Of a DNA stretch of 64,000 bases, positions 1-64,000 are shown piece by piece (position 1 is the first letter of the stretch; each line of letters begins with the position of its first letter). The stretch covers positions 1 to 64,000 of the forward strand of contig WTXI01000123.1 in NCBI GenBank assembly GCA_022376515.1, given 5' to 3'. Made by a program: the position numbers and the translations under genes. The DNA comes from Lactifluus volemus (lineage: Eukaryota > Basidiomycota > Agaricomycetes > Russulales > Russulaceae). A model generated the notes under the pieces. The model worked only from the letters and a program-made list of their open reading frames with translations, made no database searches and had not been told where the DNA came from.

Positions 1-1320
1 GGACCGAACGAGGGGGATAGAAATAGAAGAAAAAGGAGAGTGAACAAAGGAGTGAACATGGTGTTGACAGAGACACTGCTGAATAGCAAGTGCAGGGTAT
101 AAAGGGAGGGTGAAGAGGAGCGAGAAGAGAGAAAGAACTCTAAAGACGCCTCAGCCAGAGGACATTATTATAACGCGAGTAAAGGTTGACGTTAAATTGG
201 AATGACCGCATGGTAGCTGGCAATTAAATCGCTTGGAGTTACGTTGACACTTTTAGGGCTCAGCTACGGGTGTTTATAAGCATCAACTCGGCTGAGTCGC
301 TCCCTGCGAGTCCTGGGACCACTCTACGCGACATACATCCTCAATTCAGTACCATCGCGCCTCTGTATTGTGTATTTTAAAGTCTCTCCGAGTGTGAGGT
401 GAACACTTGCAATATGGCTCATTCGAGTCAAATCTCGCTAAAATAGATCGTTAGTTGACTTCCATATCATGATGTCATGGGGTTCTTGATGGCCGTTTTA
501 GGGCACTCTCCATCCGCTGTCGTACTATATTAGCTACCATATATCCGTCACAGAAATGGACTGACAATTACGTCGTAGAGAATGGCGAGCGCGAGCAGAA
601 GAGGAGTCTGAGGGAAGAGGCGGGCCAAGGCCTATACGTGGTGCGCGGGCGGACTGTCACCGTTGATGATTAATGTTTTCCCATCACACAAACTCCAATT
701 TTGGCAGTCGACTTTGAATTGAGATCCGCCAGCGATCGAGAGAGATCTGCAAACCACGATCAACTTCGGCAAACTAGTGGGAGCCCGGTCAAGCCACATA
801 AAGATAAAGAGGTTCATCCGAGTTCATCCGTTCGCACGCCTAATCCACTCCCCACCTAATCGCGCAATAGCAACGCCCATAGAACACACGACCAATGGAA
901 CTCATCCATCTCAGGCTGAGTTTTACGCTGTGGCTGATGACATGCTCTTGAGCCGGCTATCTACAACTATCTCCAAATCCGACCCCGATTCCGCTGCACT
1001 CGATCGCTCCGCTGGCCACTATAGATTTCGTGGTGACCGTCATATCGTGACGTTTTCCTCCTCACAACCGCTGTGTGGCGTCCTGCACAACTGCGCCTGT
1101 AGATGCGCAGCTTTGTCTCTATTGACTAGAAAGTGGCGCAGTGGGCAGTGCGTACTCGTTTGTAGTATTTTCATACGTAGTGCAAAGGTCCTTATAGTAC
1201 GCAGCGATGTCAATCTTTATATCTTGATTTTCCGGAACGCGGGAGGAAAGAGGGATTGTGAGAAGAACACCGATTTCTATTGGGTAGTGACCATTCATTA
1301 ATATTTATTATTCGACCATG
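1..1320 (+). repeat. UAP1 downstream-flank repeat, diverged copy
   Basis: Diverged copy of a block also present at about 27440-28250 and 52240-53060, and in shorter form at 42360-42830, 47090-47500 and 59160-59560. Shared landmarks are a GTAGAGAATGG stretch near 575, an AGATCTGCAA / GATCNACTTCGGCAAA stretch near 745-775 and a GTGTGG-containing stretch near 1070. At 47.1 and 59.2 kb the same block directly follows the UAP1 stop codon, so I read it as former UAP1 downstream flank. As in those copies it leads into the 3' end of a minus-strand family gene. The frames open here lack conserved start or splice signals and I see no credible gene. Confidence 0.55.
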
Positions 1321-1410
1321 AACTGGGAGGCCGACGCTACTGTATGAACAAGGGAAAATACACGCCCTTTGACCAACGAAGACAAAACAATTTGTTCACC
1401 AGGCTCACAA

Positions 1411-2163
1411 TCATTCCACATCATCTAGCTCGAGGATGATCATCACCTTGACCTTACCAGAGCGGCGGCTATTAGGATTGTGAAGGTATTGATTAACAAG
1501 CTGTCCGAGCTCTTCCCCCATGGACATTATGGAGGGTACTGTGCCGGGAATCCCTTGAGAAGGGACTGTTACGTTGGGTCGTTGGGGCGCATGGCCATCA
1601 TTTAACCACTCCGAGTCCTGTGGCGACAGGCCCAGTCAGCTGGACTGTGAATGCACCATAGAGAGGGAGAGAAAGCACATACATGGGCTGGCGGAGCAGA
1701 GTACTGTGGCCAATGCGGACTAGGGTAGGTGGGGAGATTGAAGATGGGTTGAGCAGTCCCAGAAGGTGGGTTATAGTAAGCAACATTCTGCCAGTGGTCG
1801 CCTTGATATTCATACTGTGGCTGTTCCCCAGACCCCTTGGGAGAAGCTGCCATCAACAAATGAAGGCAGATAAACAGGCGATGGCTTACTGAAACCTGGG
1901 ACGAAGAGTCATAATACCTCGTATCGCTAGTGGACTGGGATGAATACCCAAAGCTGGGGTGGTTCATTGAGGCGTAGGGACCAATTAAGGTTGCACTTGG
2001 TACATTTTCATTCGGTGAGAGTTCATGACGAGAACCGCTGACTTGAGATGGGCCCTAGAGATATACAGCGGTGAGTGGCTGAGACAAGTCGCTGCGGAGA
2101 GCTAACCTCGATCCGCACAGGATTATATTGACAAGGTGCGTTACTGATATATTCACGTTGCAT
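1411..2163 (-). CDS. GKVKV-tail family protein, four exons, 193 aa (type description)
   Basis: I do not recognise this family; this entry describes the type. Exons 2163-2107, 2054-1890, 1835-1683 and 1617-1411 are joined in phase 0 through GT-AG introns of 52, 54 and 65 bases. Exon 1 is a short MQRE start. Exon 2 carries ATLIGPY and MNHPSFGY and ends SSQVS. Exon 3 carries GEQPQYEYQG and PPSGTAQ and ends APPAH. Exon 4 carries a likely helix (MGEELGQLVNQYL, residues about 158-170), a basic turn NSRRSGK and a hydrophobic strand VKVMIILELDD close to the C-terminus. Residues 1-125 are rich in P, S, Y, Q and G and look disordered. No signal peptide or membrane segment is visible. Intron 2 has two AG acceptors 11 bases apart; only the distal one keeps the conserved frame. 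Intron 3 holds a CTGAC branch-like motif. Function unknown; exon structure is well supported by the other copies. Confidence 0.82.
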
Positions 2164-2270
2164 CTGGTGGGCACGATGATTTATGGAGACAAAGAGTTCT
2201 TCGGGGAGAAAAGATTGCAGTAACTTGGAGGTGGGTCATCACAAGAGCAAGAAGATCTCATTTTATAATG
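2153..2270 (-). promoter_or_regulatory. TATA box and overlapping upstream ORF of the 193-aa family gene
   Basis: A TATAAAA box lies at 2267-2261. A 28-codon upstream ORF runs 2239-2153, starts MTHLQVTAIF and ends PPDAT. Its TGA stop overlaps the main start (ATGCAACGTGA), so ribosomes translating it would terminate 8 bases inside the main frame. Related uORFs start MTHL before several other family genes, which suggests translational control. Confidence 0.5.
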
Positions 2271-2689
2271 CTGAGGTCGGAACACAAGACAAGGGCTCTG
2301 TCACCTAAGGTACTGTAGTAGGTGCGGACACGTATCAACTCACACACCAAGACTGCTGTGGAACGGAGAACTTTGTGCGCCGATCGCCTTTTTAATTTGT
2401 ACGTGGTGGCTGGGGTCAGTCTTGTTGGCAGTTGGCCGAGATGGCCGCCCTGGGCACGAAAAAACCGGTCTCAACAACTGACCCCGGCCACCACTTACAT
2501 AAACAGAACCGGCGCACAGATACCACGATGCCCGGGCACGCATCTATAGCACCTTGACAGAGTGCTTGCATCCCGACATGCCCTTTGAAGTAGTTGGAGT
2601 TGATTATTGCTACTTTGTTGAGAAGCCTGAGAATATCATTGGGTTAGGAGGCATGATATCTCCGAGTCGTGTGACGTGAGGCTTTACAC

Positions 2690-3175
2690 GAGCACTAGTA
2701 CTGGCGGTTCATTCTTTTGCAGCTCAAGTCACACTACCCCCGATTTCGCCTTGGTCGCCACCACGAAGAGACCGACATAGTGCTGCCAGTTTCAGATCTG
2801 TTACAAGCAAGGTCACAAGCGCCAAAATGGCCAGTTCCCTTTCTTGGATCAACTTGTTTCCTTTCATGCTTGCTCCGCTCAATATTCGATCATGATTTGC
2901 AGGCACAGGCACGAAGACCCATGTTCCAATCTGCCGTTTCTTCGATTGATCAATTTCGGACGATTCGTACTCTTGATTCACCACCGGTCGATCACTGCTT
3001 TTCTTCTTAAACCCGGTTTGCACGCATTTTTGATTGGTGGCGTCATATTCTGTACTGGTACGACTATACGTTCTGCCATAGATCATTCGTTTCTGCAGCT
3101 GTTTGTACGATTTGACAGATGAGGTGGGGTGTATCCCCTGTACCAGTAAGACTTTACAATGTGCTACTGAAAGAC
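2690..3175 (+). repeat. Three-copy flank repeat, copy 1
   Basis: Matches about 26775-27260 and 50885-51400: all three carry GTCGCCACCA, GAAGAGACCGACATAG and TTCCAATCTG in the same order and spacing. It lies upstream of a family promoter in the first two cases. Short frames are open on both strands but are not conserved between copies, so I call it non-coding duplicated flank. Confidence 0.6.
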
Positions 3176-3179
3176 ATGA

Positions 3180-5600
3180 GTGTGGAGGAACGTGAAGGGG
3201 GTAGTCTCATCCGGGTGGCGAAGGAAGGGATGGGAGAACTCAATGCGTAGCCGAACTGGTTGCGGTATGAAGGAAACAAGTTTGAAACTTCCAGAAACGA
3301 CATGCGAGGGTGATTGTATGACTCGGAGCACAGTGCTGCGTATAGTTAATAAGAATGTCACAATGCTCTGCTCCCATGGGGGAGATAGAGCTAACGCGGG
3401 TACGCACGGGCACGTGAGCCACTAAACGAGGATGCACATTCGCTGGAGATCCTATTCAAGCGTGACGCCAATACCGATCAAGGCCACCCAAATTCCCTTC
3501 TGCCAGACGACGGTATACACCGGAACTCCCCGAGTTGCTGTTCATGAGCCGGAAGGAATACTTGCTGTGCAGCTTGGCCAAAAGAACGAATATTTTGTAA
3601 ACTCGTTCCCATGAAAGATTTTAAGAGTTGGGGAAGCGATGTTGGCCGTTGTAATTGGCCAGAAGTTATCTGCTAAAGAGATGAGTGTTGAGCAGATAGG
3701 TGAGGTGGGCCCGACAACGCACCCCGTGGGGTAGAGTTCAACGCCAGGAGGATGTCAAGTTCGCGTCCTTCGCCGTATTGACCGGTTCCGAGACAAACGG
3801 CGATGTCCCCAAATTCATCTGCATCGCTTGCTTGATCCGCAAGTACGCTTCCGCATGAGTTTTCATTTGTTGAACCATTGGCAGCGGATGCAAGGTCCCG
3901 GAGGTATACCCGAACCTCTGGAGGAGCCGAGATAAAGGATGGGCAAGCGTTGCCTTTAGTAGTGTCAAAAAAACGAATGCCGATGAGAGAGGACGGCCTC
4001 AGGGCCAAGGATGGTAACATCACGTGAGTTTCATGTGTGTTCACTCTTCACTCCCCCTTCCACCACTACAAAGTCCAAAGATGCTTCTACTACTCACACG
4101 ATACCACCCTTACCTTACCTCCCAAACACAAAGTCGAACTGAGGCCCGGCCCTGTGAAACCGCCAATAGCGCCCTCTAATCCACACTCCAAAATTGAGGG
4201 AATTGCCGACCACCAACACCTCCCCACAATTTCAGTCTACGTCATCCACCACCAAATCATCAAAGAGATGAAAGCAGACATGAAATATGCATACACTCAC
4301 GGAATCCTTGCATCCCCACCACCGGATGCTGGCAAACTTGCGAGGACTTTGGCACCAAGCCGAGGAACTTTTTGTGCGTTGGACCGTTCGGCGTGGCATC
4401 GGCGCTAACATCTTCTCATTAGAAACTCTACTTCAGAGGTCTCACGTTAATTATCACGCATCGAAAATAGGCCAAGGAGATCCAAGCACGGGTAAGGGCA
4501 GGCGGAGAACATCTGGAATCTCGGTTTATTTGAACCAACAAGAATGACCTTGCAAGGTACTCCCTCTCCCCTTTTCGTTTTCCATTCACCTTTTCATCCG
4601 CCACAACCCAAATGCTTGTATCTTTCATTGCGATTCTTCTCGTTCTCAAGGAAGCTATTCGCTCGTTGTGCTGTACGCAGCTGGCATGCTCCCGTCGAGA
4701 CTCCTCAGCGCGAATGATCTGATGCGAAGCGACGTGAGAGGCAGCGTGCCTTCGCCGAGGCTACACGCGTTTCCCTTTTAGACTTGTACAAGGCGGGCCC
4801 AGCAGCCCTGGTCTATCAAAACGTGGCAGGACGGACTAGAATGGTTGCACGTAGGTTCTGAACTACCGTATCAAATACACTTTGAGCACGACAAAAGCCT
4901 TCTAGCTTTGAGCTGTACGTCTACAAGTGATTAACTATTGCTTTTGTCTCTTCTATTGTGGGTGCGGACGCTCTCTGGCCAGAATATCGGGAGGACATGA
5001 TTTTTTCTGTGAGTTCCAAGGAGATCTACTAAGCGAGATTTCCATTCCCGGGTTTCAATCCCGCGCGGATAACTCGTGGGTAATTTTGCCCATATTCGAC
5101 ATTGAAATTCTCTATCTCAACACCGCCCGCTCGTCTCCAAACGACATTATCCCGCACTCGATAGATATCTCAAACAACTATCAGATGACTCGGACGCATC
5201 CGCTCTCCATATATTCGCGCTCGCTCGTGTGCGAGACTGCCGGCGCATAGGCCGTATTGAGCTCGCCATTGATCGCACCGAGCATGCCACCAATGTGGTT
5301 ATTGTTGCGGCCAAAGGGCGCATAGCACCAATGACAGTTGGGTCAGATTGGAGAGTGCCCCCAAAGTCGCAGTCAGTTGCACCACTGCATATACCGGAGG
5401 CTCTGGGAGTACTTTGCCCTGTCATGAGCCACGTACAACCCCGCATCTGGCTAAGTACTCCCCACTCTTCTGTTGTCCTCTCTCCTCAGCTTTTTTTTAA
5501 TGCCAGCCACACCGTCTCTTTACTGCTATCTTGGTTGTGGCGATCTGCTTTTTTTCTTGCGTATTGCCTTGTGCCCACCAACCACCCTCTCCGTCATTAC
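3180..5600 (+). repeat. Flank block D, copy 1
   Basis: About 2.4 kb that recurs collinearly at about 13385-15960. Shared landmarks: GCCGAACTGGTTGCG near 3250, CTGCTCCCATGGGGGAGATA near 3370, GGAAACTTTTTGTGCGTTGGAC-like text near 4365, and the ACTCGATAGATATCTCAAAC stretch near 5157. It precedes repeat R1 in both modules. Copy 1 lacks a part of the coding-like segment still seen at 15380-15660. No intact gene; broken coding remnants only. Confidence 0.65.
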
Positions 5601-5684
5601 TGTATTCCTGTTGCACGTCAAATGAATTGCACGACGATCGCACCGCCAGCGTTTATAAATAAGGCAAGAGCGACCCGACGGACC

Positions 5685-6085
5685 GACCAAAAAATGGAGA
5701 AACGGTTTTGGCGCGCGCCAACGACCTGAGTGCAAAGCACGTCCCTCCACCCTCCTATCTTGTCAATCTCGGCCATCAAACCGATCAAATGTGATTGCCT
5801 CCCCAAGGCCTGTCGTCGCATTCTTGAAACTGACTTTGTCGGCAACTGATGGCCGACCATGATCAACCATCTTCCGGGGTGGGCAAATGCGAAGTGCAGA
5901 ACCCACGGACCAGCCATGGGGATCTGACAACCCCTGGATGGAAGGAGGGAGCTGAGCATCACTAAGCGCACCCAGTCGGGTCACTCTCGGCCATGAATCG
6001 CCAATGAAGGAATAGTCGTGGTGATGGGATGGGAAGGAACAATGCAGATAACAAACTGTGGAGGGCAGCAGAGTCCATGCGTAAT
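5685..6085 (+). repeat. Repeat R1, copy 1
   Basis: About 400 bp beginning with ACCAAAAAATGGAGAAACGG and running through CCATGGGGATCTGACAACCC to GGCAGCAGAGTCCATGCGTA. Further copies at 16880-17290, 21450-21815 and 39575-39850 (the last diverged). No terminal inverted repeats or coding capacity are visible, so it is probably an ordinary part of the duplicated module, not a mobile element. Confidence 0.7.
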
Positions 6086-7500
6086 AAAATAGCATCTTCC
6101 TCCAAGCTTGACGAGTCGATCACCTTCACGTTAGGCGGAGAGCAGCACGATTTTCGTAAAAGGCCACAGAGGGAGGGCGATGTAGGCGTGGGAGTTGCGG
6201 TCGCAGTTTCAGCAGCGTGTGCCCCATTCGTCGATGATATCCGAGTTGATGGAGCGCTTTTGGTAGCTGATGGTGTGTGGCTCGCGGTGGTTCGGCGGGA
6301 GGGGGCGTGGGGTGATAGAGTCGGCGAGGCGAGCAGGAGGATGTGGAGGGTGGGGCGGTCGTTTAGGACGAGTTGGGCGAGGGCGATGCCAATGTTCAGG
6401 GCGGCGAGGTCTGTATCGAAGGCTGCGATCGTTGGGTCAGAGCTGAGTCTGTCCTCCCCATCTCTGGGTTTCCAGGGGAGCGCGTGCGGGCGAAGGCGGG
6501 GGCTGACGGGACGAGTTGGGTGGGGGGAGGTGTCGATTGGGGTGAGGGATGGATTTTGGATCGCTTTTGACCCCTTGAGTCTCGGCGAGACGGGCCGGTG
6601 CTTCAAAATAAAAGCAAAATTGTCGAGCCATCTGGGCGGAGTGATTGCGCCACTTCATATTTTTGCCGCACAGCTCTTGCGCCGAGGGTTGTATTCATCA
6701 TCTATGGTTGGATAACGAAGAATTGGGGACTGAAGTGAGGCTTAGAGGGTAGGGAGTGTATTGCCATATGGGAATGGATGATAGGAAACTTGAACGGACA
6801 GTGACATATGACTGAGGGAGGGCATGCCGAATGTTTTCTGCGTGAGGGTACCGAAACATGGGAAAGGTAAGCAAAGATAGCAGAGATGGGCGATGGATCT
6901 CGATCTGTGCAACTTTTGACGGCAAAGAAAGAGAAGATGACAGGGGTGAAATGGAGAATAGGTCGGGCGCATGCCCAAGCCACACACACCACCCCCTCAT
7001 AACCCCCTCACCTAATCTCCATATTAAATACACGCTACACATACACCTTCGTACCTAGATTTTTGTTCTTTGCGGTGACAGTCGAGCGCGTCTTTGTTGG
7101 CAGTAAACATATTGCGCTTTATAAATGCAGATTTCAAAAAAAAAAAAAATGGAGAATAGGTGGGGACGGCATTGCCTATTTCAGACGGAACCGGCAGATC
7201 GCGCAGCATGCCAAGTCTCTGTCTCTGTCTCTCTCTCCGCCCAGTTCCGGTCGCCGGTGTTTCTAAATAAGGCAGTTGTTACGTCCCGTACACGGATCGA
7301 GATTGAGAATTTGATCGGACATGAGGCTGTTGTTTACCTCACGTTGTTTCCAGCGTGTGTATATTTTCCATGTCTCGAGTCCTTTTCTCTCAGCCCTCAT
7401 GATCAGACAGGCGAGGTTATATCTTCACCTCTTATCCACGAATGGACGTGGCGCAACTGAATGTCATCTGGGGTCAATTTGACTCGGCGTTTGTGTCCCG
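6086..7500. other. GC-rich, gene-poor stretch upstream of a family gene
   Basis: The 6180-6560 part is GC-rich with a long open minus-strand frame, but that frame has no ATG start and no counterpart in the other module copies. The 6700-6900 part resembles 22330-22500. A 13-base A run sits near 7136 and a CT-rich run near 7205-7240. I support no gene here. Confidence 0.4.
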
Positions 7501-7509
7501 GTCTCCCCT

Positions 7510-7588
7510 TATAAAATGGAGCCTTCTTACTCTTGTGATGACCCACCTCAACACAATCATCTCTCTGCGAAAACCCTTGTCTGTGTAA
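7510..7588 (+). promoter_or_regulatory. TATA box and uORF before the 7603 family gene
   Basis: TATAAAA at 7510-7516 lies 87 bases upstream of the main start. A 16-codon uORF (7538-7588), MTHLNTIISLRKPLSV, ends 14 bases before the main ATG. The GTGATGACCCACCTC start context of this uORF recurs before the genes at 18452 and 40601 and, on the minus strand, before the gene at 2163. Confidence 0.55.
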
Positions 7589-7602
7589 ATCAAGCGTACT
7601 AG

Positions 7603-8375
7603 ATGCAACGTGAATCACACACCCTCAGTACCCCTCCTTGTCGATATACTCCTGCACAGACCACCGACTCGGAGGTCAGCTCTCCATATTTCAGCCTCTT
7701 GTCTTAGCCACTCATCATCGAATATCTTTAGACCCCTCCTCATCTCCGCAGTTTTGTTCATGGACTCTCATCATATGAGCATGTACCGGATGCAACTGCC
7801 ATTGGTCCCTACACCTCAGTGAACCACCCAAGCTTTGGATATCCATCCCAATACACTACCAATATAGGGTATGATGGCCCTTCGTCCCAGGTTTCAGTAA
7901 GCCATCACCCATTTATCTGACTTAATTCTTTCCTTGCTGACGGCAGCTCTTCCAAAGGGGTTTTGGGAACAACCACAGTATGCAAATCAAGGCAACCACT
8001 GGCAGAGTGTCGCTCACAACAGCCCACCTTCTGGGACTGCTCAACACATCTTCGATCTCCCCATCTGCCCTAGCCCGCTTCGGCAAGAGTATTATGTTCC
8101 GCCAGCCCATGTACGTGCTTGCTCTCCCTCTCCATGCGCATTCACGGTCCATCTGACTGGGTCTGTAGTCGCAGGATACAGTAAATATGAATACCGGTAA
8201 TCATGGACCTCCACTCTCCAACGTAACACCCCACTCTCAAGAAACTCCCGGTCCAGTATTCCCTGGAATATCTGTGGGGGAAGAGCTTATCGAACTTGTT
8301 AATCGATACCTTCAGAATCCTGACATCCGCCGCTCTGGTAAGGTTAAGGTGATGATCGTGTTCGATGTAGAATAA
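7603..8375 (+). CDS. GKVKV-tail family protein, four exons, 196 aa
   Basis: Exons 7603-7674, 7732-7896, 7958-8110 and 8175-8375, all phase 0, give 196 residues. The in-frame TAG directly before the ATG fixes the start. Exon 2 has ATAIGPY and NHPSFGYPSQYTTN; exon 3 has GFWEQPQYANQGNHW and ends VPPAH; exon 4 has SVGEELIELVNRYL, then IRRSGKVKVMIV, and ends FDVE: the LELDD of most copies is shortened. Tandem acceptors GCAG and AAAG, 11 bases apart, precede exon 3. It is the plus-strand member of a convergent pair with the gene at 11063-10367, with a UAP1 fragment between them. A GGATAAAGAATG stretch at 8479-8490 may be the 3' processing signal. Confidence 0.82.
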
Positions 8376-9467
8376 TCGTGAGCCTGGTGGGCCAAATTGT
8401 ACTGTCTTTGTTGGTAAAAGAGTCTGTATTCGCCCTTGTACGATAGCATATGGATCTCTGGCCTCCTGGTGGATGACTGGATAAAGAATGTATATGGTGC
8501 GACATTTGCTCTCACTTCCAGATAAAACAATATAGATTGACGTCACGAGAATTTTTTCCACACAATAAATAAGGGTATATGTACAATTTTGCAAGGAATG
8601 AGGATCACTGTATCGGCACCACTTACGCGCCACTTCCCAGCCACTGTCAATAGAGGCAAACTCGCGCATCTACATGCGCAACAGTGCAGAAAATCACGAT
8701 ACGACAATTACCCTGTGGTGATTAGGAGGTATTTGAAAGGCCAGCGGTGGAATGGGGGATAGAGGACAGGCGGGGCGAGGAGCAGGAAACGGGCGCAGAG
8801 CGACAGAGCATGTAACTAGACCGCTGACGTCAGGAAAAAGGAACCGTTCTTCACACGACAACCACGACTCGAGTGGCAGGGGACGCCCCTCCAGCGGCAA
8901 GTGGAGTTGGGCCGGATTTGGAGATACTACTTGTAGGAGACGGTCGACTGACAAAGCATGTCATCGACCAGTGCAAATTTGAGCGCGGTGTCGACTCGGA
9001 AAAGGATGAACTTGATTGATCATGTGTTTCGTTGGGCATCGTAATTAGTTGAGCCACCTGGTTGAAAAGGCAGGAGCTTGTGGGGACGCATTGTGCTTGA
9101 CCTGGTAACTGAACTTGAACGAAACCATCGATCGCGGCTTTGCATTTCTCCTCGCGCAGCTATCGACTGATCTGCTCGACGATCACTGGCAGGCGCCGCC
9201 TCGTGTAAAATTGATTGATTCGGCATACAGAGGGTACATTACTACACTGGAATAAGAGGTTGGTGACACTATAGGCCATCAAGAAGAGAAGGTTTACGGA
9301 CGGGTTTGACAAGACGGTCAAAGAATAGCTGTGTTGGCGGTGAGAGCCGGGTTCAGCGGCTAACGCGGCGCGGATTAAGCGCTGAGATGTGGAAAACCGG
9401 CGTTCTCCGGCCGGTGAGATCATTCATAAATCCAGATCCAGCACCCGTACAGTACTTTTTCAATCAC
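8376..9467 (+). repeat. Module segment between family gene and UAP1 fragment, copy 1
   Basis: Downstream flank of the family gene followed by the former UAP1 upstream region (GCGCGGATTAAGCGCTGAGAT near 9370, GGCGTTCTCCGGCCGG near 9400). Collinear with 19217-20588 (interrupted there by an inverted-repeat element), 23842-24859 and, in worn form, 41400-42340. No gene seen. Confidence 0.6.
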
Positions 9468-9792
9468 ATGACCACCGACGCTCTCCGTGCGCGCTACTAT
9501 ATCGCAACCGACCAAGGCCACGTCTTTCCCTTCTGGCAACAACTCTCTGAAACCGAACAGACAGCATTCGCAGCACAACAGCGATCGATAGTCACACTAT
9601 CGAGGATGTAAATTGCGCACAAGCCAAGGCGGTTCTCTACAGAGCACACTCGTGACCTGGGAGTAGGCGATCGAACCTCTACCGCAAGCCGTGAGCGACG
9701 ACGTTACACCGCAGTCGGAATGGGTGGCGGAACGGCGCGCAACGGGCCTCGCTGCCATCGGGCGGAGCAAGATCGGTGTGCTCCTCGTGACT
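9468..9792 (+). pseudogene. UAP1 5' fragment, copy 1 (broken)
   Basis: Starts at an ATG encoding MTTDALRARYYIATDQGHVF and continues FWQQLSETEQTAFAAQQRSI, clearly the N-terminus of the UAP1 copy at the right edge of the window. The frame is lost near 9600. UAP1-like nucleotides continue through the segment matching EWRATGLAAIARGEVGVLL and stop exactly before the MAGGQGTR nucleotide-binding loop. It cannot make UDP-N-acetylglucosamine pyrophosphorylase. Confidence 0.8.
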
Positions 9793-10366
9793 AGTAACAG
9801 TATTTGAAAACTGACGAATTTCGACCGCTAGTACAGAAAACCTTGAAAGCAAGGTACTGGCTACTACACAGTACTTTTTACTGCTTATCATGGACGGTTT
9901 CATGACATTTTTTAGCTTATCTTTAACTGGTTACAGTCCTCTCTCTAACTCTCTCGAAAGGCAAAACCCGGGCTCATATTCCAACACTGTCAGGCTGAAT
10001 TTACGGTCTGGCCAATGGCGTACTCGTGAGCCGGCCACTGGCAGCGGTAATCACTATAGATGACATGGTGATCGTCGTGTCATGGTAATTTCCCCCTCAC
10101 GCTCGCGGTGTGATGTTCTGAACTGCTACACCTGTAGATGCGCAACTTTGCCTCTATTGGCTAAAACGCAGCGCAGTAGGCAGTGCCTACACAATAATTC
10201 CATCACCTCTCAGTTGTAGTACGTACATAGGACCTTATAGTATGCAAAAAAAGAATTATATCTCGCCCTGGCCGGAAGTGGCAGCGAACATGGGATCCAT
10301 AGACGCTAATGTATGAACAAGAGCAAATATACTCTTTGATTAACGATTCGTTCCCCAGGCTCTCAA
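9793..10366 (+). repeat. Module segment between UAP1 fragment and minus-strand family gene, copy 1
   Basis: Shared with 20907-21311 and 25164-25715: landmarks are TTTGAAAACTGACGAATTTC, TTACTGCTTATCATGGAC and GGATCCATAGACGCTAA. It ends in the 3' end of a minus-strand family gene in all three places. No gene seen. Confidence 0.6.
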
Positions 10367-11063
10367 CTACTTCACGTCATCTAGCTCGAGCACGATCGTC
10401 ACCTTGACCTTACCAGAGCGGCGGCCATTAGGATTGTGAAGGTATTGGTTAACCAGCTGTCCGAGCTCTTCGCCCACGGACATTTCTGAGGGTGCTGGGC
10501 CGGGAATCCCTTGAGAGTGGAGTGTTACGTTGGGTGGTTGAGATCCATGGCCAATAGTAGTGCCGTCAACAAGCATGTCCGAGTCCTCGGGCTGCGGCTG
10601 CAGTCCCCCCTCAGATGGACTATGAATGCACTATGGAGAGGGTGTGAAACCACATACACGGACTGGCTGAGCATAGTACTCTGGCCAAAGCGGACTAGGG
10701 CAGAGGTCGAGGATGGGTTGAGCAGTCCCAGGAGGTGGGCCACAGTAAGGGACATTCTGCCATTGGTCGCCTTGATACGCACACTGTGGCTGTTCCCCAG
10801 ACCCCTTGGGAGAGGCTGCCATCAGCAAGGAAAGAATGAAGGCAGATAAATGGTTGATGGCTTACTGAAACCTGGGACGAAGAGTCATAAAGCCTCAAAT
10901 TGCCAGTGGATTGGGATGGATATCCAAAGCTGGGGTGGTTCATTGAGGCGTAGGGACCAATTAAAGTTGCACCTGGTACGTTTTCATTGAGATCAGAAGA
11001 GAGGCCAAAGGGATATACTGGGCCAGGATGGGTGGGTAAAGGTCTCGGGGGTCTATTGGCCAT
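10367..11063 (-). CDS. GKVKV-tail family protein with replaced 5' exon, 189 aa
   Basis: Exons 11063-10866, 10804-10658 and 10591-10367 (phase 0) give 189 residues. Exon 4 begins PEDSDMLVDGTT, carries SVGEELGQLVNQYL and RRSGKVKVTIVLELDD, and ends DVK. The usual exon 1 and intron 1 are absent; upstream of the conserved LNENVPGATLIGPY the sequence switches to a new proline-rich 5' part starting MANRPPRPLPTHPGP. No TATA box is obvious nearby, so expression is less certain than for the sister gene at 26465, which keeps the normal four-exon form. Tandem acceptors 11 bases apart precede exon 3. Confidence 0.7.
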
Positions 11064-11721
11064 TTGGTAAGATAGGAAGGAATGGTGGGGTAGGGCCCTC
11101 ACTCAGTGAGCCAGGCCTGGGTAAGGCAATCAGCTGAGCTCGCGGCAGCCACGTGGCTAATCGCGCACAAGTAATCTAGTCGGCGAAGGTATCCAAATAC
11201 AGCTAGTTTACTTTATTTTTTGACTTCTCACTCCGAGCCCGCAAACGGCGACTTGACCTTCCCAGGTCCATGCCGATCATTCCTATGCGCTAAACAAGCG
11301 ATCGGGTTTCAGAGACCGGGCCCTGGCCACGCCAGGTTCTTTTCATGGACTACGTACTGTAACCCTTTCCTGCCTTCGAGGACCACGTCCAACGTGCCGC
11401 TCTGTTAAGCGCATGCCGAAGATCTATCTCATCGTGTCGTAAGCAAAAGATAGCCCTAAGCGTTTGGGAAGTAGATCGACTTTTATGACAACAGCCAATA
11501 GCCCGGCAGCGGTTCTCTCCTCATCCCAAACGTTCCATCCCCTATCCCACTTCTTCACCTCGCCCAATTGCACAGCTACCCTGCATGTTTTCGATCCCAG
11601 GACTCGACCTTTCATCCTACACTCGCCAACCACGTGTAAACCCGTCACCACGGGCGTGTATTGACTTGCCTTGCTCTCTCATTTGGTATAACTTAAACTT
11701 CACGTGCTCCTGAGAGTGCTG
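11064..11721. other. Gap between divergent family genes; no gene seen
   Basis: Single-copy within this window as far as I can see. It contains only short frames without splice or promoter context and separates the 5' ends of the genes at 11063 (-) and 11796 (+). Confidence 0.4.
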
Positions 11722-11729
11722 TATTTAAG
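11722..11729 (+). promoter_or_regulatory. TATA-like box of the 11796 gene
   Basis: TATTTAAG about 67 bases upstream of the ATG at 11796. The leader lacks the MTHL uORF seen before other plus-strand copies. Confidence 0.4.
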
Positions 11730-11795
11730 TTCCCTCGTCAGTCGCTAGAGTTCCTCATCACATACATTACAATTCTTTCTTTGCCTTACCTAGCT

Positions 11796-12451
11796 ATGTC
11801 CCACCCCAACTACAATAGTCCCGGAGGGTCGCTGAGAACTAGCCCCCCTGGTGGTGATTCTCAGTGGGGAAGAGCCCACTGCCATCCAGGCTACCCAACA
11901 CGTTCCCAATACACTAGTAATGTGGGATATGGGGAACCTTTGTCTCAGGTTGCAGTGCGCTGTGTTCACTTATCTGCCTTGATGCTTCCCTCGCTGATTA
12001 CAGCTTCTTCCAAGTCTTTTGGGGAACAACCACCGTATGCATATCAAGGCAACCAGAGTGATGCTCACCACGGCGCTGGGGCTCCTCAAAACATCCATGA
12101 TCCCTCCATCGCACCTGGTTTACTTTGGCCAGAGTATTATGCTCCACCGGACCATGTATGTGCTTGTTCTCTCTTCATTCACAGTCCATCTGACTGGGTC
12201 CGTGGCCACAGGAGATACCAAATAATGCCATTATCGGTCGTGCGCCTCAACCGCCTAACGTACTGGTCCCCTTTCGAGGACTTCCTGGCCCAGTGCCTCG
12301 TAGAATATCCGCTGAGGAAGAGCTCAGACAACTTGCAAATCGATACCTTCATAACCCTGACTCGCGCGTCGACAAGGTTCGCATGAGGCATAGCCGTCGC
12401 TCTGGTAAAGTCAAGGTGATGATCTTGCTTGAGCTAGAGGAGGTGGAATAA
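11796..12451 (+). CDS. GKVKV-tail family protein, arginine-rich-tail subtype, 179 aa
   Basis: Exons 11796-11954, 12015-12155 and 12212-12451 give 179 residues. There is no separate exon 1: the protein starts MSHPNYNSPGGSLRT, then HCHPGYPTRSQYTSNVGYGEP. The donor of the first intron is GTGCGC where homologues have GTGAGT or GTAAGA; that intron is 60 bases and open in frame, so retention would give 199 residues. Exon 3 has SFGEQPPYAYQGNQ; exon 4 has SAEEELRQLANRYL and an extended basic stretch DSRVDKVRMRHSRRSGK before VKVMILLELEE. The extra residues between helix and strand define a subtype shared with the copies at 30985, 33996, 45602, 49957, 57307 and 61320. Confidence 0.75.
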
Positions 12452-13384
12452 TTGTAAGGCCGGTGAACCGAATTGCGTTGCCAAGTGTGTTCGTCGTGTT
12501 TGTTGTTCGAGGAGCAGAGTATTAGGCCTTCTATATTAGCGTTCATGGATCCCAGGCTTCTTGTTGATGAAGGAAATAAGAATATATATTCTGGATTAAC
12601 ACAAACTTCTGAAACCACTGAAGTTTTCCTGCTTTCCTACCTCCGGTCATGCTTTGTGTGATAACACTCACTGGCGCGTGCACATCCCAATCTGTTTAAT
12701 TGGCTTTGTTTGGCCTGCAAGGAGTCAGTACTAGTCAGTAAGCTATCAGTTGCAACGGGCTTCAAGATACTAGTACTGTGACAGCCTTGATATTATCATT
12801 GATCTTCACGGCGCTCCGAGTCCTGGAAATCGAACCAACACGGGTTCGCATGAACTCGTCTTTTTCATCCCAGGCACTGAAGGTGCGCCATTATCTTCTG
12901 CCCCCTGTGTGGCAGAAGCGGATGCCGCAGGGCTTTGAACCCTTGAGCGTACCAGGGTGTTCGAGCCGCTACCCTTGGGCAATTTGAAGTTGGCAAAGGC
13001 GTTGTCAACTACGGCCGCCTTTCCCTTATGAGTCATCCGACCTTCGGAAATATACCAGATTCCGGGGCCTAAAACTGTGATTAGCAAACATGAAGGTAAA
13101 GTTCTACGCCATAAGATTATCCTTGGCGTGCCACTCTATGGCTTTTCGTTCCTCAACACCGACTGACCAGACTGACCAGGCTCGCCTTTTCGGGTCTTGG
13201 CCTGGGAAGCTGGGAGTCAGGTGTGCATGACTACCGCGCTCTCCCACATTCTCTGTGACGGACACTGAAGGGCGAGTATATCGCGCGAGAGGGTCTCTGA
13301 GGCGGCATGTTCTGGGAGCTGAGTGGTGACAAGGGGGGAACGCCAAGGGAGGATATGGAAGGGGGGCATGGGAAGGGGCACAGC
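12452..13384. other. 3' flank shared with the 30188 gene; no gene seen
   Basis: The stretch about 12640-12880 matches 29820-29590 in inverse orientation (CTACCTCCGGTCA, GGAGTCAGTAC, GTTGCAACGGG, ATGAACTCGTCTTTTT). Both stretches lie downstream of arginine-rich-tail family genes. A tRNA-like GTTCGAGCC piece near 12958 was examined and rejected. Confidence 0.45.
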
Positions 13385-15960
13385 CTGGACGGAGACTCAT
13401 CCTGGGTGGTGAAGGAAGCGATGGGAGAACTCTATGCAAAGCCGAACTGGTTGCGATACGAAGGAAGCAAGTTTGAAACTTCAAGAAACGGCATGCGAGG
13501 GTGATCGTATGACTCGGAGTACAGTGCTGAGTATAGTTAATAAGAATATCACAATGCTCTGCTCCCATGGGGGAGATAGAGCTAACGCGGGTACGCACTG
13601 GCACGTGGGTCACTAAACGAGGATGCTGGAGATCCTATTCAAGCGTGACGCCAGTACCGACCAAGGCCACTCAGCCAGAAAGATTCCCTTCTGCCAGACG
13701 ACGGACGAGAAAATATACAGCGGAACCCCCCGAGTTGCTGTTCATGAGCCGGAAGGAAGCATTGTTGTGCAGCTTGGCCAAAAGAACGGATAGTTTTGTA
13801 AACTCGTTCCCGCGAAAGATTTAAAGAGTTGGGGGAAGCGATGTTAGTGGTTATAATTGGCCAGAATTTATCTGCTAAAGAGATGAGCGTTGGAGCAGAT
13901 AGGTGAAGTGGGGCCCGACAACGCACCCCGTGGGGTAGAATCAGACAAAGCGAAGGATGTTAGGTTCACGTCCTTTGCCGTATTGACCGGTTCCGAGCCA
14001 AACGCAGATGTCCCAAACTTATCTGCATCGCTTTCTTGACCCGCAAGTACGCTTCCGCATGAGTTTTCATTTGCCGAACTATTGGCGGCGGATGCAAAGT
14101 CCCGGAGGTATACCCGAACTTCTGGTGGAGGAGGCGAGATAAAGGATGCGACTTTGACGATAGACGAATTACGTAGAGAGGTTACCTTTAGTAGTTTAGA
14201 GAGATATTCTCCCGCTCCCGAGACGTGAGGTCAAGGAACATCACGTGAGTTACATACTCCCCCTTCCATCACCACAACGCCCAAAGATGCTTCCACCACT
14301 CACACGATACCACCCATATCTCCCAAACACAAAGCTGAACTGAGTCCCGGCCCCGTGAAACTGCCAATAGCGTCCTCTCATCCACACTCTCCAAAATTGA
14401 GGGAATTGCCGACCACAAACACCTCCCCACAATTTCAGTCTACGTCATCCACCACCAAATCATCCGAGACAATATCCGAGACGATGAAAGCAGACATGAA
14501 ATATGCATACACTCACGGAATCCTTGTTTTCCCACCACCAGATGCTGGCAAACTTGCGAGGGCTTTGGCACCGGGCCAAGGAACTTTTTGTGCGTTGGAC
14601 CATTCGGCGTGGCATCGGCGCTAACATTTTCTCATTAGAAATTCTACTTCAGAGGTCTCACGTTAATTATCACGCATCGCATGCAGGCCAAGGAGATCCA
14701 AGTACGGGTAAGGGCAGGCGGACAACATCTGTCCCGCTGGGAATCTCGGTTTATTTGAACCAACAAGAATGACCTTGCAAGGTAGTCCCTCTCCCCTTTT
14801 CGTTTTCCATTCACCTTCTCATCCTCCACAACCCAAAGGCTTGTACCGTTCATTGCGATTCTTCTCGTTCTCGAGGAAGTTATTTCGCTCATTGTGCTGT
14901 ACGCAGCTGGCATGCTACCGTCGACGTGCATTTTGACTTCTCAGTGCGAATGATCTGATGCGAAGCGACGTGAGAAGCAGCGTGCCTTCGCCGAGGTCAC
15001 ACACGTTGCCCTTTTAGACTTGTACAAGGCGGGCCCAGCAGCCCTGGTCTATCAAATCGTGGCAGGACGGACTGGAATGGTTGCACGTAGGTTCTGAGCT
15101 ACCGTATCAAATACACTTTGAGCACGATCAAAGCCTTCTAGCTTTGAACTGTACGTCTCCAAGTAATTAACTATTTCTTTGGTCTCTTCTATTGTGGGTG
15201 CGGACGCTCTCTTGGGAGGACATGATTTCTTCAGCTGAGTGGAGGTTGTTGAGGTTTCTAAACCCGCGTTTCAATCCCGTGGATAAATCGTGGGAAAGTT
15301 TGCCTATATCCGACATTGAGGTTCTCTACCTCAACACCGCCCCGCTCGTCTCCAACCGACATCATCCCGGCCATTCTTCGCACTCGATAGATATCTCAAA
15401 CAACACAGATGACTCGGACGCATCCGCTCTCCATCTAGCGCGCTCGCTCGTCTGCGAGACTGCCTGCGCATAGGCCGTGTTGAGCTCGCCATTGATCGCA
15501 CTGAGCATGCCATCAATGTGCTCGAGGCGACATACGAAGAAACTGAGGACCCGCTCATCGTCGTCGAGTCATTGAGCGCCTTTCACAATCGCAAATACAA
15601 CCGCCGCGCGCATGTCATTTTCTGCGATATTGATGAGGTGTCTGAGTGTTACAGGGGCGATGCTCTAGGCTCAATGATTATGCGACCATGAACCAGGTTG
15701 TTGTTGCGGCCAAAGGGCGCATAGCACCGATGAAAGTTGGGTCAGATTGGAGAGTGCCCCCAAAGTGTCAGTCAGCTACACCACTGCATATACCTGAGGC
15801 TCTGGGAGTACCTTGCCCTGGCATGAGTCACGTACAACCCCGCATTTGGCTAAGTGCTCCCCACTCTTCTGATGTCCTCTCTCCTGAGCTGTTTTTTTAC
15901 GCCAGCCACACCGTCTCTTTACTGCTATCTTGATAGTGGCGATCTACTTTTTTTCTTGCG
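13385..15960 (+). repeat. Flank block D, copy 2
   Basis: Collinear with 3180-5600 and slightly longer. The copy retains 15480-15660, absent from copy 1, which includes the best-preserved coding-like segment of the block. Confidence 0.65.
15380..15660 (+). pseudogene. Unidentified coding remnant in block D
   Basis: One frame reads SPSSSALARLRDCLRIGRV, then AIDRTEHAINVLEATYEETE, DPLIVVESLSAFHNRKYNRR and AHVIFCDIDEVSE without a stop, a composition typical of real coding sequence. Stops and frame changes lie upstream and downstream, and copy 1 at about 5157-5300 has an internal deletion. I do not recognise the family. Confidence 0.4.
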
Positions 15961-16389
15961 TACTACATCACCCTCACTTTTGGCGTCGTTCATCCTCAGT
16001 GATAGTCGGTATCGGACGCCCTTATCGACCTTCTTTGGTCTTGTACCTAGCAATCACCCTGTCGGTCATTATTTCCTGTTGCATGTCAAATGTATTGCAC
16101 AATGGACGGGGCAATGAACGATGAGGGTGCGGTTGAGTAGACACAACCCTTCTCCGGAGGCTCAATTTCGGTGATCGAAAGCTCAGCGAAACGTGCCTCC
16201 CCGGATAAATGCAGAATGGCCATAGACTGGAGGCTAACTTGTGAACCGAAGAATTCACCACTTCGACCCATATCATCTTACTTGCACGGACCACGTGATG
16301 TTCACCAGTTCTATCCGTTAAAGGACATGGCAATAGTCTCGCCAACACAAAAATACCTCAAGCTATATCATTCTTCGCGTCCAGAGAAA

Positions 16390-16595
16390 GCTACACTTGG
16401 TACACGCCCATCTAATGAGAGTTGGTGATCGGGACTGCGGAAAAGTGGCGGTTCCTGAAGATATTCGATGATGAGTAGCTAAGAACGGAGTCTGCAAGTT
16501 GCAGAGCTAATCTTGCCGGTCTGCACAGGATCATGTTGAGTAGGGGTGCCGAGAGTGTACAATTTACGGTGCACACCTCTCTGCGAACAAATGAC
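16390..16595 (-). pseudogene. Family fragment: exon 1, intron 1 and start of exon 2
   Basis: Reading the minus strand, the exon 1 homologue begins GTG in place of ATG (HRKLYTLGTPTQHDPVQTGK), the intron 1 donor GT is mutated to AT, and exon 2 text SPDHQLSLDGR-like breaks off near 16390. It sits between block D and repeat R1 and is absent from module copy 1. Confidence 0.6.
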
Positions 16596-16879
16596 TCTCC
16601 ACGTTCATACTAGTGTTTTCCTTGAGTGTCACCACAACTTGAAGAGTAGGAAGACCTCATCTTATACTAAGGGGAGGTTAGGACACATGCACTTAGTCAA
16701 TGGGTACACCCACACTAGTTTTACAGCAAGTCGGTTGATTTGGCTCTGTTTTCTCCGTAGCCAGGTTGTCGTCGGTTGTTACAGAAAGGACCAACTCTTC
16801 GCTGACCGTGCTAAATGCTATCGCAACCCCGCCCGGCGTTGATAAATAAGGCAAGAGCGACCCCTCGGACTGACGGACC

Positions 16880-17290
16880 GACAAAAATGGAGAAACGTTC
16901 TTGACACGCGCCAACGACCGACCTCAGTGGTAGGGCCAAGGGCAGGGCACGTCGCTCCACCGAGCGGGTGCCTCCTGTCTCCGGAGCGCACGGTCTTGGG
17001 TCAGCAACCGATCAAATGTGATTGCTTTCTTAAGGCCCGTCGTCGCGTTCTTGGATTGTCGACAACTGATGGCTGACCATGATCAACCATCTTTCGGGGC
17101 GGGAAAAATGCGAAGTGCAGAACCCACGGACCGGCCATGGGGATCTGACAACCCCTGGATGGAAGGAGAGATTTGAGCATCACTAAGCACACCCAGTGGG
17201 TCTCTCTCGGCCATGAATCGCGGGATAGTGATGGTGATGGGATGAAGATAACAAACTATGGAAGGCAGCAGAATCCATGCATAATAAAAT
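16880..17290 (+). repeat. Repeat R1, copy 2
   Basis: Matches 5685-6085 and 21450-21815 throughout, with small indels. Confidence 0.7.
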
Positions 17291-17365
17291 AGCATTGACA
17301 AGGAGCCACCGGAGACACCACAATGTTGCCGAAAGACTCACTCCACTATACTTCCCTCCAGTGGG

Positions 17366-17548
17366 ATGTATATGACATTCCCGCTGGACATACCTTCTCC
17401 AGAACTGGATACCGAGGGTGCTGTGAAAGCTGGTCCTCCTACATTTGAGCACGGACCCACCGAGTTACCTCCCCGGTCTTACGAGAAAGAAAAGGCCGAA
17501 CCTGAGGTTGGTGGCCCGGAAAGAAAGGGAGGGTTCCAGCCATCATAA
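17366..17548 (+). pseudogene. Possible C-terminal exon remnant, unidentified
   Basis: Frame reads MYMTFPLDIPSPELDTEGAV then GPPTFEHGPTELPPRSYEKE and ends GGFQPS at a TAA. The P/E-rich composition looks coding, but there is no promoter and no counterpart in the other modules, so a fragment carried in by rearrangement is likely. Confidence 0.25.
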
Positions 17549-18358
17549 CGTTAGGCGCAGAGCAGCACGCTTTTCTTGAAAGACCAATCCAATCATGGGG
17601 GGGGGAAATCCCGGGCCGAGGATGTCGAGTATGTGAACGACGAGATATTTACTCGAATTTACGGGTTTGAGAGTAAAGATGAGGGAAAGAAGGGAATGTT
17701 GGGAGATGGGGAGGGGAGGGACACATGGTGGGAGGAGAGAGCTGATTGAGACTCTGATCTTGGATCTAGTCCCTAGGTGGGAAAGTCGGCCAGCCAAACG
17801 GTTGGGAGGTTCAGTTCGGGGAGAGGATGGTTCGGAGTGTCCAGGGTCCGTCTATTGGGAGAACCAAATTACCGATATAGATGATGAGGGGAGAACACGT
17901 ACGATTGTAATAGGGAGCGATATTCGGGGGAGAGTCGGGGCTGGGGATACTGTAGGCGAAATTTTGTGGTGATTGAGCGAGAAATGGGCGAGAAATTTGG
18001 GGTGATCCGGAAGGGGGGGGTTGGATCCGGTAGGGGAGGGTTAGTACTTCAACCTTTGAGTCTCGGGAGCGACGGGCCGGTTAATCTAGATAAGGCGTTT
18101 AGCTCTTCGCGAGTCGAGATCCCCCCCTCACTTTTTTTACGGGTCCCTTGACATGAGGCTGTTCTCCTCACGTTGTTTTCGTCATCTATACCGTTCCATG
18201 CCTCGATTCTTTTTCTCTCAGCCCTCATGATCGGACAGGCGAGGTTTTATTTTCACCTCTTATCCACGAATGGACGTGGCGCAATTGAATGCTATGTGGG
18301 ATCACGGTGTGCGGTATGTACGCGCATTTAATTTGACTCAGCGTGTCCGGCCTCTCCT
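17549..18358. other. Purine-rich gap; no gene seen
   Basis: G/A-rich sequence on the plus strand with runs of G near 17600 and 18012. The last 230 bases match the promoter-proximal flank of the other plus-strand family genes. Confidence 0.4.
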
Positions 18359-18419
18359 TATAAATTGGGGCCTTCTTACTCTTGTGATGACCCACCTCAA
18401 CAGAATCATCTCTCAGTGA
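18359..18419 (+). promoter_or_regulatory. TATA box and short uORF before the 18452 gene
   Basis: TATAAAT at 18359-18365. The uORF (18387-18419) reads MTHLNRIISQ and stops early compared with its counterpart at 7538, leaving 32 bases before the main ATG. Confidence 0.5.
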
Positions 18420-18451
18420 AAACCCTTGTCTGTGTAAATCAAGCGTACTAG

Positions 18452-19216
18452 ATGCAACGTGAATCACACCCTCTCAATACCCCTCCTTGTCGATATACTC
18501 CTGCACAGATCACCGACTTGGAGGTCAGTTCTCCATATTGCAGCCTCTTGCCTTAGCCACTCATCATCGAATATCTCTAGACCCCTCCTCATCTTCGCGG
18601 TTTTGTTGATGGACTCTCATCATACGAGCATGTACCGGATGCAACTGCCATCTGTCCCTACACCTCAGTGAACCACCCAAGCTTTGGGTATTCATCCCAA
18701 TACACTACCAATATAGGGTATGGTGGCCCTTCGTCCCAAGTTTCAGTAAGCCATCGCCCATTTATCGGACTTCATTCTTTCCTTGCTGACGGCAGCTCCA
18801 CCCAAGGGTTTCTGGGAACAGCCACAGTATGGAAATCAAGGCAACCACTGGCAGAGTGTCGCTCACAACGGCCCACCTTCTGGGACTGCTCAACACATCT
18901 TCGATCTTCCCATCTGCCCTAGCCCGCTTCGGCCAGAGTATTATGTTCTGCCAGCCCATGTATGCGCTTGCTCTCCCTCTCCGTAGCGCATTCACGGCCC
19001 ATCTGACTGGGTTTGTAGTTGCAGGATACACAAAATAGGAATACCGGAGATCATGGACCTCCACCCTCCAACGTAACACCCCACTCTCAAGAAAGTTCCG
19101 GTCCAGAAATATCTGTGGGGGAAGAGCTTATACAACTTGTTAATCGATACCTTCAGAATCCTGACATCCGCCGCTCTGGTAAGGTTAAGGTGATGATCGT
19201 GTTCGATGTAGAATAA
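18452..19216 (+). CDS. GKVKV-tail family protein, four exons, 193 aa
   Basis: Exons 18452-18523, 18581-18745, 18807-18959 and 19025-19216. Closest relative is the gene at 7603: exon 3 GFWEQPQYGNQGNHW, exon 4 SVGEELIQLVNRYL, then IRRSGKVKVMIVFDVE. An in-frame 12-base loss in exon 4 removes the VFPG-type residues before SVGEEL. Introns are 57, 61 and 65 bases, and tandem acceptors 11 bases apart precede exon 3. A GGATAAAGAATG stretch follows near 19325. Confidence 0.82.
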
Positions 19217-20100
19217 TCGTTAGCCTGGTGGACCAAATTGTACTACTGTCTTTGTTGGTAAAAGAGTCTGTATTCGCCCGTGTACGATAGCATATATGGA
19301 TCTCTGGCTTCCTGGCTGATGACTGGATAAAGAATGTATATGGTGCGACATTTTCTCCCACTTCCAGACAAACAATATAGATGGATCTCACGAGAAAAGT
19401 TTCCGCACAATAAATGTGGGTATATGTACAATTTTGCAATGAGGATCGCGCCACTTCCCAGCCACTGGTAATAGAGGCAAACTCGCACATCTACATGTGC
19501 AGCACATCACGATACGACAATTACGCTGGCATCTGTAGTGACTATGCTAAAGCTTGAACGGGAATACTTGAGCAGCGGCACGTGGAGGTGGGTCGGATTT
19601 GGAGATACTGCTTGTAGGAGACGGCTGGTTCACAAGCATGTCGTCGGCCAGTGCTGAAAAGTCGAGTGCGACATCTGCATCGACTTGGAAAGGGACGAAC
19701 TTGATTGATCGTGTTTTTCGTTGGGCATAGCAATTAGTTGAGTCGCCTGGATGAAAAGGGGGACGCATTGGGATTGACATGGTGACTGAACTTGAACCAT
19801 CGATCGCGGCTTTGCATTTCTCCTCACGCGTAGCGATCTCGGTCATTGGCTGATCAGGTCGACGATCACCGGCGGCGCCGCCTCGTGTAAATTCATTGAT
19901 TCGGCATACAGAGGGTACAGTACTACAACTGGCATAAGAGATTGGTGACGCTAGAGGCTATCGAAGAGAAAAATGGTTTACGGACGGTATTTGTCAATGG
20001 TAAGAGAATACCCGTGTTGACACGTGCAGTGAGCCGGGTTCAGCGGCTAACGCGGCGCGGATTAAGCGCTGAGATATGAAACGACGTTCTCCGGCCCTTA
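19217..20100 (+). repeat. Module segment between family gene and UAP1 fragment, copy 2
   Basis: Collinear with 8376-9410. The former UAP1 upstream region ends at 20100, where an inverted-repeat element is inserted. No gene seen. Confidence 0.6.
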
Positions 20101-20552
20101 CAGCTGTTTGCAATGTAATAGACCAGATTTTGTCGCGTTCTCTTCAGAATTTTTGTTTACATTCGGCGCTGGTACAAACAAACTATGCCAAATATGGTGT
20201 ACCATTGCCGTGCCGCCACTTGTTTGGTCCACCTTGGCAACAGAACGTGCCTTGGCTCAGGCCTGAGGGACTGACTTGTGTGGCTATTGTGCCTCCTCAC
20301 TACCAATTTTCCTGTACATCTGTATACCTATATACTGTAGCTTGATGTACAAGAATATAATGGCTTAATAAAAGAAAGAAAGAAACTTTTATACTGAAGT
20401 GTGTGTCGTGCAGCCAGGCCAAGCTATGGGCAGAAATAACTAGTAGTTCAACATGCCATATTTGGCATAGTTTGTTTGTACCAGCGCTGAGTGTAAACAA
20501 AAATTCTGAAGAGAGCATGACAAAATCTGGTCTATTACATTGCAAACAGCTG
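20101..20552. mobile_element. TA-flanked inverted-repeat element (MITE-like), 452 bp
   Basis: Terminal inverted repeats of about 105 bases: the left end starts CAGCTGTTTGCAATGTAATA and the right end is its reverse complement, with few mismatches (for example GTCGCGTTC against GTCATGCTC). TA dinucleotides at 20099-20100 and 20553-20554 flank the element, as expected for a Tc1/mariner-type target site. The interior has no transposase frame, so it would be non-autonomous. It interrupts the former UAP1 upstream region only in module copy 2, so it inserted after the module duplicated. Confidence 0.75.
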
Positions 20553-20588
20553 TAAACAGATGTAGCCAGCCCCCGTACTTTTTCATTC

Positions 20589-20906
20589 ATGTCCACCGAC
20601 GCTCTCCGTGCGCGCTACAATGCAACCGACCAAGGCCACATCTTTACCTTCTGGCTCTGAAACCGGACAGACAGCATTGTCCACACAACAGCGATCGATA
20701 TCGAGCACGTAAATCGTAAAACATGCCAAGGCGGTCTCTCCTTCAGAGTACACCCGTGAGCTGGGAGCAGGCGATCGAACTTCTACCGCAGGACGTGAGC
20801 GACAGCGTTATGCCGCAGTCGGAAAGAAAGGATGGCGGAATGGCGCGCAACGGGCCTCGCTGCCATGGGGCGGCGCGAGGTCGGTATGCTCCTCGTGACT
20901 GGCAAC
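20589..20906 (+). pseudogene. UAP1 5' fragment, copy 2 (broken)
   Basis: Starts MSTDALRARYNATDQGHIFT-like, then loses frame early through deletions in the WQQLSETE region. Nucleotide similarity continues to just before the nucleotide-binding loop, ending at the same point as the copies at 9468 and 24860. Confidence 0.78.
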
Positions 20907-21311
20907 ACGATTTGAAAGCTGACGAATTTCGACCGCTAGTGCAGAAACCCTTTGCAGGAAGGGTAAATATACAGTACTTATTACTGCTTATCATGGACGC
21001 TTTCACGACCTTTTTTAGCTTATCTTTAACTACTTACAGTCCTCTCTCTGACTCTCTCGAAAGGCACAGTCACACCCCGAACTGCTACACCTATAGGTGC
21101 GCGACTTTGCCTCTATTGGCTAAAACGCTGCGCAGTAGACACAATAATTCCATCCCCCCTCAGTTGTAGTACTTTCATCAACAGTACATAGGACCTTATA
21201 GTACGCAAAAAAAAAAAGCTATCTTGTCTTGGCCAGAAGTGGTAGCGAACATAGGATCCATAGACGCTAAGTATGAACTCTTTGACTAATGATTCGTTCC
21301 CAGGCTCTCAA
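20907..21311 (+). repeat. Module segment between UAP1 fragment and family gene, copy 2
   Basis: Collinear with 9793-10366, with several internal losses. No gene seen. Confidence 0.55.
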
Positions 21312-21449
21312 CTACTCCACGCCATCTAGCTCGAGCACGATCGTCACCTTGACCTTACTAGAGCGGCGGCTATTAGGATTGTAAAGGTATTGATTATCCT
21401 GTCCGAACCCTTCCCCCACGGACATTTCGGAGGGTGCTGGGCCGGGAAT
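21312..21449 (-). pseudogene. Truncated family exon 4 at a tandem-module junction
   Basis: Minus-strand frame reads PSEMSVGEGFGQDNQYLYN then SRRSSKVKVTIVLELDGVE and stop. Everything upstream of the exon 4 middle is missing: at 21449/21450 the sequence switches directly into repeat R1 (GACCAAAATGGAGAAACGG). The junction places module copy 3 in tandem after copy 2. Confidence 0.75.
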
Positions 21450-21815
21450 CGACCAAAATGGAGAAACGGTTCTTGACGCGCGCCAACGTCCCTCCACCCT
21501 CCTGACTTGCCATCAAACCGATCAAAAGTGTTTGCCTTCGTAAGGCCTGTCGTCGCGTTCTTGGAATTTTGTCGGCAACTGATGGCTAACCATGATCAAC
21601 CGTCTTTCGGGGTGGGCAAAATGCGAAGCGCAGAACCCACTGACCGGCCATGGGAATCTGACAACCCCTGGATGGGAGGGAACTGCATTACTAAGCACAC
21701 TCAGTCGGGTCTCTCTCGGCCATGAATCGCCAATGGAGGGGATAGTGGTGGTGATGGGATGGGAAGGGACAGTGCAGAAAACAAACTATGGAGGGCAGCA
21801 GAGTCCATGCATAAA
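21450..21815 (+). repeat. Repeat R1, copy 3
   Basis: Begins exactly at the truncated exon 4 junction and follows copies 1 and 2 to GGCAGCAGAGTCCATGCATA. Confidence 0.72.
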
Positions 21816-22996
21816 AAAGGGGAGCATGGGAGGGAGCGATAGGGGGATCCGAAAATCGACTGCTGTTGCTGCTGGGTGGCAGCGGCGGCATGGCGCTGCT
21901 TGGCGGTGCCCAGCATCAAAGCCTCGTTGATCCTTCGCAAAGACATCAGTCTTAGTCAGGATACCCGGTTGAGAGGCAAACGCACTGGCGAAGACGGGTA
22001 GTTTCATTCTCTGCGTGTTGAAGCCTCGTCCGGAGTTGCGGGCACAACCCAGGAGAAACCCTGCCCGACTTCTGGTTGGAGCTGGGGAGAGCATGCTCGA
22101 GACGGTGGTAGCCATCCCTGAGCTCATCACGCATCACGGCGCCTCTGCTCTGATTAGATACACGGATGACGACTTTCCTTACGGCGACTCTTATAACTGA
22201 GTGAGAATGCAGGCCAAAAGTTAAAGCCAATCCAAAACTTACACCTGGTCATATGCATTAAGAAGGGAGAAGTCATCATGCTTCATTGCTCGAACAACGC
22301 TTGCGTTCACAAACAGAGCACGCGGGACACTGATTAATTGGGTTGGATAACGAGGAATTGGGGACTGAAGTGAGGCTTGGAGGGGAGTGTATTGCCATAT
22401 GCGAATGTGACATATGGCTGAGGGAGGGCATGCCAAATGTTTTCTGCGTGAGGGTACCGAAACATAATCAAGACGGGGAAAGGTAAGAAGAGATAGCAGA
22501 GGTTGGGCAATGAATGTCGATCTGTGCAACTTGTGACGGGAAGAGGGGAGGGAAAATGGAGAATAGTTGGGGTCCTTATTGCCTATTTTAGCAGAATCCG
22601 GCACACCGCGCCGGTGTCACGGCAGTGGGGATTCGCGAGTTAAAGGTGGGGGGATCTTCACTCAATTCCTGAATCAACCCCTTGAGTCTCAGGAGCGACG
22701 GGCCGGTTTTCCGGTTTTCTTCTAAATAAGGCTCCTGTCTACGCTCGTCGCGATCGACATATCTCACCATTGATAAGCGCGCTTCAAGTCAATTTTTTTA
22801 CGGAATCCTAGTGACACGAGGCTGTTCTCTCACATTCTTCATTACCTTTTCCATATCTCACCTCTTTTTCTCAGACAAGGCGAGGTTTTTATCTATCCAT
22901 GTATGGACGTGGCGTAACTGAATGCTATCTGGGGTCACCGTGTTCAGTATGTACGCGCATTCAATTTGACTCGGCATTTGTGTCCCGGCCTCCCCT
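21816..22996. other. Duplicated upstream flank; no gene seen
   Basis: The 21970-22040 part matches 39985-40050 (GGGCGAAGACGGGT). The 22330-22500 part matches 6700-6900. The stretch from about 22790 matches the promoter-proximal flanks at 7290 and 18150. Confidence 0.45.
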
Positions 22997-23090
22997 TATA
23001 AACTGGGGCCTTCTTACTCTTGTGATGACCCACATCAACGCAATCATCTCTCTGCAACGACCCCTTGACTTTGTAACTCGAGCATACTAG
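22997..23090 (+). promoter_or_regulatory. TATA box and uORF abutting the 23091 start codon
   Basis: TATAAAC at 22997-23003. The uORF (23025-23090) reads MTHINAIISLQRPLDFVTRA plus Y and its TAG stop is immediately followed by the main ATG, an arrangement that favours termination-reinitiation control. Confidence 0.55.
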
Positions 23091-23841
23091 ATGCAACGTG
23101 ATTCACACACTCTCAGTACCCCTCCTTGTCCATATACTCCTGTACAGAGCACCGACGCGGAGGTCAGCCCTTCACATTCCAGCCTCTTGTCTTAGCCACT
23201 CATCATCATATATCTCTAGGCCCCTCCTCATGTCTGCTGTTTTGACCATGGACGGTTGTCATACGATTGTGTACCAGATGCAACTGCCATTGGTCCCTAC
23301 ACCACAACGAACCACCCAGGCTTTGAATTGCCATCCCAATACACTACCAATGTAGGGTATGATGGCCCTTCATTCCAGGTTTCAGTAAGCCATGGCACAC
23401 CTATCTGCCTTCATTCATTCATTGCTGATGGTAGCTCTTTTTGGAACAGCCACAGTATGCAAACCAAGGCAACCACTGGCCGAGTGTTGCTCACAACGGT
23501 CCATCTTCTGGGACTGCTCAACACATCTTTGATCTCCCCGTCTGTCCTAGTCCGCTTCGGCCAGAGTATTATGCCCATGTACGTGCTTGTTCTCCCTCTC
23601 CGTGGCACCTTCATGGTCCATCTGACTGGGTCTATAGTCGCAGGATACACTAAATAGTAATACCGGCGGTCATGCACCTCCATCCAACATAACACTCCCC
23701 TCTCAAGGAATCCCAGGCGCAGTACCCCCTGGAATGTCTGTGGGGGAAGAGCTTATCCAGCTTGTTAATCGATACCTTCAGAATCCTGATAGCCGCCGTT
23801 CTGGTAAGGTCAAGGTGATGATCGTGCTCGATATGGAATAA
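23091..23841 (+). CDS. GKVKV-tail family protein, four exons, 192 aa
   Basis: Exons 23091-23162, 23220-23384, 23435-23578 and 23644-23841. Exon 2 differs from its sisters in HVCCFDHGRLSYDCV and NHPGFELPSQYTTN. The proximal AG acceptor is the only one before exon 3 here, because the distal one has been deleted, yet the frame is kept (LFLEQPQYANQGNHW). Two codons are lost in frame near the end of exon 3 (EYYAH for EYYAPPAH). Exon 4 has GMSVGEELIQLVNRYL and SRRSGKVKVMIVLDME. It forms a convergent pair with the gene at 26465. Confidence 0.82.
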
Positions 23842-24859
23842 TCGTGAGCCTGGTAGACCAAATTGTACTGTCTTTGTTGGTAAAAGAGTCTGTATTCGCC
23901 CGTGTACAATAGCATAGTAGGCTTCCTGGCTGATGACTGGATAAAGAATGTAAATGGTGCGGCATTTTCTCCCACTTCTAGATAAAATGAGGATCACGGT
24001 ATCGGCACCACTTACCCGCCACTTCCCAGCCACTGTCAATAGAGGCATCTTTATGCGCAGCAGTGCAGAAAATCACGATATGACAATTACCCTGTAGTGA
24101 TTATGCTAAAGCTTCAGTGGAGATATTTGAGAGGCCAGCGGTGGACAGGGGGATAGAGGACAGGCGGGGCGAGGAGCAGGAAACGGGCGCAGAGCGACCA
24201 CTGGCATGTAACTAGACCGCTGACGTAAGAAAAAAGGAACCGTTCTTGACGCGACACCACGACTCGAATGGCAGGGCACGCCCCTCCAGCGGCACGTGGA
24301 GTTGGGCTGGATTTGGAGATACTACTTGTAGGAGACGGCCGACTTACAAGCATGTCATCGACCAGTGCAAATTTGAGCGCGGTGTAGACTCGGAAAAGGA
24401 TGAACTTGATCGATCATGTGTTTCGTTGGGCATCGTAATTAGTTGAACCACCTGGTTGAAAAGGCAGGAGCTTGTGGGGACGCATTGTGCTTGACCTGGT
24501 AACTAAACTTGACGAAACCATCGATCGCGGCTTTGTGTTTCTCCTCGCGTAGCGATCTCGGTCATTGGCTGATCAGGTTGATGATCACCGGCAGGCGCCG
24601 CCTCGTGTAAATTGATTGATTCGGCATACAGATGGTACGATACTACATTTGCATAAGAGGTTGGTGACACTAGATGCCATCGCGAAGAGTTTACGGGCGG
24701 TTTGACAAAATGGTAAAAGAATGGCTGTGTTGGCGGTGAGCCGGGTTCAGCGGCTAACGCGGCGCGGATTAAGCGCTGAGATCTGAGAATCCGGCGTTCT
24801 CCGGCCGGTGAGGATCATCCTAAATCCAGATCCAGCATCCGTACAGTACTTTTTCAATC
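23842..24859 (+). repeat. Module segment between family gene and UAP1 fragment, copy 3
   Basis: Collinear with 8376-9467. Lacks the inverted-repeat element of copy 2. No gene seen. Confidence 0.6.
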
Positions 24860-25163
24860 ATGTCCACCGACACTCTCCGTACGCACTATTATATCGCAAC
24901 CGACCAAGGCCACGTCTTTTCCTTCTGGCAACAACTCTCTGAAACCGAACAGACAGTATTCGCGGCACAACAGCGATCGATAGTCACACTATCGAGGACG
25001 TAAATCGCGCACAAGCCAAGGCGGTTCTCTGCAGAGCACACTCGTGACCTGGGAGTAGGAGATCGAACCTCCACCGCAGTCGGAATGGGTGGCGGAACGG
25101 CGCGCAACGGGCCTCCCTGCCATCGGGCGGAGCGAGGCCGGTGTGCTCCTCGTGACTGGTAAC
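24860..25163 (+). pseudogene. UAP1 5' fragment, copy 3 (broken)
   Basis: Starts MSTDTLRTHYYIATDQGHVF, then FWQQLSETEQTVFAAQQRSI, and is closest to the copy at 9468 (shared YYIATDQ). It ends at LLVTGN in place of LLMAGGQGTR. Confidence 0.8.
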
Positions 25164-25715
25164 AGAATTTGAAAACTGACGAATTTCGACCGCTAGTACA
25201 GAAAACCTTGAAAGAAAGGTACTGGCTACTACACAGTACTTATTACTGCTTATCATGGACAGTTTCACGACCTTTTTTAGCTTATTTTTAACTGGTTACA
25301 GCCCTCTCTCTAACTCTCTCGAAACGCACAACCCGGGCTCATATTCCAACACTGTCAGGCTGAAGTTACTCGTGAACCGGCCACTCGCAGCCCAAGCGCT
25401 GCGGTGATGACATGGTGATCGTCGTGTCATGGTAATTTCCCCCTCACGCTCGCGGTGTGACGTTCTGAACTGCTACACCTGTAGATGCGCGACTTTGCCT
25501 CTATTTGCTGAAACGCAGCACAGTAGGTAGTGCCTACACCACAATTCCATCCCCTCTCAGTTGTAGTACGTACATAGGACCTTATAGTACGCAAAAAACA
25601 AGATTTCTATCTCGCCCTGGCCAGAAGTGGCAGCGAACATGGGATCCATAGACGCTAATGTATGAACAAGAGCAAATATACTCTTTGATTAACGATTCGT
25701 TCCCCAGGCTCTCAA
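25164..25715 (+). repeat. Module segment between UAP1 fragment and family gene, copy 3
   Basis: Collinear with 9793-10366. No gene seen. Confidence 0.6.
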
Positions 25716-26465
25716 CTACTTCACGTCGTCTAGCTCGAGCACGATCGTCACCTTGACCTTACCAGAGCGGCGGCCATTAGGATTGTGAAGGTATTGATTA
25801 ACCAGCTGTCCAAGCTCTTCCCCCACGGACATTTCTGAGGGTCCTGGGCCGGGAATCCCTTGAGGAGGGACTGTTACGTTGGATGGTTGGGGTCCATGGT
25901 CAATAGTAGTGCCGTCAACAAGCATGTCCGAGTCCTCGGGCTGCGACTACAGACCCAGTCAGACGGACTGTGAATGCACTGTGGAGAGGGTGTGAAACCA
26001 CATACACGGACTGGCTGAGCATAGTACTCTGGCCAAAGCGGACTAGGGCAGAGGTCGAGGATGGGTTGAGCAGTCCCAGGAGGTGGGCCACAGTAAGGGA
26101 CATTCTGCCATTGGTCGTCTTGATACGCACACTGTGGCTGTGCCTGGGAGGAGCCGCCGTCAGCAAGGAAAGAATGAAGGCAGATAAATGGGCGATGGCT
26201 TACTAAAACCTGTGATGAAAGGCCATCATACCCCATATTGCTAGTGGACTGGTGTGGATATCCAAAGCTGGGGTGGTTCATTGAGGTGCAGGGACCAATG
26301 AAAGTTGCACCTGGGAGTTCATGACCAGAACCGCCGACTTGAGATGGGCCCTAGAGATATACAACGATGAGTGGTTAAGACTAGTAAATACCGCTGCAGA
26401 GAGCTGACCTCGATCCGCATAGGATTATATTGATAAGGAGGGGTACTGAGATGTTCACGTTGCAT
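25716..26465 (-). CDS. GKVKV-tail family protein, four exons, 188 aa
   Basis: Exons 26465-26409, 26350-26204, 26143-26006 and 25940-25716 (phase 0). Exon 1 MQREHLSTPPYQYNPMRIE; exon 2 has ATFIGPCTSMNHPSFGYPH and an in-frame loss of about six codons before PGATF; exon 3 starts AQPQCAYQDDQW and ends AQPVR; exon 4 starts PEDSDMLVDGTTIDHG and carries SVGEELGQLVNQYL and RRSGKVKVTIVLELDDVK. Frame is also open upstream to further ATGs (MQSSLPEEHSAAF), so a longer N-terminus is possible, but those starts fall very close to the expected transcription start. It is the four-exon sister of the 11063 gene. Confidence 0.82.
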
Positions 26466-26524
26466 CTGGTGCGCACGATGATTTATGAAGGCGGCAGAGT
26501 GTTCTTCCGGGAGAGAAGACTGCA

Positions 26525-28350
26525 TTGACTCGGGGGTCATCACAAGAGCAAGAAGACCTCATTTTATAAAGCTGAGGCCGGAACACAAGCGCTCTGTCAG
26601 GGAGCATAAGCGCTGTGGAATGGAAAGAAGGGCCAATGGGTGGCGGGTAAAAGTGGCTGTTGAGGCCTACGACGTCTCTTCTTACGTTCTGGACGTAAAA
26701 TACACACGAGCACTGGCAGCTCCTAATGCGCAGTGGCGAAGAGTCAAGGTTTGGCTCCCGATTCCGAGTCGTTAGCTTTGGCCGTGGTCGCCACCAGGAA
26801 GAGACCGACATAGCGCTAATGTGCGTCTAAGTGGCCAATTCCCGTTCTTGGATTGTCCTACTTTCCTTATTTGTTACCTTCCTTGCGAGGTTCAACGCCG
26901 GTACCATGCCTCAGTTGGCAGCCCGAATTCGTGTTCCAATCTGTCATTTGAGGTGTCTTCCACTGATCAGTTTAGAATGGCTGTGCGCATGTTTCACGAC
27001 CGGCAGGCGATCCCTGCATTTCGGTGTGCCAGGGCCCAAGCATTTTTCGATTGCTTCTTAGAGGGTTGTGCTGCCCTCGATGGCATCATATTCTATACGA
27101 ATTATACGTTCCGCCATCGGCCATTGGTTTTTGTGATTGTTTGTACGATTTGACGTATTTCCAAGGGATTGGGTGGGATATATGCGCATACCAAGATAAA
27201 GTGCCTATACTAGTAAGGCTTCACAATTTTACAACGTGCTACTGAAAGTCATGAGTAAGGAATAACGTGGAGGAGGTGTTAGAAGTGGTTGGAGCTGCTG
27301 AAGACGCAACCTATACGACGATGTTTCACGCGATCAAGTACTGTCGCTTCGCCGCGGGTGTTGTGCATGCGCCTCCACAACCCTTCTTACGACTGTGTAA
27401 CGGCGAGCCGAATATATCTACTCGTAACGAAATCATTCGCGCTGAACGAGGTGATAGAGGGAAAGGGGAAAGGGGAAAGGAACGTGAGAGTGAACATGAC
27501 GTTGATGAAAAATGAAAAACTGCCGAATACAGTACAGTGACTCGTAGAGAATGGTGGCGAGCGGGAGCAGACGCCGGCCGGAGAGAGCGGGGCTAGGGCG
27601 CTGACATAAGCAGCGCCTTTTTTCTGGCATCTTTTGCGTCGTGTGCTCGAACTACTGTACCACCCTAATCTCATCCTTGGGGCGCGTAGTCATCGACAGT
27701 CAATTAAGTTCAGCCAGCAACAGAGGACGCCACGCGGGGAGATCTGCAAGCTGCGATCGACTTCGGCAAACCAGTGGGAAACCCGTCCAGGTCGAGCAAC
27801 CCTGTGGCAACATCCTCTAGGCGCTCGGTTTCACCAATAAGCGTGCACAGGAGCTCCGCACACCAGGGTTTTCTATAGACGTACAATTTCATCTCATTGC
27901 AGGTGCACAAAGAAGGATGTTCCCGGTCCCCCAGTCCCAACTCAAACTCTATATCTTTAATGAGCTTCCTTCGTGTGGCTATCCGACTATCCCGGTCTTA
28001 GTACACTGCCTACCCTTCATCTTCTTCTTCATCACGGAGCTCATCCACTCAGGCAAAGTTCACGCCCCTGCGACTAACTATCTCCAAATCCAACCCCGAC
28101 TCTGCCGATGAGCCTTCTTCAACTCCATGACGCCGCCAGCCACTCGAATCCCTCTGTCCAAGCTCTCGCGCAGTCACGACAGATGAAAAGGTGATCGTCG
28201 TGCGTGTAATTTAATTTCCCCCTTCACGCTCGCGGTGTGCTCCTCTGATCCGTCTTTTTCCACTCTCCCACCATCTCTCCACCTCTTTGTTACTCCTAGA
28301 CGACACCAACAAATCCTTTTTTTTTTCATTTTTTATCCAAGACGTGAGAA
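26525..28350 (+). repeat. Segmental duplication, copy 1 (partner 50645-53180)
   Basis: Begins inside the 5' leader of the 26465 gene and continues through the three-copy flank repeat (26775-27260) and the UAP1 downstream-flank repeat (27440-28250). The partner copy carries about 640 extra bases at 51580-52225. Several short frames are open but none is conserved in both copies with a start and splice signals; no gene called. Confidence 0.7.
26561..26568 (-). promoter_or_regulatory. TATA box of the 26465 gene
   Basis: TATAAAAT on the minus strand about 95 bases upstream of the ATG, inside the conserved CCTCAGCTTTATAAAATGAG context also found at 50690. The MTHL uORF start of other copies reads MTPES here and is in frame with the gene. 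Confidence 0.55.
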
Positions 28351-28574
28351 AATGAGAGGGGGGAATCGCGCAGGCACGTAGAGCATGGCGCAACCCCTTT
28401 CCCTTCTTTTCGTTGTCCATTTTAATGGTTGTCACGGAAAGACATTTCACAGCCATGCATCGCCATCTTTCCGCTTTCGGCCTCGCAAATTCGTCTATTT
28501 GATAGACAGAGTGCCACACCATGGCGCGATTGATAGGCATCGCTTCCGCACAACGCAGAAAGCACATCTCGCGG

Positions 28575-28665
28575 AAAACTGCCCACTTGGGACATTTCGG
28601 AATGTCTGCTGAGTAGGAGCTCAGATAGCTGGCTAGTCGATACCCTCACAATACTTACTTCACAC
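28575..28665 (+). pseudogene. Degenerate family exon 4 fragment
   Basis: The plus strand reads CATTTCGGAATGTCTGCTGA, then a stop, then GAGCTCAGATAGCTGGCTAG and TCGATACCCTCAC, which matches the exon 4 segment for GMSAEEELRQLASRYLH with stops. No other exon is nearby. Confidence 0.45.
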
Positions 28666-30187
28666 GTTGGAGAGATTAGGGACAGCAGGGGGCGGGATGA
28701 CAGCGTGGGAAGCGTAGAGGACATTGTACAGTTACCCGACGCTGAGATAAGCACAGACAACGCGGCTTCATCGAGCTTCATCCTCAACCACTACATCCTC
28801 ACCACCAGCACTCCAACGCCGACATAGCATCTTTCTCAACGGGTACCTACTGGAATACTTAGCTCTGGCGGCCAATCAACCTCCCCCCTTTCGTTCCTGT
28901 ACCCGCACACCTCTGTCTTTCGCAGATCGAGTTCAAGTTGTTCCAGTTTGAACACGGCGTTCACCGTGTGCCTGCTGGCGGACCTCGTGTTACAGGTCCG
29001 TTCAAAACAGTGATTAACGTGGCGGAATCACACGTTCGGATAGATATATATGCTATCACCTGGTAGTACCTGACGAAGTTAGAGCACTACTCGAGCATGG
29101 TCGATCTGGTTCGGCCATCGCTTTTCTGTGACTTATTTGATTATCTGACGCTATAAACAGTAGCTTGCTCTGTGTGGACGCTCGTAAAATTTGAATGCTT
29201 TGGCTTGGTAGGTCCCTGTCTTTCGTTTTTTTACCATCCCGTCTCGGCAGTAACGACCATCAAATGATCAACACTGTCTTTTGTTTGCGGATGGTTATTT
29301 TCCATTTATGCGCCCCGTAAGGTGAAGTTTACGGACAGTTGCGTTGTACTGGGCAGATTGACGTGATGGTGAAGAACAGCCGTGCTGACCTAGCGCTCAG
29401 GCTTGTTTTGGCGGGTCAGGTAAATAACGATTAGCGGATTGACGCAACTTGAAACTGAGGAACCAACGTGTACATTGGGCTTGGGCCCGATGATCGCATT
29501 TGTGCAGTCCACATATATTAGGTTTGCCAGTGAGTGCCAGTGCGGAAACAGCACTGCCATCTTTTGACCAGAGTTATCCAGAATAGGAAGCCACGACAAA
29601 AAGACGAGTTCATACGTACCCGTTTGTTGGTCCATGCGCACCACGAAATATTAAGACTGTCACAGTATCTTTGAAACCCGTTGCAACGGATAGCTTTGCA
29701 AGGGTACTGACTCCCTGCAGACATGATGACAAAGCCACCTAAACCAATTGGGATATGCATGTGTGTAAAACTAAAATCCAAATATCGCACAAAAGTGTGA
29801 CCGGAGGTAGGATGGGTAAATTTGATGTGTGCTGGAGCCTTGCGGCGTTCTGAGAACAAAAGGGCTCTGCACGTGCTGTGCAAGCCGCCGACGAGCAGAA
29901 GTTCGGTTCGTTTAGGAGAATCATGGCCAATCTTTGTACCCATAAGGTCGGCTCAAGGGGAAGTGCCGTCATTATTAGACATTCGAGAGGAAGGCAGGAA
30001 AACTTCAGTTTTTTGTTCAAAAGCGTCACTGAATGGTCAATCCACACTATATATTCTTATTTCCTTCATCAACGAGAAGTCTGTGATCCATACACGGCGC
30101 TAATATACAAGGCCTAATACTCTGCTCCTCGACCAATGAACACGACGAACACACTAGGCAACACAATTTGGTTCACCAGGCTTACAA
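28666..30187. other. Gap; no gene supported
   Basis: The 29590-29820 part matches 12880-12640 inversely. A minus-strand frame of about 140 codons is open at 29943-29518, but its counterpart near 12.7 kb is broken, so I do not call it. The rest is single-copy in this window. Confidence 0.35.
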
Positions 30188-30985
30188 TTATTCCATCTCG
30201 TCCAGCTCAAGCAAGATCATCACCTTGACCTTACCAGAGCGACGGCTGTGCCTCACGCGAACCTTGTTGACACGCGAGTCACGCTCATAAAAGTATCGGT
30301 GAGCAAGCTGTCTGAGCTCTTCCTCAATGGACATGCCGGGGGGCACTGGGCCAGGAAGTCCTTGAAAGGGGATCGCTACGTTAGGCAGTTGAGGCGCACG
30401 GTTGATAATGACATCGTTTGGTATCTCCTGTGGCTACGGACCCAGTCAGATGGACTGTGAATGAAGAGAGAACAAGCATGTACCCGAACTGGTGGAGCAT
30501 AGTACTCTGGCAGAAGTAGACCAGGGGCGATGGAGCGATCATAGATGTTTTGAGGAGCTCCAGCAACGTAGTGAGCATCGGCGCTCTGGCTACCTTGATA
30601 TGCATACAGTGGTTGTTCCCCAAAAGACTTGGAAGAAGATGTAGTCAGCAAGGGAAGCATCAAGAGGATAAGTGAACACATCTTACTGAAACCTGAGACG
30701 AGGGTTCATACCCCACATTACTAGTGTGTTGGGAAGGTGTTGGATAACCTGGACGGTTCATGGTGGCGGAGGGACCAGCAAAAGCTACACCTGGTACACG
30801 CTCATCTGGCAAGAGTTCGGGGTCGGGACCGCGGACTGGAAGCAGGGCCTAAAGTAAAGATATACAACGATAATTAGCTGACTCGGAGACAAGAGGCTGC
30901 AGGGTTGAGAGCTGACCTCGGCGGTATGCAAAGAATTATATTGATAAGGAGGGGTACTACTGAGAACATGTGATCCACGTTGCAT
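30188..30985 (-). CDS. GKVKV-tail family protein, arginine-rich-tail subtype, 204 aa
   Basis: Exons 30985-30917, 30848-30687, 30627-30484 and 30427-30188, phase 0, introns 68, 59 and 56 bases. Exon 1 MQRGSHVLSSTPPYQYNSLH; exon 2 carries LPDERVPGVAFAGPSAT and NRPGYPTPSQHTSNVGYEP; exon 3 SFGEQPLYAYQGSQSADAHY ending APPVR; exon 4 SIEEELRQLAHRYFYERDS, then RVRHSRRSGKVKVMILLELD and EME. It is the closest full-length relative of the family part of the F-box fusion at 49957 and of the 11796 gene. Only one acceptor is present before exon 3. A TATA box (TATAAAAT) lies at 31085-31078. Confidence 0.82.
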
Positions 30986-31077
30986 GGTGCACACCACGAT
31001 TTACTGAGGAAGGCGGAGAGTTATTTGCAGAGAAGTGATTTTCTTGATGCTAGCCATCAAAAGAGCGAAAAGTCCAC

Positions 31078-31085
31078 ATTTTATA
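31078..31085 (-). promoter_or_regulatory. TATA box of the 30985 gene
   Basis: TATAAAAT about 93 bases upstream of the ATG, the usual spacing in this family. Confidence 0.5.
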
Positions 31086-33218
31086 GAGGGGGGAGGCCGG
31101 ACATGGAACGCTCAGTCTAGACTGAACGTGCGAGCCATATCACCATGCTTGTATGTCTCCAGTGCCAACCTCCTGGTACGACTTCTATATATGGCGCCGC
31201 GATCGCCGCTACAGGGAGTTTCTGTCAGGGACACCGCGGTTTTAGACTCAACTTCTTTTTGTTTTTCCCAGCTCAGCTTCCCTGTCTCCGGTTGCGGAAA
31301 TTGAAACTCCGCCACGGAATCGCAGAGCTGTGTTGATAATGGGGCGCGACGACGGTCAGTGGTCCGTGCAAGTGCGTTTACGTGTAATCTAGAAAACAAC
31401 TAAATATACTGTTGATGTAGCGTGTGATGCAAGAGAAGGACATCAAAGGGTATGGATGCTGTAACACTAACATCTCCTCGCCCCACCTCCCTTTCCCTTA
31501 CACCCTTTGTGCCTCTTTCCTTGACTGGGCCATTTATGTCCGATCTTCTCCCTTATAAAATCTGATGTCAGAAACGACAAGCATGGCCCCAATGGCATTA
31601 CGTGTCCTGCTCGCCCAATTAATTCCCCTCCTGCGCCTTTTTCCATGTGATCGAGGCCCACCAATCATCTCAAAGCTCTATGCTTTCGTAAATCTCGCGC
31701 ACCAGATGTGTGTAACTCAGTACCCCTTTCCAATCCTGTACAGACCATTGGCACTGGAGTCAGCTCGGCTTCCTGTTTTAGCTACTCATCATCATATATC
31801 ATATCCGCTGCAGGTTGTAGCTAATTTGTCTGATATCATCCTTTAAAATCGCGCGCTGTAAGCTCCCTGCCCTGCGGTTCACAAACTTCTTTGCAGTGCA
31901 GCACAGTACCGCCAATGTGGTGGAAACCTCAGGGCAAATGAAACGAAATTCTCGATGTGCCAAATTTATCGGGCATAGGATAGGGTCATCGCTGCTCAAA
32001 TGATGTAAAGCCTGTTCCGAGTCCTGTCAAAATGCTCAGAGCTACCGTGAGGGTATTACTTTTGGGGAGACCTAAGTGGGGAAAATGAGGGTAACAACTG
32101 GCAAGCTATCTGAGCCTCTACTCCATCAATCATGCCATGGTGTACTCCGTCTATCTATAGACCCAATGACGCCAGGATCGCATACTGATACTCTCACTAA
32201 GGTGGACAAGTATGCCTGAGGATTACATAACATCGTCCAGTTGACAGGCGCGATCGCCCGGCGGATTCATCACGTAATTGTCGCGCCTCTTCGCACAGCC
32301 ACGGCCTCGTTGCAGTTTTTTTTTTTTTCAGAAAGAAAAAAAAAAAGAACACGGGAAGAGCGTCACAAGCTAAAGACAGGAATTGTGAGTCTCTATGGTC
32401 CGCCTCTCGCGCCATGGGCCAGGGTGCGGGTCGTTTGCAGTTTGACTTGAGCGCGAGTCGGACGTGGACGCTCGCCGGGATTTCTAGCGCACAGTACTGT
32501 ACGTCCCCCAATTCCTAGAAACCCGTTCATACTGAACTGATTGTGTAATCGACCCACAGGCTCATGACGGTGGCGGCAGAACTGAACCCCGATCGCGATA
32601 TTGAGGAGCAACTGCAGGAAGGATCCAATCAACAGAACACAAAAGGTGACAAAGCGGTCAAGGTCGTAACACAGGGATGGTAAGAAAGGCGAGGGGAGGA
32701 GGGAAAGTTCAGAACGACGGTGGGTAAACTTTTCTTTCAACGAGAGCGGAGAAGTCCGAAGGGAACCGGGGTGGGTATGAGAGTCGTCGCGGGTCGATCA
32801 GACGCGAAGAGGTGACCGGCCTTCTTCAACTCTCCTGTGACACCACTGGTGGTGCGCTGTGCTTGGAATCGGCCGCTGTTGGGTGTAAAGTAGCGCTTTA
32901 AGGACACAAATTTCGGAAAATCGAGTCTATTCGACTTAGCGTTAAACGGTGTTGGAGGTTTCTACATTGAATACATAGACCCTTATTTACTATGCGGCTT
33001 TCCAAACCGAAACGGAGCAGAGGGAAAGAAGGATTGCGGGTGTCCCTTTCGTTTAAAACGGGCAGTGAACGGAATCCGCACATATACATTCTTTATTCCA
33101 TCATCAGCCAGGAAGCCAGTCATCATAGATGCTACTGTACAGGTGACTAATACTCTGCTTGTTGCAGTGACTAAGAAATACAAGAAACACAACACGATTC
33201 GGTCCACCAAATTTCCAA
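31086..33218. other. Gap with an orphan family promoter and exon 1 remnant; no gene
   Basis: At 31550-31810 on the plus strand a TATAAAATC box, a degenerate leader, an exon 1 remnant (ATGTGTGTAACTCAGTACCCC) and an intron 1-like ATCATATATC stretch remain from a lost family copy. A T-run and an A-run face each other at 32318-32347. A minus-strand frame near 32740-32393 has one hydrophobic stretch but no support. Confidence 0.45.
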
Positions 33219-33996
33219 TCATTCCATGTCATCCAGCTCAAGCAAGATCATCACCTTGACCTTACCAGAGCGGCGGCTGCGCCTTACGCGAACCCTGTCG
33301 ACACGCGAGTCAGGGTCATGGACGTATCGGTTAGCGAGCTGCCTGAGCTCTTCCCCAGCAGACATTCCGTGGAGCACGGGGCCAGGAACTCCTTGAGAGG
33401 GGCCTGCCACGTTGGGAGGTTGGCCAATAGTGCCATCGTTCAGCATCTGCGGCTACGGATCCAGTTCAGATGGACTGTAACTGCACGATGCAGAGGGAGA
33501 GCAAAGTACATACACGGGCCAGCGCCGGAGCATTGTACTCTGGCCGAAGTGGACCAGGAATGATGGGGAGATCGAAGGTGTGTTGAGCTGTCCCAGGAGG
33601 CGGGAAGTGGGGAGCACCTTGATATGCATACTGTGGTCGTTCCTCCAAACCCTTGGAGAAGCCGTTGTCGGCAACGGAAATATGAAGACAAATAAATGAG
33701 CGATGACTTACTGCAACGGGGGATGAAGGGTCATCATATCCCACATTGGTGGTATATTGGGAAGGAGTTCCATAGTTGGGGTGGCTCCCTACGGTGTAAG
33801 GTCCAGTAAAAGTTGCATTTAGAACACGTTCATCTGATGAGAGTTGGTGATCGGGACTGCTGACAGGAGGCGGTGGCTAGAGATACTCGATGATGAGTAG
33901 CCGAGACCGGAGGCTGCGAGGTGCAGAGCGGACCTTGGCAGTGTGCACAGGATCATATTGATAAAGGGTGCTGAGAGTGTGCAATTGACGTTGCAT
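33219..33996 (-). CDS. GKVKV-tail family protein, arginine-rich-tail subtype, 197 aa
   Basis: Exons 33996-33934, 33876-33712, 33651-33514 and 33446-33219. Exon 1 MQRQLHTLSTLYQYDPVHTA; its donor is GTCCGC where most copies have GTCAGC. Exon 2 has PPPPVSSPDHQLSSDERVLN and SHPNYGTPSQYTTN, a full-length exon 2 unlike the other copies with the same exon 4. Exon 3 GLEERPQYAYQGAPHFPPPG lacks the usual NQSVAHH. Exon 4 starts MLNDGTIGQPPNV and has SAGEELRQLANRYVHDPDS, RVRRSRRSGKVKVMILLELD and DME. The TATA-like box is weak (TTAAAAGAT near 34095). Confidence 0.78.
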
Positions 33997-35547
33997 CTAG
34001 GGCGCGATTCAAAAAGGTGGAGAGTTATTTACAGGGAGGTGTTTGCCTTCTTGAGGTAGGTTGGCACAACTTGAAGAGTAGGAAGACCCCATCTTTTAAG
34101 GGGAAGGTCGGGACAACCCTTCAGAAAACATCTCGGTATCCAAGTCGGTATCGCACCTCCAAGTCTGTCGGGTACTTCCCACGGCGAGACATCATTTTAC
34201 AAGCTAGCCCATTTTTGGGTGCGTGCGAATCATGAACAGGAAGTGACCTTTCTGAAAAGGTCAGCTCTGCTTCCGACATGCGTGATGCAGGCTTTGATGT
34301 GGTGATTTGCTGGATAACTTTGAGTTTCATCGGCTCCGGCATCATGACACCCATGCTACTACGACACTTCTTTTTGCACCACTTCCCAGCCAATAGAAGC
34401 AAGCTCACGCATCCACGGGCACAGCGGTGGAGAACGCGGCCACACCGCCAAGCACGACGCGAGCATGAGGGGGGACCGCTATAGTTACTACGCTACTAGA
34501 ACCTAAAGAGAGAGATTCGAGTGGCCGGCCGGGCGCAGGAGCTGAGGAAAGCCAAGGCGTTAACTCGACCTATGCCAGTGGCGCTCGAGTATCAATCGTA
34601 TCAATTCGATAGGGTCACCTGATCACAGGGGGAAAAGTGGGCAACTCTGAACAATTTCCATCGTTTACTAGCGTAGACTCGTGCTTCGCACGCTCTCAGC
34701 CACTGTCGCCACGTTCCTCGCACGGGGCATTGTGATGGTCGCGTTTTCATACTCGGCTGCAGCCAGCTGGTTGCCTGTTCTACCCGTTCCGATAGAACAC
34801 TTCTCCTTTTGCAATGATCTTTAGATTCGTGTGATCTCGGCCGTTTGATGTGTTGGTCGGCTGTGATCGGATGGCTGCTGATCGGTCAGCCTGCCAATCC
34901 TTCCCTCCACCTCTCATTGATCTGTTCGCAATGGAGATGTTCTCATTGTTGATGCTGAAGCTATGGATACCGGTGTGCTACCTTTAGCACTCCGGTTTCT
35001 CCGTGGGTGAGACAGACCCATTCTCTCTTCATCATTTGTGCGGAGTCGTACAAATAAACTTATTTCACCTCCCTGACTTCAGGGGCTGATTCATCAGGTA
35101 CCGAGGATTTGGCCCGGTCTCCATTCCTAGCACGTAACCTTATGACGGAATCCCAACCAAGAAAGATCCCAGCCCGATGACGGATGAATGTAGTTGGGAG
35201 ATAAAGCTCGATGCAGCGTGGACCCCGCGTCGACCAATGAGAGCGGCCCGACGGCGGCTGCAGCCCGCTTTGGCAAAAAGCTGTCTTCCTTAATATAACA
35301 GATTTGAGTAGTTTCCTTAGATTCTTATGTAGTTCTTATGGCTTTTCTTTTATTTCAGTTATTGGCGGAAGGAAAATCTCTTATTTTGGTCAGAAGTCAC
35401 TGTGATTGGTTAATCCACACGGCATACTTTATTCGATCATGAAGCAGGAAGCCCGCGATCCAGATTCTTTGTATATATATATACAAGGGCTAATTACAGA
35501 CTCTTTGACCAACCAAGACAACACAAACCTCTTTACCAGGCTCGCGA
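33997..35547. other. Gap between two minus-strand family genes; no gene seen
   Basis: The last 200 bases before 35548 match the 3' flank of other minus-strand copies (TTGGCGGAAGG, GGTCAGAAGT, CTTTATTCGATCATGA). 34500-35280 appears single-copy in the window, without coding signal. Confidence 0.4.
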
Positions 35548-36312
35548 TTATTCCATATCATCTAGCTCAAGCACGATCACCACCTTGACCTTACCAGAGC
35601 GTCGGCTATCGTGATTTTGAAGGTATCGCATGACAAGCTGTCTGAGCTCTTCTCCCACAGTCATTCCGGGGGGAACAGGGCCAGAGACTCCTTGAGAGGA
35701 GGGTGTGACGTTGGGTGGTTGAGGTGCATGGCCAATAATGCCATCATTTAGCATCTCTTGTAGCTACAGAGCCAGTTAGATGGACTGTGAATGTACTATA
35801 AAGAGGGCACATAAGCACATACATTGGCTGGCGGAGCATACTGCTCTGGCGAAAGTGGACCAGGGCCGATGAGGAGATTAGAGATATGTTGAGCAGTCCC
35901 AGAAGGTGGACCATGGTGAGCGACACTCTGGTTTCCTGCATATGCATGCTGCGGCTGTTCCCCAAACCCCTTGGAAGCTTCCCTCAGCAAAGAAAGGGTG
36001 AAGGAAGATAATCGAGCAATAACTTACTGCAACCTGGAACGAGGGGTAATTATACCCCATATTGCTAGTAGGGTTTCCAAAACTGGGGTTCATTGGGGCG
36101 TAAGGATCAGCGAAAGTTGCTCCTGGTACACGCCCATCTGACAGGCGTTCGTAATCCGAGTCGGGACCACTGACATGAGGCGTGGCCTGGAGATATACGA
36201 CAATGAGTGGCGTGGGGACCAGGTAACGTGGAGAGCTGACCTCAGTGGACCGCACGGGATGATATTGATAATTTGAAGGAGGTGCACTGAGAGTGTGTGA
36301 TTCAGACTGCAT
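35548..36312 (-). CDS. GKVKV-tail family protein, four exons, 194 aa
   Basis: Exons 36312-36241, 36186-36028, 35969-35823 and 35754-35548. Exon 1 MQSESHTLSAPPSNYQYHPV; exon 2 ATPHVSGPDSDYERLSDGRV and NPTSNMGYNYPSFQVA; exon 3 GFGEQPQHAYAGNQSVAHHG; exon 4 starts MLNDGIIGHAPQPPNV, with TVGEELRQLVMRYLQNHDS and RRSGKVKVVIVLELDDME. The intron 3 acceptor has become CACAAGAG; using the second AG keeps phase 0. The frame is also open upstream to an ATG at 36366 (MQSSLCEEHSTFVNRAHQ), an 18-residue extension also possible at 43767 and 54830. The uORF start ATG is lost here (ATTG). Confidence 0.8.
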
Positions 36313-36402
36313 CTGGTGTGCACGATTTACGAAGGTAGAGTGTTCTTCGCAGAGAGACGATTGCATCGAGGTGGGTCAATGATGAGAGTAGGGAAGACTT
36401 CA

Positions 36403-36410
36403 TTTATATA
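36403..36410 (-). promoter_or_regulatory. TATA box of the 36312 gene
   Basis: TATATAAA, 91 bases from the chosen ATG. An initiation site 25-30 bases downstream would fall at about the upstream ATG (36366), which argues for the internal start at 36312. Confidence 0.5.
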
Positions 36411-38079
36411 GAGGAGGTTTGGACACAAGCGCTCTGTCAAGAAGATTTTGTAGATGTGCGCACGAACTACCAGACCCAGAGGGTGATGTGGACAGGGACT
36501 GAGAAGGACCATCTCTTCGGGGCGCCAATCACCATTCAGTTCGTATACGTAAGGTAACGCATGTCCACCGCTGATACTTGAAATCGGAGTTGGCACTTCA
36601 GAATGCGAGTAGTGGTAATACATGCCTTGTTTAGGTATCAGGTTCGTAACGCCCTTCTCTCCGTGTATGCGTGACCAGTGAAATCGCGAAATTCCTGGCC
36701 TAGATAGATTGTGTGTAAGTTGAGACTGTATGTAGCTGAGCGTCATGCAATTATTATCGTACGTTCGCGTCTCTCGATTACGGGTAATAGTATCTTCAGT
36801 CTTCTCCACGGATCTAGATCCATGCCTAACCTCTGTTATCCCTTATTTGCTTGCCTTCACGTAGAGAAAGAAAGAAAGTTGAGGGGGAGGCAAGCATCAA
36901 TCATGGAGGAGTTTGTGCGATGGATCTCGATCTCTCAAGAAGGGCTGAGGATAGCTCTCGAGAAGGGCTAAGGATAGCTCTCGAGAAGGGCTGAGGATAG
37001 CCTGGGAAGCACAAGGAGACCCGTGATGCGGGAACTGGAAAATCACGAACGAGTGGCAAGCTAATTTTAAATTTGTCACACGCAGAAGTTTCGGAACGGA
37101 AGTTTCGGAACAGCGCTTAAAATTGTGAGCCGAGTCAGCCGACCAAAATTACTTACTGTACAAGTCTCGCGACGGCAATTCACCCGGAGAGCGCCTAAAT
37201 GCCTTGCGGTGATTCTATGGACCCAATTTCTCTTTCATGAGCGCTTGTGTCCCGGCCTCCCCTTTTTCTGACCCCAACAAGTTAGCTATTGCGTGTCTAT
37301 GAAAATTGCAGGCCATACTTGGACCATATATTCGAAATCCCCATTCAACCCACAAATGACTGACCGACGCCTCTTTAGCGCCTGTAGAAATATCGTTATG
37401 GAATACGGCAAAAGCTGGCGAGGTATGACTGCAATTTAGGGATCATGGCGGGATAGCCTCCCAAATGTGTGAGCCCAAGCTGAGAAAATTGCAAATTCTC
37501 AATCCGGGTAGAGTAGAACCAAGGATCATGCATACAGTAGTGATGCTTTTTGAGCCATCCTCTTCTTCAACTAGAAGTTTATCACAGGGCTGTGCGTGAT
37601 CACCGCGTATCTATTGGGGATCGCCGAACGAGAAGCTTCAGGGCTGGCCGGTTTTGTGAACTTTTTAACTGCGCAAGGACGTTTACCTAAACTGGGCACC
37701 TGTACAGTGACACTGTACAGTATAACTGTACACAAAAGGTACTTCTGATTCGGGCTGCTGACCGATCAATTTTCAGTTTCACGGTTCTCGAATCACCATG
37801 CCGTATTCCCTCCCGCCCTCCCTCCCATTTTCCTCCCATACCCCCAACATCCCTGCCTTTCGGCGTGTGAATGTGTGCGCATTTATCTTTATGGGCGCTT
37901 GTATTCTGGCCTTCCCCTTACTGTAGTTGAAGTTGGGTCAATTACTGCCTCTTGGTGGAGACGGGCGTCATCGTTAAGATATGTGAGTGTGGTCGGTTGC
38001 TCGTGCGCCCTATTGATTCGTCTACCCTTGCGCTCCTCTCTTCAACAACAGCCCCTCCGAAGTGTCTTGGGGAGCAATT
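36411..38079. other. Gap with small tandem repeats; no gene seen
   Basis: Apart from the 23-base tandem repeat at 36932-37000 and a doubled GAAGTTTCGGAAC near 37085-37112, I see no repeated or coding structure. 37240-37270 and 37870-37920 resemble the GCTTGTGTCCCGGCCTCCCC promoter-proximal flank of plus-strand family genes. Confidence 0.4.
36932..37000 (+). repeat. 23-bp tandem repeat, 3 units
   Basis: Three units of CTCTC(A/G)AGAAGGGCT(G/A)AGGATAG, differing at two positions. Confidence 0.85.
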
Positions 38080-38260
38080 CACCTGATCAGTAAAGTGCTA
38101 TACGATGGCACCACTGGTGGCATACAGCTGTCACTCAAAGTTAGAGAGCACCTCACAAAGAGCTCTTGGCTCAGGGCATTTCAAAATGTCTGTTGGGGGT
38201 GGGCTCAGGTGTGCTTCCTAGCCAATACCCTCACGCGTCGAGATTTTTGTGAAGCAGAGC
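38080..38260 (+). pseudogene. Degenerate family exon 4 fragment
   Basis: TGCTATACGATGGCACCACT matches the MLNDGT(T/I) start of exon 4, and TTTCAAAATGTCTGTTGGGG to CCAATACCCTCACGCG matches the SVGEELxQLxxRYLH segment. Stops interrupt it and the basic tail is missing. Confidence 0.4.
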
Positions 38261-39147
38261 CGCTGCTCTGAGTCTGGTGGATTGACGTAACGGTTTTGCT
38301 CGAGATAGACGGCACGACAATGGAAGCGTTTAGAGACCGAATTGCATCATGTGCGCTGTGGCTACCCTTGTACATTTTGAACCAGACAGCAGCCCGAGTA
38401 GGATGATAAGTATTTAGAAAAAGCAGTGAACGAGAACATATACTTGGAATATGTCTCTGAGAACTAGGGGTGCGTTGCTGATGGGTGGAAAAATCAAATT
38501 GGAAACAGACATTACTTTCGAATTCACGTAGGATAGCACAAAATTTCAACATCGACGAGGTCTACCCTGTTTTCTCCCCGTAGTCACAGTGACATGAAAA
38601 CCGTCTCCCTATCCCCGGGAGTAGGAATTTGAACGAGCAGAACGGTAATGATCCGGGAAAAGGGAAAGCCGAAAGCTGGTCCCGACATGGGTTGGCTCAC
38701 GACCCAGGTATGTAAAATCGCACACACTCTGAATAGCATCTTCCGTCACTTGTTGGAGAAACCTGACATCATGTCCTCCAACAGCGGTTGCGCAGTGTCC
38801 ATGATTCGGCCATTGCGTGAGGAGAGGAATGCGGTGCGTTCAGCATAGACGGCCGAGCTTGTTGCTTGCATCGACATGAGCTGCGTATGAGGAATTCACG
38901 TGCTCAAATGATTATGTAACGATTTGCGGAAGAGTCTGTAGTCACGACAGCCGACAAACTTATCACACGAAGCTGGTGGAATTATAAGGACTGTGTAAGG
39001 AACCAGCACGACTAACTACGGTATTAGAAGAGGCTTTGTGGGTAGCAAAGGTGTGTATCTTAACCAGTGAGGGCAAGCGACAAGCCCAAGCAATCACACT
39101 TCGACTACCAATGAGATACCACACGTCACTGAGTCCTTGAAAAAGTC
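38261..39147. other. Gap; no gene seen
   Basis: A short frame at 38648-38848 starts MIREKGKPKAGPDMGWLTTQ but has no support. Nothing repeated. Confidence 0.3.
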
Positions 39148-39150
39148 AGC

Positions 39151-39411
39151 TTGAGACAAGAGGGTCAACTCGAGGCTCAGCGAGAGGGAGCTAGCCATGC
39201 CATGGAAAAGCCGGAGGATCGGGAGCACAGTCAACAAAATTGGCTCAACAGCGGGCGAGGGCGAAGGGACAACATGGAGCTGGACTACAAGGAAACGCTG
39301 GATACCTTTACTACTGCAAAAAAAAAGAGTCAGAATGCTACCACCCTATCGCAACAATTTCAACAGGACAACCCACATTTGAGCGCGACTATGTCGAAGG
39401 TCGACTTGTGA
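39151..39411 (+). other. Possible orphan exon, Q/E/K-rich
   Basis: A frame without ATG at its head reads LRQEGQLEAQREGASHAMEK then EDREHSQQNWLNSGRGRRDN and ends SATMSKVDL at a TGA. Composition suggests coding, perhaps coiled coil, and AG acceptors lie just upstream, but no partner exon is found. Unidentified. Confidence 0.25.
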
Positions 39412-39574
39412 AGGGAACTCTAGGAGATACCTTTGGTGTGCTGGCGAGTAGGTCAATAGAGATGTAAGGCAGATGAATTTTAAGATAATCGGCCCTTGCG
39501 GCGGGGAACCTCTTCGCCCACGAAGGTAGCGGGGTGCCTCCAGCCTCCATGGTGCATGGCCATGCGTCAGTGCC

Positions 39575-39850
39575 TTGCCTTGTCAATCTCGACCATCAAA
39601 CCAAACCATCAAAAATGATCGCCTTCTCAAGGCCCATCATCGTGCTCGGAAAATGTGATTCTGTGGTTGACCACGATCAGCCATCTTTCGAGGCAGGCAA
39701 AATGAAAAGAGCAGAACCCACGGATCGACCATGGGGATCTGACCACCCCAAGCACACCGAGTCGGGCTTCTCCTAAATGTGAATTACCGATGAAGGAATG
39801 GTGGTGGTGGTGCAATGGAAGGAACAACGGGAGGGAGCGATAGAAGACTG
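39575..39850 (+). repeat. Repeat R1, copy 4 (diverged)
   Basis: CATCAAACC / CTCAAGGCC / CCATGGGGATCTGACCACCC in the order of the other copies, with more substitutions and deletions. The following 39985-40050 matches 21970-22040. Confidence 0.6.
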
Positions 39851-40420
39851 GAGGGATCGGAAACTCGAGAGCTACTGTTGCAGGTGGAAGCCATGGCGAC
39901 GGCAGTATGGTGTGCCTCGGCGGTTCCCGGCGTCAACGCCTCGTTAACCGTTCACAACGACGTCAGTCTCATGTCAGGATACCTGGCTGGGAAGTAAACG
40001 CACGGGCGAAGACGGGTCGTCTCATTCTCTGCTTGTTGAAACCTCGTCCGGAGGTGGTGGTCGGGGAAAAACTCAGACGCAAAGGGGTAGGAAATGGCCA
40101 GCAAGATAATGGCTGAAGGAGGGCATTCCAAATTCTTCTGCGTGAGGATCACGAACATAATCGAGAGGAGTGAGAGGAGGGGATAGCGGGGATAGCCATG
40201 GCCTCTTGCGGGACTGTCACGTGATACACTGATGTTTAGGACGGTAGATTGAATCGAGTTTTATGTCTTCTCTCATTTCTCCCATTCCCCGTTTTTCCAC
40301 ATGAACCCTAATAGACACGAGGCTGTTCTGCCTACGTCGTTTCATCTGTACTTTTCCAGCCACCCTAACCAGACAGGCGAGGCTTTTATCTCTTATACAG
40401 GAATAGATGTTTCCCGAGAT

Positions 40421-40470
40421 TTCCCCGACTCGTAATCTCCCCGACTCGTAATCCCCCCGACTCGTAATCA
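40421..40470 (+). repeat. 16-bp tandem repeat, 3 units
   Basis: Three units of TCCCCGACTCGTAATC (one with an extra C change) just upstream of the family promoter. Confidence 0.75.
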
Positions 40471-40505
40471 ATCTGACTGAGCGTTTGTGTGTCCCCGTTT
40501 CCCCT

Positions 40506-40587
40506 TGTAAAGTGGGGTCTTCTCCCTCTTGTGATGACCCACCTCAACGCAATCATCACCATTTGTGAAGACCCCTTGTCTTTGTAA
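40506..40587 (+). promoter_or_regulatory. Degenerate TATA box and uORF before the 40601 gene
   Basis: TGTAAAG occupies the TATA position (40506-40512). The uORF (40534-40587) reads MTHLNAIITICEDPLSL and ends 13 bases before the main ATG. Confidence 0.45.
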
Positions 40588-40600
40588 ATACAGCGTCTAG

Positions 40601-41399
40601 ATGCAACGTGAATCACACGCTCTCAGTACCCCTCCTTGTCAATATGTTCCTGCACAGACCACCGATTCGGGGGTCAGCCCTCCACATTGCAGCCTCTTGT
40701 CTTAGCCACTCACCATTGTATATCTCTAGGCCCTTCATGGTTTTGATCATGGACTCTCATCAAACGAGCGTGTACCATATACAACTGACCTTGGTCCCTA
40801 TACCACAATGAACCACCCACGCCTTGGATTTTCGTCCCAATACACTACCAATATAGGGTATGGTTGCCCTTCGTCCCAGGTTTCAGTAAGCCATTTCCCA
40901 TTTATATGCCTTCATTCTCCGGGTCCTTGCTGATGACAGCTTCTACCAAGGGGTTTGGGGAACAGCCACAGTATGCAAATCAAGGAAACCATTGGCAGAG
41001 TATTTCTCACAATGACCCCCTTTCTGGGGCTTCTCAAAACATCGTCAATCCCCCCGTCTGTCCTGGCCCGCTTCGGCCAGTGTATTTTGCTCCGCCAGCC
41101 CATGTATGTGCCTGCTCTCCCTCTCTGTGGCGCGGCGCATTCCTAAGTCCGTCTGACTGGGTCTATAGTCGCACGATACACTGAATGGTGGTACCGGCGG
41201 TCATGCGCCTCCACCCTCCAACGTAACACTCCCTCCTCGAGGAACACTTAGCGCAGTACCCCCTGGAATATCCGTGGGGGAAGAGCTTATACAGCTGGTT
41301 AGTCGTTACCTTCAGAATCCTGACAGCCGCTGCTCTGGTAGGGTCAAGGTAATGGTCGTGCTCGAGTTAAATGACGTGGAATGGTTGTGGGCCTGGTGA
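40601..41399 (+). CDS. GKVKV-tail family protein with rescued splice site and extended C-terminus, 203 aa
   Basis: Exons 40601-40672, 40730-40885, 40951-41103 and 41169-41399. The usual intron 3 acceptor GCAG is mutated to GCAC; an upstream TATAG is in frame and adds only two codons (SH) before DTLNGGTGGH. The TAA stop after LELNDVE has become TGG, extending the protein by WLWAW. Other changes: RCSGRVKV in place of RRSGKVKV, a shortened exon 2 (ALHGFDHGLSSNERVPYTTD) and PVYFAPPAH in exon 3. With a degraded TATA box this may be a decaying but still open copy. Confidence 0.72.
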
Positions 41400-42989
41400 A
41401 CCGAATTGTTGTCTCTGTTGGTAAAAAAAGAAAATCCCATATTTTCTCTCATACAATACTAGCACCTACGGATTTCTGGCTTCCTGGCTGATGACTGGAT
41501 AAAGAACGTATATAGTGTGGCATTCACCCCCACTGTCATACAAGACAATATGGAAACTAAAGTTTTCTCATAACCTATTCCATTCCCGAATCCCGAATCC
41601 TTTACATTCGGCGTCGTACTGAAGCAACTATTTTTGCAAGTATTGAGGATCACTGTATCGGCACCTCTTACCGCGCCACTTCCCAGGCAAGGTTGGCGAA
41701 GGTCCGTTCATCATTGAAGTCGCGTCCGATTCGTCTGATGTTCTAACATCTGAAAACTCGCGCATAACGATCACCCTGCCGTGCGTAGTGACTATGCTAA
41801 AGCTTGGACAGAGATGTTCGAATGGCCAGCGGCACGTGGAGTTAGGTCGGATTTGGAGATGCTAGCGCTAGTTGCACTGCAGAATTGGAAGATGAACATC
41901 TGGTTATAAAAGGGGGGAAGCCGCGATTATGGAAAGTTCCAGTTCCGGAGGGGTGCATGAGGCAGGTACGTACAATACGCAGAACCCCATGTTCCCACGA
42001 TGTGGTTCACGTCAATCGCGACATTGACTGATCAGGCGCCCCGAGACGGGAAGTGGTAACCCGAGCGATTCGGCACAGAGAGGGTACAGTACTACACTGG
42101 CATAAGAGATCGGTGACACTGGGGGCCATCACGAAGAGAAAGGCTATTGGGCGAATAGATGGGATAGTAAAAAAAAAAAGTGCCGGCGTAGCGCTCAGGG
42201 TTGTTCACGTTTTCAAGTTTTGGCCGCGGTCAAGCCAAGGGTCAAGCTGGGCTTCTACGCAGCTAGCGCGGATTAAGCGCTGAGATCAGAGGATCGGCGT
42301 TCTCCGGCTGGGAGTTCTCATCGTCTACCAGTACCCGTACGTTTCATCATGGGGCGCCTAGTCATCGACAGTCAACTTAGTCATAATTTAAATTGAGATC
42401 TGCCAGCGACCGAGAACACTACGCGTGGAGATCTACAAGCCGCGATCGACTTGGCAACCCTGTGGGAGCCCCGTCAGTCCAAGTCCGAGTCTGAAGGTGC
42501 GCGCCACAAGTACGTCTTTATCACCCTCTCCCCCTGTTATCAGGCGACCCTATCATTTGACACGATCGACCAAGCTCACCCACTCGCAGGCTGAGGTTAC
42601 GCCCTAGCCTTCTTCAACTCCACCGCGCGGCCGGCCCCTCGAATCTCTCTCTTTAAGTTCTAGCGTGGTCACTATAGACTGGAAGGGTGATTATCGTGTC
42701 GTGAAATTTCCCCCCTCGCGCTCGTGATGTGGCCACACCCTTGCACCACGCTTCGTCTGTGGATCTGCGAGTGCTCCTCTATTGGCTGAGAAACGGCGTA
42801 GTAGGAAGTGCCCATTCAGTAATCCCCATTATTGTAGTACAATTCTTATGTGGTTCTCACGGCGTCGATCTTTTTAATCCGCACAGCACGCATTCTTTAT
42901 TCAATAATGAACCAGGAAACCCGGGATCCTCAGACGGTATTGTACAAGGGCTAATAAACACAGCACAACTCGGTTCACCAGGCTCACAA
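41400..42989 (+). repeat. Worn module segment, copy 4
   Basis: Follows the other modules up to GCGCGGATTAAGCGCTGAGATC near 42270 and GGCGTTCTCCGGC near 42295, but the UAP1 5' fragment itself is gone; the sequence passes directly into the UAP1 downstream-flank type (42360-42830). A CATTCTTTATTC stretch near 42890 (AATAAAG on the minus strand) is the likely 3' signal of the next gene. Confidence 0.55.
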
Positions 42990-43767
42990 CTATTCCACGT
43001 CATCTAGCTCGAGCACGATCATCACTTTGATCTTACCAGAGCGCCGGCTATCAGGATTTTGAAGGTATCGTCTGGCAAGCTGTCTGAGCTCTTCTCCCAC
43101 AGTCATTCCAGGGGGCACTGGGCCAGGGACTCCTTGAGAAGGGACTGTTATGTTAGATGGTTGAGATGCATGGCCAATATTGCCATCATTTAGCATCTCT
43201 TGTGGCTACAGTACAGACCAGGTCAGAGGGATTGTGAATGCATTTTTGGGTGGGTAAGCACATACGTGGGTGGGCGGAGCATAGTACTCTGGCCAAAGTC
43301 GACCAGGACCGATGGGGCAATCGGAGATGTATTGAGCGGTCCCAGAAGGTGGGCGGTGGTGAGTGACACTCTGGTTGCCTTGATATGTATACTGTGGCCC
43401 CCCAGCAAACCCCTTGGAAGAAGCTGCCGTCAGCAAGGAAAGTATGAAGACAGGTGAATGAGCGATAACTTACTGCAACCTGGAACGAAGAAGGGTAATC
43501 ATGACCATACCCCATATTGCTACTGTATTGCGAAGAGTTTCCAATACCGGGATTCATTGCAGCGTAAGGATCAGTGAACGTTGCACCTGGTACAGGCTCA
43601 TGTGACAGGAGTTTATGATTAGGACCACTGACATGAGGCGCGGCCTGGAGATATATACGACGATGAGTAGTTGACTGGCTGAAACGCGGAGAGCTGACCT
43701 CAGTGGACCGCACAGGATGATATTGAGGAGGGGTACTGAGACTCGAAGTGTGTGATTCAGATTGCAT
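42990..43767 (-). CDS. GKVKV-tail family protein, four exons, 197 aa
   Basis: Exons 43767-43699, 43644-43474, 43412-43266 and 43196-42990. Exon 1 MQSESHTSSLSTPPQYHPVR; exon 2 AAPHVSGPNHKLLSHEPVPG and NPGIGNSSQYSSNMGYGHDY; exon 3 GFAGGPQYTYQGNQSVTHHR; exon 4 MLNDGNIGHASQPSNITVPS with TVGEELRQLARRYLQNPDS and RRSGKIKVMIVLELDDVE. The acceptor of intron 3 is CACAAGAG, as at 35754. Tandem acceptors 11 bases apart precede exon 3. The gene at 54830 is its duplicate and shares exon 3 almost residue for residue. Confidence 0.82.
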
Positions 43768-43867
43768 CTGGTGCACACGATTTACGAAGGCAGAGTAGTG
43801 TTCTTCGCAGAGAGACGATTGCAACGAAGTGGGTCATAATAAGAATAGTAAAAAGAGCTCATTTATC
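43757..43867 (-). promoter_or_regulatory. Promoter and overlapping uORF of the 43767 gene
   Basis: A 26-codon uORF (43837-43757), MTHFVAIVSLRRTLLCLRKS then CAPDAI, overlaps the main start codon in another frame. A weak GATAAAT lies at the TATA position near 43867-43861. Confidence 0.5.
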
Positions 43868-44908
43868 AAGAGGCCACCAGGATGACTAAGACCGATGAAA
43901 GCTCCAGGGCATCCAATCTGGCCAGCCTGGTGGTGCAATTTGATGTGGATTTTTGTGATGTTAATAACGCCGCGCCGTAACTTCCCAGTAGTGGCACACA
44001 TTCATATTGATATACAAAAGGTTCTTGTTGCCCCGAACAGAAAAAGGTTGCCAGTGGAGGCCGTGAGCCGGCATCCCGGGCTCGGAGACTGCCATACTCT
44101 CACGGGGTTGGAGTGACGACCTTTGCTACGGCACAGGTACTAACTTATGTATCTTGGTGGTATGCCATCCACGATCAATCCTGTCTTCCGCAATTCTTTC
44201 CGCGTTCAACAAGACCTGTCCAAATTTCACCTTATCATGCCTCCCCGTTCTTGTCGGAACCATTATCGCGTTACGTGTTCAGTTCACTGAGGTAATTAAC
44301 GGCCGTTTCCAATTTACTAGTGGGTGATGGCCCACCTCGAGGCAATCGTCTCTCTGCAGAGTCCTCCCCCTTTGTAAATCTGCCCCTTGTAGCTTCCGGT
44401 CTTAACTACTCATCACCATATATCTCTCGGCTCCACCTGTCAGCAGTCCCGATCACGGACTCTCATTGAATGGTGTCCAATGGGTGCACAGCGAACGAAA
44501 TGATATAACATGCCCATTGACAAGACCTGCTTCGTTGCGATGTGTCTCTGGGCACTGTAGTACAGTTACAGAAAGTATTTTGTGATCAATCAGAGGCTAC
44601 ATTTCGTCGAACTTCGACTTGGGGTTAAGGCCTTTTAAGGGAGGTGTGGGAGGTTACTTCCACATATAGTTCACCATATACGGGTGCGGTGTCAACATAT
44701 CAATCTTAACGTTGCGAGGGAAGGAGTGTGGGAAAACATTCCCAGCCCGGGGCTGTACACGGTTAATCCGAATTCTATTCCGTCATCCGTCAGGAAGCCA
44801 GGGATCATACTAAACACTTGTCTACACTGTACAGAAGCGAGTACTCTGCTTGTTGCAGTGACCAAGAAAATCAAGAACACAACACGATTCGGTTCACTAG
44901 ATTTCCGA
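43868..44908 (+). repeat. Duplicated flank with orphan family promoter remnant, copy A
   Basis: Matches about 54940-56600, which has about 550 extra bases at 55165-55750. At 44320-44480 a plus-strand family leader remains (GATGGCCCACCTCGAGGCAA, intron 1-like ATATATCTCTCGG, start of exon 2 SSPDHGLSL-like), with exon 1 already deleted. Confidence 0.6.
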
Positions 44909-45602
44909 TCATTCCATGTCATCCAGCTCAAGCAAGATCATCACCTTGACCTTACCAGAGCGGCGGCTGCGCCTTACGCGAACCCTGTCGACATTCGAGT
45001 CAGGGTCATGAAGGTATCGATTAGCGAGCTGCCTGAGCTCTTCCCCAGCGGACATTCTGGGGAGTACTTGGCCAGGAATTCCTTGAGAAGGACCTGCTAC
45101 GTTGGGGGGTTGGCCAATAGTGCCATCATTTAGCATCTGCGGCTACGGATCCAGTCAGATGGACTGTGACTGCACCATGCAGAAGGAGAGCAAAATACAT
45201 ACATGGGCCAGCGGGGGATAGTACTCTGGCCGGAGTGGACCAGGAATGATGGGGGGATAGAAGGTATGTTGAGGAGTCCCAGGAGGTGGCAAGTGGTGAG
45301 CGACACTCTGGTTGCCTTCATATGCATACTGTGGCTGTTCTCCCGACCCCTGGAGAAGCCGTTGTCCGCAATGGAAGCATGAAGACAGACAAATGAGCGA
45401 TGACTTACTGCAGCAGGGGATGAAATGAAAGTTGCACTTGGTACACGCGCATCTGATGAGCGTTGGTGATCGGGAATGCTGACAGGAGGCTGTGACTAGA
45501 GTGAGTAGCTGAGAGCAGTTCACTGGCAGAGAAGCTGACCTTAGCAGTCTGCAAAGGGTCAAATTGAAGAGGAGCACCAAGGGTGTGGAATTCACGCTGC
45601 AT
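44909..45602 (-). CDS. GKVKV-tail family protein, short exon 2, arginine-rich-tail subtype, 174 aa
   Basis: Exons 45602-45540, 45495-45409, 45349-45203 and 45136-44909. Exon 2 is only 29 codons (SQPPVSIPDHQRSSDARVPS then ATFISSPAA): the GPYxxMNHPSFGY part is deleted in frame, a state shared with 57307 and 61320. Intron 1 is the shortest seen (44 bases). Exon 1 MQREFHTLGAPLQFDPLQTA; exon 3 GSGEQPQYAYEGNQSVAHHL ending YYPPLAH; exon 4 SAGEELRQLANRYLHDPDSN then VRRSRRSGKVKVMILLELDD and ME. Only the distal-type acceptor (CTCCAG) precedes exon 3. A TTTAAAAAAT stretch at 45700-45691 replaces the TATA box. Confidence 0.78.
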
Positions 45603-45839
45603 CACGATTTATGAAGGTAGGGAATAGTTTGTAGAGAGATGTATGCGGCCTCGGCCCTTGGGGTGCCTCCCTACAAGAGGGGAAGAGCTCATTTTTTAAA
45701 GGGGAGGCTGGGGCGCAAAGCGCTCAGCCCAGCAAAAGCGGCTAAAGAGGTGTGTATACCGGGTTCAATTATCATAATTGAACCTGCAATCTTCAGTTCC
45801 TGATTTGGTCTTTATTGATACCGTCATATTGAAATTTGA

Positions 45840-46025
45840 CACGCCTCTTGTGTTTTTGGAGCGCCTAAGGAACCGTATGGACGGTATTTTTTTTTTTTTT
45901 TTGAATCCGAATTTGTATTCCGCAGCGTGTGTATGGACGGTATGTGACGATTAGACACGCCTCTCGTGTTTTTGCAGCGCCTATTTGTGTTTTTGGAGCG
46001 CCTAAGGCACCGTATGGACGGCTTT
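45840..46025 (+). repeat. Local direct repeat around a T run
   Basis: GTGTTTTTGGAGCGCCTAAGG(A/C) followed by ACCGTATGGACGG occurs at about 45850-45882 and 45988-46020, with ACACGCCTCT(T/C)GTG also repeated and a T run of about 15 near 45888. Confidence 0.7.
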
Positions 46026-46059
46026 CAAATTTCTCACACTGCAAGGACAGGGCCTCGGC

Positions 46060-46205
46060 TCACCGGCTCATTGCGAACCACAATTTGATGACCCCCTCAC
46101 CGTAATCACCTTTCCACGAGGTCACCTCTGCCTAACTCACGCGCAACAGATGCAACGTAAATCACACACTCTCAGTACCTCATCATCAACATTGATCAGG
46201 ACTTC
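46060..46205 (+). pseudogene. Orphan family promoter and exon 1 fused to UAP1 text
   Basis: After a leader (GATGACCCCCTCACC, CACGAGGTCACC) an exon 1 starts at 46150: MQRKSHTLSTSSSTLIRTS. It then runs straight into a UAP1 fragment at about 46206. The same orphan exon occurs at 58037 and 61727. Confidence 0.6.
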
Positions 46206-46208
46206 TCA

Positions 46209-47087
46209 GGCAGAATGTATCGCGCGCTTGCAACAGGTCGCGCAGGAGGAGGCGCACAAGCCCGCGGGCTCTGTCGTCGTACCTTGGCACATCATGACAA
46301 GAGTACTGACACGACTGAAAACTGAGAAATTTTTCAAAGCGAATGGATACTTTGGGTCGAGGCCCGAAAAAATTCATCTTTTTTGAACAGGCTGCGTGTT
46401 CCCCATGTTGAAAGATCATTCACCGCTAATAACACGTCTCATGCGTGTATGTGTAGAAACGCTTCCATGTCTCACAACGGATGGCAAAGTCCTATTAGAG
46501 ACAAATTGCCATCGCGCCGGACGGCATTGGTAGTCTTGACGCCACCGAATCTGTCGGCGTCGTCGCGTGACGCACCGCCAAATCCAGCGTGGTCAAATAC
46601 TCCGAGATCTCCACCGCGCAAGCCGAGGCGCGCGAAGCAAAGATAGGCGAGCTACTCTTCCCCACGGGCAACATCGCGAACCGCCTTTACACCACCGCGG
46701 TTTTGCGGGGCGTCGCCTCGTTCGAGGTATTCTCGCAAGAAGATCCTGCACGTGACCCTACCGGATGGTACACCCGTCAAGCTGACCAAGCCGAACGGGA
46801 TGAAACTCGAGATGCTCATCTTTGACGTCTTTCCGTACATGACGCGCTTCTCAGTGCTCGAAGTCGCCCGCACGGACGAGTTTTCACCGTAGAAGAACAC
46901 GCTCGGTACAGGCGCGGATGACGCCGAGACGAGCCGTCGTGACCTGCTCGCGCAGCGCCGTCGCTTCCTCGAAGCAGCTGGCGCGACAATACGAGAAGGC
47001 ATCGAAATTGAGCTGTCGCCCGTCGTGACGTATTCTGGCGAAGGTCTGATGCCTGTCAAGGGATATCGACGGTCAACCTGCGTCTAA
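46209..47087 (+). pseudogene. UAP1 middle and 3' fragment, copy 4 (broken)
   Basis: Reads ECIARLQQVAQEEAHKPAGS, VVVPWHIM, then a frameshifted NGYFGS.PEKIHLFE segment, the intron with GTGTATGTGTAG near 46445-46455, TLPCLTTDGKVLLE, a large internal deletion, and then the 3' part: EYSEISTAQAEAREAKIGEL, LFPTGNIANRLYTTAVLRGV, DVFPYMTRFSVLEVARTDEF and a C-terminal SPVVTYSGEGL. Several frameshifts. It is the only copy that still shows the 3' end in native orientation. The UAP1 downstream flank follows. Confidence 0.8.
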
Positions 47088-47774
47088 TTCCAATAGAAAT
47101 CAACCAGTGACTGAGACCACTATGTGGGGAGATCCGCAAGCCACGATCGGCTTTGGAAAATCAGGTGGAGCCCGTCCAGTCAAGACCAAGGCGTGCATAA
47201 ACACATCCATTGCGCGCGCCTATTCCATTCCCCCGGGCCGCTTGTTCCGTTCACTTGCCCGATTTCAATATCCATTCGTAGGCCGAGTTTACGCCCTGGC
47301 CTTCTTCATCTCCATTGTGCGGCTACTCGAACCTCTCTCTTTAAACTCTAGCGTAGTCTCTATAGACGATGAGGTGATCGACGTGTCGTGGAGACTCCCC
47401 CCTGATGCTCACTGTGTGGCCGTGTTCTGCACCGCTGCCGTGGGTTGCGCCTGTGGATGTGCGAGTGTGCCACTCTTGGCTGGGCACCGGCGCAAAACTA
47501 AGTGTCTATATAGTAAGCTTCATTGTTTGTCATCTGTAGTAGTTCTTACGGCGTTTCTTATATTTCATTTTTTGGCGGAAGGCATTGGGGGAAACTTTCC
47601 ATCTTGTTTTGGTCAGAAGTAGCTGTGATTCGTTGGTCTGCACAAGCTCACAACATGCATTCTTTATTCGATCATGACGCAGGCCCAGAAGCCCGCGATT
47701 TACACACATTTTGTATTACACGACAAACACGCTTCGAGTTGGCAACACAATTCCAAGTCGGTTCACGAGGACAA
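47088..47774 (+). repeat. UAP1 downstream flank, copy A
   Basis: Matches 59168-59809 closely (TGAGACCACNATGTGGGGAG, CACGATCGNCTTTGG, AAACTCTAG, TAAGCTTCAT) and the older copies at 1-1320 and 27440. It ends at the 3' end of a minus-strand family gene. No gene seen. Confidence 0.65.
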
Positions 47775-49957
47775 TTACTCCACCTCGTCCAGCTCAAGCA
47801 AGATCATCACCTTGACCTTACCAGAGCAGCGGCTGCACCTTACCCGAACCCTGTCGACATGCGAGTCAGGGTCACGAAGGTATCGACTAGCAAGTTGTTT
47901 GAGCTCTTTCTCAGCAGATATTCCAGGAGGTACTGGGCCAGGAAGTCCTTGAAAGAGGTTCGCTACGTTAGGTGGTTGACGTGCATGCCAGATAGAGACA
48001 CCATTTGGTATCTCGTGTGGCTACGGACCCAGTCAGATGGACTCTGAACGGAGAGAGAATAAGCTCGTACATGGTCCGGTGGAGTATAGTACTCTGGTTG
48101 ACGTAAACCAGGGACGATGGAGGAATCATGGGTGTTTTGAGTAGCTCCAGCGCCTTGGTGAACAATAATCTGGTTGCCTTGATATGCATACGGTAGTTGA
48201 GACTTGGAAGAAGCTGTAATCAGCGAGGCAAGCATCGAGGGGGATAAATGAACATAACTCACTGAAACTTGAGACGAAGGTTCATCATATGCCACGTTAG
48301 TGGTGTAATGGGAAGGTGTTGGGTAACCTGGATGGCTCATGGTGGAGTATGGACCAGCAAACGCTGCAGCTAGTACACGCCGATGTCGCTCTCGTTCTCG
48401 TTTTCGCTGCCGCTCCTGCTTCTGCTCCACCTTCCGCTCTTGCTCTCGCAACCTCTCCTGCTCCCGCTCCTGCAGGCGGTGTAGATCCCACTCCTGCTTA
48501 AACTTGAATTCTGTGCCGCAGCACCGCCAGCTGCCAGAGTATTGAACCTCAAGTAGATCGGGGAACAGTTCCTTATCCTCTAGATGAAGTGACTGAGAGC
48601 GTCTCCCCTCTCCGAAGAGTGCATTTGACACGCAAAGTTTCTTCACACTGCCAAGTGGCATGAAAAGTTCACGCCACTGTGTTTCGTCGACTTGGTTGTG
48701 CAACTCTGAAGACCGATCGGGTTTCTCGTGCCGGAGAGTGAGCTCCTCCACGGCAGAGAGCACGGGCGAAAGTTTTCCAAGGATCTGTGCTGCGGTCGCT
48801 ACTTGCCAATGTCTGCAAAGGATCTGCAAACGCAAGGCACGTTCCCGCCAACTCCGATGATGGTCTGAAATTAAATCAACAGAACCCTCATCGAAAGTAA
48901 GTTCGATAGAGCTAAAACTGAGACCCTCTGATGCCTGCATGAACTGCAAGAGGCGTGGAACAGTGAAAGTGAGTTGATTAAAGAACTGGACATCAAGGGA
49001 GTTGAGGGAAGGGGCGCTGATCCGAGAGAGAAGACCTTCGAGGTAAGCATTGACACCTCGATATGAAAATGTGTGAAGGCGAGGAAGAGTCACGTTGGTC
49101 GTGAATGGGGTATTCGATAGTTGCCTCGTAACATCGCGGTTTGGGACAGGGGCACGAAAATGAATGACGAGAGTCTCGAGCTGGGGCGTGTGTGAAAGCC
49201 GTGTGAGTATATAACTTGGGGGGAAATAGACGGATGCCGGGATATCTATAAGCTCGAGGTTAACCAAGCTCGTAGTATTTGGGGGTAAAGGAGATGGAAT
49301 TGGAAGGCAACTCGTCCACATGTGGCGTAGATTAGGTGCTCGAAACGTTTTGAGAGAGGCGAGGTGTGTAGAATCGTGGGACGGAGACTCGATACAGATG
49401 CGTTCCAGAATCGGGAATTCCTCATTCATTGGCGTGGTGAACTTGCCTAATTTGGAGGTGGGTATCCCAAGGGCAACACGGTGCAAACGGTCCGAGTGAC
49501 CGAGTGCAAGCAGTACACCCTCTTCCTCCTCTGCTGTCATCTCACGATTGCTGTCGTCGTAAAAGACGGTGAGCGGCAGGGGAGGTGAATGTACTAGCAT
49601 GTCTGCTACAGGCACACCATATGTGCAGAGGAGATGGAGATCCAATCGTAAAGGTGACGCAAGAATGAGCTGCCGCCAACGTTGGCAAACCCAAGCGAGC
49701 TTGTACCACCAACGTTGGCGGCACCGCTTCCATCGGACATTCTCATCTTCTTCTTCTTCCTTGATTTCAAGTAGATAGACATAGAATATGTGGAGAAGGA
49801 CGTCATCGTTAAGGATATGGATAAGTGATTTGTAGCTAAGGAACCCTATTGATTCACGAGTTGGTGCGTGGAACAGGGACGACGAACGTTGGGACTCACA
49901 AGTTGGTAAATGTAGGCGTCGCCACTTATTACTGAGCCATCGAGCGGTGGTAGACAT
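47775..49957 (-). CDS. F-box protein fused to a GKVKV-tail family C-terminus, 687 aa
   Basis: Exons 49957-48263, 48202-48071 and 48011-47775. Residues about 44-105 form an F-box (SYKSLIHILNDDVLLHIFYV, then WWYKLAWVCQRWRQLILASP), followed by LDLHLLCTYGVPVADML and a long leucine-rich-like region to about 490, as in F-box adaptors of SCF ubiquitin ligases. Residues about 495-526 are a charged R/E/Q linker (EREQERLREQERKVEQKQER). From 527 on (RVLAAAFAGPYSTMSHPGYP) the protein is the second half of a family exon 2, then exon 3 SQLPYAYQGN and exon 4 SAEKELKQLASRYLRDPDSH, CSRCSGKVKVMILLELDEVE. Intron 2 (60 bases) is open in frame, so both spliced and retained forms are readable. The usual intron 3 acceptor CAG is CAC, and GAG three bases on rescues the frame. 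No TATA box seen. Confidence 0.8.
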
Positions 49958-50644
49958 GTTTAGTAGCGAGGAGGATGTGGTTGAAGATTGAAGTGTGTTG
50001 GCCTAATTTGTGTCCTCACCTCAGTAGGCAGTCCTTGACGTGGCGGGGTTGGGCTGTGTCCAACCGTTGGATGAGCGTGTCCTCCTCGAGGTCGTCTTTC
50101 CATGCTGTCGGAAAATCCCGCATGTCGCTCACGTGACTTTCCTACCCGTTCGGGCGGTGTTTCGGTGCGGTTTGTGGATCTACCACCTTCTCTTTCGGTG
50201 CGAGCCGCGACACGGAAATGCACCAAAAAGCGTATGTTTTCGTTCTTAACTGCATGTTCTTCGCACGTATTTCGCGGGGGAATCGGCTCTGTGCCCTACT
50301 CAACGTCTCGCGCCGTTTGTTTTCGGGGGAAATGACCTGCGAAAAGTTTCTTTCGACTCTGCTGTGATCAACATCACCCGCAACTGTCTGTGGAATGAGC
50401 TGTGTTCTTCAATTTTTCTAACCGCCTCTGTCTTTTTTTTGGTAATATAGAAAAAAATCGAATGTAACTCAGGCTGATAGCCTCAGGTCTTCTTGCACCG
50501 CCATCTTTATTTCCTTTCTCACATACGGCAAGGTGCACCAATACTATTTGTCGTCATATAGAATTGAGGCAATTGTCAGCAAACACCTTGGAACTATTTC
50601 ACGATGCCTTTCAACCTCTTACCTATTGGAGTGGCTGGGGTATT
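49958..50644. other. Upstream flank of the F-box fusion; no gene seen
   Basis: Contains the presumed promoter of the fusion gene (no TATA box recognised) and otherwise unique sequence without coding signal. Confidence 0.4.
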
Positions 50645-53180
50645 GTCTCGGAGGTGGGTCATCACAAGAGCAAGAAGACCTCATTTTATAAAGCTGAGGC
50701 CGGAACACAAGCGCTCTGTCAGGGAGCATAAGCGCTGTGGAATGGAAAGAAGGGCCAATGGTGGCGGGTAAAAGTGGCTGTTGAGGCCTACGACGTCTCT
50801 ACGACCGACGTCCTACGTTCTGGACGTGAAATACACACGAGCACTGGCAGCTCCTAATGCGCAGTGGCGAAGAGTCAAGGTTTGGCTCCCGATTCCGAGT
50901 CGTTAGCTTTGGCCGTGGTCGCCACCAGGAAGAGACCGACATAGCGCTAATGTGCGTCTAAGTGGCCAATTCCCTTTCTTGGATTGTCCTACTTTCCTTA
51001 TTTGTTACCTTCCTGCGAGGTTCAACGCCGGTTGAAATTCGACCGTGCCTCAGTTGGGGGCCCGAATTCGTGTTCCAATCTGTCATTTGAGGTGTCTTCC
51101 ACTGATCAGTTTAGAATGGCTGTGCGCGTGTTTCACGACCGGCTGGCGATCCCTGCATTTCGGTGTGCCAGGTCCCAAGCATTTTTCGATTGCTTCTTGG
51201 AGGGTTGTGCTGCCCTCGATGGCATCATATTCTGTACGACTGATACGTTCCGCCATCGATCATTGGCTTCTGCGATTGTTTGTACGGTCTGACGTATTCC
51301 CAAGGGATTGGGTGGGATATATGCGCATACCAAGATAAAGTGCCTATACTAGTAAGGCTTCACAATTTTACAACGTGCTACTGAAAGCCATGAGTAAGGA
51401 ATAACGTGGAGGTGTTAGAAGTAGTTGAGGCTGCTGAAGACGCAACCTATACGACGATGTTTCACGCGATCAAGTACTGTCGCTTCGCCGCGGGTGTTGT
51501 GCATGCGCCTCCACAACCCTTCTTACGACTGTGTAACGGCGAGCCGAATATATCTACTCGTAAAGAAATCATTCGCGCTGCGTGAGCAAGGCAGATGGCG
51601 CTTCTTGGTTTTAAAACGGAAGTTTCTACTGCTCTAAAGGGTGTGTATACTGACTGGGAAATGTATGCGGTCAGCAGGGTTCTGAGGTATCCAACTATAC
51701 TTAAGGTTAGCAGAATATGACCAGTCATCCACCTGTTCCATTTTCCCCGTTCAATGTATCCAGCCACTGGCCCTCTCAAATGTGATAACCTTTCGAGGCA
51801 GACGCGCCATAGTTACTATGTGCCCTCAATGACGAGAACTATGTGATCATCTCACCTGCTCTCCCATCTTTGTCCCATGAACTTTTGTAGTCCTGTGAAC
51901 GATGAGCCCTTGTCGGTCCATCTTCACCGATTGAGTGGTCGTATCGATTGCTGGCCGCTACTCGTAAATCTTCCAAAGCAGCTTCCAATTCAACTTGAAA
52001 GGCCTTGAGAAGGGTTGGCCCCACGTCGATTCGTTAATAATAGCAGAGTTGTCCGTTTTATCGAACAAACTTGGCATTACCCACGGCTTCATGGACATAT
52101 CAGTGAAGAAATGAATAAAATATGGGAAGCCTGAAGGCATAATAAAGCACCTCAAGAACGAGCCACGCGCCTGACACCACCGTGACGTAAGAAAAGTCAC
52201 AGTTCGAGAGATGCTGGGAGGACCACCTTCAATTGGACAGAACGAGGCGATAGAGAGAAAAGGGAAAGGAACGTGAGAGTGAACATGACGTTGATGAAAA
52301 ATGAGAAACTGCCAAATACAATGCAGCGACTCGTAGAGAATGGTGGCGAGCGCGAGCAGAAGCCGGAGAGAGCGGGGCCAGGGCGCTGACATAAGCAGCG
52401 CTTTTCTGGCATCTTGCGTCGTGTGCTCGAACTACCACCGTAATCTCATCCTTGGGGCGCCTGGTCATCGACAGTCAACTTTTTTAAATTAAGTTCAGCC
52501 AGCGACAAAGGACACTACGCGGGGAGATCTGCAAGCCGCGATCGACTTCGGCAAACCAGTGGGAAACCCATCCAGGTCAAGCAACCCTGTGACATGCATA
52601 AACATTCTTCGCAACATCCTCTACTCTAGGCGCTCGGTTTCACCAATAAGCGTGCACAGGACCAGCTCCGCACACCAGGTTTTTCTATATTGCATCTCAC
52701 TGCAGGTGCACAAAGAAGGATGTTCCCGGACCCTAGTCAACTCAAACTCTATACCTTTAATGAGCTTCCTTCGTGCGGCTATCCGACTACCCCGGTCTTA
52801 GTACACTGCCTACCTTCATCTCCATCTTCTTCTTCATCACGGAGCTCATCCACTCAGGAAAAGTTTACGCCCCTGCAACTAACTATCTCCAAATCCAACC
52901 CCGACTCTGCCGATGAGCCTTCTTCAACTCCATGGCGCCGCCAGCCACTCGAATCCCTCTATCCAAGCTCTCGCGTAGTCACGACAGATGACAAGGTGAT
53001 CGTCGTGCGTGTAATTTCCCCCTCACGCTCGCGGTGTGCTCCTCTGATCCGTCTTTTCCACTCTCCCCACCATCTCTCCACCTCTTTGTTACTCCTAGAT
53101 GACAACCAACAAACCCTTTTTTTTTTTTCTTTTTTTATACAAGACGTGAGAAAATGGGGGGAGGGAATGAAGGAGAGAAA
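50645..53180 (+). repeat. Segmental duplication, copy 2 (partner 26525-28350), with orphan family promoter
   Basis: The left end carries an intact minus-strand family promoter (TCATCACAAGAGCAAGAAG, TATAAAATGAGG near 50690) but no gene: the duplication begins inside the leader. The rest follows the partner through the three-copy flank repeat (50885-51400) and the UAP1 downstream-flank repeat (52240-53060). Confidence 0.7.
51580..52225. other. About 640 bp present only in the second duplication copy
   Basis: The partner passes directly from AAATCATTCGCGCTG to the GAACGAGGNGATAGAG stretch. No clear target duplication or terminal repeats. On the minus strand a frame reads KAFQVELEAALEDLRVAASN then RYDHSIGEDGPTRAHRSQDY, suggestive of a coding fragment; unidentified. 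Either an insertion here or a loss in the partner. Confidence 0.45.
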
Positions 53181-54049
53181 AAGGGGAGAAAGAGATGATA
53201 ATAGACTTGTGCGACCCTACAGCAGCCACACACAATCCCATGAGCTTGAACTCTCCCTCGGACATGCGTGGGCGCGCCGTGTCGATATTGGTGAGCCGAT
53301 TCGGTCGGGCGCTTTTCAACCTTTTTTGATTTTCCTGACAACCACTGCAGTGTTTACCAGTGACACGTAACGACTTTTCCGTAAATGGCCGTGGGGAGGA
53401 CCCATCCACATCCGGTCACCAGGCCCGCCACCAGCGCCCGTAGCCGTTGACTCGGACTTGGTGACTCCCCCAGATCTAAACACTCTCTCATCTTTGCGCC
53501 GAAGCCTAGTTTCTGCAAATATAGGATGTGGCATAATCAAAGCAAGTACAGTAGCGAAGGTAGTGGAGCCAGCCGTGCTGCTTGCCAGGTGCTAAAGTTC
53601 GTTCAACGCACTCACACGTCGTGAGGAGCTCATGACACTGATGACAACAAAACCTCTTGTTCAACTTCTAGGATTACACAGCCACGTGGGCAGGAATTCG
53701 CCTCGTGTAACATGCGAGCGTCTCACTGGATCCGCCATATTCGCAGAACTTCAAATCGAATCGGCCGCGTTCTGCACCGCTTTGCGCCTGTGGATGTGCG
53801 ACTGTACTGGCAGTACACATATACGCCTTTATGTAGTTCTCATGACGTCAGAGGAAGGAAGATTGTGAGAAAACGCCTGTTTTTATCTTATTTTGATCAG
53901 AATTGACCGTGATTGGTTAATCCGCATATGTACGACAGCCTCACAAGTATACATTCTTTATTCGACCGAGCCCGGGATTCCACAGACGGTATCGTACAAG
54001 GGCTAATATGGACTCTTTGACCAAACAACACGGTTCACCAGGCTCACAG
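53181..54049. other. Gap leading into a family 3' end; no gene seen
   Basis: The 53720-53830 part resembles the TGTGGATGTGCGA-type end of the UAP1 downstream flank. CATTCTTTATTCGA at 53952 (AATAAAG on the minus strand) is the likely 3' signal of the next gene. Confidence 0.4.
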
Positions 54050-54830
54050 TTATTCCACGTCATCCAGCTCGAGCACGATCATCACCTTGACCTTACCAGA
54101 GCGTCGGCTATCAGGATTTTGAAGGTATCGTCTGGCGAGCTGTCTGAGCTCTTCTCCCACAGTCATTCCTGGGGGCACTGGGCCAGGGATTCCTTGAGAG
54201 GGGACTGTGACGCTGGATGGCTGTGGTGCATGGCCAATAGTGCCATCGTTTAGCATCTCCTGCGGCTACAGTACAGACCAGGTCAGAGGGACTGTGAATG
54301 CATTATTGGGTAGGTAAGCACATACGTGGGTGGGCGGAGCATAGTACTCTGGCCAAAGTCGACCAGGACCGATGGGGCAATCGGAGATGTATTGAGCGGT
54401 CCCAGAAGGTGGGCGGTGGTGAGTGACACTCTGGTTGCCTTGATATGCATACTGTGGCCCCCCAGCAAATCCCTCGGAAGAAGCTGCAGTCAGCAAGGGA
54501 AGTATGAACACAGATAAATGAGGGATAGCTTACTGCAACCTGGAAAGAAGAAGGGTAATCATGATCATACCCCATATTGCTAGTGTATTGGGAAGAGTTC
54601 CCAAAACCGGGATTCGTTGCAGCGTAAGGACCAGTGAACGTTGCACCTGGTACAGGCTCATGTGACAGGAGTTTATGATCGGGACCAGTGGCATGAGGCG
54701 CGGCCTGGAGATATATACGACGATGAGTGGTTGACTGGCTGCAACGTGGAGAGCTGACCTCAGTGGACCGCACAGGATGATATTGGTAAGGAGGGTAACT
54801 GAGACTCGAAGTGTGTGACTCAGATTGCAT
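54050..54830 (-). CDS. GKVKV-tail family protein, four exons, 199 aa
   Basis: Exons 54830-54759, 54704-54534, 54472-54326 and 54259-54050. Duplicate of the 43767 gene: exon 2 AAPHATGPDHKLLSHEPVPG with NPGFGNSSQYTSNMGYDHDY; exon 3 GFAGGPQYAYQGNQSVTHHR ending APPTH. Unlike its twin it keeps the ancestral CGCAG acceptor before exon 4, which therefore starts EMLNDGTIGHAPQ; then TVGEELRQLARRYLQNPDS and RRSGKVKVMIVLELDDVE. Tandem acceptors (GCAG, CGAG) 11 bases apart precede exon 3. Confidence 0.83.
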
Positions 54831-54930
54831 CTGGTGTACACGATTTACGAAGGCAGAGTGTTCTTCGCAGAGAGAGGATTGCATCGAGGTGGGTCATGAT
54901 AAGAGTAGTAGGAAGAGCTCATTTAAAAAG
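54820..54930 (-). promoter_or_regulatory. Promoter and overlapping uORF of the 54830 gene
   Basis: A 25-codon uORF (54897-54820), MTHLDAILSLRRTLCLRKSC then TPDAI, overlaps the main ATG in another frame, as at 43757. A TTTTTAAAT stretch stands at the TATA position near 54925. Confidence 0.5.
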
Positions 54931-56602
54931 GGGAGGGTTTGGACACGAGCGCTCTGACACGGTGCCCCCCGTACTACTGGAGGCCCACCCGAGGAGAACA
55001 GGATGACTAAGACAAAACAAAAAGACCGTAAGGCTGGCGTCCAATCTGGCCGAGCTTTTGGCGCAATTTGATGTGAAATTTTTGATGTTAATACTGTAAC
55101 GCCGCGCAAATTCCCAGCCTTCATATTAACATACAGGTTCTTGTTTCCCCGAACTGGTCTGACGGAAACTCGTCCTGTCATTAGCTAAACCGGGTCCACC
55201 CAATTTCGCGCGGCAAAAACAATATGTAGAATAGGATTCTGACGAACAAGAATGAGATGCGATGTTGATGGACAGAAACGTCTCAATGTTACTGTGGTTG
55301 TAATGTGCTCAGACGTGTGTTTTCTTTATCTTGGTCTTTATCCAACTCCAAATTATCATGAGCTTGCACTATGTACGAAGAGAGGACAAATATTCAGAAC
55401 CAACCAGTGGACCTGAACAGAGTGCCTGTGAGGACACCAGTTGCCATACTCCAGATCACCTCATGCTTGCCCCAAAATACGTCGATGATAGAATTGATTC
55501 TGAGTGGAAGTGGAAATTGTCTAATAGGACTCCGGCGTCGCGTGACGGAGTTAAGGATGATGTTGATTCGTAGCCGCGTATTCGACACTGCCAGCGGTCT
55601 GCTCGCGCCACTGAGGGCCAGGCCTGTAGTTCAGGGCATGTGGTCAAAACAAAAGACAATAAAGTAAATGCAACCGTTAGACATTTGAAAAAGGTGCGAC
55701 GGTTGGAGCAACGTGACGTTCCTGGGGCCGTCAGCCGGCCATGATAAGATTAACGGCTCGGAGACTGCCATACTCTCACGGGGTTGGAGTGACGACCTTT
55801 GCTACGGCACAGGTACTATGTATCTTGGTGGTATGCCATCCATGCTTCTCGCGGTCAATCCCTTCCGCAATTAAATTCTTTTCGCGTTCAACAAGACCTG
55901 TCCAAATTTCACCTTATCATGCCTCCCCGTTCTTGTCGGAACCATTATCGCGTTACGTGTTCAGTTCACTTGGGGTAACTAATAGCTGTTTCCATTTACT
56001 AGTGGGTGATGGCCCACCTCGAGGCAATCGTCTCTCTGCAGAGTCCTCCCCCTTTATAAATCTGCCCCTTGTAGCTTCCGGTCTTAACTACTCATCACCA
56101 TATATCTCTAGGCTCCGCCTGTCAGCAGTCCCGATCACGGACTCTCGTTGAATCGGTGTCCAATGGGTGCACAGCGAACGAAATGATATAACATGCCCAT
56201 TGAAAATACCTGCTTCATTGCGATGTATCTCTGGGCACTGTAGTACAGTCACAGAAAGTATTTTGTGATCAATCAGAGGCTACGTTTTGTCGAACTTAGT
56301 TATTCGACTTGGGGTTAAGGCCTTTTAAGGGAGGTGTGGGAGGTTACTTCCACATATAGTACACTGGAAGTTATTTGTATGCGGGTGCGGTTGTCAATCT
56401 TAACGTTGCGAGGAGAGGAGTGTGGGAAAACATTCCCAGCCCGGGACAGTACACGGTTAATCCGCATTCTATTCCGTCATCTGTCAGGAAGCCAGGGATT
56501 ATACTAGACGCTAGTGTACACTGTACAGAAGCGAATACTCTGCTTGTTGCAGTGACCAAGAAAATCAACGAACACAACACAATTCGATTCACTAGATTCC
56601 AA
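54931..56602 (+). repeat. Duplicated flank with orphan family promoter remnant, copy B
   Basis: Partner of 43868-44908. About 550 bases at 55165-55750 have no counterpart in copy A; they hold an open frame at 55371-55667 (PVRTPVAILQITSCLPQNTS) that I cannot identify. At 55990-56165 the same leader and intron 1 remnant as in copy A is found. Confidence 0.6.
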
Positions 56603-57307
56603 TCATTCCATATCATCCAGCTCAAGCACGATCATCACCTTGACCTTACCAGAGCGACGGCTGCGCCTTACGCGAACCCTGTCGACACGCGAGTCAGGGT
56701 CATGGACGTATCGATTAGCGAGCTGCCTCAGCTCTTCCCCAGCGGGCATTCTGGGGAGTACTGGGTCAGGAATTCTTTGGTAAGGGACTGCTACGGTGGG
56801 GGGTTGGCCAATAGTGCCATCATTTAGCATCTGCGGCTACGGACCCAGTCAGATGGACTCTGACTGAACCATGCAGAGGGAGAGCAAAATACATACATGG
56901 GCTAGCGGAGCATAGTACTCTGGCCGGAGTGGACCAGGGACGATGGGGAGATTGAAGGTGTGTTGAGGAGTCCCAGGAGGCGGGAAGTGATGAGCGACAC
57001 CTTGGTTGCCTTGATATGCATACTGTGGCTGTTCTCCCGACACCTGGAGAAGCCGTTGTCTGCAATGGAAACATGAAGACAGATAAATAAGCGATTTCTT
57101 ACCGCGGCAGGGGATGAAGGGAAAATTGCACTTGGTACACGCGGATCTGATGAGCGTTGGTGATCGGGAATGCTGACAGGAGGCTGTGCCTAGAGATATT
57201 CAACGATGAGTAGCTGAGAGCGGTGCACTGGCAGAGCAGCTGACCTTAGCAGTCTGCAAAGGGTCAAATTGATGAGGAGCACCAAGAGTGTGGAATTCAG
57301 GCTGCAT
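56603..57307 (-). CDS. GKVKV-tail family protein, short exon 2, arginine-rich-tail subtype, 174 aa
   Basis: Exons 57307-57245, 57189-57103, 57043-56897 and 56830-56603. Twin of the 45602 gene with the same 29-codon exon 2 (AQPPVSIPDHQRSSDPRVPS). Exon 1 begins MQPEFHTLGAPHQFDPLQTA; exon 3 VSGEQPQYAYQGNQGVAHHF; exon 4 PAGEELRQLANRYVHDPDSR then VRRSRRSGKVKVMIVLELDD and ME. The intron 2 donor is GCG|GTAAGA. TATAAAAT is present at 57404-57397, whereas its twin has lost it. Confidence 0.8.
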
Positions 57308-58036
57308 CACAATTTATGAAGGTAGGGAATAGTTTGTAGAGAGATGTATGCGACCTCGGCCCTTGGGGTGCCTCCGTACAAGAGCAGGAAGACCTCATTT
57401 TATAAGGGGGAGGATGGGACGCAAAGCGCTCAGTCCAGCAAAAGCGGCTAATAGTAGTAGTGACTGGAGGCTAGTAACTAGTAGTAAGCAATCACCATGT
57501 TTCCTTATTTAACAATCACCATGTTTCCTTATTTAGTACTTATTGATACCGTCATACACGGGTCAGATACTAACCCTCCCCCCCTACCGGATCACCCCAA
57601 ATTTCTGGCCCATTCCTCGCTCAATCACCACAATTTTTCGCCTACAGTATCTAGTACCATGTGTTATCATATTCCATAAATGTTTTTGGTAGAAGTCGTA
57701 GTGTGTGGTGAAATAAAATACAGTGTGTTTGTCACGCCTGCCTGTGTCGGAGTTTACAATATTTCCAAAATCGGATGCTTAGCGCTCGCAACAGCCAATC
57801 AGAGTCTGAAGAATGGCATGTGACATTGCGTGACTGATCCGGTAGGGGGAGGGTTAGTAGTTGGATGTGCTTTTGGAGCGCCGTAAGGAGCCGTATCACT
57901 GGCAGCGGCTTTCCTGAAAAATTCTCACACTGCTTGGGCAGGCCCTGGGCTCACCGGCTCATTGTGAACCACAATTCGATGACCCCCCCTCATCATCTTT
58001 CCATGAGGTCATCTCTGCCTGACTCACGCGCAATAG
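57308..58036. other. Gap with a doubled 24-mer and orphan leader; no gene
   Basis: CAATCACCATGTTTCCTTAT is directly repeated at 57489-57537. GTGCTTTTGGAGCGCCGTAAGG near 57868 matches the local repeat near 45990. From 57940 a family leader leads into the orphan exon 1 at 58037. Confidence 0.45.
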
Positions 58037-58110
58037 ATGCAACCTAAATCACACACTCTCAGTACCTCCTCATCAACATTGATCAGGACTTCTGACAAGA
58101 GGTGAAGTCC
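58037..58110 (+). pseudogene. Orphan family exon 1
   Basis: ATGCAACCT followed by TAA: the copy of MQRKSHTLSTS at 46150 with a stop at codon 4. Short duplicated leader-like text (GGGCAGAGCTGACCTCGGCA) follows before a UAP1 fragment at about 58195. Confidence 0.55.
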
Positions 58111-58194
58111 CGAGGCTTGCAAAGGGCAGAGCTGACCTCGGCACTCTGCACACTCATCAGATGAGTGCCCATCCTGGGTAGATCTGCGCCCAAT

Positions 58195-59167
58195 GGATGC
58201 CACGATATCGGTCTCCCATCACACAAACCTCTAGGCAGAACGTATCGCGCGCTTGCAACATGTCGCGCAGGAGAAGGCGCAAGCCCGCGGTTCCGTCGTC
58301 GTGCCGTGGTACATTATGACGAGCTGACCGACACAACTGGCGACTGAGAATTTTTTCAAAGCGAATGCATACTTTGGGCTCAGGCCCGAAAAATTCATCT
58401 TTTTTGAACAAGGTGCGTGTTCCTTTGGTTGAAAAAGATCATTCACCGCTAATAACACACTCATGCGTGTATGTGTAGGAACACCTCCATGTCTCGCAAT
58501 GGATGGCAAAGTCCTATTAGAGACAAACAATTATATCGTCCGCGTGACCGACCCCATCTTTGTCGGTTATGGCATCAGCAAGCACGCCGGCTGTGCCGCC
58601 AAGGTAGTCCCCAAAGCCTACCTTACAGAATCCGTCGGCGTCGTCACGCCAAATTCAGTGTGGTCGAATGCACTGAGATCTCCGCCGCGCGAGCCGAGGC
58701 GCCCGACACCAAGACGGGCGAGCTACTCTTCCGCGCGGGCAACATCGTGTACCACTTTTACACCACCACTCGCCAGAATACGTCACGAAGGGCGACAGCT
58801 CAATCTCGATGTCCTCTCGTACCGTCGCGCCAGCCGCTTCGAGGAAACGACGATGCGGCGCGAGCAGGTCACGATCGTGACCGTGACGGCTCATCTCGGC
58901 ATTATGTTCTTCAACGGCGAAAACTCGTCCGCACGCGCCTTCGAGCAAGGTGAAGCGCGTCATGTACGGAAAGACGTCAAAGACGAACATCTCGAGTTTC
59001 ATCCCGTTCGGCTTGGTCAGCTTGATTGGTGTACCATCTAGCGGGGGCCATGTGCAGGATCTTCTTGCGAGCGATGTGAAAGGTGAGGTTGTCCCCGAAC
59101 GAGGCGACGCCCCGCAAAAACGCGTCTGGCGCCTGTCAAGGGATATCGACGGTCAACCTGCGCCTAA
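58195..59167 (+). pseudogene. UAP1 fragment, copy 5, with internal inversion (broken)
   Basis: Starts at the ATISVSHHTN-type text (CACGATATCGGTCTCCCATC), then AERIARLQHVAQEKAQARGS-like sequence, the intron ending GTGTATGTGTAG near 58470-58480, TPPCLAMDGKVLLETN, an internal deletion, NYIVRVTDPIFVGYGISKHA, GCAAKVVPKAYLTESVGVV and EISAARAEAPDTKTGELLFR. From about 58770 to 59124 the sequence is the reverse complement of UAP1 3' coding text (compare 46700-47035), after which CCTGTCAAGGGATATCGACG resumes in native orientation. Confidence 0.8.
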
Positions 59168-59809
59168 TTTCAATCGAGACCAACCAGTGACTGAGACCAC
59201 CATGTGGGGAGATCCGCAAGCCACGATCGACTTTGGCAAATCAGTGGAGCCCGTCCAGGTCAAGCCCAAGGCGTGCATAAACACATTGCACGTGCCTATT
59301 CCATTCGCGCGCCTATTTCATTCACCCCGGGCCGCCTGGTCAGTTCACTTGCCCGAATTCAGTAGGCCGAGTTTACGCCTTGGCCTTCTTCAACTCCATG
59401 TGCGGCCACTCGAACCTCTCTCTTTAAACTCTAGTGTAGTCACTATAGATGACGAGGTGATCGACGTGTCGTGGAGTTTCCCCCCTGATGCTCACGGTGT
59501 GGCCGAGTTGTGCACCGCTGCCATGCGTTGCGCCTGTGGATGTGCGAGTGTGCCTCTCTTAGCTGGGCAGAAAAGTGTCTATAGAGTAAGCTTCATCGTT
59601 TGTCATTTGTGTACTTTCCCTATATTCTTATGTAGTTCTTACGGCATTGTGGGAAACTTTCTATCTCGTTGGTCAGAAGTAGCTGTGATTCGTTGATCTG
59701 CACAGGTCCACGACGTCAGCCGGAAGTCCCCGATCTACACACACTCTGTATTACACAACAATCACGCTTCAAGTTGGTAACACAATTCAAAGTCGGTTCA
59801 CGAGGACAA
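59168..59809 (+). repeat. UAP1 downstream flank, copy B
   Basis: Partner of 47088-47774 and likewise leads into a minus-strand family 3' end. No gene seen. Confidence 0.65.
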
Positions 59810-60111
59810 TTATTCCACCCCGTCCAGCTCAAGCAAAATCATCACCTTGACCTTACCAGACTCTCCTCTGTCTGCGTCGTTGGGGCGACAGTCATGTTTT
59901 GGAGTGCAAAGCGATGTGAGATGAAGCGGCGGCTGCGCCTTGCACGAACCCTGTCGACATGCGAGTCAGGGTCAAGAAGGTATCGACTAGCAAGTTGTCT
60001 GAGCTCTTCCTCGGCAGATATTCCAGGAGGTACTGGGCCAGGAAGAGACGGACAAAGGGGAATGATCGGACCGGCAAAAGGAGGGTGGTATTCCCACGGG
60101 GGTCCAGTCAT
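59810..60111 (-). pseudogene. Family exon 4 with a 64-base insertion and replaced upstream part
   Basis: SAEEELRQLASRYLLDPDSH and VRARRSRR are followed by 64 foreign bases (59861-59924) inserted before SGKVKVMILLELD, which shifts the frame. Upstream of GLPGPVPPGIS the family sequence is replaced after LPGP by unrelated text with an ATG (MTGPPWEYHPPFAGPII). Exons 1-3 are missing. Partner of the family part of the F-box fusion in the other block copy. Confidence 0.65.
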
Positions 60112-60621
60112 TTAATCGAGATCAGTTTGCTCTTTTGGGCAAGAGAAATCTTTCCATACCTCCTCCGTCAATTTGTCAACGTTGAAATTCAAATGTGAAC
60201 TCTAAATAAGGGCCTAGTACTCTATGTGGAAGTACGACATATGTGACCTCTTGACCTCTTAACCCTAAGTCAATCAATTGTGTGACAATTGTGTCCTTGA
60301 AACGCATTGCTTTACACCCAACAGCAGCTGAGGGTCGGTACAGTTGTAGGAGGACGCTGGCACGAGCACAGCGAATCATCTGCTGCTGCGCATAGCGTAT
60401 GAGCATTATTGATCGTGGGGTTCGTTGAGTGTGCAATCAGTACGGTGCGGATCATTTGCTTAGCGGGTGAACGCAGTGAAAGGTTAATCCGCACATATAC
60501 ATTCTTTATTCCATCATCAGCCAGGAAGCCAGTCAACATAGACGCTAGTGTACACGGGCTAATACTCTGCTTGGTGCAGTGACCAACAAACACAACACGA
60601 CTTGGTTCACTAGATTTCCAA
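60112..60621. other. Gap before a family 3' end; no gene seen
   Basis: CATTCTTTATTCCATCATCA near 60500 matches 33085-33110 and represents the AATAAAG-type 3' signal on the minus strand. Confidence 0.4.
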
Positions 60622-61320
60622 TCATTCCATATCATCCAGCTCAAGCAAGATCATTACCTTGACCTTACCAGAGCGGCGGCTGCGCCTTACGCGGACCTTG
60701 TCGATACGCGAGTCACGATCATGAAGGTATCGACTAGCGAGCTGCCTGAGCTCTTCCCCAGCGGACATTCCGGGGAGTACTTGGCCAGGAATTCCTTGAG
60801 AAGGGCCTGCTACGTTGGGGGGTTGGCCAATAGTGTCATCATTTAGAATCTGCGGCTACGGATCCAGTCAGATGGACTGTGACTGCACCATGCAGAGGGA
60901 GAGAAAAATACATACGTAGGCCAGCGGAGCATAGTACTCAGGCCGGACTGGACCAGGGATGATGGGGGGATAGAAGGTGTGTTGAGCAGTACCAGGAGGT
61001 GGGAAGCGGTGAGCGACACTCTGGTTGCCTTGATATGCATACTGTTGTCCCAACCCCTGGAGGAGCCGTTGTCCGCAACGGAAACATGAAGGTCGATAAA
61101 TTAGTGATGACGTACTGCAACAGGGGATGACGTGAAAGTTGCGCTTGGTACACGCGCATCTGATGAGTATTGGTGATCAGGAAAGCTGACAGGACTATTT
61201 GCCTAGAGATATTCAGCGATGAGTAGCTGAGAGCGGTGAACGGGCAAAGCAGCTGACCTGAGCAGTCTGCAAAGGGTCAAATTGATGAGGGGTACCGAGA
61301 GTGTGGAATTCACGCTGCAT
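60622..61320 (-). CDS. GKVKV-tail family protein, short exon 2, arginine-rich-tail subtype, 172 aa
   Basis: Exons 61320-61258, 61202-61116, 61056-60916 and 60849-60622. Exon 1 MQREFHTLGTPHQFDPLQTA ends in Q not K. Exon 2 is the 29-codon form (ANSPVSFPDHQYSSDARVPS). Exon 3 is two codons shorter (GLGQQYAYQGNQSVAHRF) and ends PLAY. Exon 4 starts ILNDDTIGQPPNV, with MLND altered to ILND, then SAGEELRQLASRYLHDRDSR, VRRSRRSGKVKVMILLELDD and ME. The intron 2 donor is GTACGT. TATAAAAT lies at 61411-61404. Confidence 0.8.
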
Positions 61321-61396
61321 CACGATTTAGGAAGGTAGGGAGTAGTTTGTAGGTAGATATATGCCTCTGCCGGGGTGCCTGCATACAAGAGCAGGA

Positions 61397-61411
61397 AGAG
61401 CTCATTTTATA
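61397..61411 (-). promoter_or_regulatory. TATA box of the 61320 gene
   Basis: TATAAAATGAGCTC, 84-91 bases upstream of the ATG; the same context is found at 57404. Confidence 0.5.
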
Positions 61412-61679
61412 AGGGGGAGGTAGATAGCAAGTAGCGTCGCGGGTTGGTCGGATAAAGCCGCAAGTGACATAATCAAATACAATCCTCTCGGCGCCGGCCT
61501 GCCGGAGCGTTACTCTGCTTTGGGAGGCGCCGGGGACACACACGCCGGAGTAATTCGGACAACCGTCTATGATGATGTATATCGGTCCCTGTCCGGGAAG
61601 CTCCAGCATTTCCTTTCAATTCTGTATAAGTGCCCGGGCTATTGAGGACAACTACTGTATGTGCCAGTGATGACCGATA

Positions 61680-61870
61680 ATCATTCCTCCACGAGGTCCT
61701 CTCTCCCTAACTCACGCGCAACAGATGCAACGTAAATTACACACTCTCAGTACCTCCTCTTCAAAGTCGATCAGGACTTCTGACAAGAGGTCGGGACCCG
61801 AGACTGCAAAGGGCAGAGGTCACCTCGGCAGTCCGGACACTCATCAGATAAGTGCCCAACGCGTTACTCC
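61680..61870 (+). pseudogene. Orphan family leader and exon 1
   Basis: Third copy of the orphan exon (61727, MQRKLHTLSTSSSKSIRTS) with its leader; the following ACAAGAGGTCGGGACCCGAG and GGCAGAGGTCACCTCGGCAG stretches match 58090-58145. No further exon. Confidence 0.55.
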
Positions 61871-62329
61871 AGTTTTAACCACCTCCCCAACATGCGAACC
61901 ATATTAGGTACGATGACCCTTTAACGCAGGGTTGTTGCTAATCTGAACAATTCACATACACCTTATCGAGCGGTTAATAGCCCCATTTCGGTGGCGCACC
62001 GCTGCCATCCTCGCAGGGACTCCTGGCATTTCGGACTTTTTTTTTAGAGTTCAGAGCTCAGATAACGTACTGATTTAAGGTTTGCATGAAACTGGTGTAG
62101 TCACTCAAGAACTCAAGTACTCAAGTGTGGGTGGATACGTGTGAGAACTCTTTTTGATCCTTTGTGATCTTCCCATCCATACATGGAGGTGTATTTGCCG
62201 CGGTTCATGTTTTCTTTCCAGGTCGTTCAACATTGACGAGGAACACCAATTGAATGTAATTCCTGTAGATAGATGACCTGTAGACGCTACCACACCTCAG
62301 GTCAAACTTGCTTGAGTGAGGGTCAGCAC
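61871..62329. other. Gap; no gene seen
   Basis: Unique in this window, a T run near 62038, no coding signal. Confidence 0.35.
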
Positions 62330-62824
62330 TCAGAATGAACTACCCTTCAACTGTCGTCTGGAGTAGGGCATTCCTTTGGACTGACGGGAACAATATCTCA
62401 GCGGTGTTTTATCCCTGTCGCTCAACGAGATACCAGCGACGTTGACGGTTGAAATCGCTGCAGACACTATGCATGAGTAAACGAGAAGCTGTCCAATGTC
62501 CACCCAACGTTTTTTTGACTGAGCGGTAGTAGTAAATATTAGCCTACTAGATATAGCGACAGCAAGCTGTATCAAACACCCTGCCAGTGCATGTGGCCAT
62601 GGGGTCGGGTCCTCAAGGCATGTGCGCAGCGTTTCGAGATGCAAAAGGTTGTCGAATCGCCGCCATCCCATGATGGGATCAAGGTAGCAGTACAACCGTG
62701 ACGGTGATGAGAAACGCGGCCACAGCCCAACAGCTTCAATGCCTTCAGTTCCTGAAGCGGAAGAAGCGGCGCGCTGAGAGCGCTGGGGAACCGTGACGGC
62801 GTTCTCCGACCGGATTGATCTCAT
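62330..62824 (-). CDS. Hypothetical protein divergent from UAP1, 164 aa
   Basis: Single open frame from an ATG at 62824 to a stop at 62330. N-terminus MRSIRSENAVTVPQRSQRAA, then GLWPRFSSPSRLYCYLDPIM and two moderately hydrophobic stretches (HALAGCLIQLAVAISSRLIF about 83-102, LLVYSCIVSAAISTVNVAGI about 118-137) that could be membrane segments. It starts 56 bases from the UAP1 ATG on the other strand. The region upstream of the UAP1 fragments at 9.4 and 24.8 kb is related but the frame is not kept, so this may be chance. I do not recognise it. Confidence 0.35.
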   Translation of the reverse strand: MRSIRSENAVTVPQRSQRAASSASGTEGIEAVGLWPRFSSPSRLYCYLDPIMGWRRFDNLLHLETLRTCLEDPTPWPHALAGCLIQLAVAISSRLIFTTTAQSKKRWVDIGQLLVYSCIVSAAISTVNVAGISLSDRDKTPLRYCSRQSKGMPYSRRQLKGSSF

Positions 62825-62880
62825 GATTGATCTGACTTCTAGGCAGCCAGCACCTTAACTACCACCCTACTTTTTCAATC

Positions 62881-64000
62881 ATGTCTACTGTTAGTGTTAT
62901 ATCTCCGACATCAGCTGAGTTTCAACCTTAGCTCGTCATCCACCATGTTCACATTCCATCCACCCTCATTGCATCATAGATTAGCCAAACTACATAGACA
63001 GTTTGTACCTACACTACAAGTACATACAGTCCCACACACTATCTCTAGGTGTATAAATAGTTGTTGTGTAGCAGATCAATAAAAATAAGCTCCCTTACCC
63101 ATTTCGCGTCCGAGCGTCTGAGTTCGAATTTCCCGCAAGATCTACCGACGCTCTTCGTTCACGCTATGAAGCAGCCGGCCAAGGCCATCTCTTTACCTTC
63201 TGGCAACAACTCTCCGAAACCGAACAGACAGCACTCGCCGCCCAACTAGAAGCGATCGATATCGAGCGCCTAAATCGCGTATACACCAAAGCGGTCTCTG
63301 CAGAGCGGGAACTCGCTACCAAGGAAGAGGTGATCGAACCTCTACCGCAAGATGCGAGTGACAGAGTCACGCCGGAGTCGTCGTCGAGGGAGGCAGAATG
63401 GCGCGCAACGGGCTTGGCTGCCATCGCGCGGGGCGAGGTTGGTGTGCTCCTCATGGCTGGCGGACAGGGCACTCGTCTGGGCAGTTCTGCGCCTAAAGGG
63501 TGCTACGATATCGGTCTCCCATCACACAAACCTCTATTCCAGTATCAGGCGGAACGTATCGCGCGCTTGCAACAAGTCGCGCAGGAGGAGGAGCACAAGC
63601 CCGCGGGCTCTGTCGTCGTACCGTGGTACATCATGACGAGCGGACCGACACAACTGGCGACTGAGGAATTTTTCAAAGCGAATGGATACTTTGGGCTCAG
63701 ATCGGAAAATGTCATCTTTTTTGAACAGGTGCGTGTTCCCTGGTTGAAAGATCATCCACCACTAATAATACGTCTCATGCGTGTATGTGTAGGAACACTT
63801 CCATGTCTCACAACAGATAGCAAAGTCCTATTAGAGATAAAATCACGTATTGCCGTCACGCCGGACGGCAATGGTGGTCTTTACACCGCCCTGCGCACAC
63901 CTCGGTCGCCGCCAATTATATCGTCCGCGTGACCGACGCCGTCTTTGTCGATTATGGAATCAGCAAGCAAGCCGGCTGTGCCGCCAAAAGTAATTACCAA
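62881..64000 (+). pseudogene. UAP1: UDP-N-acetylglucosamine pyrophosphorylase, most complete copy, disrupted and cut by window edge
   Basis: UAP1 makes UDP-GlcNAc from UTP and GlcNAc-1-phosphate, the chitin precursor, in the cytosol. After an interrupted start (ATGTCTAC at 62881-62888) the frame resumes at 63141 and reads TDALRSRYEAAGQGHLFTFW, QQLSETEQTALAAQLEAIDI, then the nucleotide-binding loop LLMAGGQGTRLGSSAPKG (from about 63448), LPSHKPLFQYQAERIARLQQ and PWYIMTSGPT. A 64-base intron lies at 63729-63792. GTLPCLTTDSKVLLEIKSRI and TPDGNGGLYTALR follow. At about 63914 sequence for NYIVRVTDAVF and GISKQAGCAAK is joined out of frame, so an internal stretch has been lost. With the insertion at 62889 this copy is broken twice. 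Confidence 0.85.
62889..63140 (+). mobile_element. Probable solo LTR, 252 bp, inside the UAP1 start
   Basis: Flanked by a 5-base direct repeat TCTAC (62884-62888 and 63141-63145). Starts TGTTAGTGTTATATC as many Copia-type LTRs do; has a TATAAATAG promoter-like box near 63052 and AATAAAAATAAG near 63078. Removing it together with one TCTAC restores the ATG-TCT-ACC-GAC reading of the other copies. The right end is CAAGA, not the canonical CA, which is the weak point. Confidence 0.6.

Follow-up and report, generated by a model that had tools for sequence, protein, structure and literature searches.

A tandem, haplotype-variable gene family with a shared C-terminal module in Lactifluus volemus and other Russulaceae

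Contig WTXI01000123.1 (C28) of the Lactifluus volemus assembly raises the question of why one stretch of DNA should be crowded with copies of a single small gene, and of whether these copies are functional genes or gene-like debris. The window analysed here is the first 64,000 nucleotides of this contig. A preliminary description had counted 17 four-exon loci and at least ten fragments, all in 64 kb. Gene modelling also arrives at 17 loci, but only 14 are complete four-exon copies, the other 3 being partial copies with exons 2–4 only. These are accompanied by 2 exon-4 pieces and 8 short fragments of 33–195 nt (found with up to 300 nt around the copies masked, in a search in which 26 shuffled genes gave 0 matches), in line with the fragment count. 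The outermost coordinates, 1411 and 61320, are those given previously, yet the array is not confined to the window: it continues at 65.2 kb and 81 kb, and further copies lie on other contigs, for a total of 26 complete copies in the 62.4-Mb assembly. Truncated UAP1-like duplicates are interspersed among the family copies. The existence of a family of small genes is thus confirmed, and its members in the window are as follows.

1411..2163, minus strand: complete copy, 4 exons of 19, 55, 51 and 68 codons; C90 partner at 97.5%
7603..8375, plus strand: complete copy, 4 exons; identical to deposited P0004 (BGW80DRAFT_1564805), a reference
10367..11069, minus strand: partial copy, exons 2–4, exon 1 unrecognisable; no reciprocal partner in the other haplotype
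11886..12451, plus strand: partial copy, remainder of exon 2 and exons 3–4; no reciprocal partner
18452..19216, plus strand: complete copy, 4 exons
21312..21476, minus strand: exon-4 piece
23091..23841, plus strand: complete copy, 4 exons; reciprocal best partner C90:12.1k (deposited P0003)
25716..26525, minus strand: complete copy, 4 exons; deposited P0017 is shorter, with a different exon-4 start
30188..30985, minus strand: complete copy, 4 exons, long module; identical to P0006 (reference); no C90 partner
33219..33996, minus strand: complete copy, 4 exons, long module; identical to P0005 (reference); structure modelled
33222..33452, minus strand: exon 4 serving as module reference; predicted helix (model 32–45) and strands (51–58 and 65–71)
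35548..36366, minus strand: complete copy, 4 exons; reciprocal best partner C90:3.7k (deposited P0002)
40601..41399, plus strand: complete copy, usual stop lost, giving 5 added C-terminal residues; identical to P0013 (non-reference)
42990..43824, minus strand: complete copy, longer N-terminus starting at TTG with an inner ATG after it; contains deposited P0001
44909..45602, minus strand: complete copy, short exon 2; identical to P0008 (reference)
47775..48379, minus strand: partial copy, exons 2–4, frame running on from the upstream ORF 47963–49957 (minus strand); deposited singly as P0016, with intron 2 retained
54050..54884, minus strand: complete copy, 4 exons; sister of 42990–43824
56603..57307, minus strand: complete copy, short exon 2
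59842..60084, minus strand: exon-4 piece interrupted by an insert
60622..61320, minus strand: complete copy, short exon 2; identical to P0009 (reference)

The gene models are consistent with the phase-0 junctions and matching exon order proposed earlier. In the 14 complete window copies all introns are 50–71 nt long, GT...AG and in phase 0, although the model builder, which drew on 8 deposited models as references, considered phase 0 only, so that exon lengths are divisible by 3 by construction. It permitted stops and frameshifts at a penalty, and none were used across the 17 copies. Six window copies equal a deposited protein over its whole length; five of these matches are circular, the proteins being references, while the sixth, P0013, is independent. 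P0001, which is also not a reference, lies wholly within the 42990–43824 model. Four deposited models disagree with the builder at a junction, two in the window (P0016 and P0017) and two outside it (P0010 and P0022). Proteins from short contigs can also be used to examine splicing: among 14 proteins picked by hand from contigs shorter than 3 kb, 13 have no insertion of more than 6 residues at the splice junctions and appear to behave like spliced transcripts, a reading made from the sequences and not from the sample type of the contigs. P0048, the third protein from a long contig, is likewise free of insertions, though residues 1–52 are unaligned, and P0071 matches its reference over the second part only. 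Signals expected of genes are common as well. A CTRAY branch-point-like site is found in 49 of 89 introns versus 10% of random 40-mers. Of the 26 complete copies, 19 are preceded within 220 nt by a TATA-like box (11% background) and 16 are followed within 250 nt by AATAAA (4.7% background). The TATA-like box lies at −91 to −104 in 13 copies; the remaining 6, five of which carry the longer N-terminus, have it between −42 and −55.

What the copies share is a C-terminal module of about 46 residues, with the consensus SAxEDLKxLAxRYLHNPDSRVDxVRxxxSRRSGxVKVMILLExDD. Six module columns are at least 90% conserved when 112 chosen homologues are aligned, a set from which broken, very short and off-frame sequences were deliberately omitted. 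All 17 multi-exon copies of the window do carry the module described earlier, but not in one uniform form: a 10-residue stretch over predicted strand 1 is missing from 9 of the 14 complete ones. The region ahead of it is of low complexity and nearly lysine-free; exons 1–3 of the 26 complete copies comprise 14% P, 11% S, 8% Q, 7% G, 7% Y and 0.3% K. AlphaFold predicts one helix and two strands in the module with a pLDDT of 85–90, and disorder before it (pLDDT mostly 45–59), at low pTM values of 0.22 and 0.47. As modelled, the module is thus a predicted helix-hairpin behind a disordered Pro/Ser/Gln/Tyr-rich region. Fold searches returned no significant relative, and none in the PDB.

The reading frames of the family are under purifying selection. 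Across 11 independent pairs, pooled dN/dS by a simple Nei–Gojobori count without transition bias is 0.47 overall, 0.50 before the module and 0.37 within it (Fisher p = 8e-12, 1.5e-8 and 8e-5, respectively). This set pairs 7603–8375 with a C601 copy, at a ratio of 0.44; its reciprocal best partner, not used here, gives 1.4. A rerun with reciprocal-best pairs, including the 1.4 partner, gave 0.50, 0.53 and 0.39 (p = 1e-9, 4e-7 and 5e-4), and the 8 haplotype pairs alone gave 0.54 (p = 4e-5). Partial copies and the two frameshifted copies found elsewhere (C144 and C56:1850) were excluded from these sets. Among the 91 pairs of the 14 window copies the median is 0.58, with 1 pair above 1. Medians over all 26 copies leave out 2 of 325 pairs with dS <0.02, including haplotype pairs with a ratio of at least 1. 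Internal stops number 0 in these 14 copies versus about 31 expected under neutrality on their tree, a count favoured by the copies having been picked as complete. The earlier suggestion that the protein matters is supported, with pooled ratios well off 1. Within the module, a 10-residue stretch over predicted strand 1 has been lost in 17 of the 26 complete copies, and constraint is about equal despite this loss (median dN/dS 0.38 versus 0.34). For this reason the helix and last strand look indispensable.

These results must be set against two readings in which the copies need not be working host genes. An array in decay, duplicated with its neighbourhood and no longer needed, would account for the fragments and partial copies, the frameshifts in C144 and C56:1850, a stop in the fragment C56:12000, the lost stop at 40601–41399, the truncated UAP1-like duplicates and dN/dS values of 1.0, 1.4 and 2.1 in three haplotype pairs, the latter on few changes. 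It is nevertheless strongly disfavoured by the lack of internal stops, by a pooled dN/dS that stays at 0.47–0.54 for any choice of pairs and by conservation of the family in other genera. The coding part of a mobile element could likewise leave numerous clustered copies in both orientations, some broken or fused. However, none of the 112 members has a Pfam match to a transposase, integrase or reverse transcriptase; the copies retain their introns and often have a TATA box and poly(A) signal of their own; the end points of alignments between them vary; and family matches are clustered on about a dozen of 628 contigs, as tandem duplication predicts. A mobile origin is very improbable. The evidence instead establishes a tandemly duplicated protein-coding family maintained by selection, the contents of which differ between two apparent haplotypes (C28, with partners on C90). 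A mating-type locus as an identity for the array is not supported, with no STE3 or Homeobox_KN match on C28, C90 or C56; STE3 matches lie on C607, C77, C626, C596, C385 and C112, and matches to Homeobox_KN (the homeodomain model used, as opposed to PF00046) on C168, C1 and C95.

Database searches agree with the claim that no named domain carries this signature. None of 7 members exceeds the curated Pfam cut-off, the full set of 112 yields only two single-member weak matches to unrelated models (E = 0.004 and 0.009), and 0 of 10 members match NCBIfam, a prokaryote-centred library. "Apparently undescribed" holds only in part, as database entries from L. volemus and other Russulaceae already contain the family under 'hypothetical protein'; what it lacks is a name and a characterisation, not a record. 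Among the matches listed, profile searches found homologues in Lactarius, Lactifluus, Multifurca and Russula, and those from named organisms are from Russulaceae only. Examples of these unnamed 'hypothetical proteins' are EDB92DRAFT_563502 (Lactarius akahatsu), EDB85DRAFT_648902 (L. pseudohatsudake), B0F90DRAFT_1819151 (Multifurca ochricompacta) and BGY98DRAFT_1175083 (Russula aff. rugulosa). The Russulaceae 'hypothetical proteins' resemble the window copies in both the Pro/Tyr/Gln-rich front and the module. A Pro/Gln/Tyr-rich front of similar length is found in the 26 complete copies, in one environmental protein (by alignment) and in Lactarius (by eye). The Lactarius sequences have SPSGGRF or similar where the window family has SRRSGKVKV, and the module is doubled, in longer proteins, in P0062 and P0099 of Russula and the environmental P0055 and P0056. 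The 26 complete copies form one clade (100/99). A diverged branch of the module is found on seven other contigs of the same genome (C68, C245, C323, C88, C423, C43 and C76), with the consensus ...ENLRRLAxRYLxxPDSQVDMVRMEPGxAGRFKVVITLEMADFL. Known from the module part alone, it is also clustered and shares the order of helix motif, PDSxVD, two strand-like stretches, acidic end and stop, with only about 40–50% module identity to the window family. Within the reach of these searches, this is a genuine family-restricted gene family of the Russulaceae.

What the protein does can be approached by weighing its parts. Read by eye, the N-termini (MQRESHTLSTPP... and MPNESSFPNTP...) have no hydrophobic signal stretch; this and the lack of an enzyme match suggest a small, non-enzymatic binding or scaffold protein inside the cell. 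Russulaceae are ectomycorrhizal fungi, and small secreted effectors (MiSSP-like), acting against or with the host tree, would also be small, lineage-restricted, tandemly amplified and haplotype-variable. The N-termini as read by eye would argue against such effectors, as do the few cysteines (0–5 per copy in 15 C28 copies), and effectors are unlikely. A transcriptional or nuclear regulator, with an activation-type Pro/Gln/Tyr-rich region and a C-terminal docking or dimerisation module, is a more tenable though still tentative alternative. It would suit the composition and predicted disorder of the front, and the hydrophobic-acidic end VMILLELDD presumably resembles a SUMO-interacting motif; however, no DNA-binding domain was found with Pfam or NCBIfam, and composition alone does not demonstrate an activation region. 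We give a probability of about one half to a selected tandem Russulaceae family whose product is a small intracellular binding or scaffold protein. The copies themselves originate by DNA duplication, sometimes in larger blocks, which takes along their introns and often a TATA box and poly(A) signal, and the set varies by apparent haplotype. The helix and the final strand, VKVMILLELDD, in which a hydrophobic stretch leads into an acidic end, may dock onto a partner or each other, while the disordered part, the most variable, could set specificity or assembly. A bolder version is doubtful. In it, the module would represent a novel small domain of alpha-beta-beta type, restricted to Russulaceae or their vicinity, and its last strand would serve as a docking peptide; dozens of haplotype-variable versions, maintained in several arrays and bearing rapidly evolving disordered fronts, would make up a diversified recognition or assembly set peculiar to this ectomycorrhizal family.

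Tandem lineage-specific gene families are a known kind in mushroom-forming fungi, and as such this one is not unusual. Like it, they arise by local duplication, vary in presence or absence between haplotypes and carry no domain name; unlike such families in general, this one has a module that can be traced through four genera. It is both selected and haplotype-variable. Russulaceae are among the dominant ectomycorrhizal forest fungi, and many of their genes are unnamed. The module alignment, locus list and allele pairs provide a handle on the role of a lineage-restricted domain, and the same resources allow one to ask if copy number varies between strains.

Protein-to-DNA alignment, carried out with a script that allows phase-0 introns only and penalizes stops and frameshifts, places 14 complete four-exon genes, three copies consisting of exons 2–4 and two exon-4 pieces in the window. 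Masked blastn adds 8 further short fragments (26 shuffled genes gave no hits), so that the 17 multi-exon loci and at least ten fragments in 64 kb put forward in the preliminary description are both recovered. In the complete copies exons 1–4 span 19–42, 27–57, 43–51 and 65–81 codons and the introns 50–71 nt; a CTRAY branch-point-like site occurs in 49 of 89 introns, against a background of 10%. The start codon appears, with some uncertainty, to differ by subfamily, being an upstream ATG (MQSSLCEEH...) in one and MQRES in others. The usual stop codon is lost in the copy at 40601–41399 (forward strand), where the frame reads on for 5 residues. On the reverse strand, a 664-codon ORF (47963–49957) is in frame with exon 2 of the family copy downstream, a possible gene fusion, and the family part has a separate deposit, P0016. 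The start of this ORF looks F-box-like by eye, with no F-box match in a Pfam search; its nearest relatives, on contigs C279 (82%) and C90 (at 51.1 kb, 80%), are members of a large family (82 scored matches from 1,593 candidates).

The Lactifluus volemus genome, from a species placed in Russulaceae, comprises 62.4 Mb in 628 contigs, and databases include proteins of the family as its BGW80DRAFT models from C28 (the contig of the window; 107,593 bases), C90 (632,797 bases) and C56 (88,984 bases). Six of the window copies have a fully identical counterpart among the deposited proteins, an agreement that is partly circular because five of the six counterparts, all except P0013, are among the eight gene-model references. 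Deposited P0001 is contained within one of our window models, while junctions differ for P0016 (which retains intron 2) and P0017 in the window and for P0010 and P0022 outside it. Fourteen proteins hand-picked from contigs <3 kb were aligned to the genomic models together with three from long contigs. Thirteen of the 14, including P0071, which covers only part of its reference, have no insertion >6 residues, a pattern that may reflect spliced transcripts in environmental data; the other, P0033, retains an intron. The long-contig proteins P0019 and P0037 retain 20–25 intron residues, and the first 52 residues of P0048 are unaligned.

Open frames had been taken as a sign that the protein matters, and comparison of the copies bears this out. 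All 17 multi-exon models lack stops and frameshifts, and without selection the tree of the 14 complete copies, with 1.52 substitutions per site, should have gained about 31 stops. The observed number is 0, a count biased toward zero since the copies were picked as complete. Median dN/dS over 91 window pairs is 0.58 (range 0.27–1.10, one value above 1). Across the genome set of 26 complete copies, of which 15 lie on C28 (one of them beyond the window) and 11 on other contigs, medians are 0.60 for the whole protein, 0.70 before the C-terminal module of ~46 residues in exon 4 and 0.35 in the module (322–323 of 325 pairs). In the same order, 11 independent pairs give pooled values of 0.47, 0.50 and 0.37 (Fisher p 8e-12, 1.5e-8 and 8e-5), reciprocal-best pairs 0.50, 0.53 and 0.39 (p 1e-9, 4e-7 and 5e-4), and nine pairs that exclude the copies at 7.6 and 18.5 kb 0.50, 0.52 and 0.43; the eight haplotype pairs by themselves give 0.54 (p 4e-5). 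Some pairs run contrary to this: 1411/C90:29.5k (2.1), 7603/C90:18.1k (1.4) and 23091/C90:12.1k (1.0), all with very few changes, and 1411/25716 (1.1).

A TATA-like box lies within 220 nt upstream of 19 of the 26 complete copies (background 11%) and AATAAA within 250 nt downstream of 16 (background 4.7%), the exact words being absent in 7 and 10, respectively. Their presence at most copies indicates that duplication moved whole genes rather than producing retro-copies. Stretches of C90 and C56 resemble C28. C90:1–32 kb corresponds to C28:40–1 kb, inverted and with rearrangements, the blocks being of 6.1, 3.2 and 3.0 kb at 95–97% and others lower, and C56:19–33 kb matches C28:69–82 kb at 94–97%; C56:1–17 kb is non-collinear with C28. 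In C28:1–40 kb, the part compared because C90 ends near the match to 40 kb, 8 of 11 family loci pair with a reciprocal best partner on C90; the three at 10.4, 11.9 and 30.2 kb do not. We read these stretches as the other nuclear haplotype of C28, the alternative being that an old segmental duplication produced the similarity. Apart from this haplotype pairing, a separate family copy occurs at C90:163.7k and C144:19.6k, on matching stretches (95–97%). Direct repeats at 3.2–5.6 and 13.4–16.0 kb of the window (~10.2–10.4 kb apart, 92–93% identity) belong to a regional segmental duplication. Pieces of STE3-type pheromone receptor genes give 82 exon matches genome-wide, mostly in a large cluster on C607 and C77. 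Truncated duplicates of a UAP1-like (UDP-sugar pyrophosphorylase) gene lie among the family copies:

Window 63.3–63.8 kb: truncated UAP1-like duplicate, matched by Pfam
Window ~46.2 kb and ~58.2 kb: truncated UAP1-like duplicates, seen as DNA repeat only
C28:69.8–70.9 kb, and also C56: fuller UAP1-like copies

Exons 1–3 have a high content of P, S, Q, G and Y and almost no K (0.3%), with AlphaFold pLDDT block means of 45–59. The module is modeled as one helix and two strands (pLDDT 70–84 in the whole protein, 85–90 in exon 4 alone), and its best-kept columns in 112 selected homologues are, in the numbering of family protein P0005, 158 (L), 165 (Y), 166 (L), 189 (V), 191 (I) and 193 (L). A 10-residue deletion spans predicted strand 1 in 17 of the 26 copies, and module constraint is about equal with and without it (median dN/dS 0.38 vs 0.34 in the other nine), so function probably resides in the predicted helix and final strand, with strand 1 inessential to it. 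Domain and fold searches gave no significant match, in line with the earlier view that the signature has no named domain. The lack of an enzyme match or visible signal peptide, the disordered front and the small conserved end lead us to infer a binding protein. More tentatively, it might act intracellularly as an adaptor or scaffold whose last strand would dock, a mechanism we consider rather unlikely in its specifics; its nearest rival is a nuclear regulator. The stretch VMILLELDD may resemble a SUMO-interacting motif.

A single spliced protein as query found 12 proteins (10 from L. volemus and two environmental), and a profile search reached Lactarius. A module-weighted profile gave 231 proteins at E<=10 among the 7,998 candidates with most shared words; of the 120 matches listed, many are nameless, and those with an organism name are all 'hypothetical protein' from Lactarius, Lactifluus, Multifurca or Russula. 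In a midpoint-rooted tree of 47 proteins, where several long branches are unsure, the 26 complete copies form a single clade (support 100/99), the divergent 81-kb copy of C28 falls outside that expansion, and a Lactarius clade (100/100) holds two subclades (100/99 and 99/97). These clades indicate an old Russulaceae family that expanded in the L. volemus lineage.

When the 81-kb module and a Lactarius protein were used to search the genome, weaker matches turned up on additional contigs (E-values from 3e-6 upward). With one of these as query, 58 matches passed E<=0.01, of which 14 lie on C28, C90 and C56 and 44 on C68, C245, C88, C323, C423, C43 and C76, counts that are lower bounds from one genome with haplotypes mixed; E-values linking the branches were 2e-6 to 7e-3. 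The clusters on these seven contigs are open frames ending in a diverged module (in those read, ...ENLRRLAxRYLxxPDSQVDMVRMEPGxAGRFKVVITLEMADFL or similar), which in some is present twice within one frame, as at C68:156967–157302. By sequence similarity, the family module and this diverged branch may form a wider superfamily. The family itself is real, selected, unnamed and, as far as searched, Russulaceae-wide, and we put the gene family reading at a probability of 0.95. It is new as such, and of an ordinary kind, a tandem lineage-specific family.
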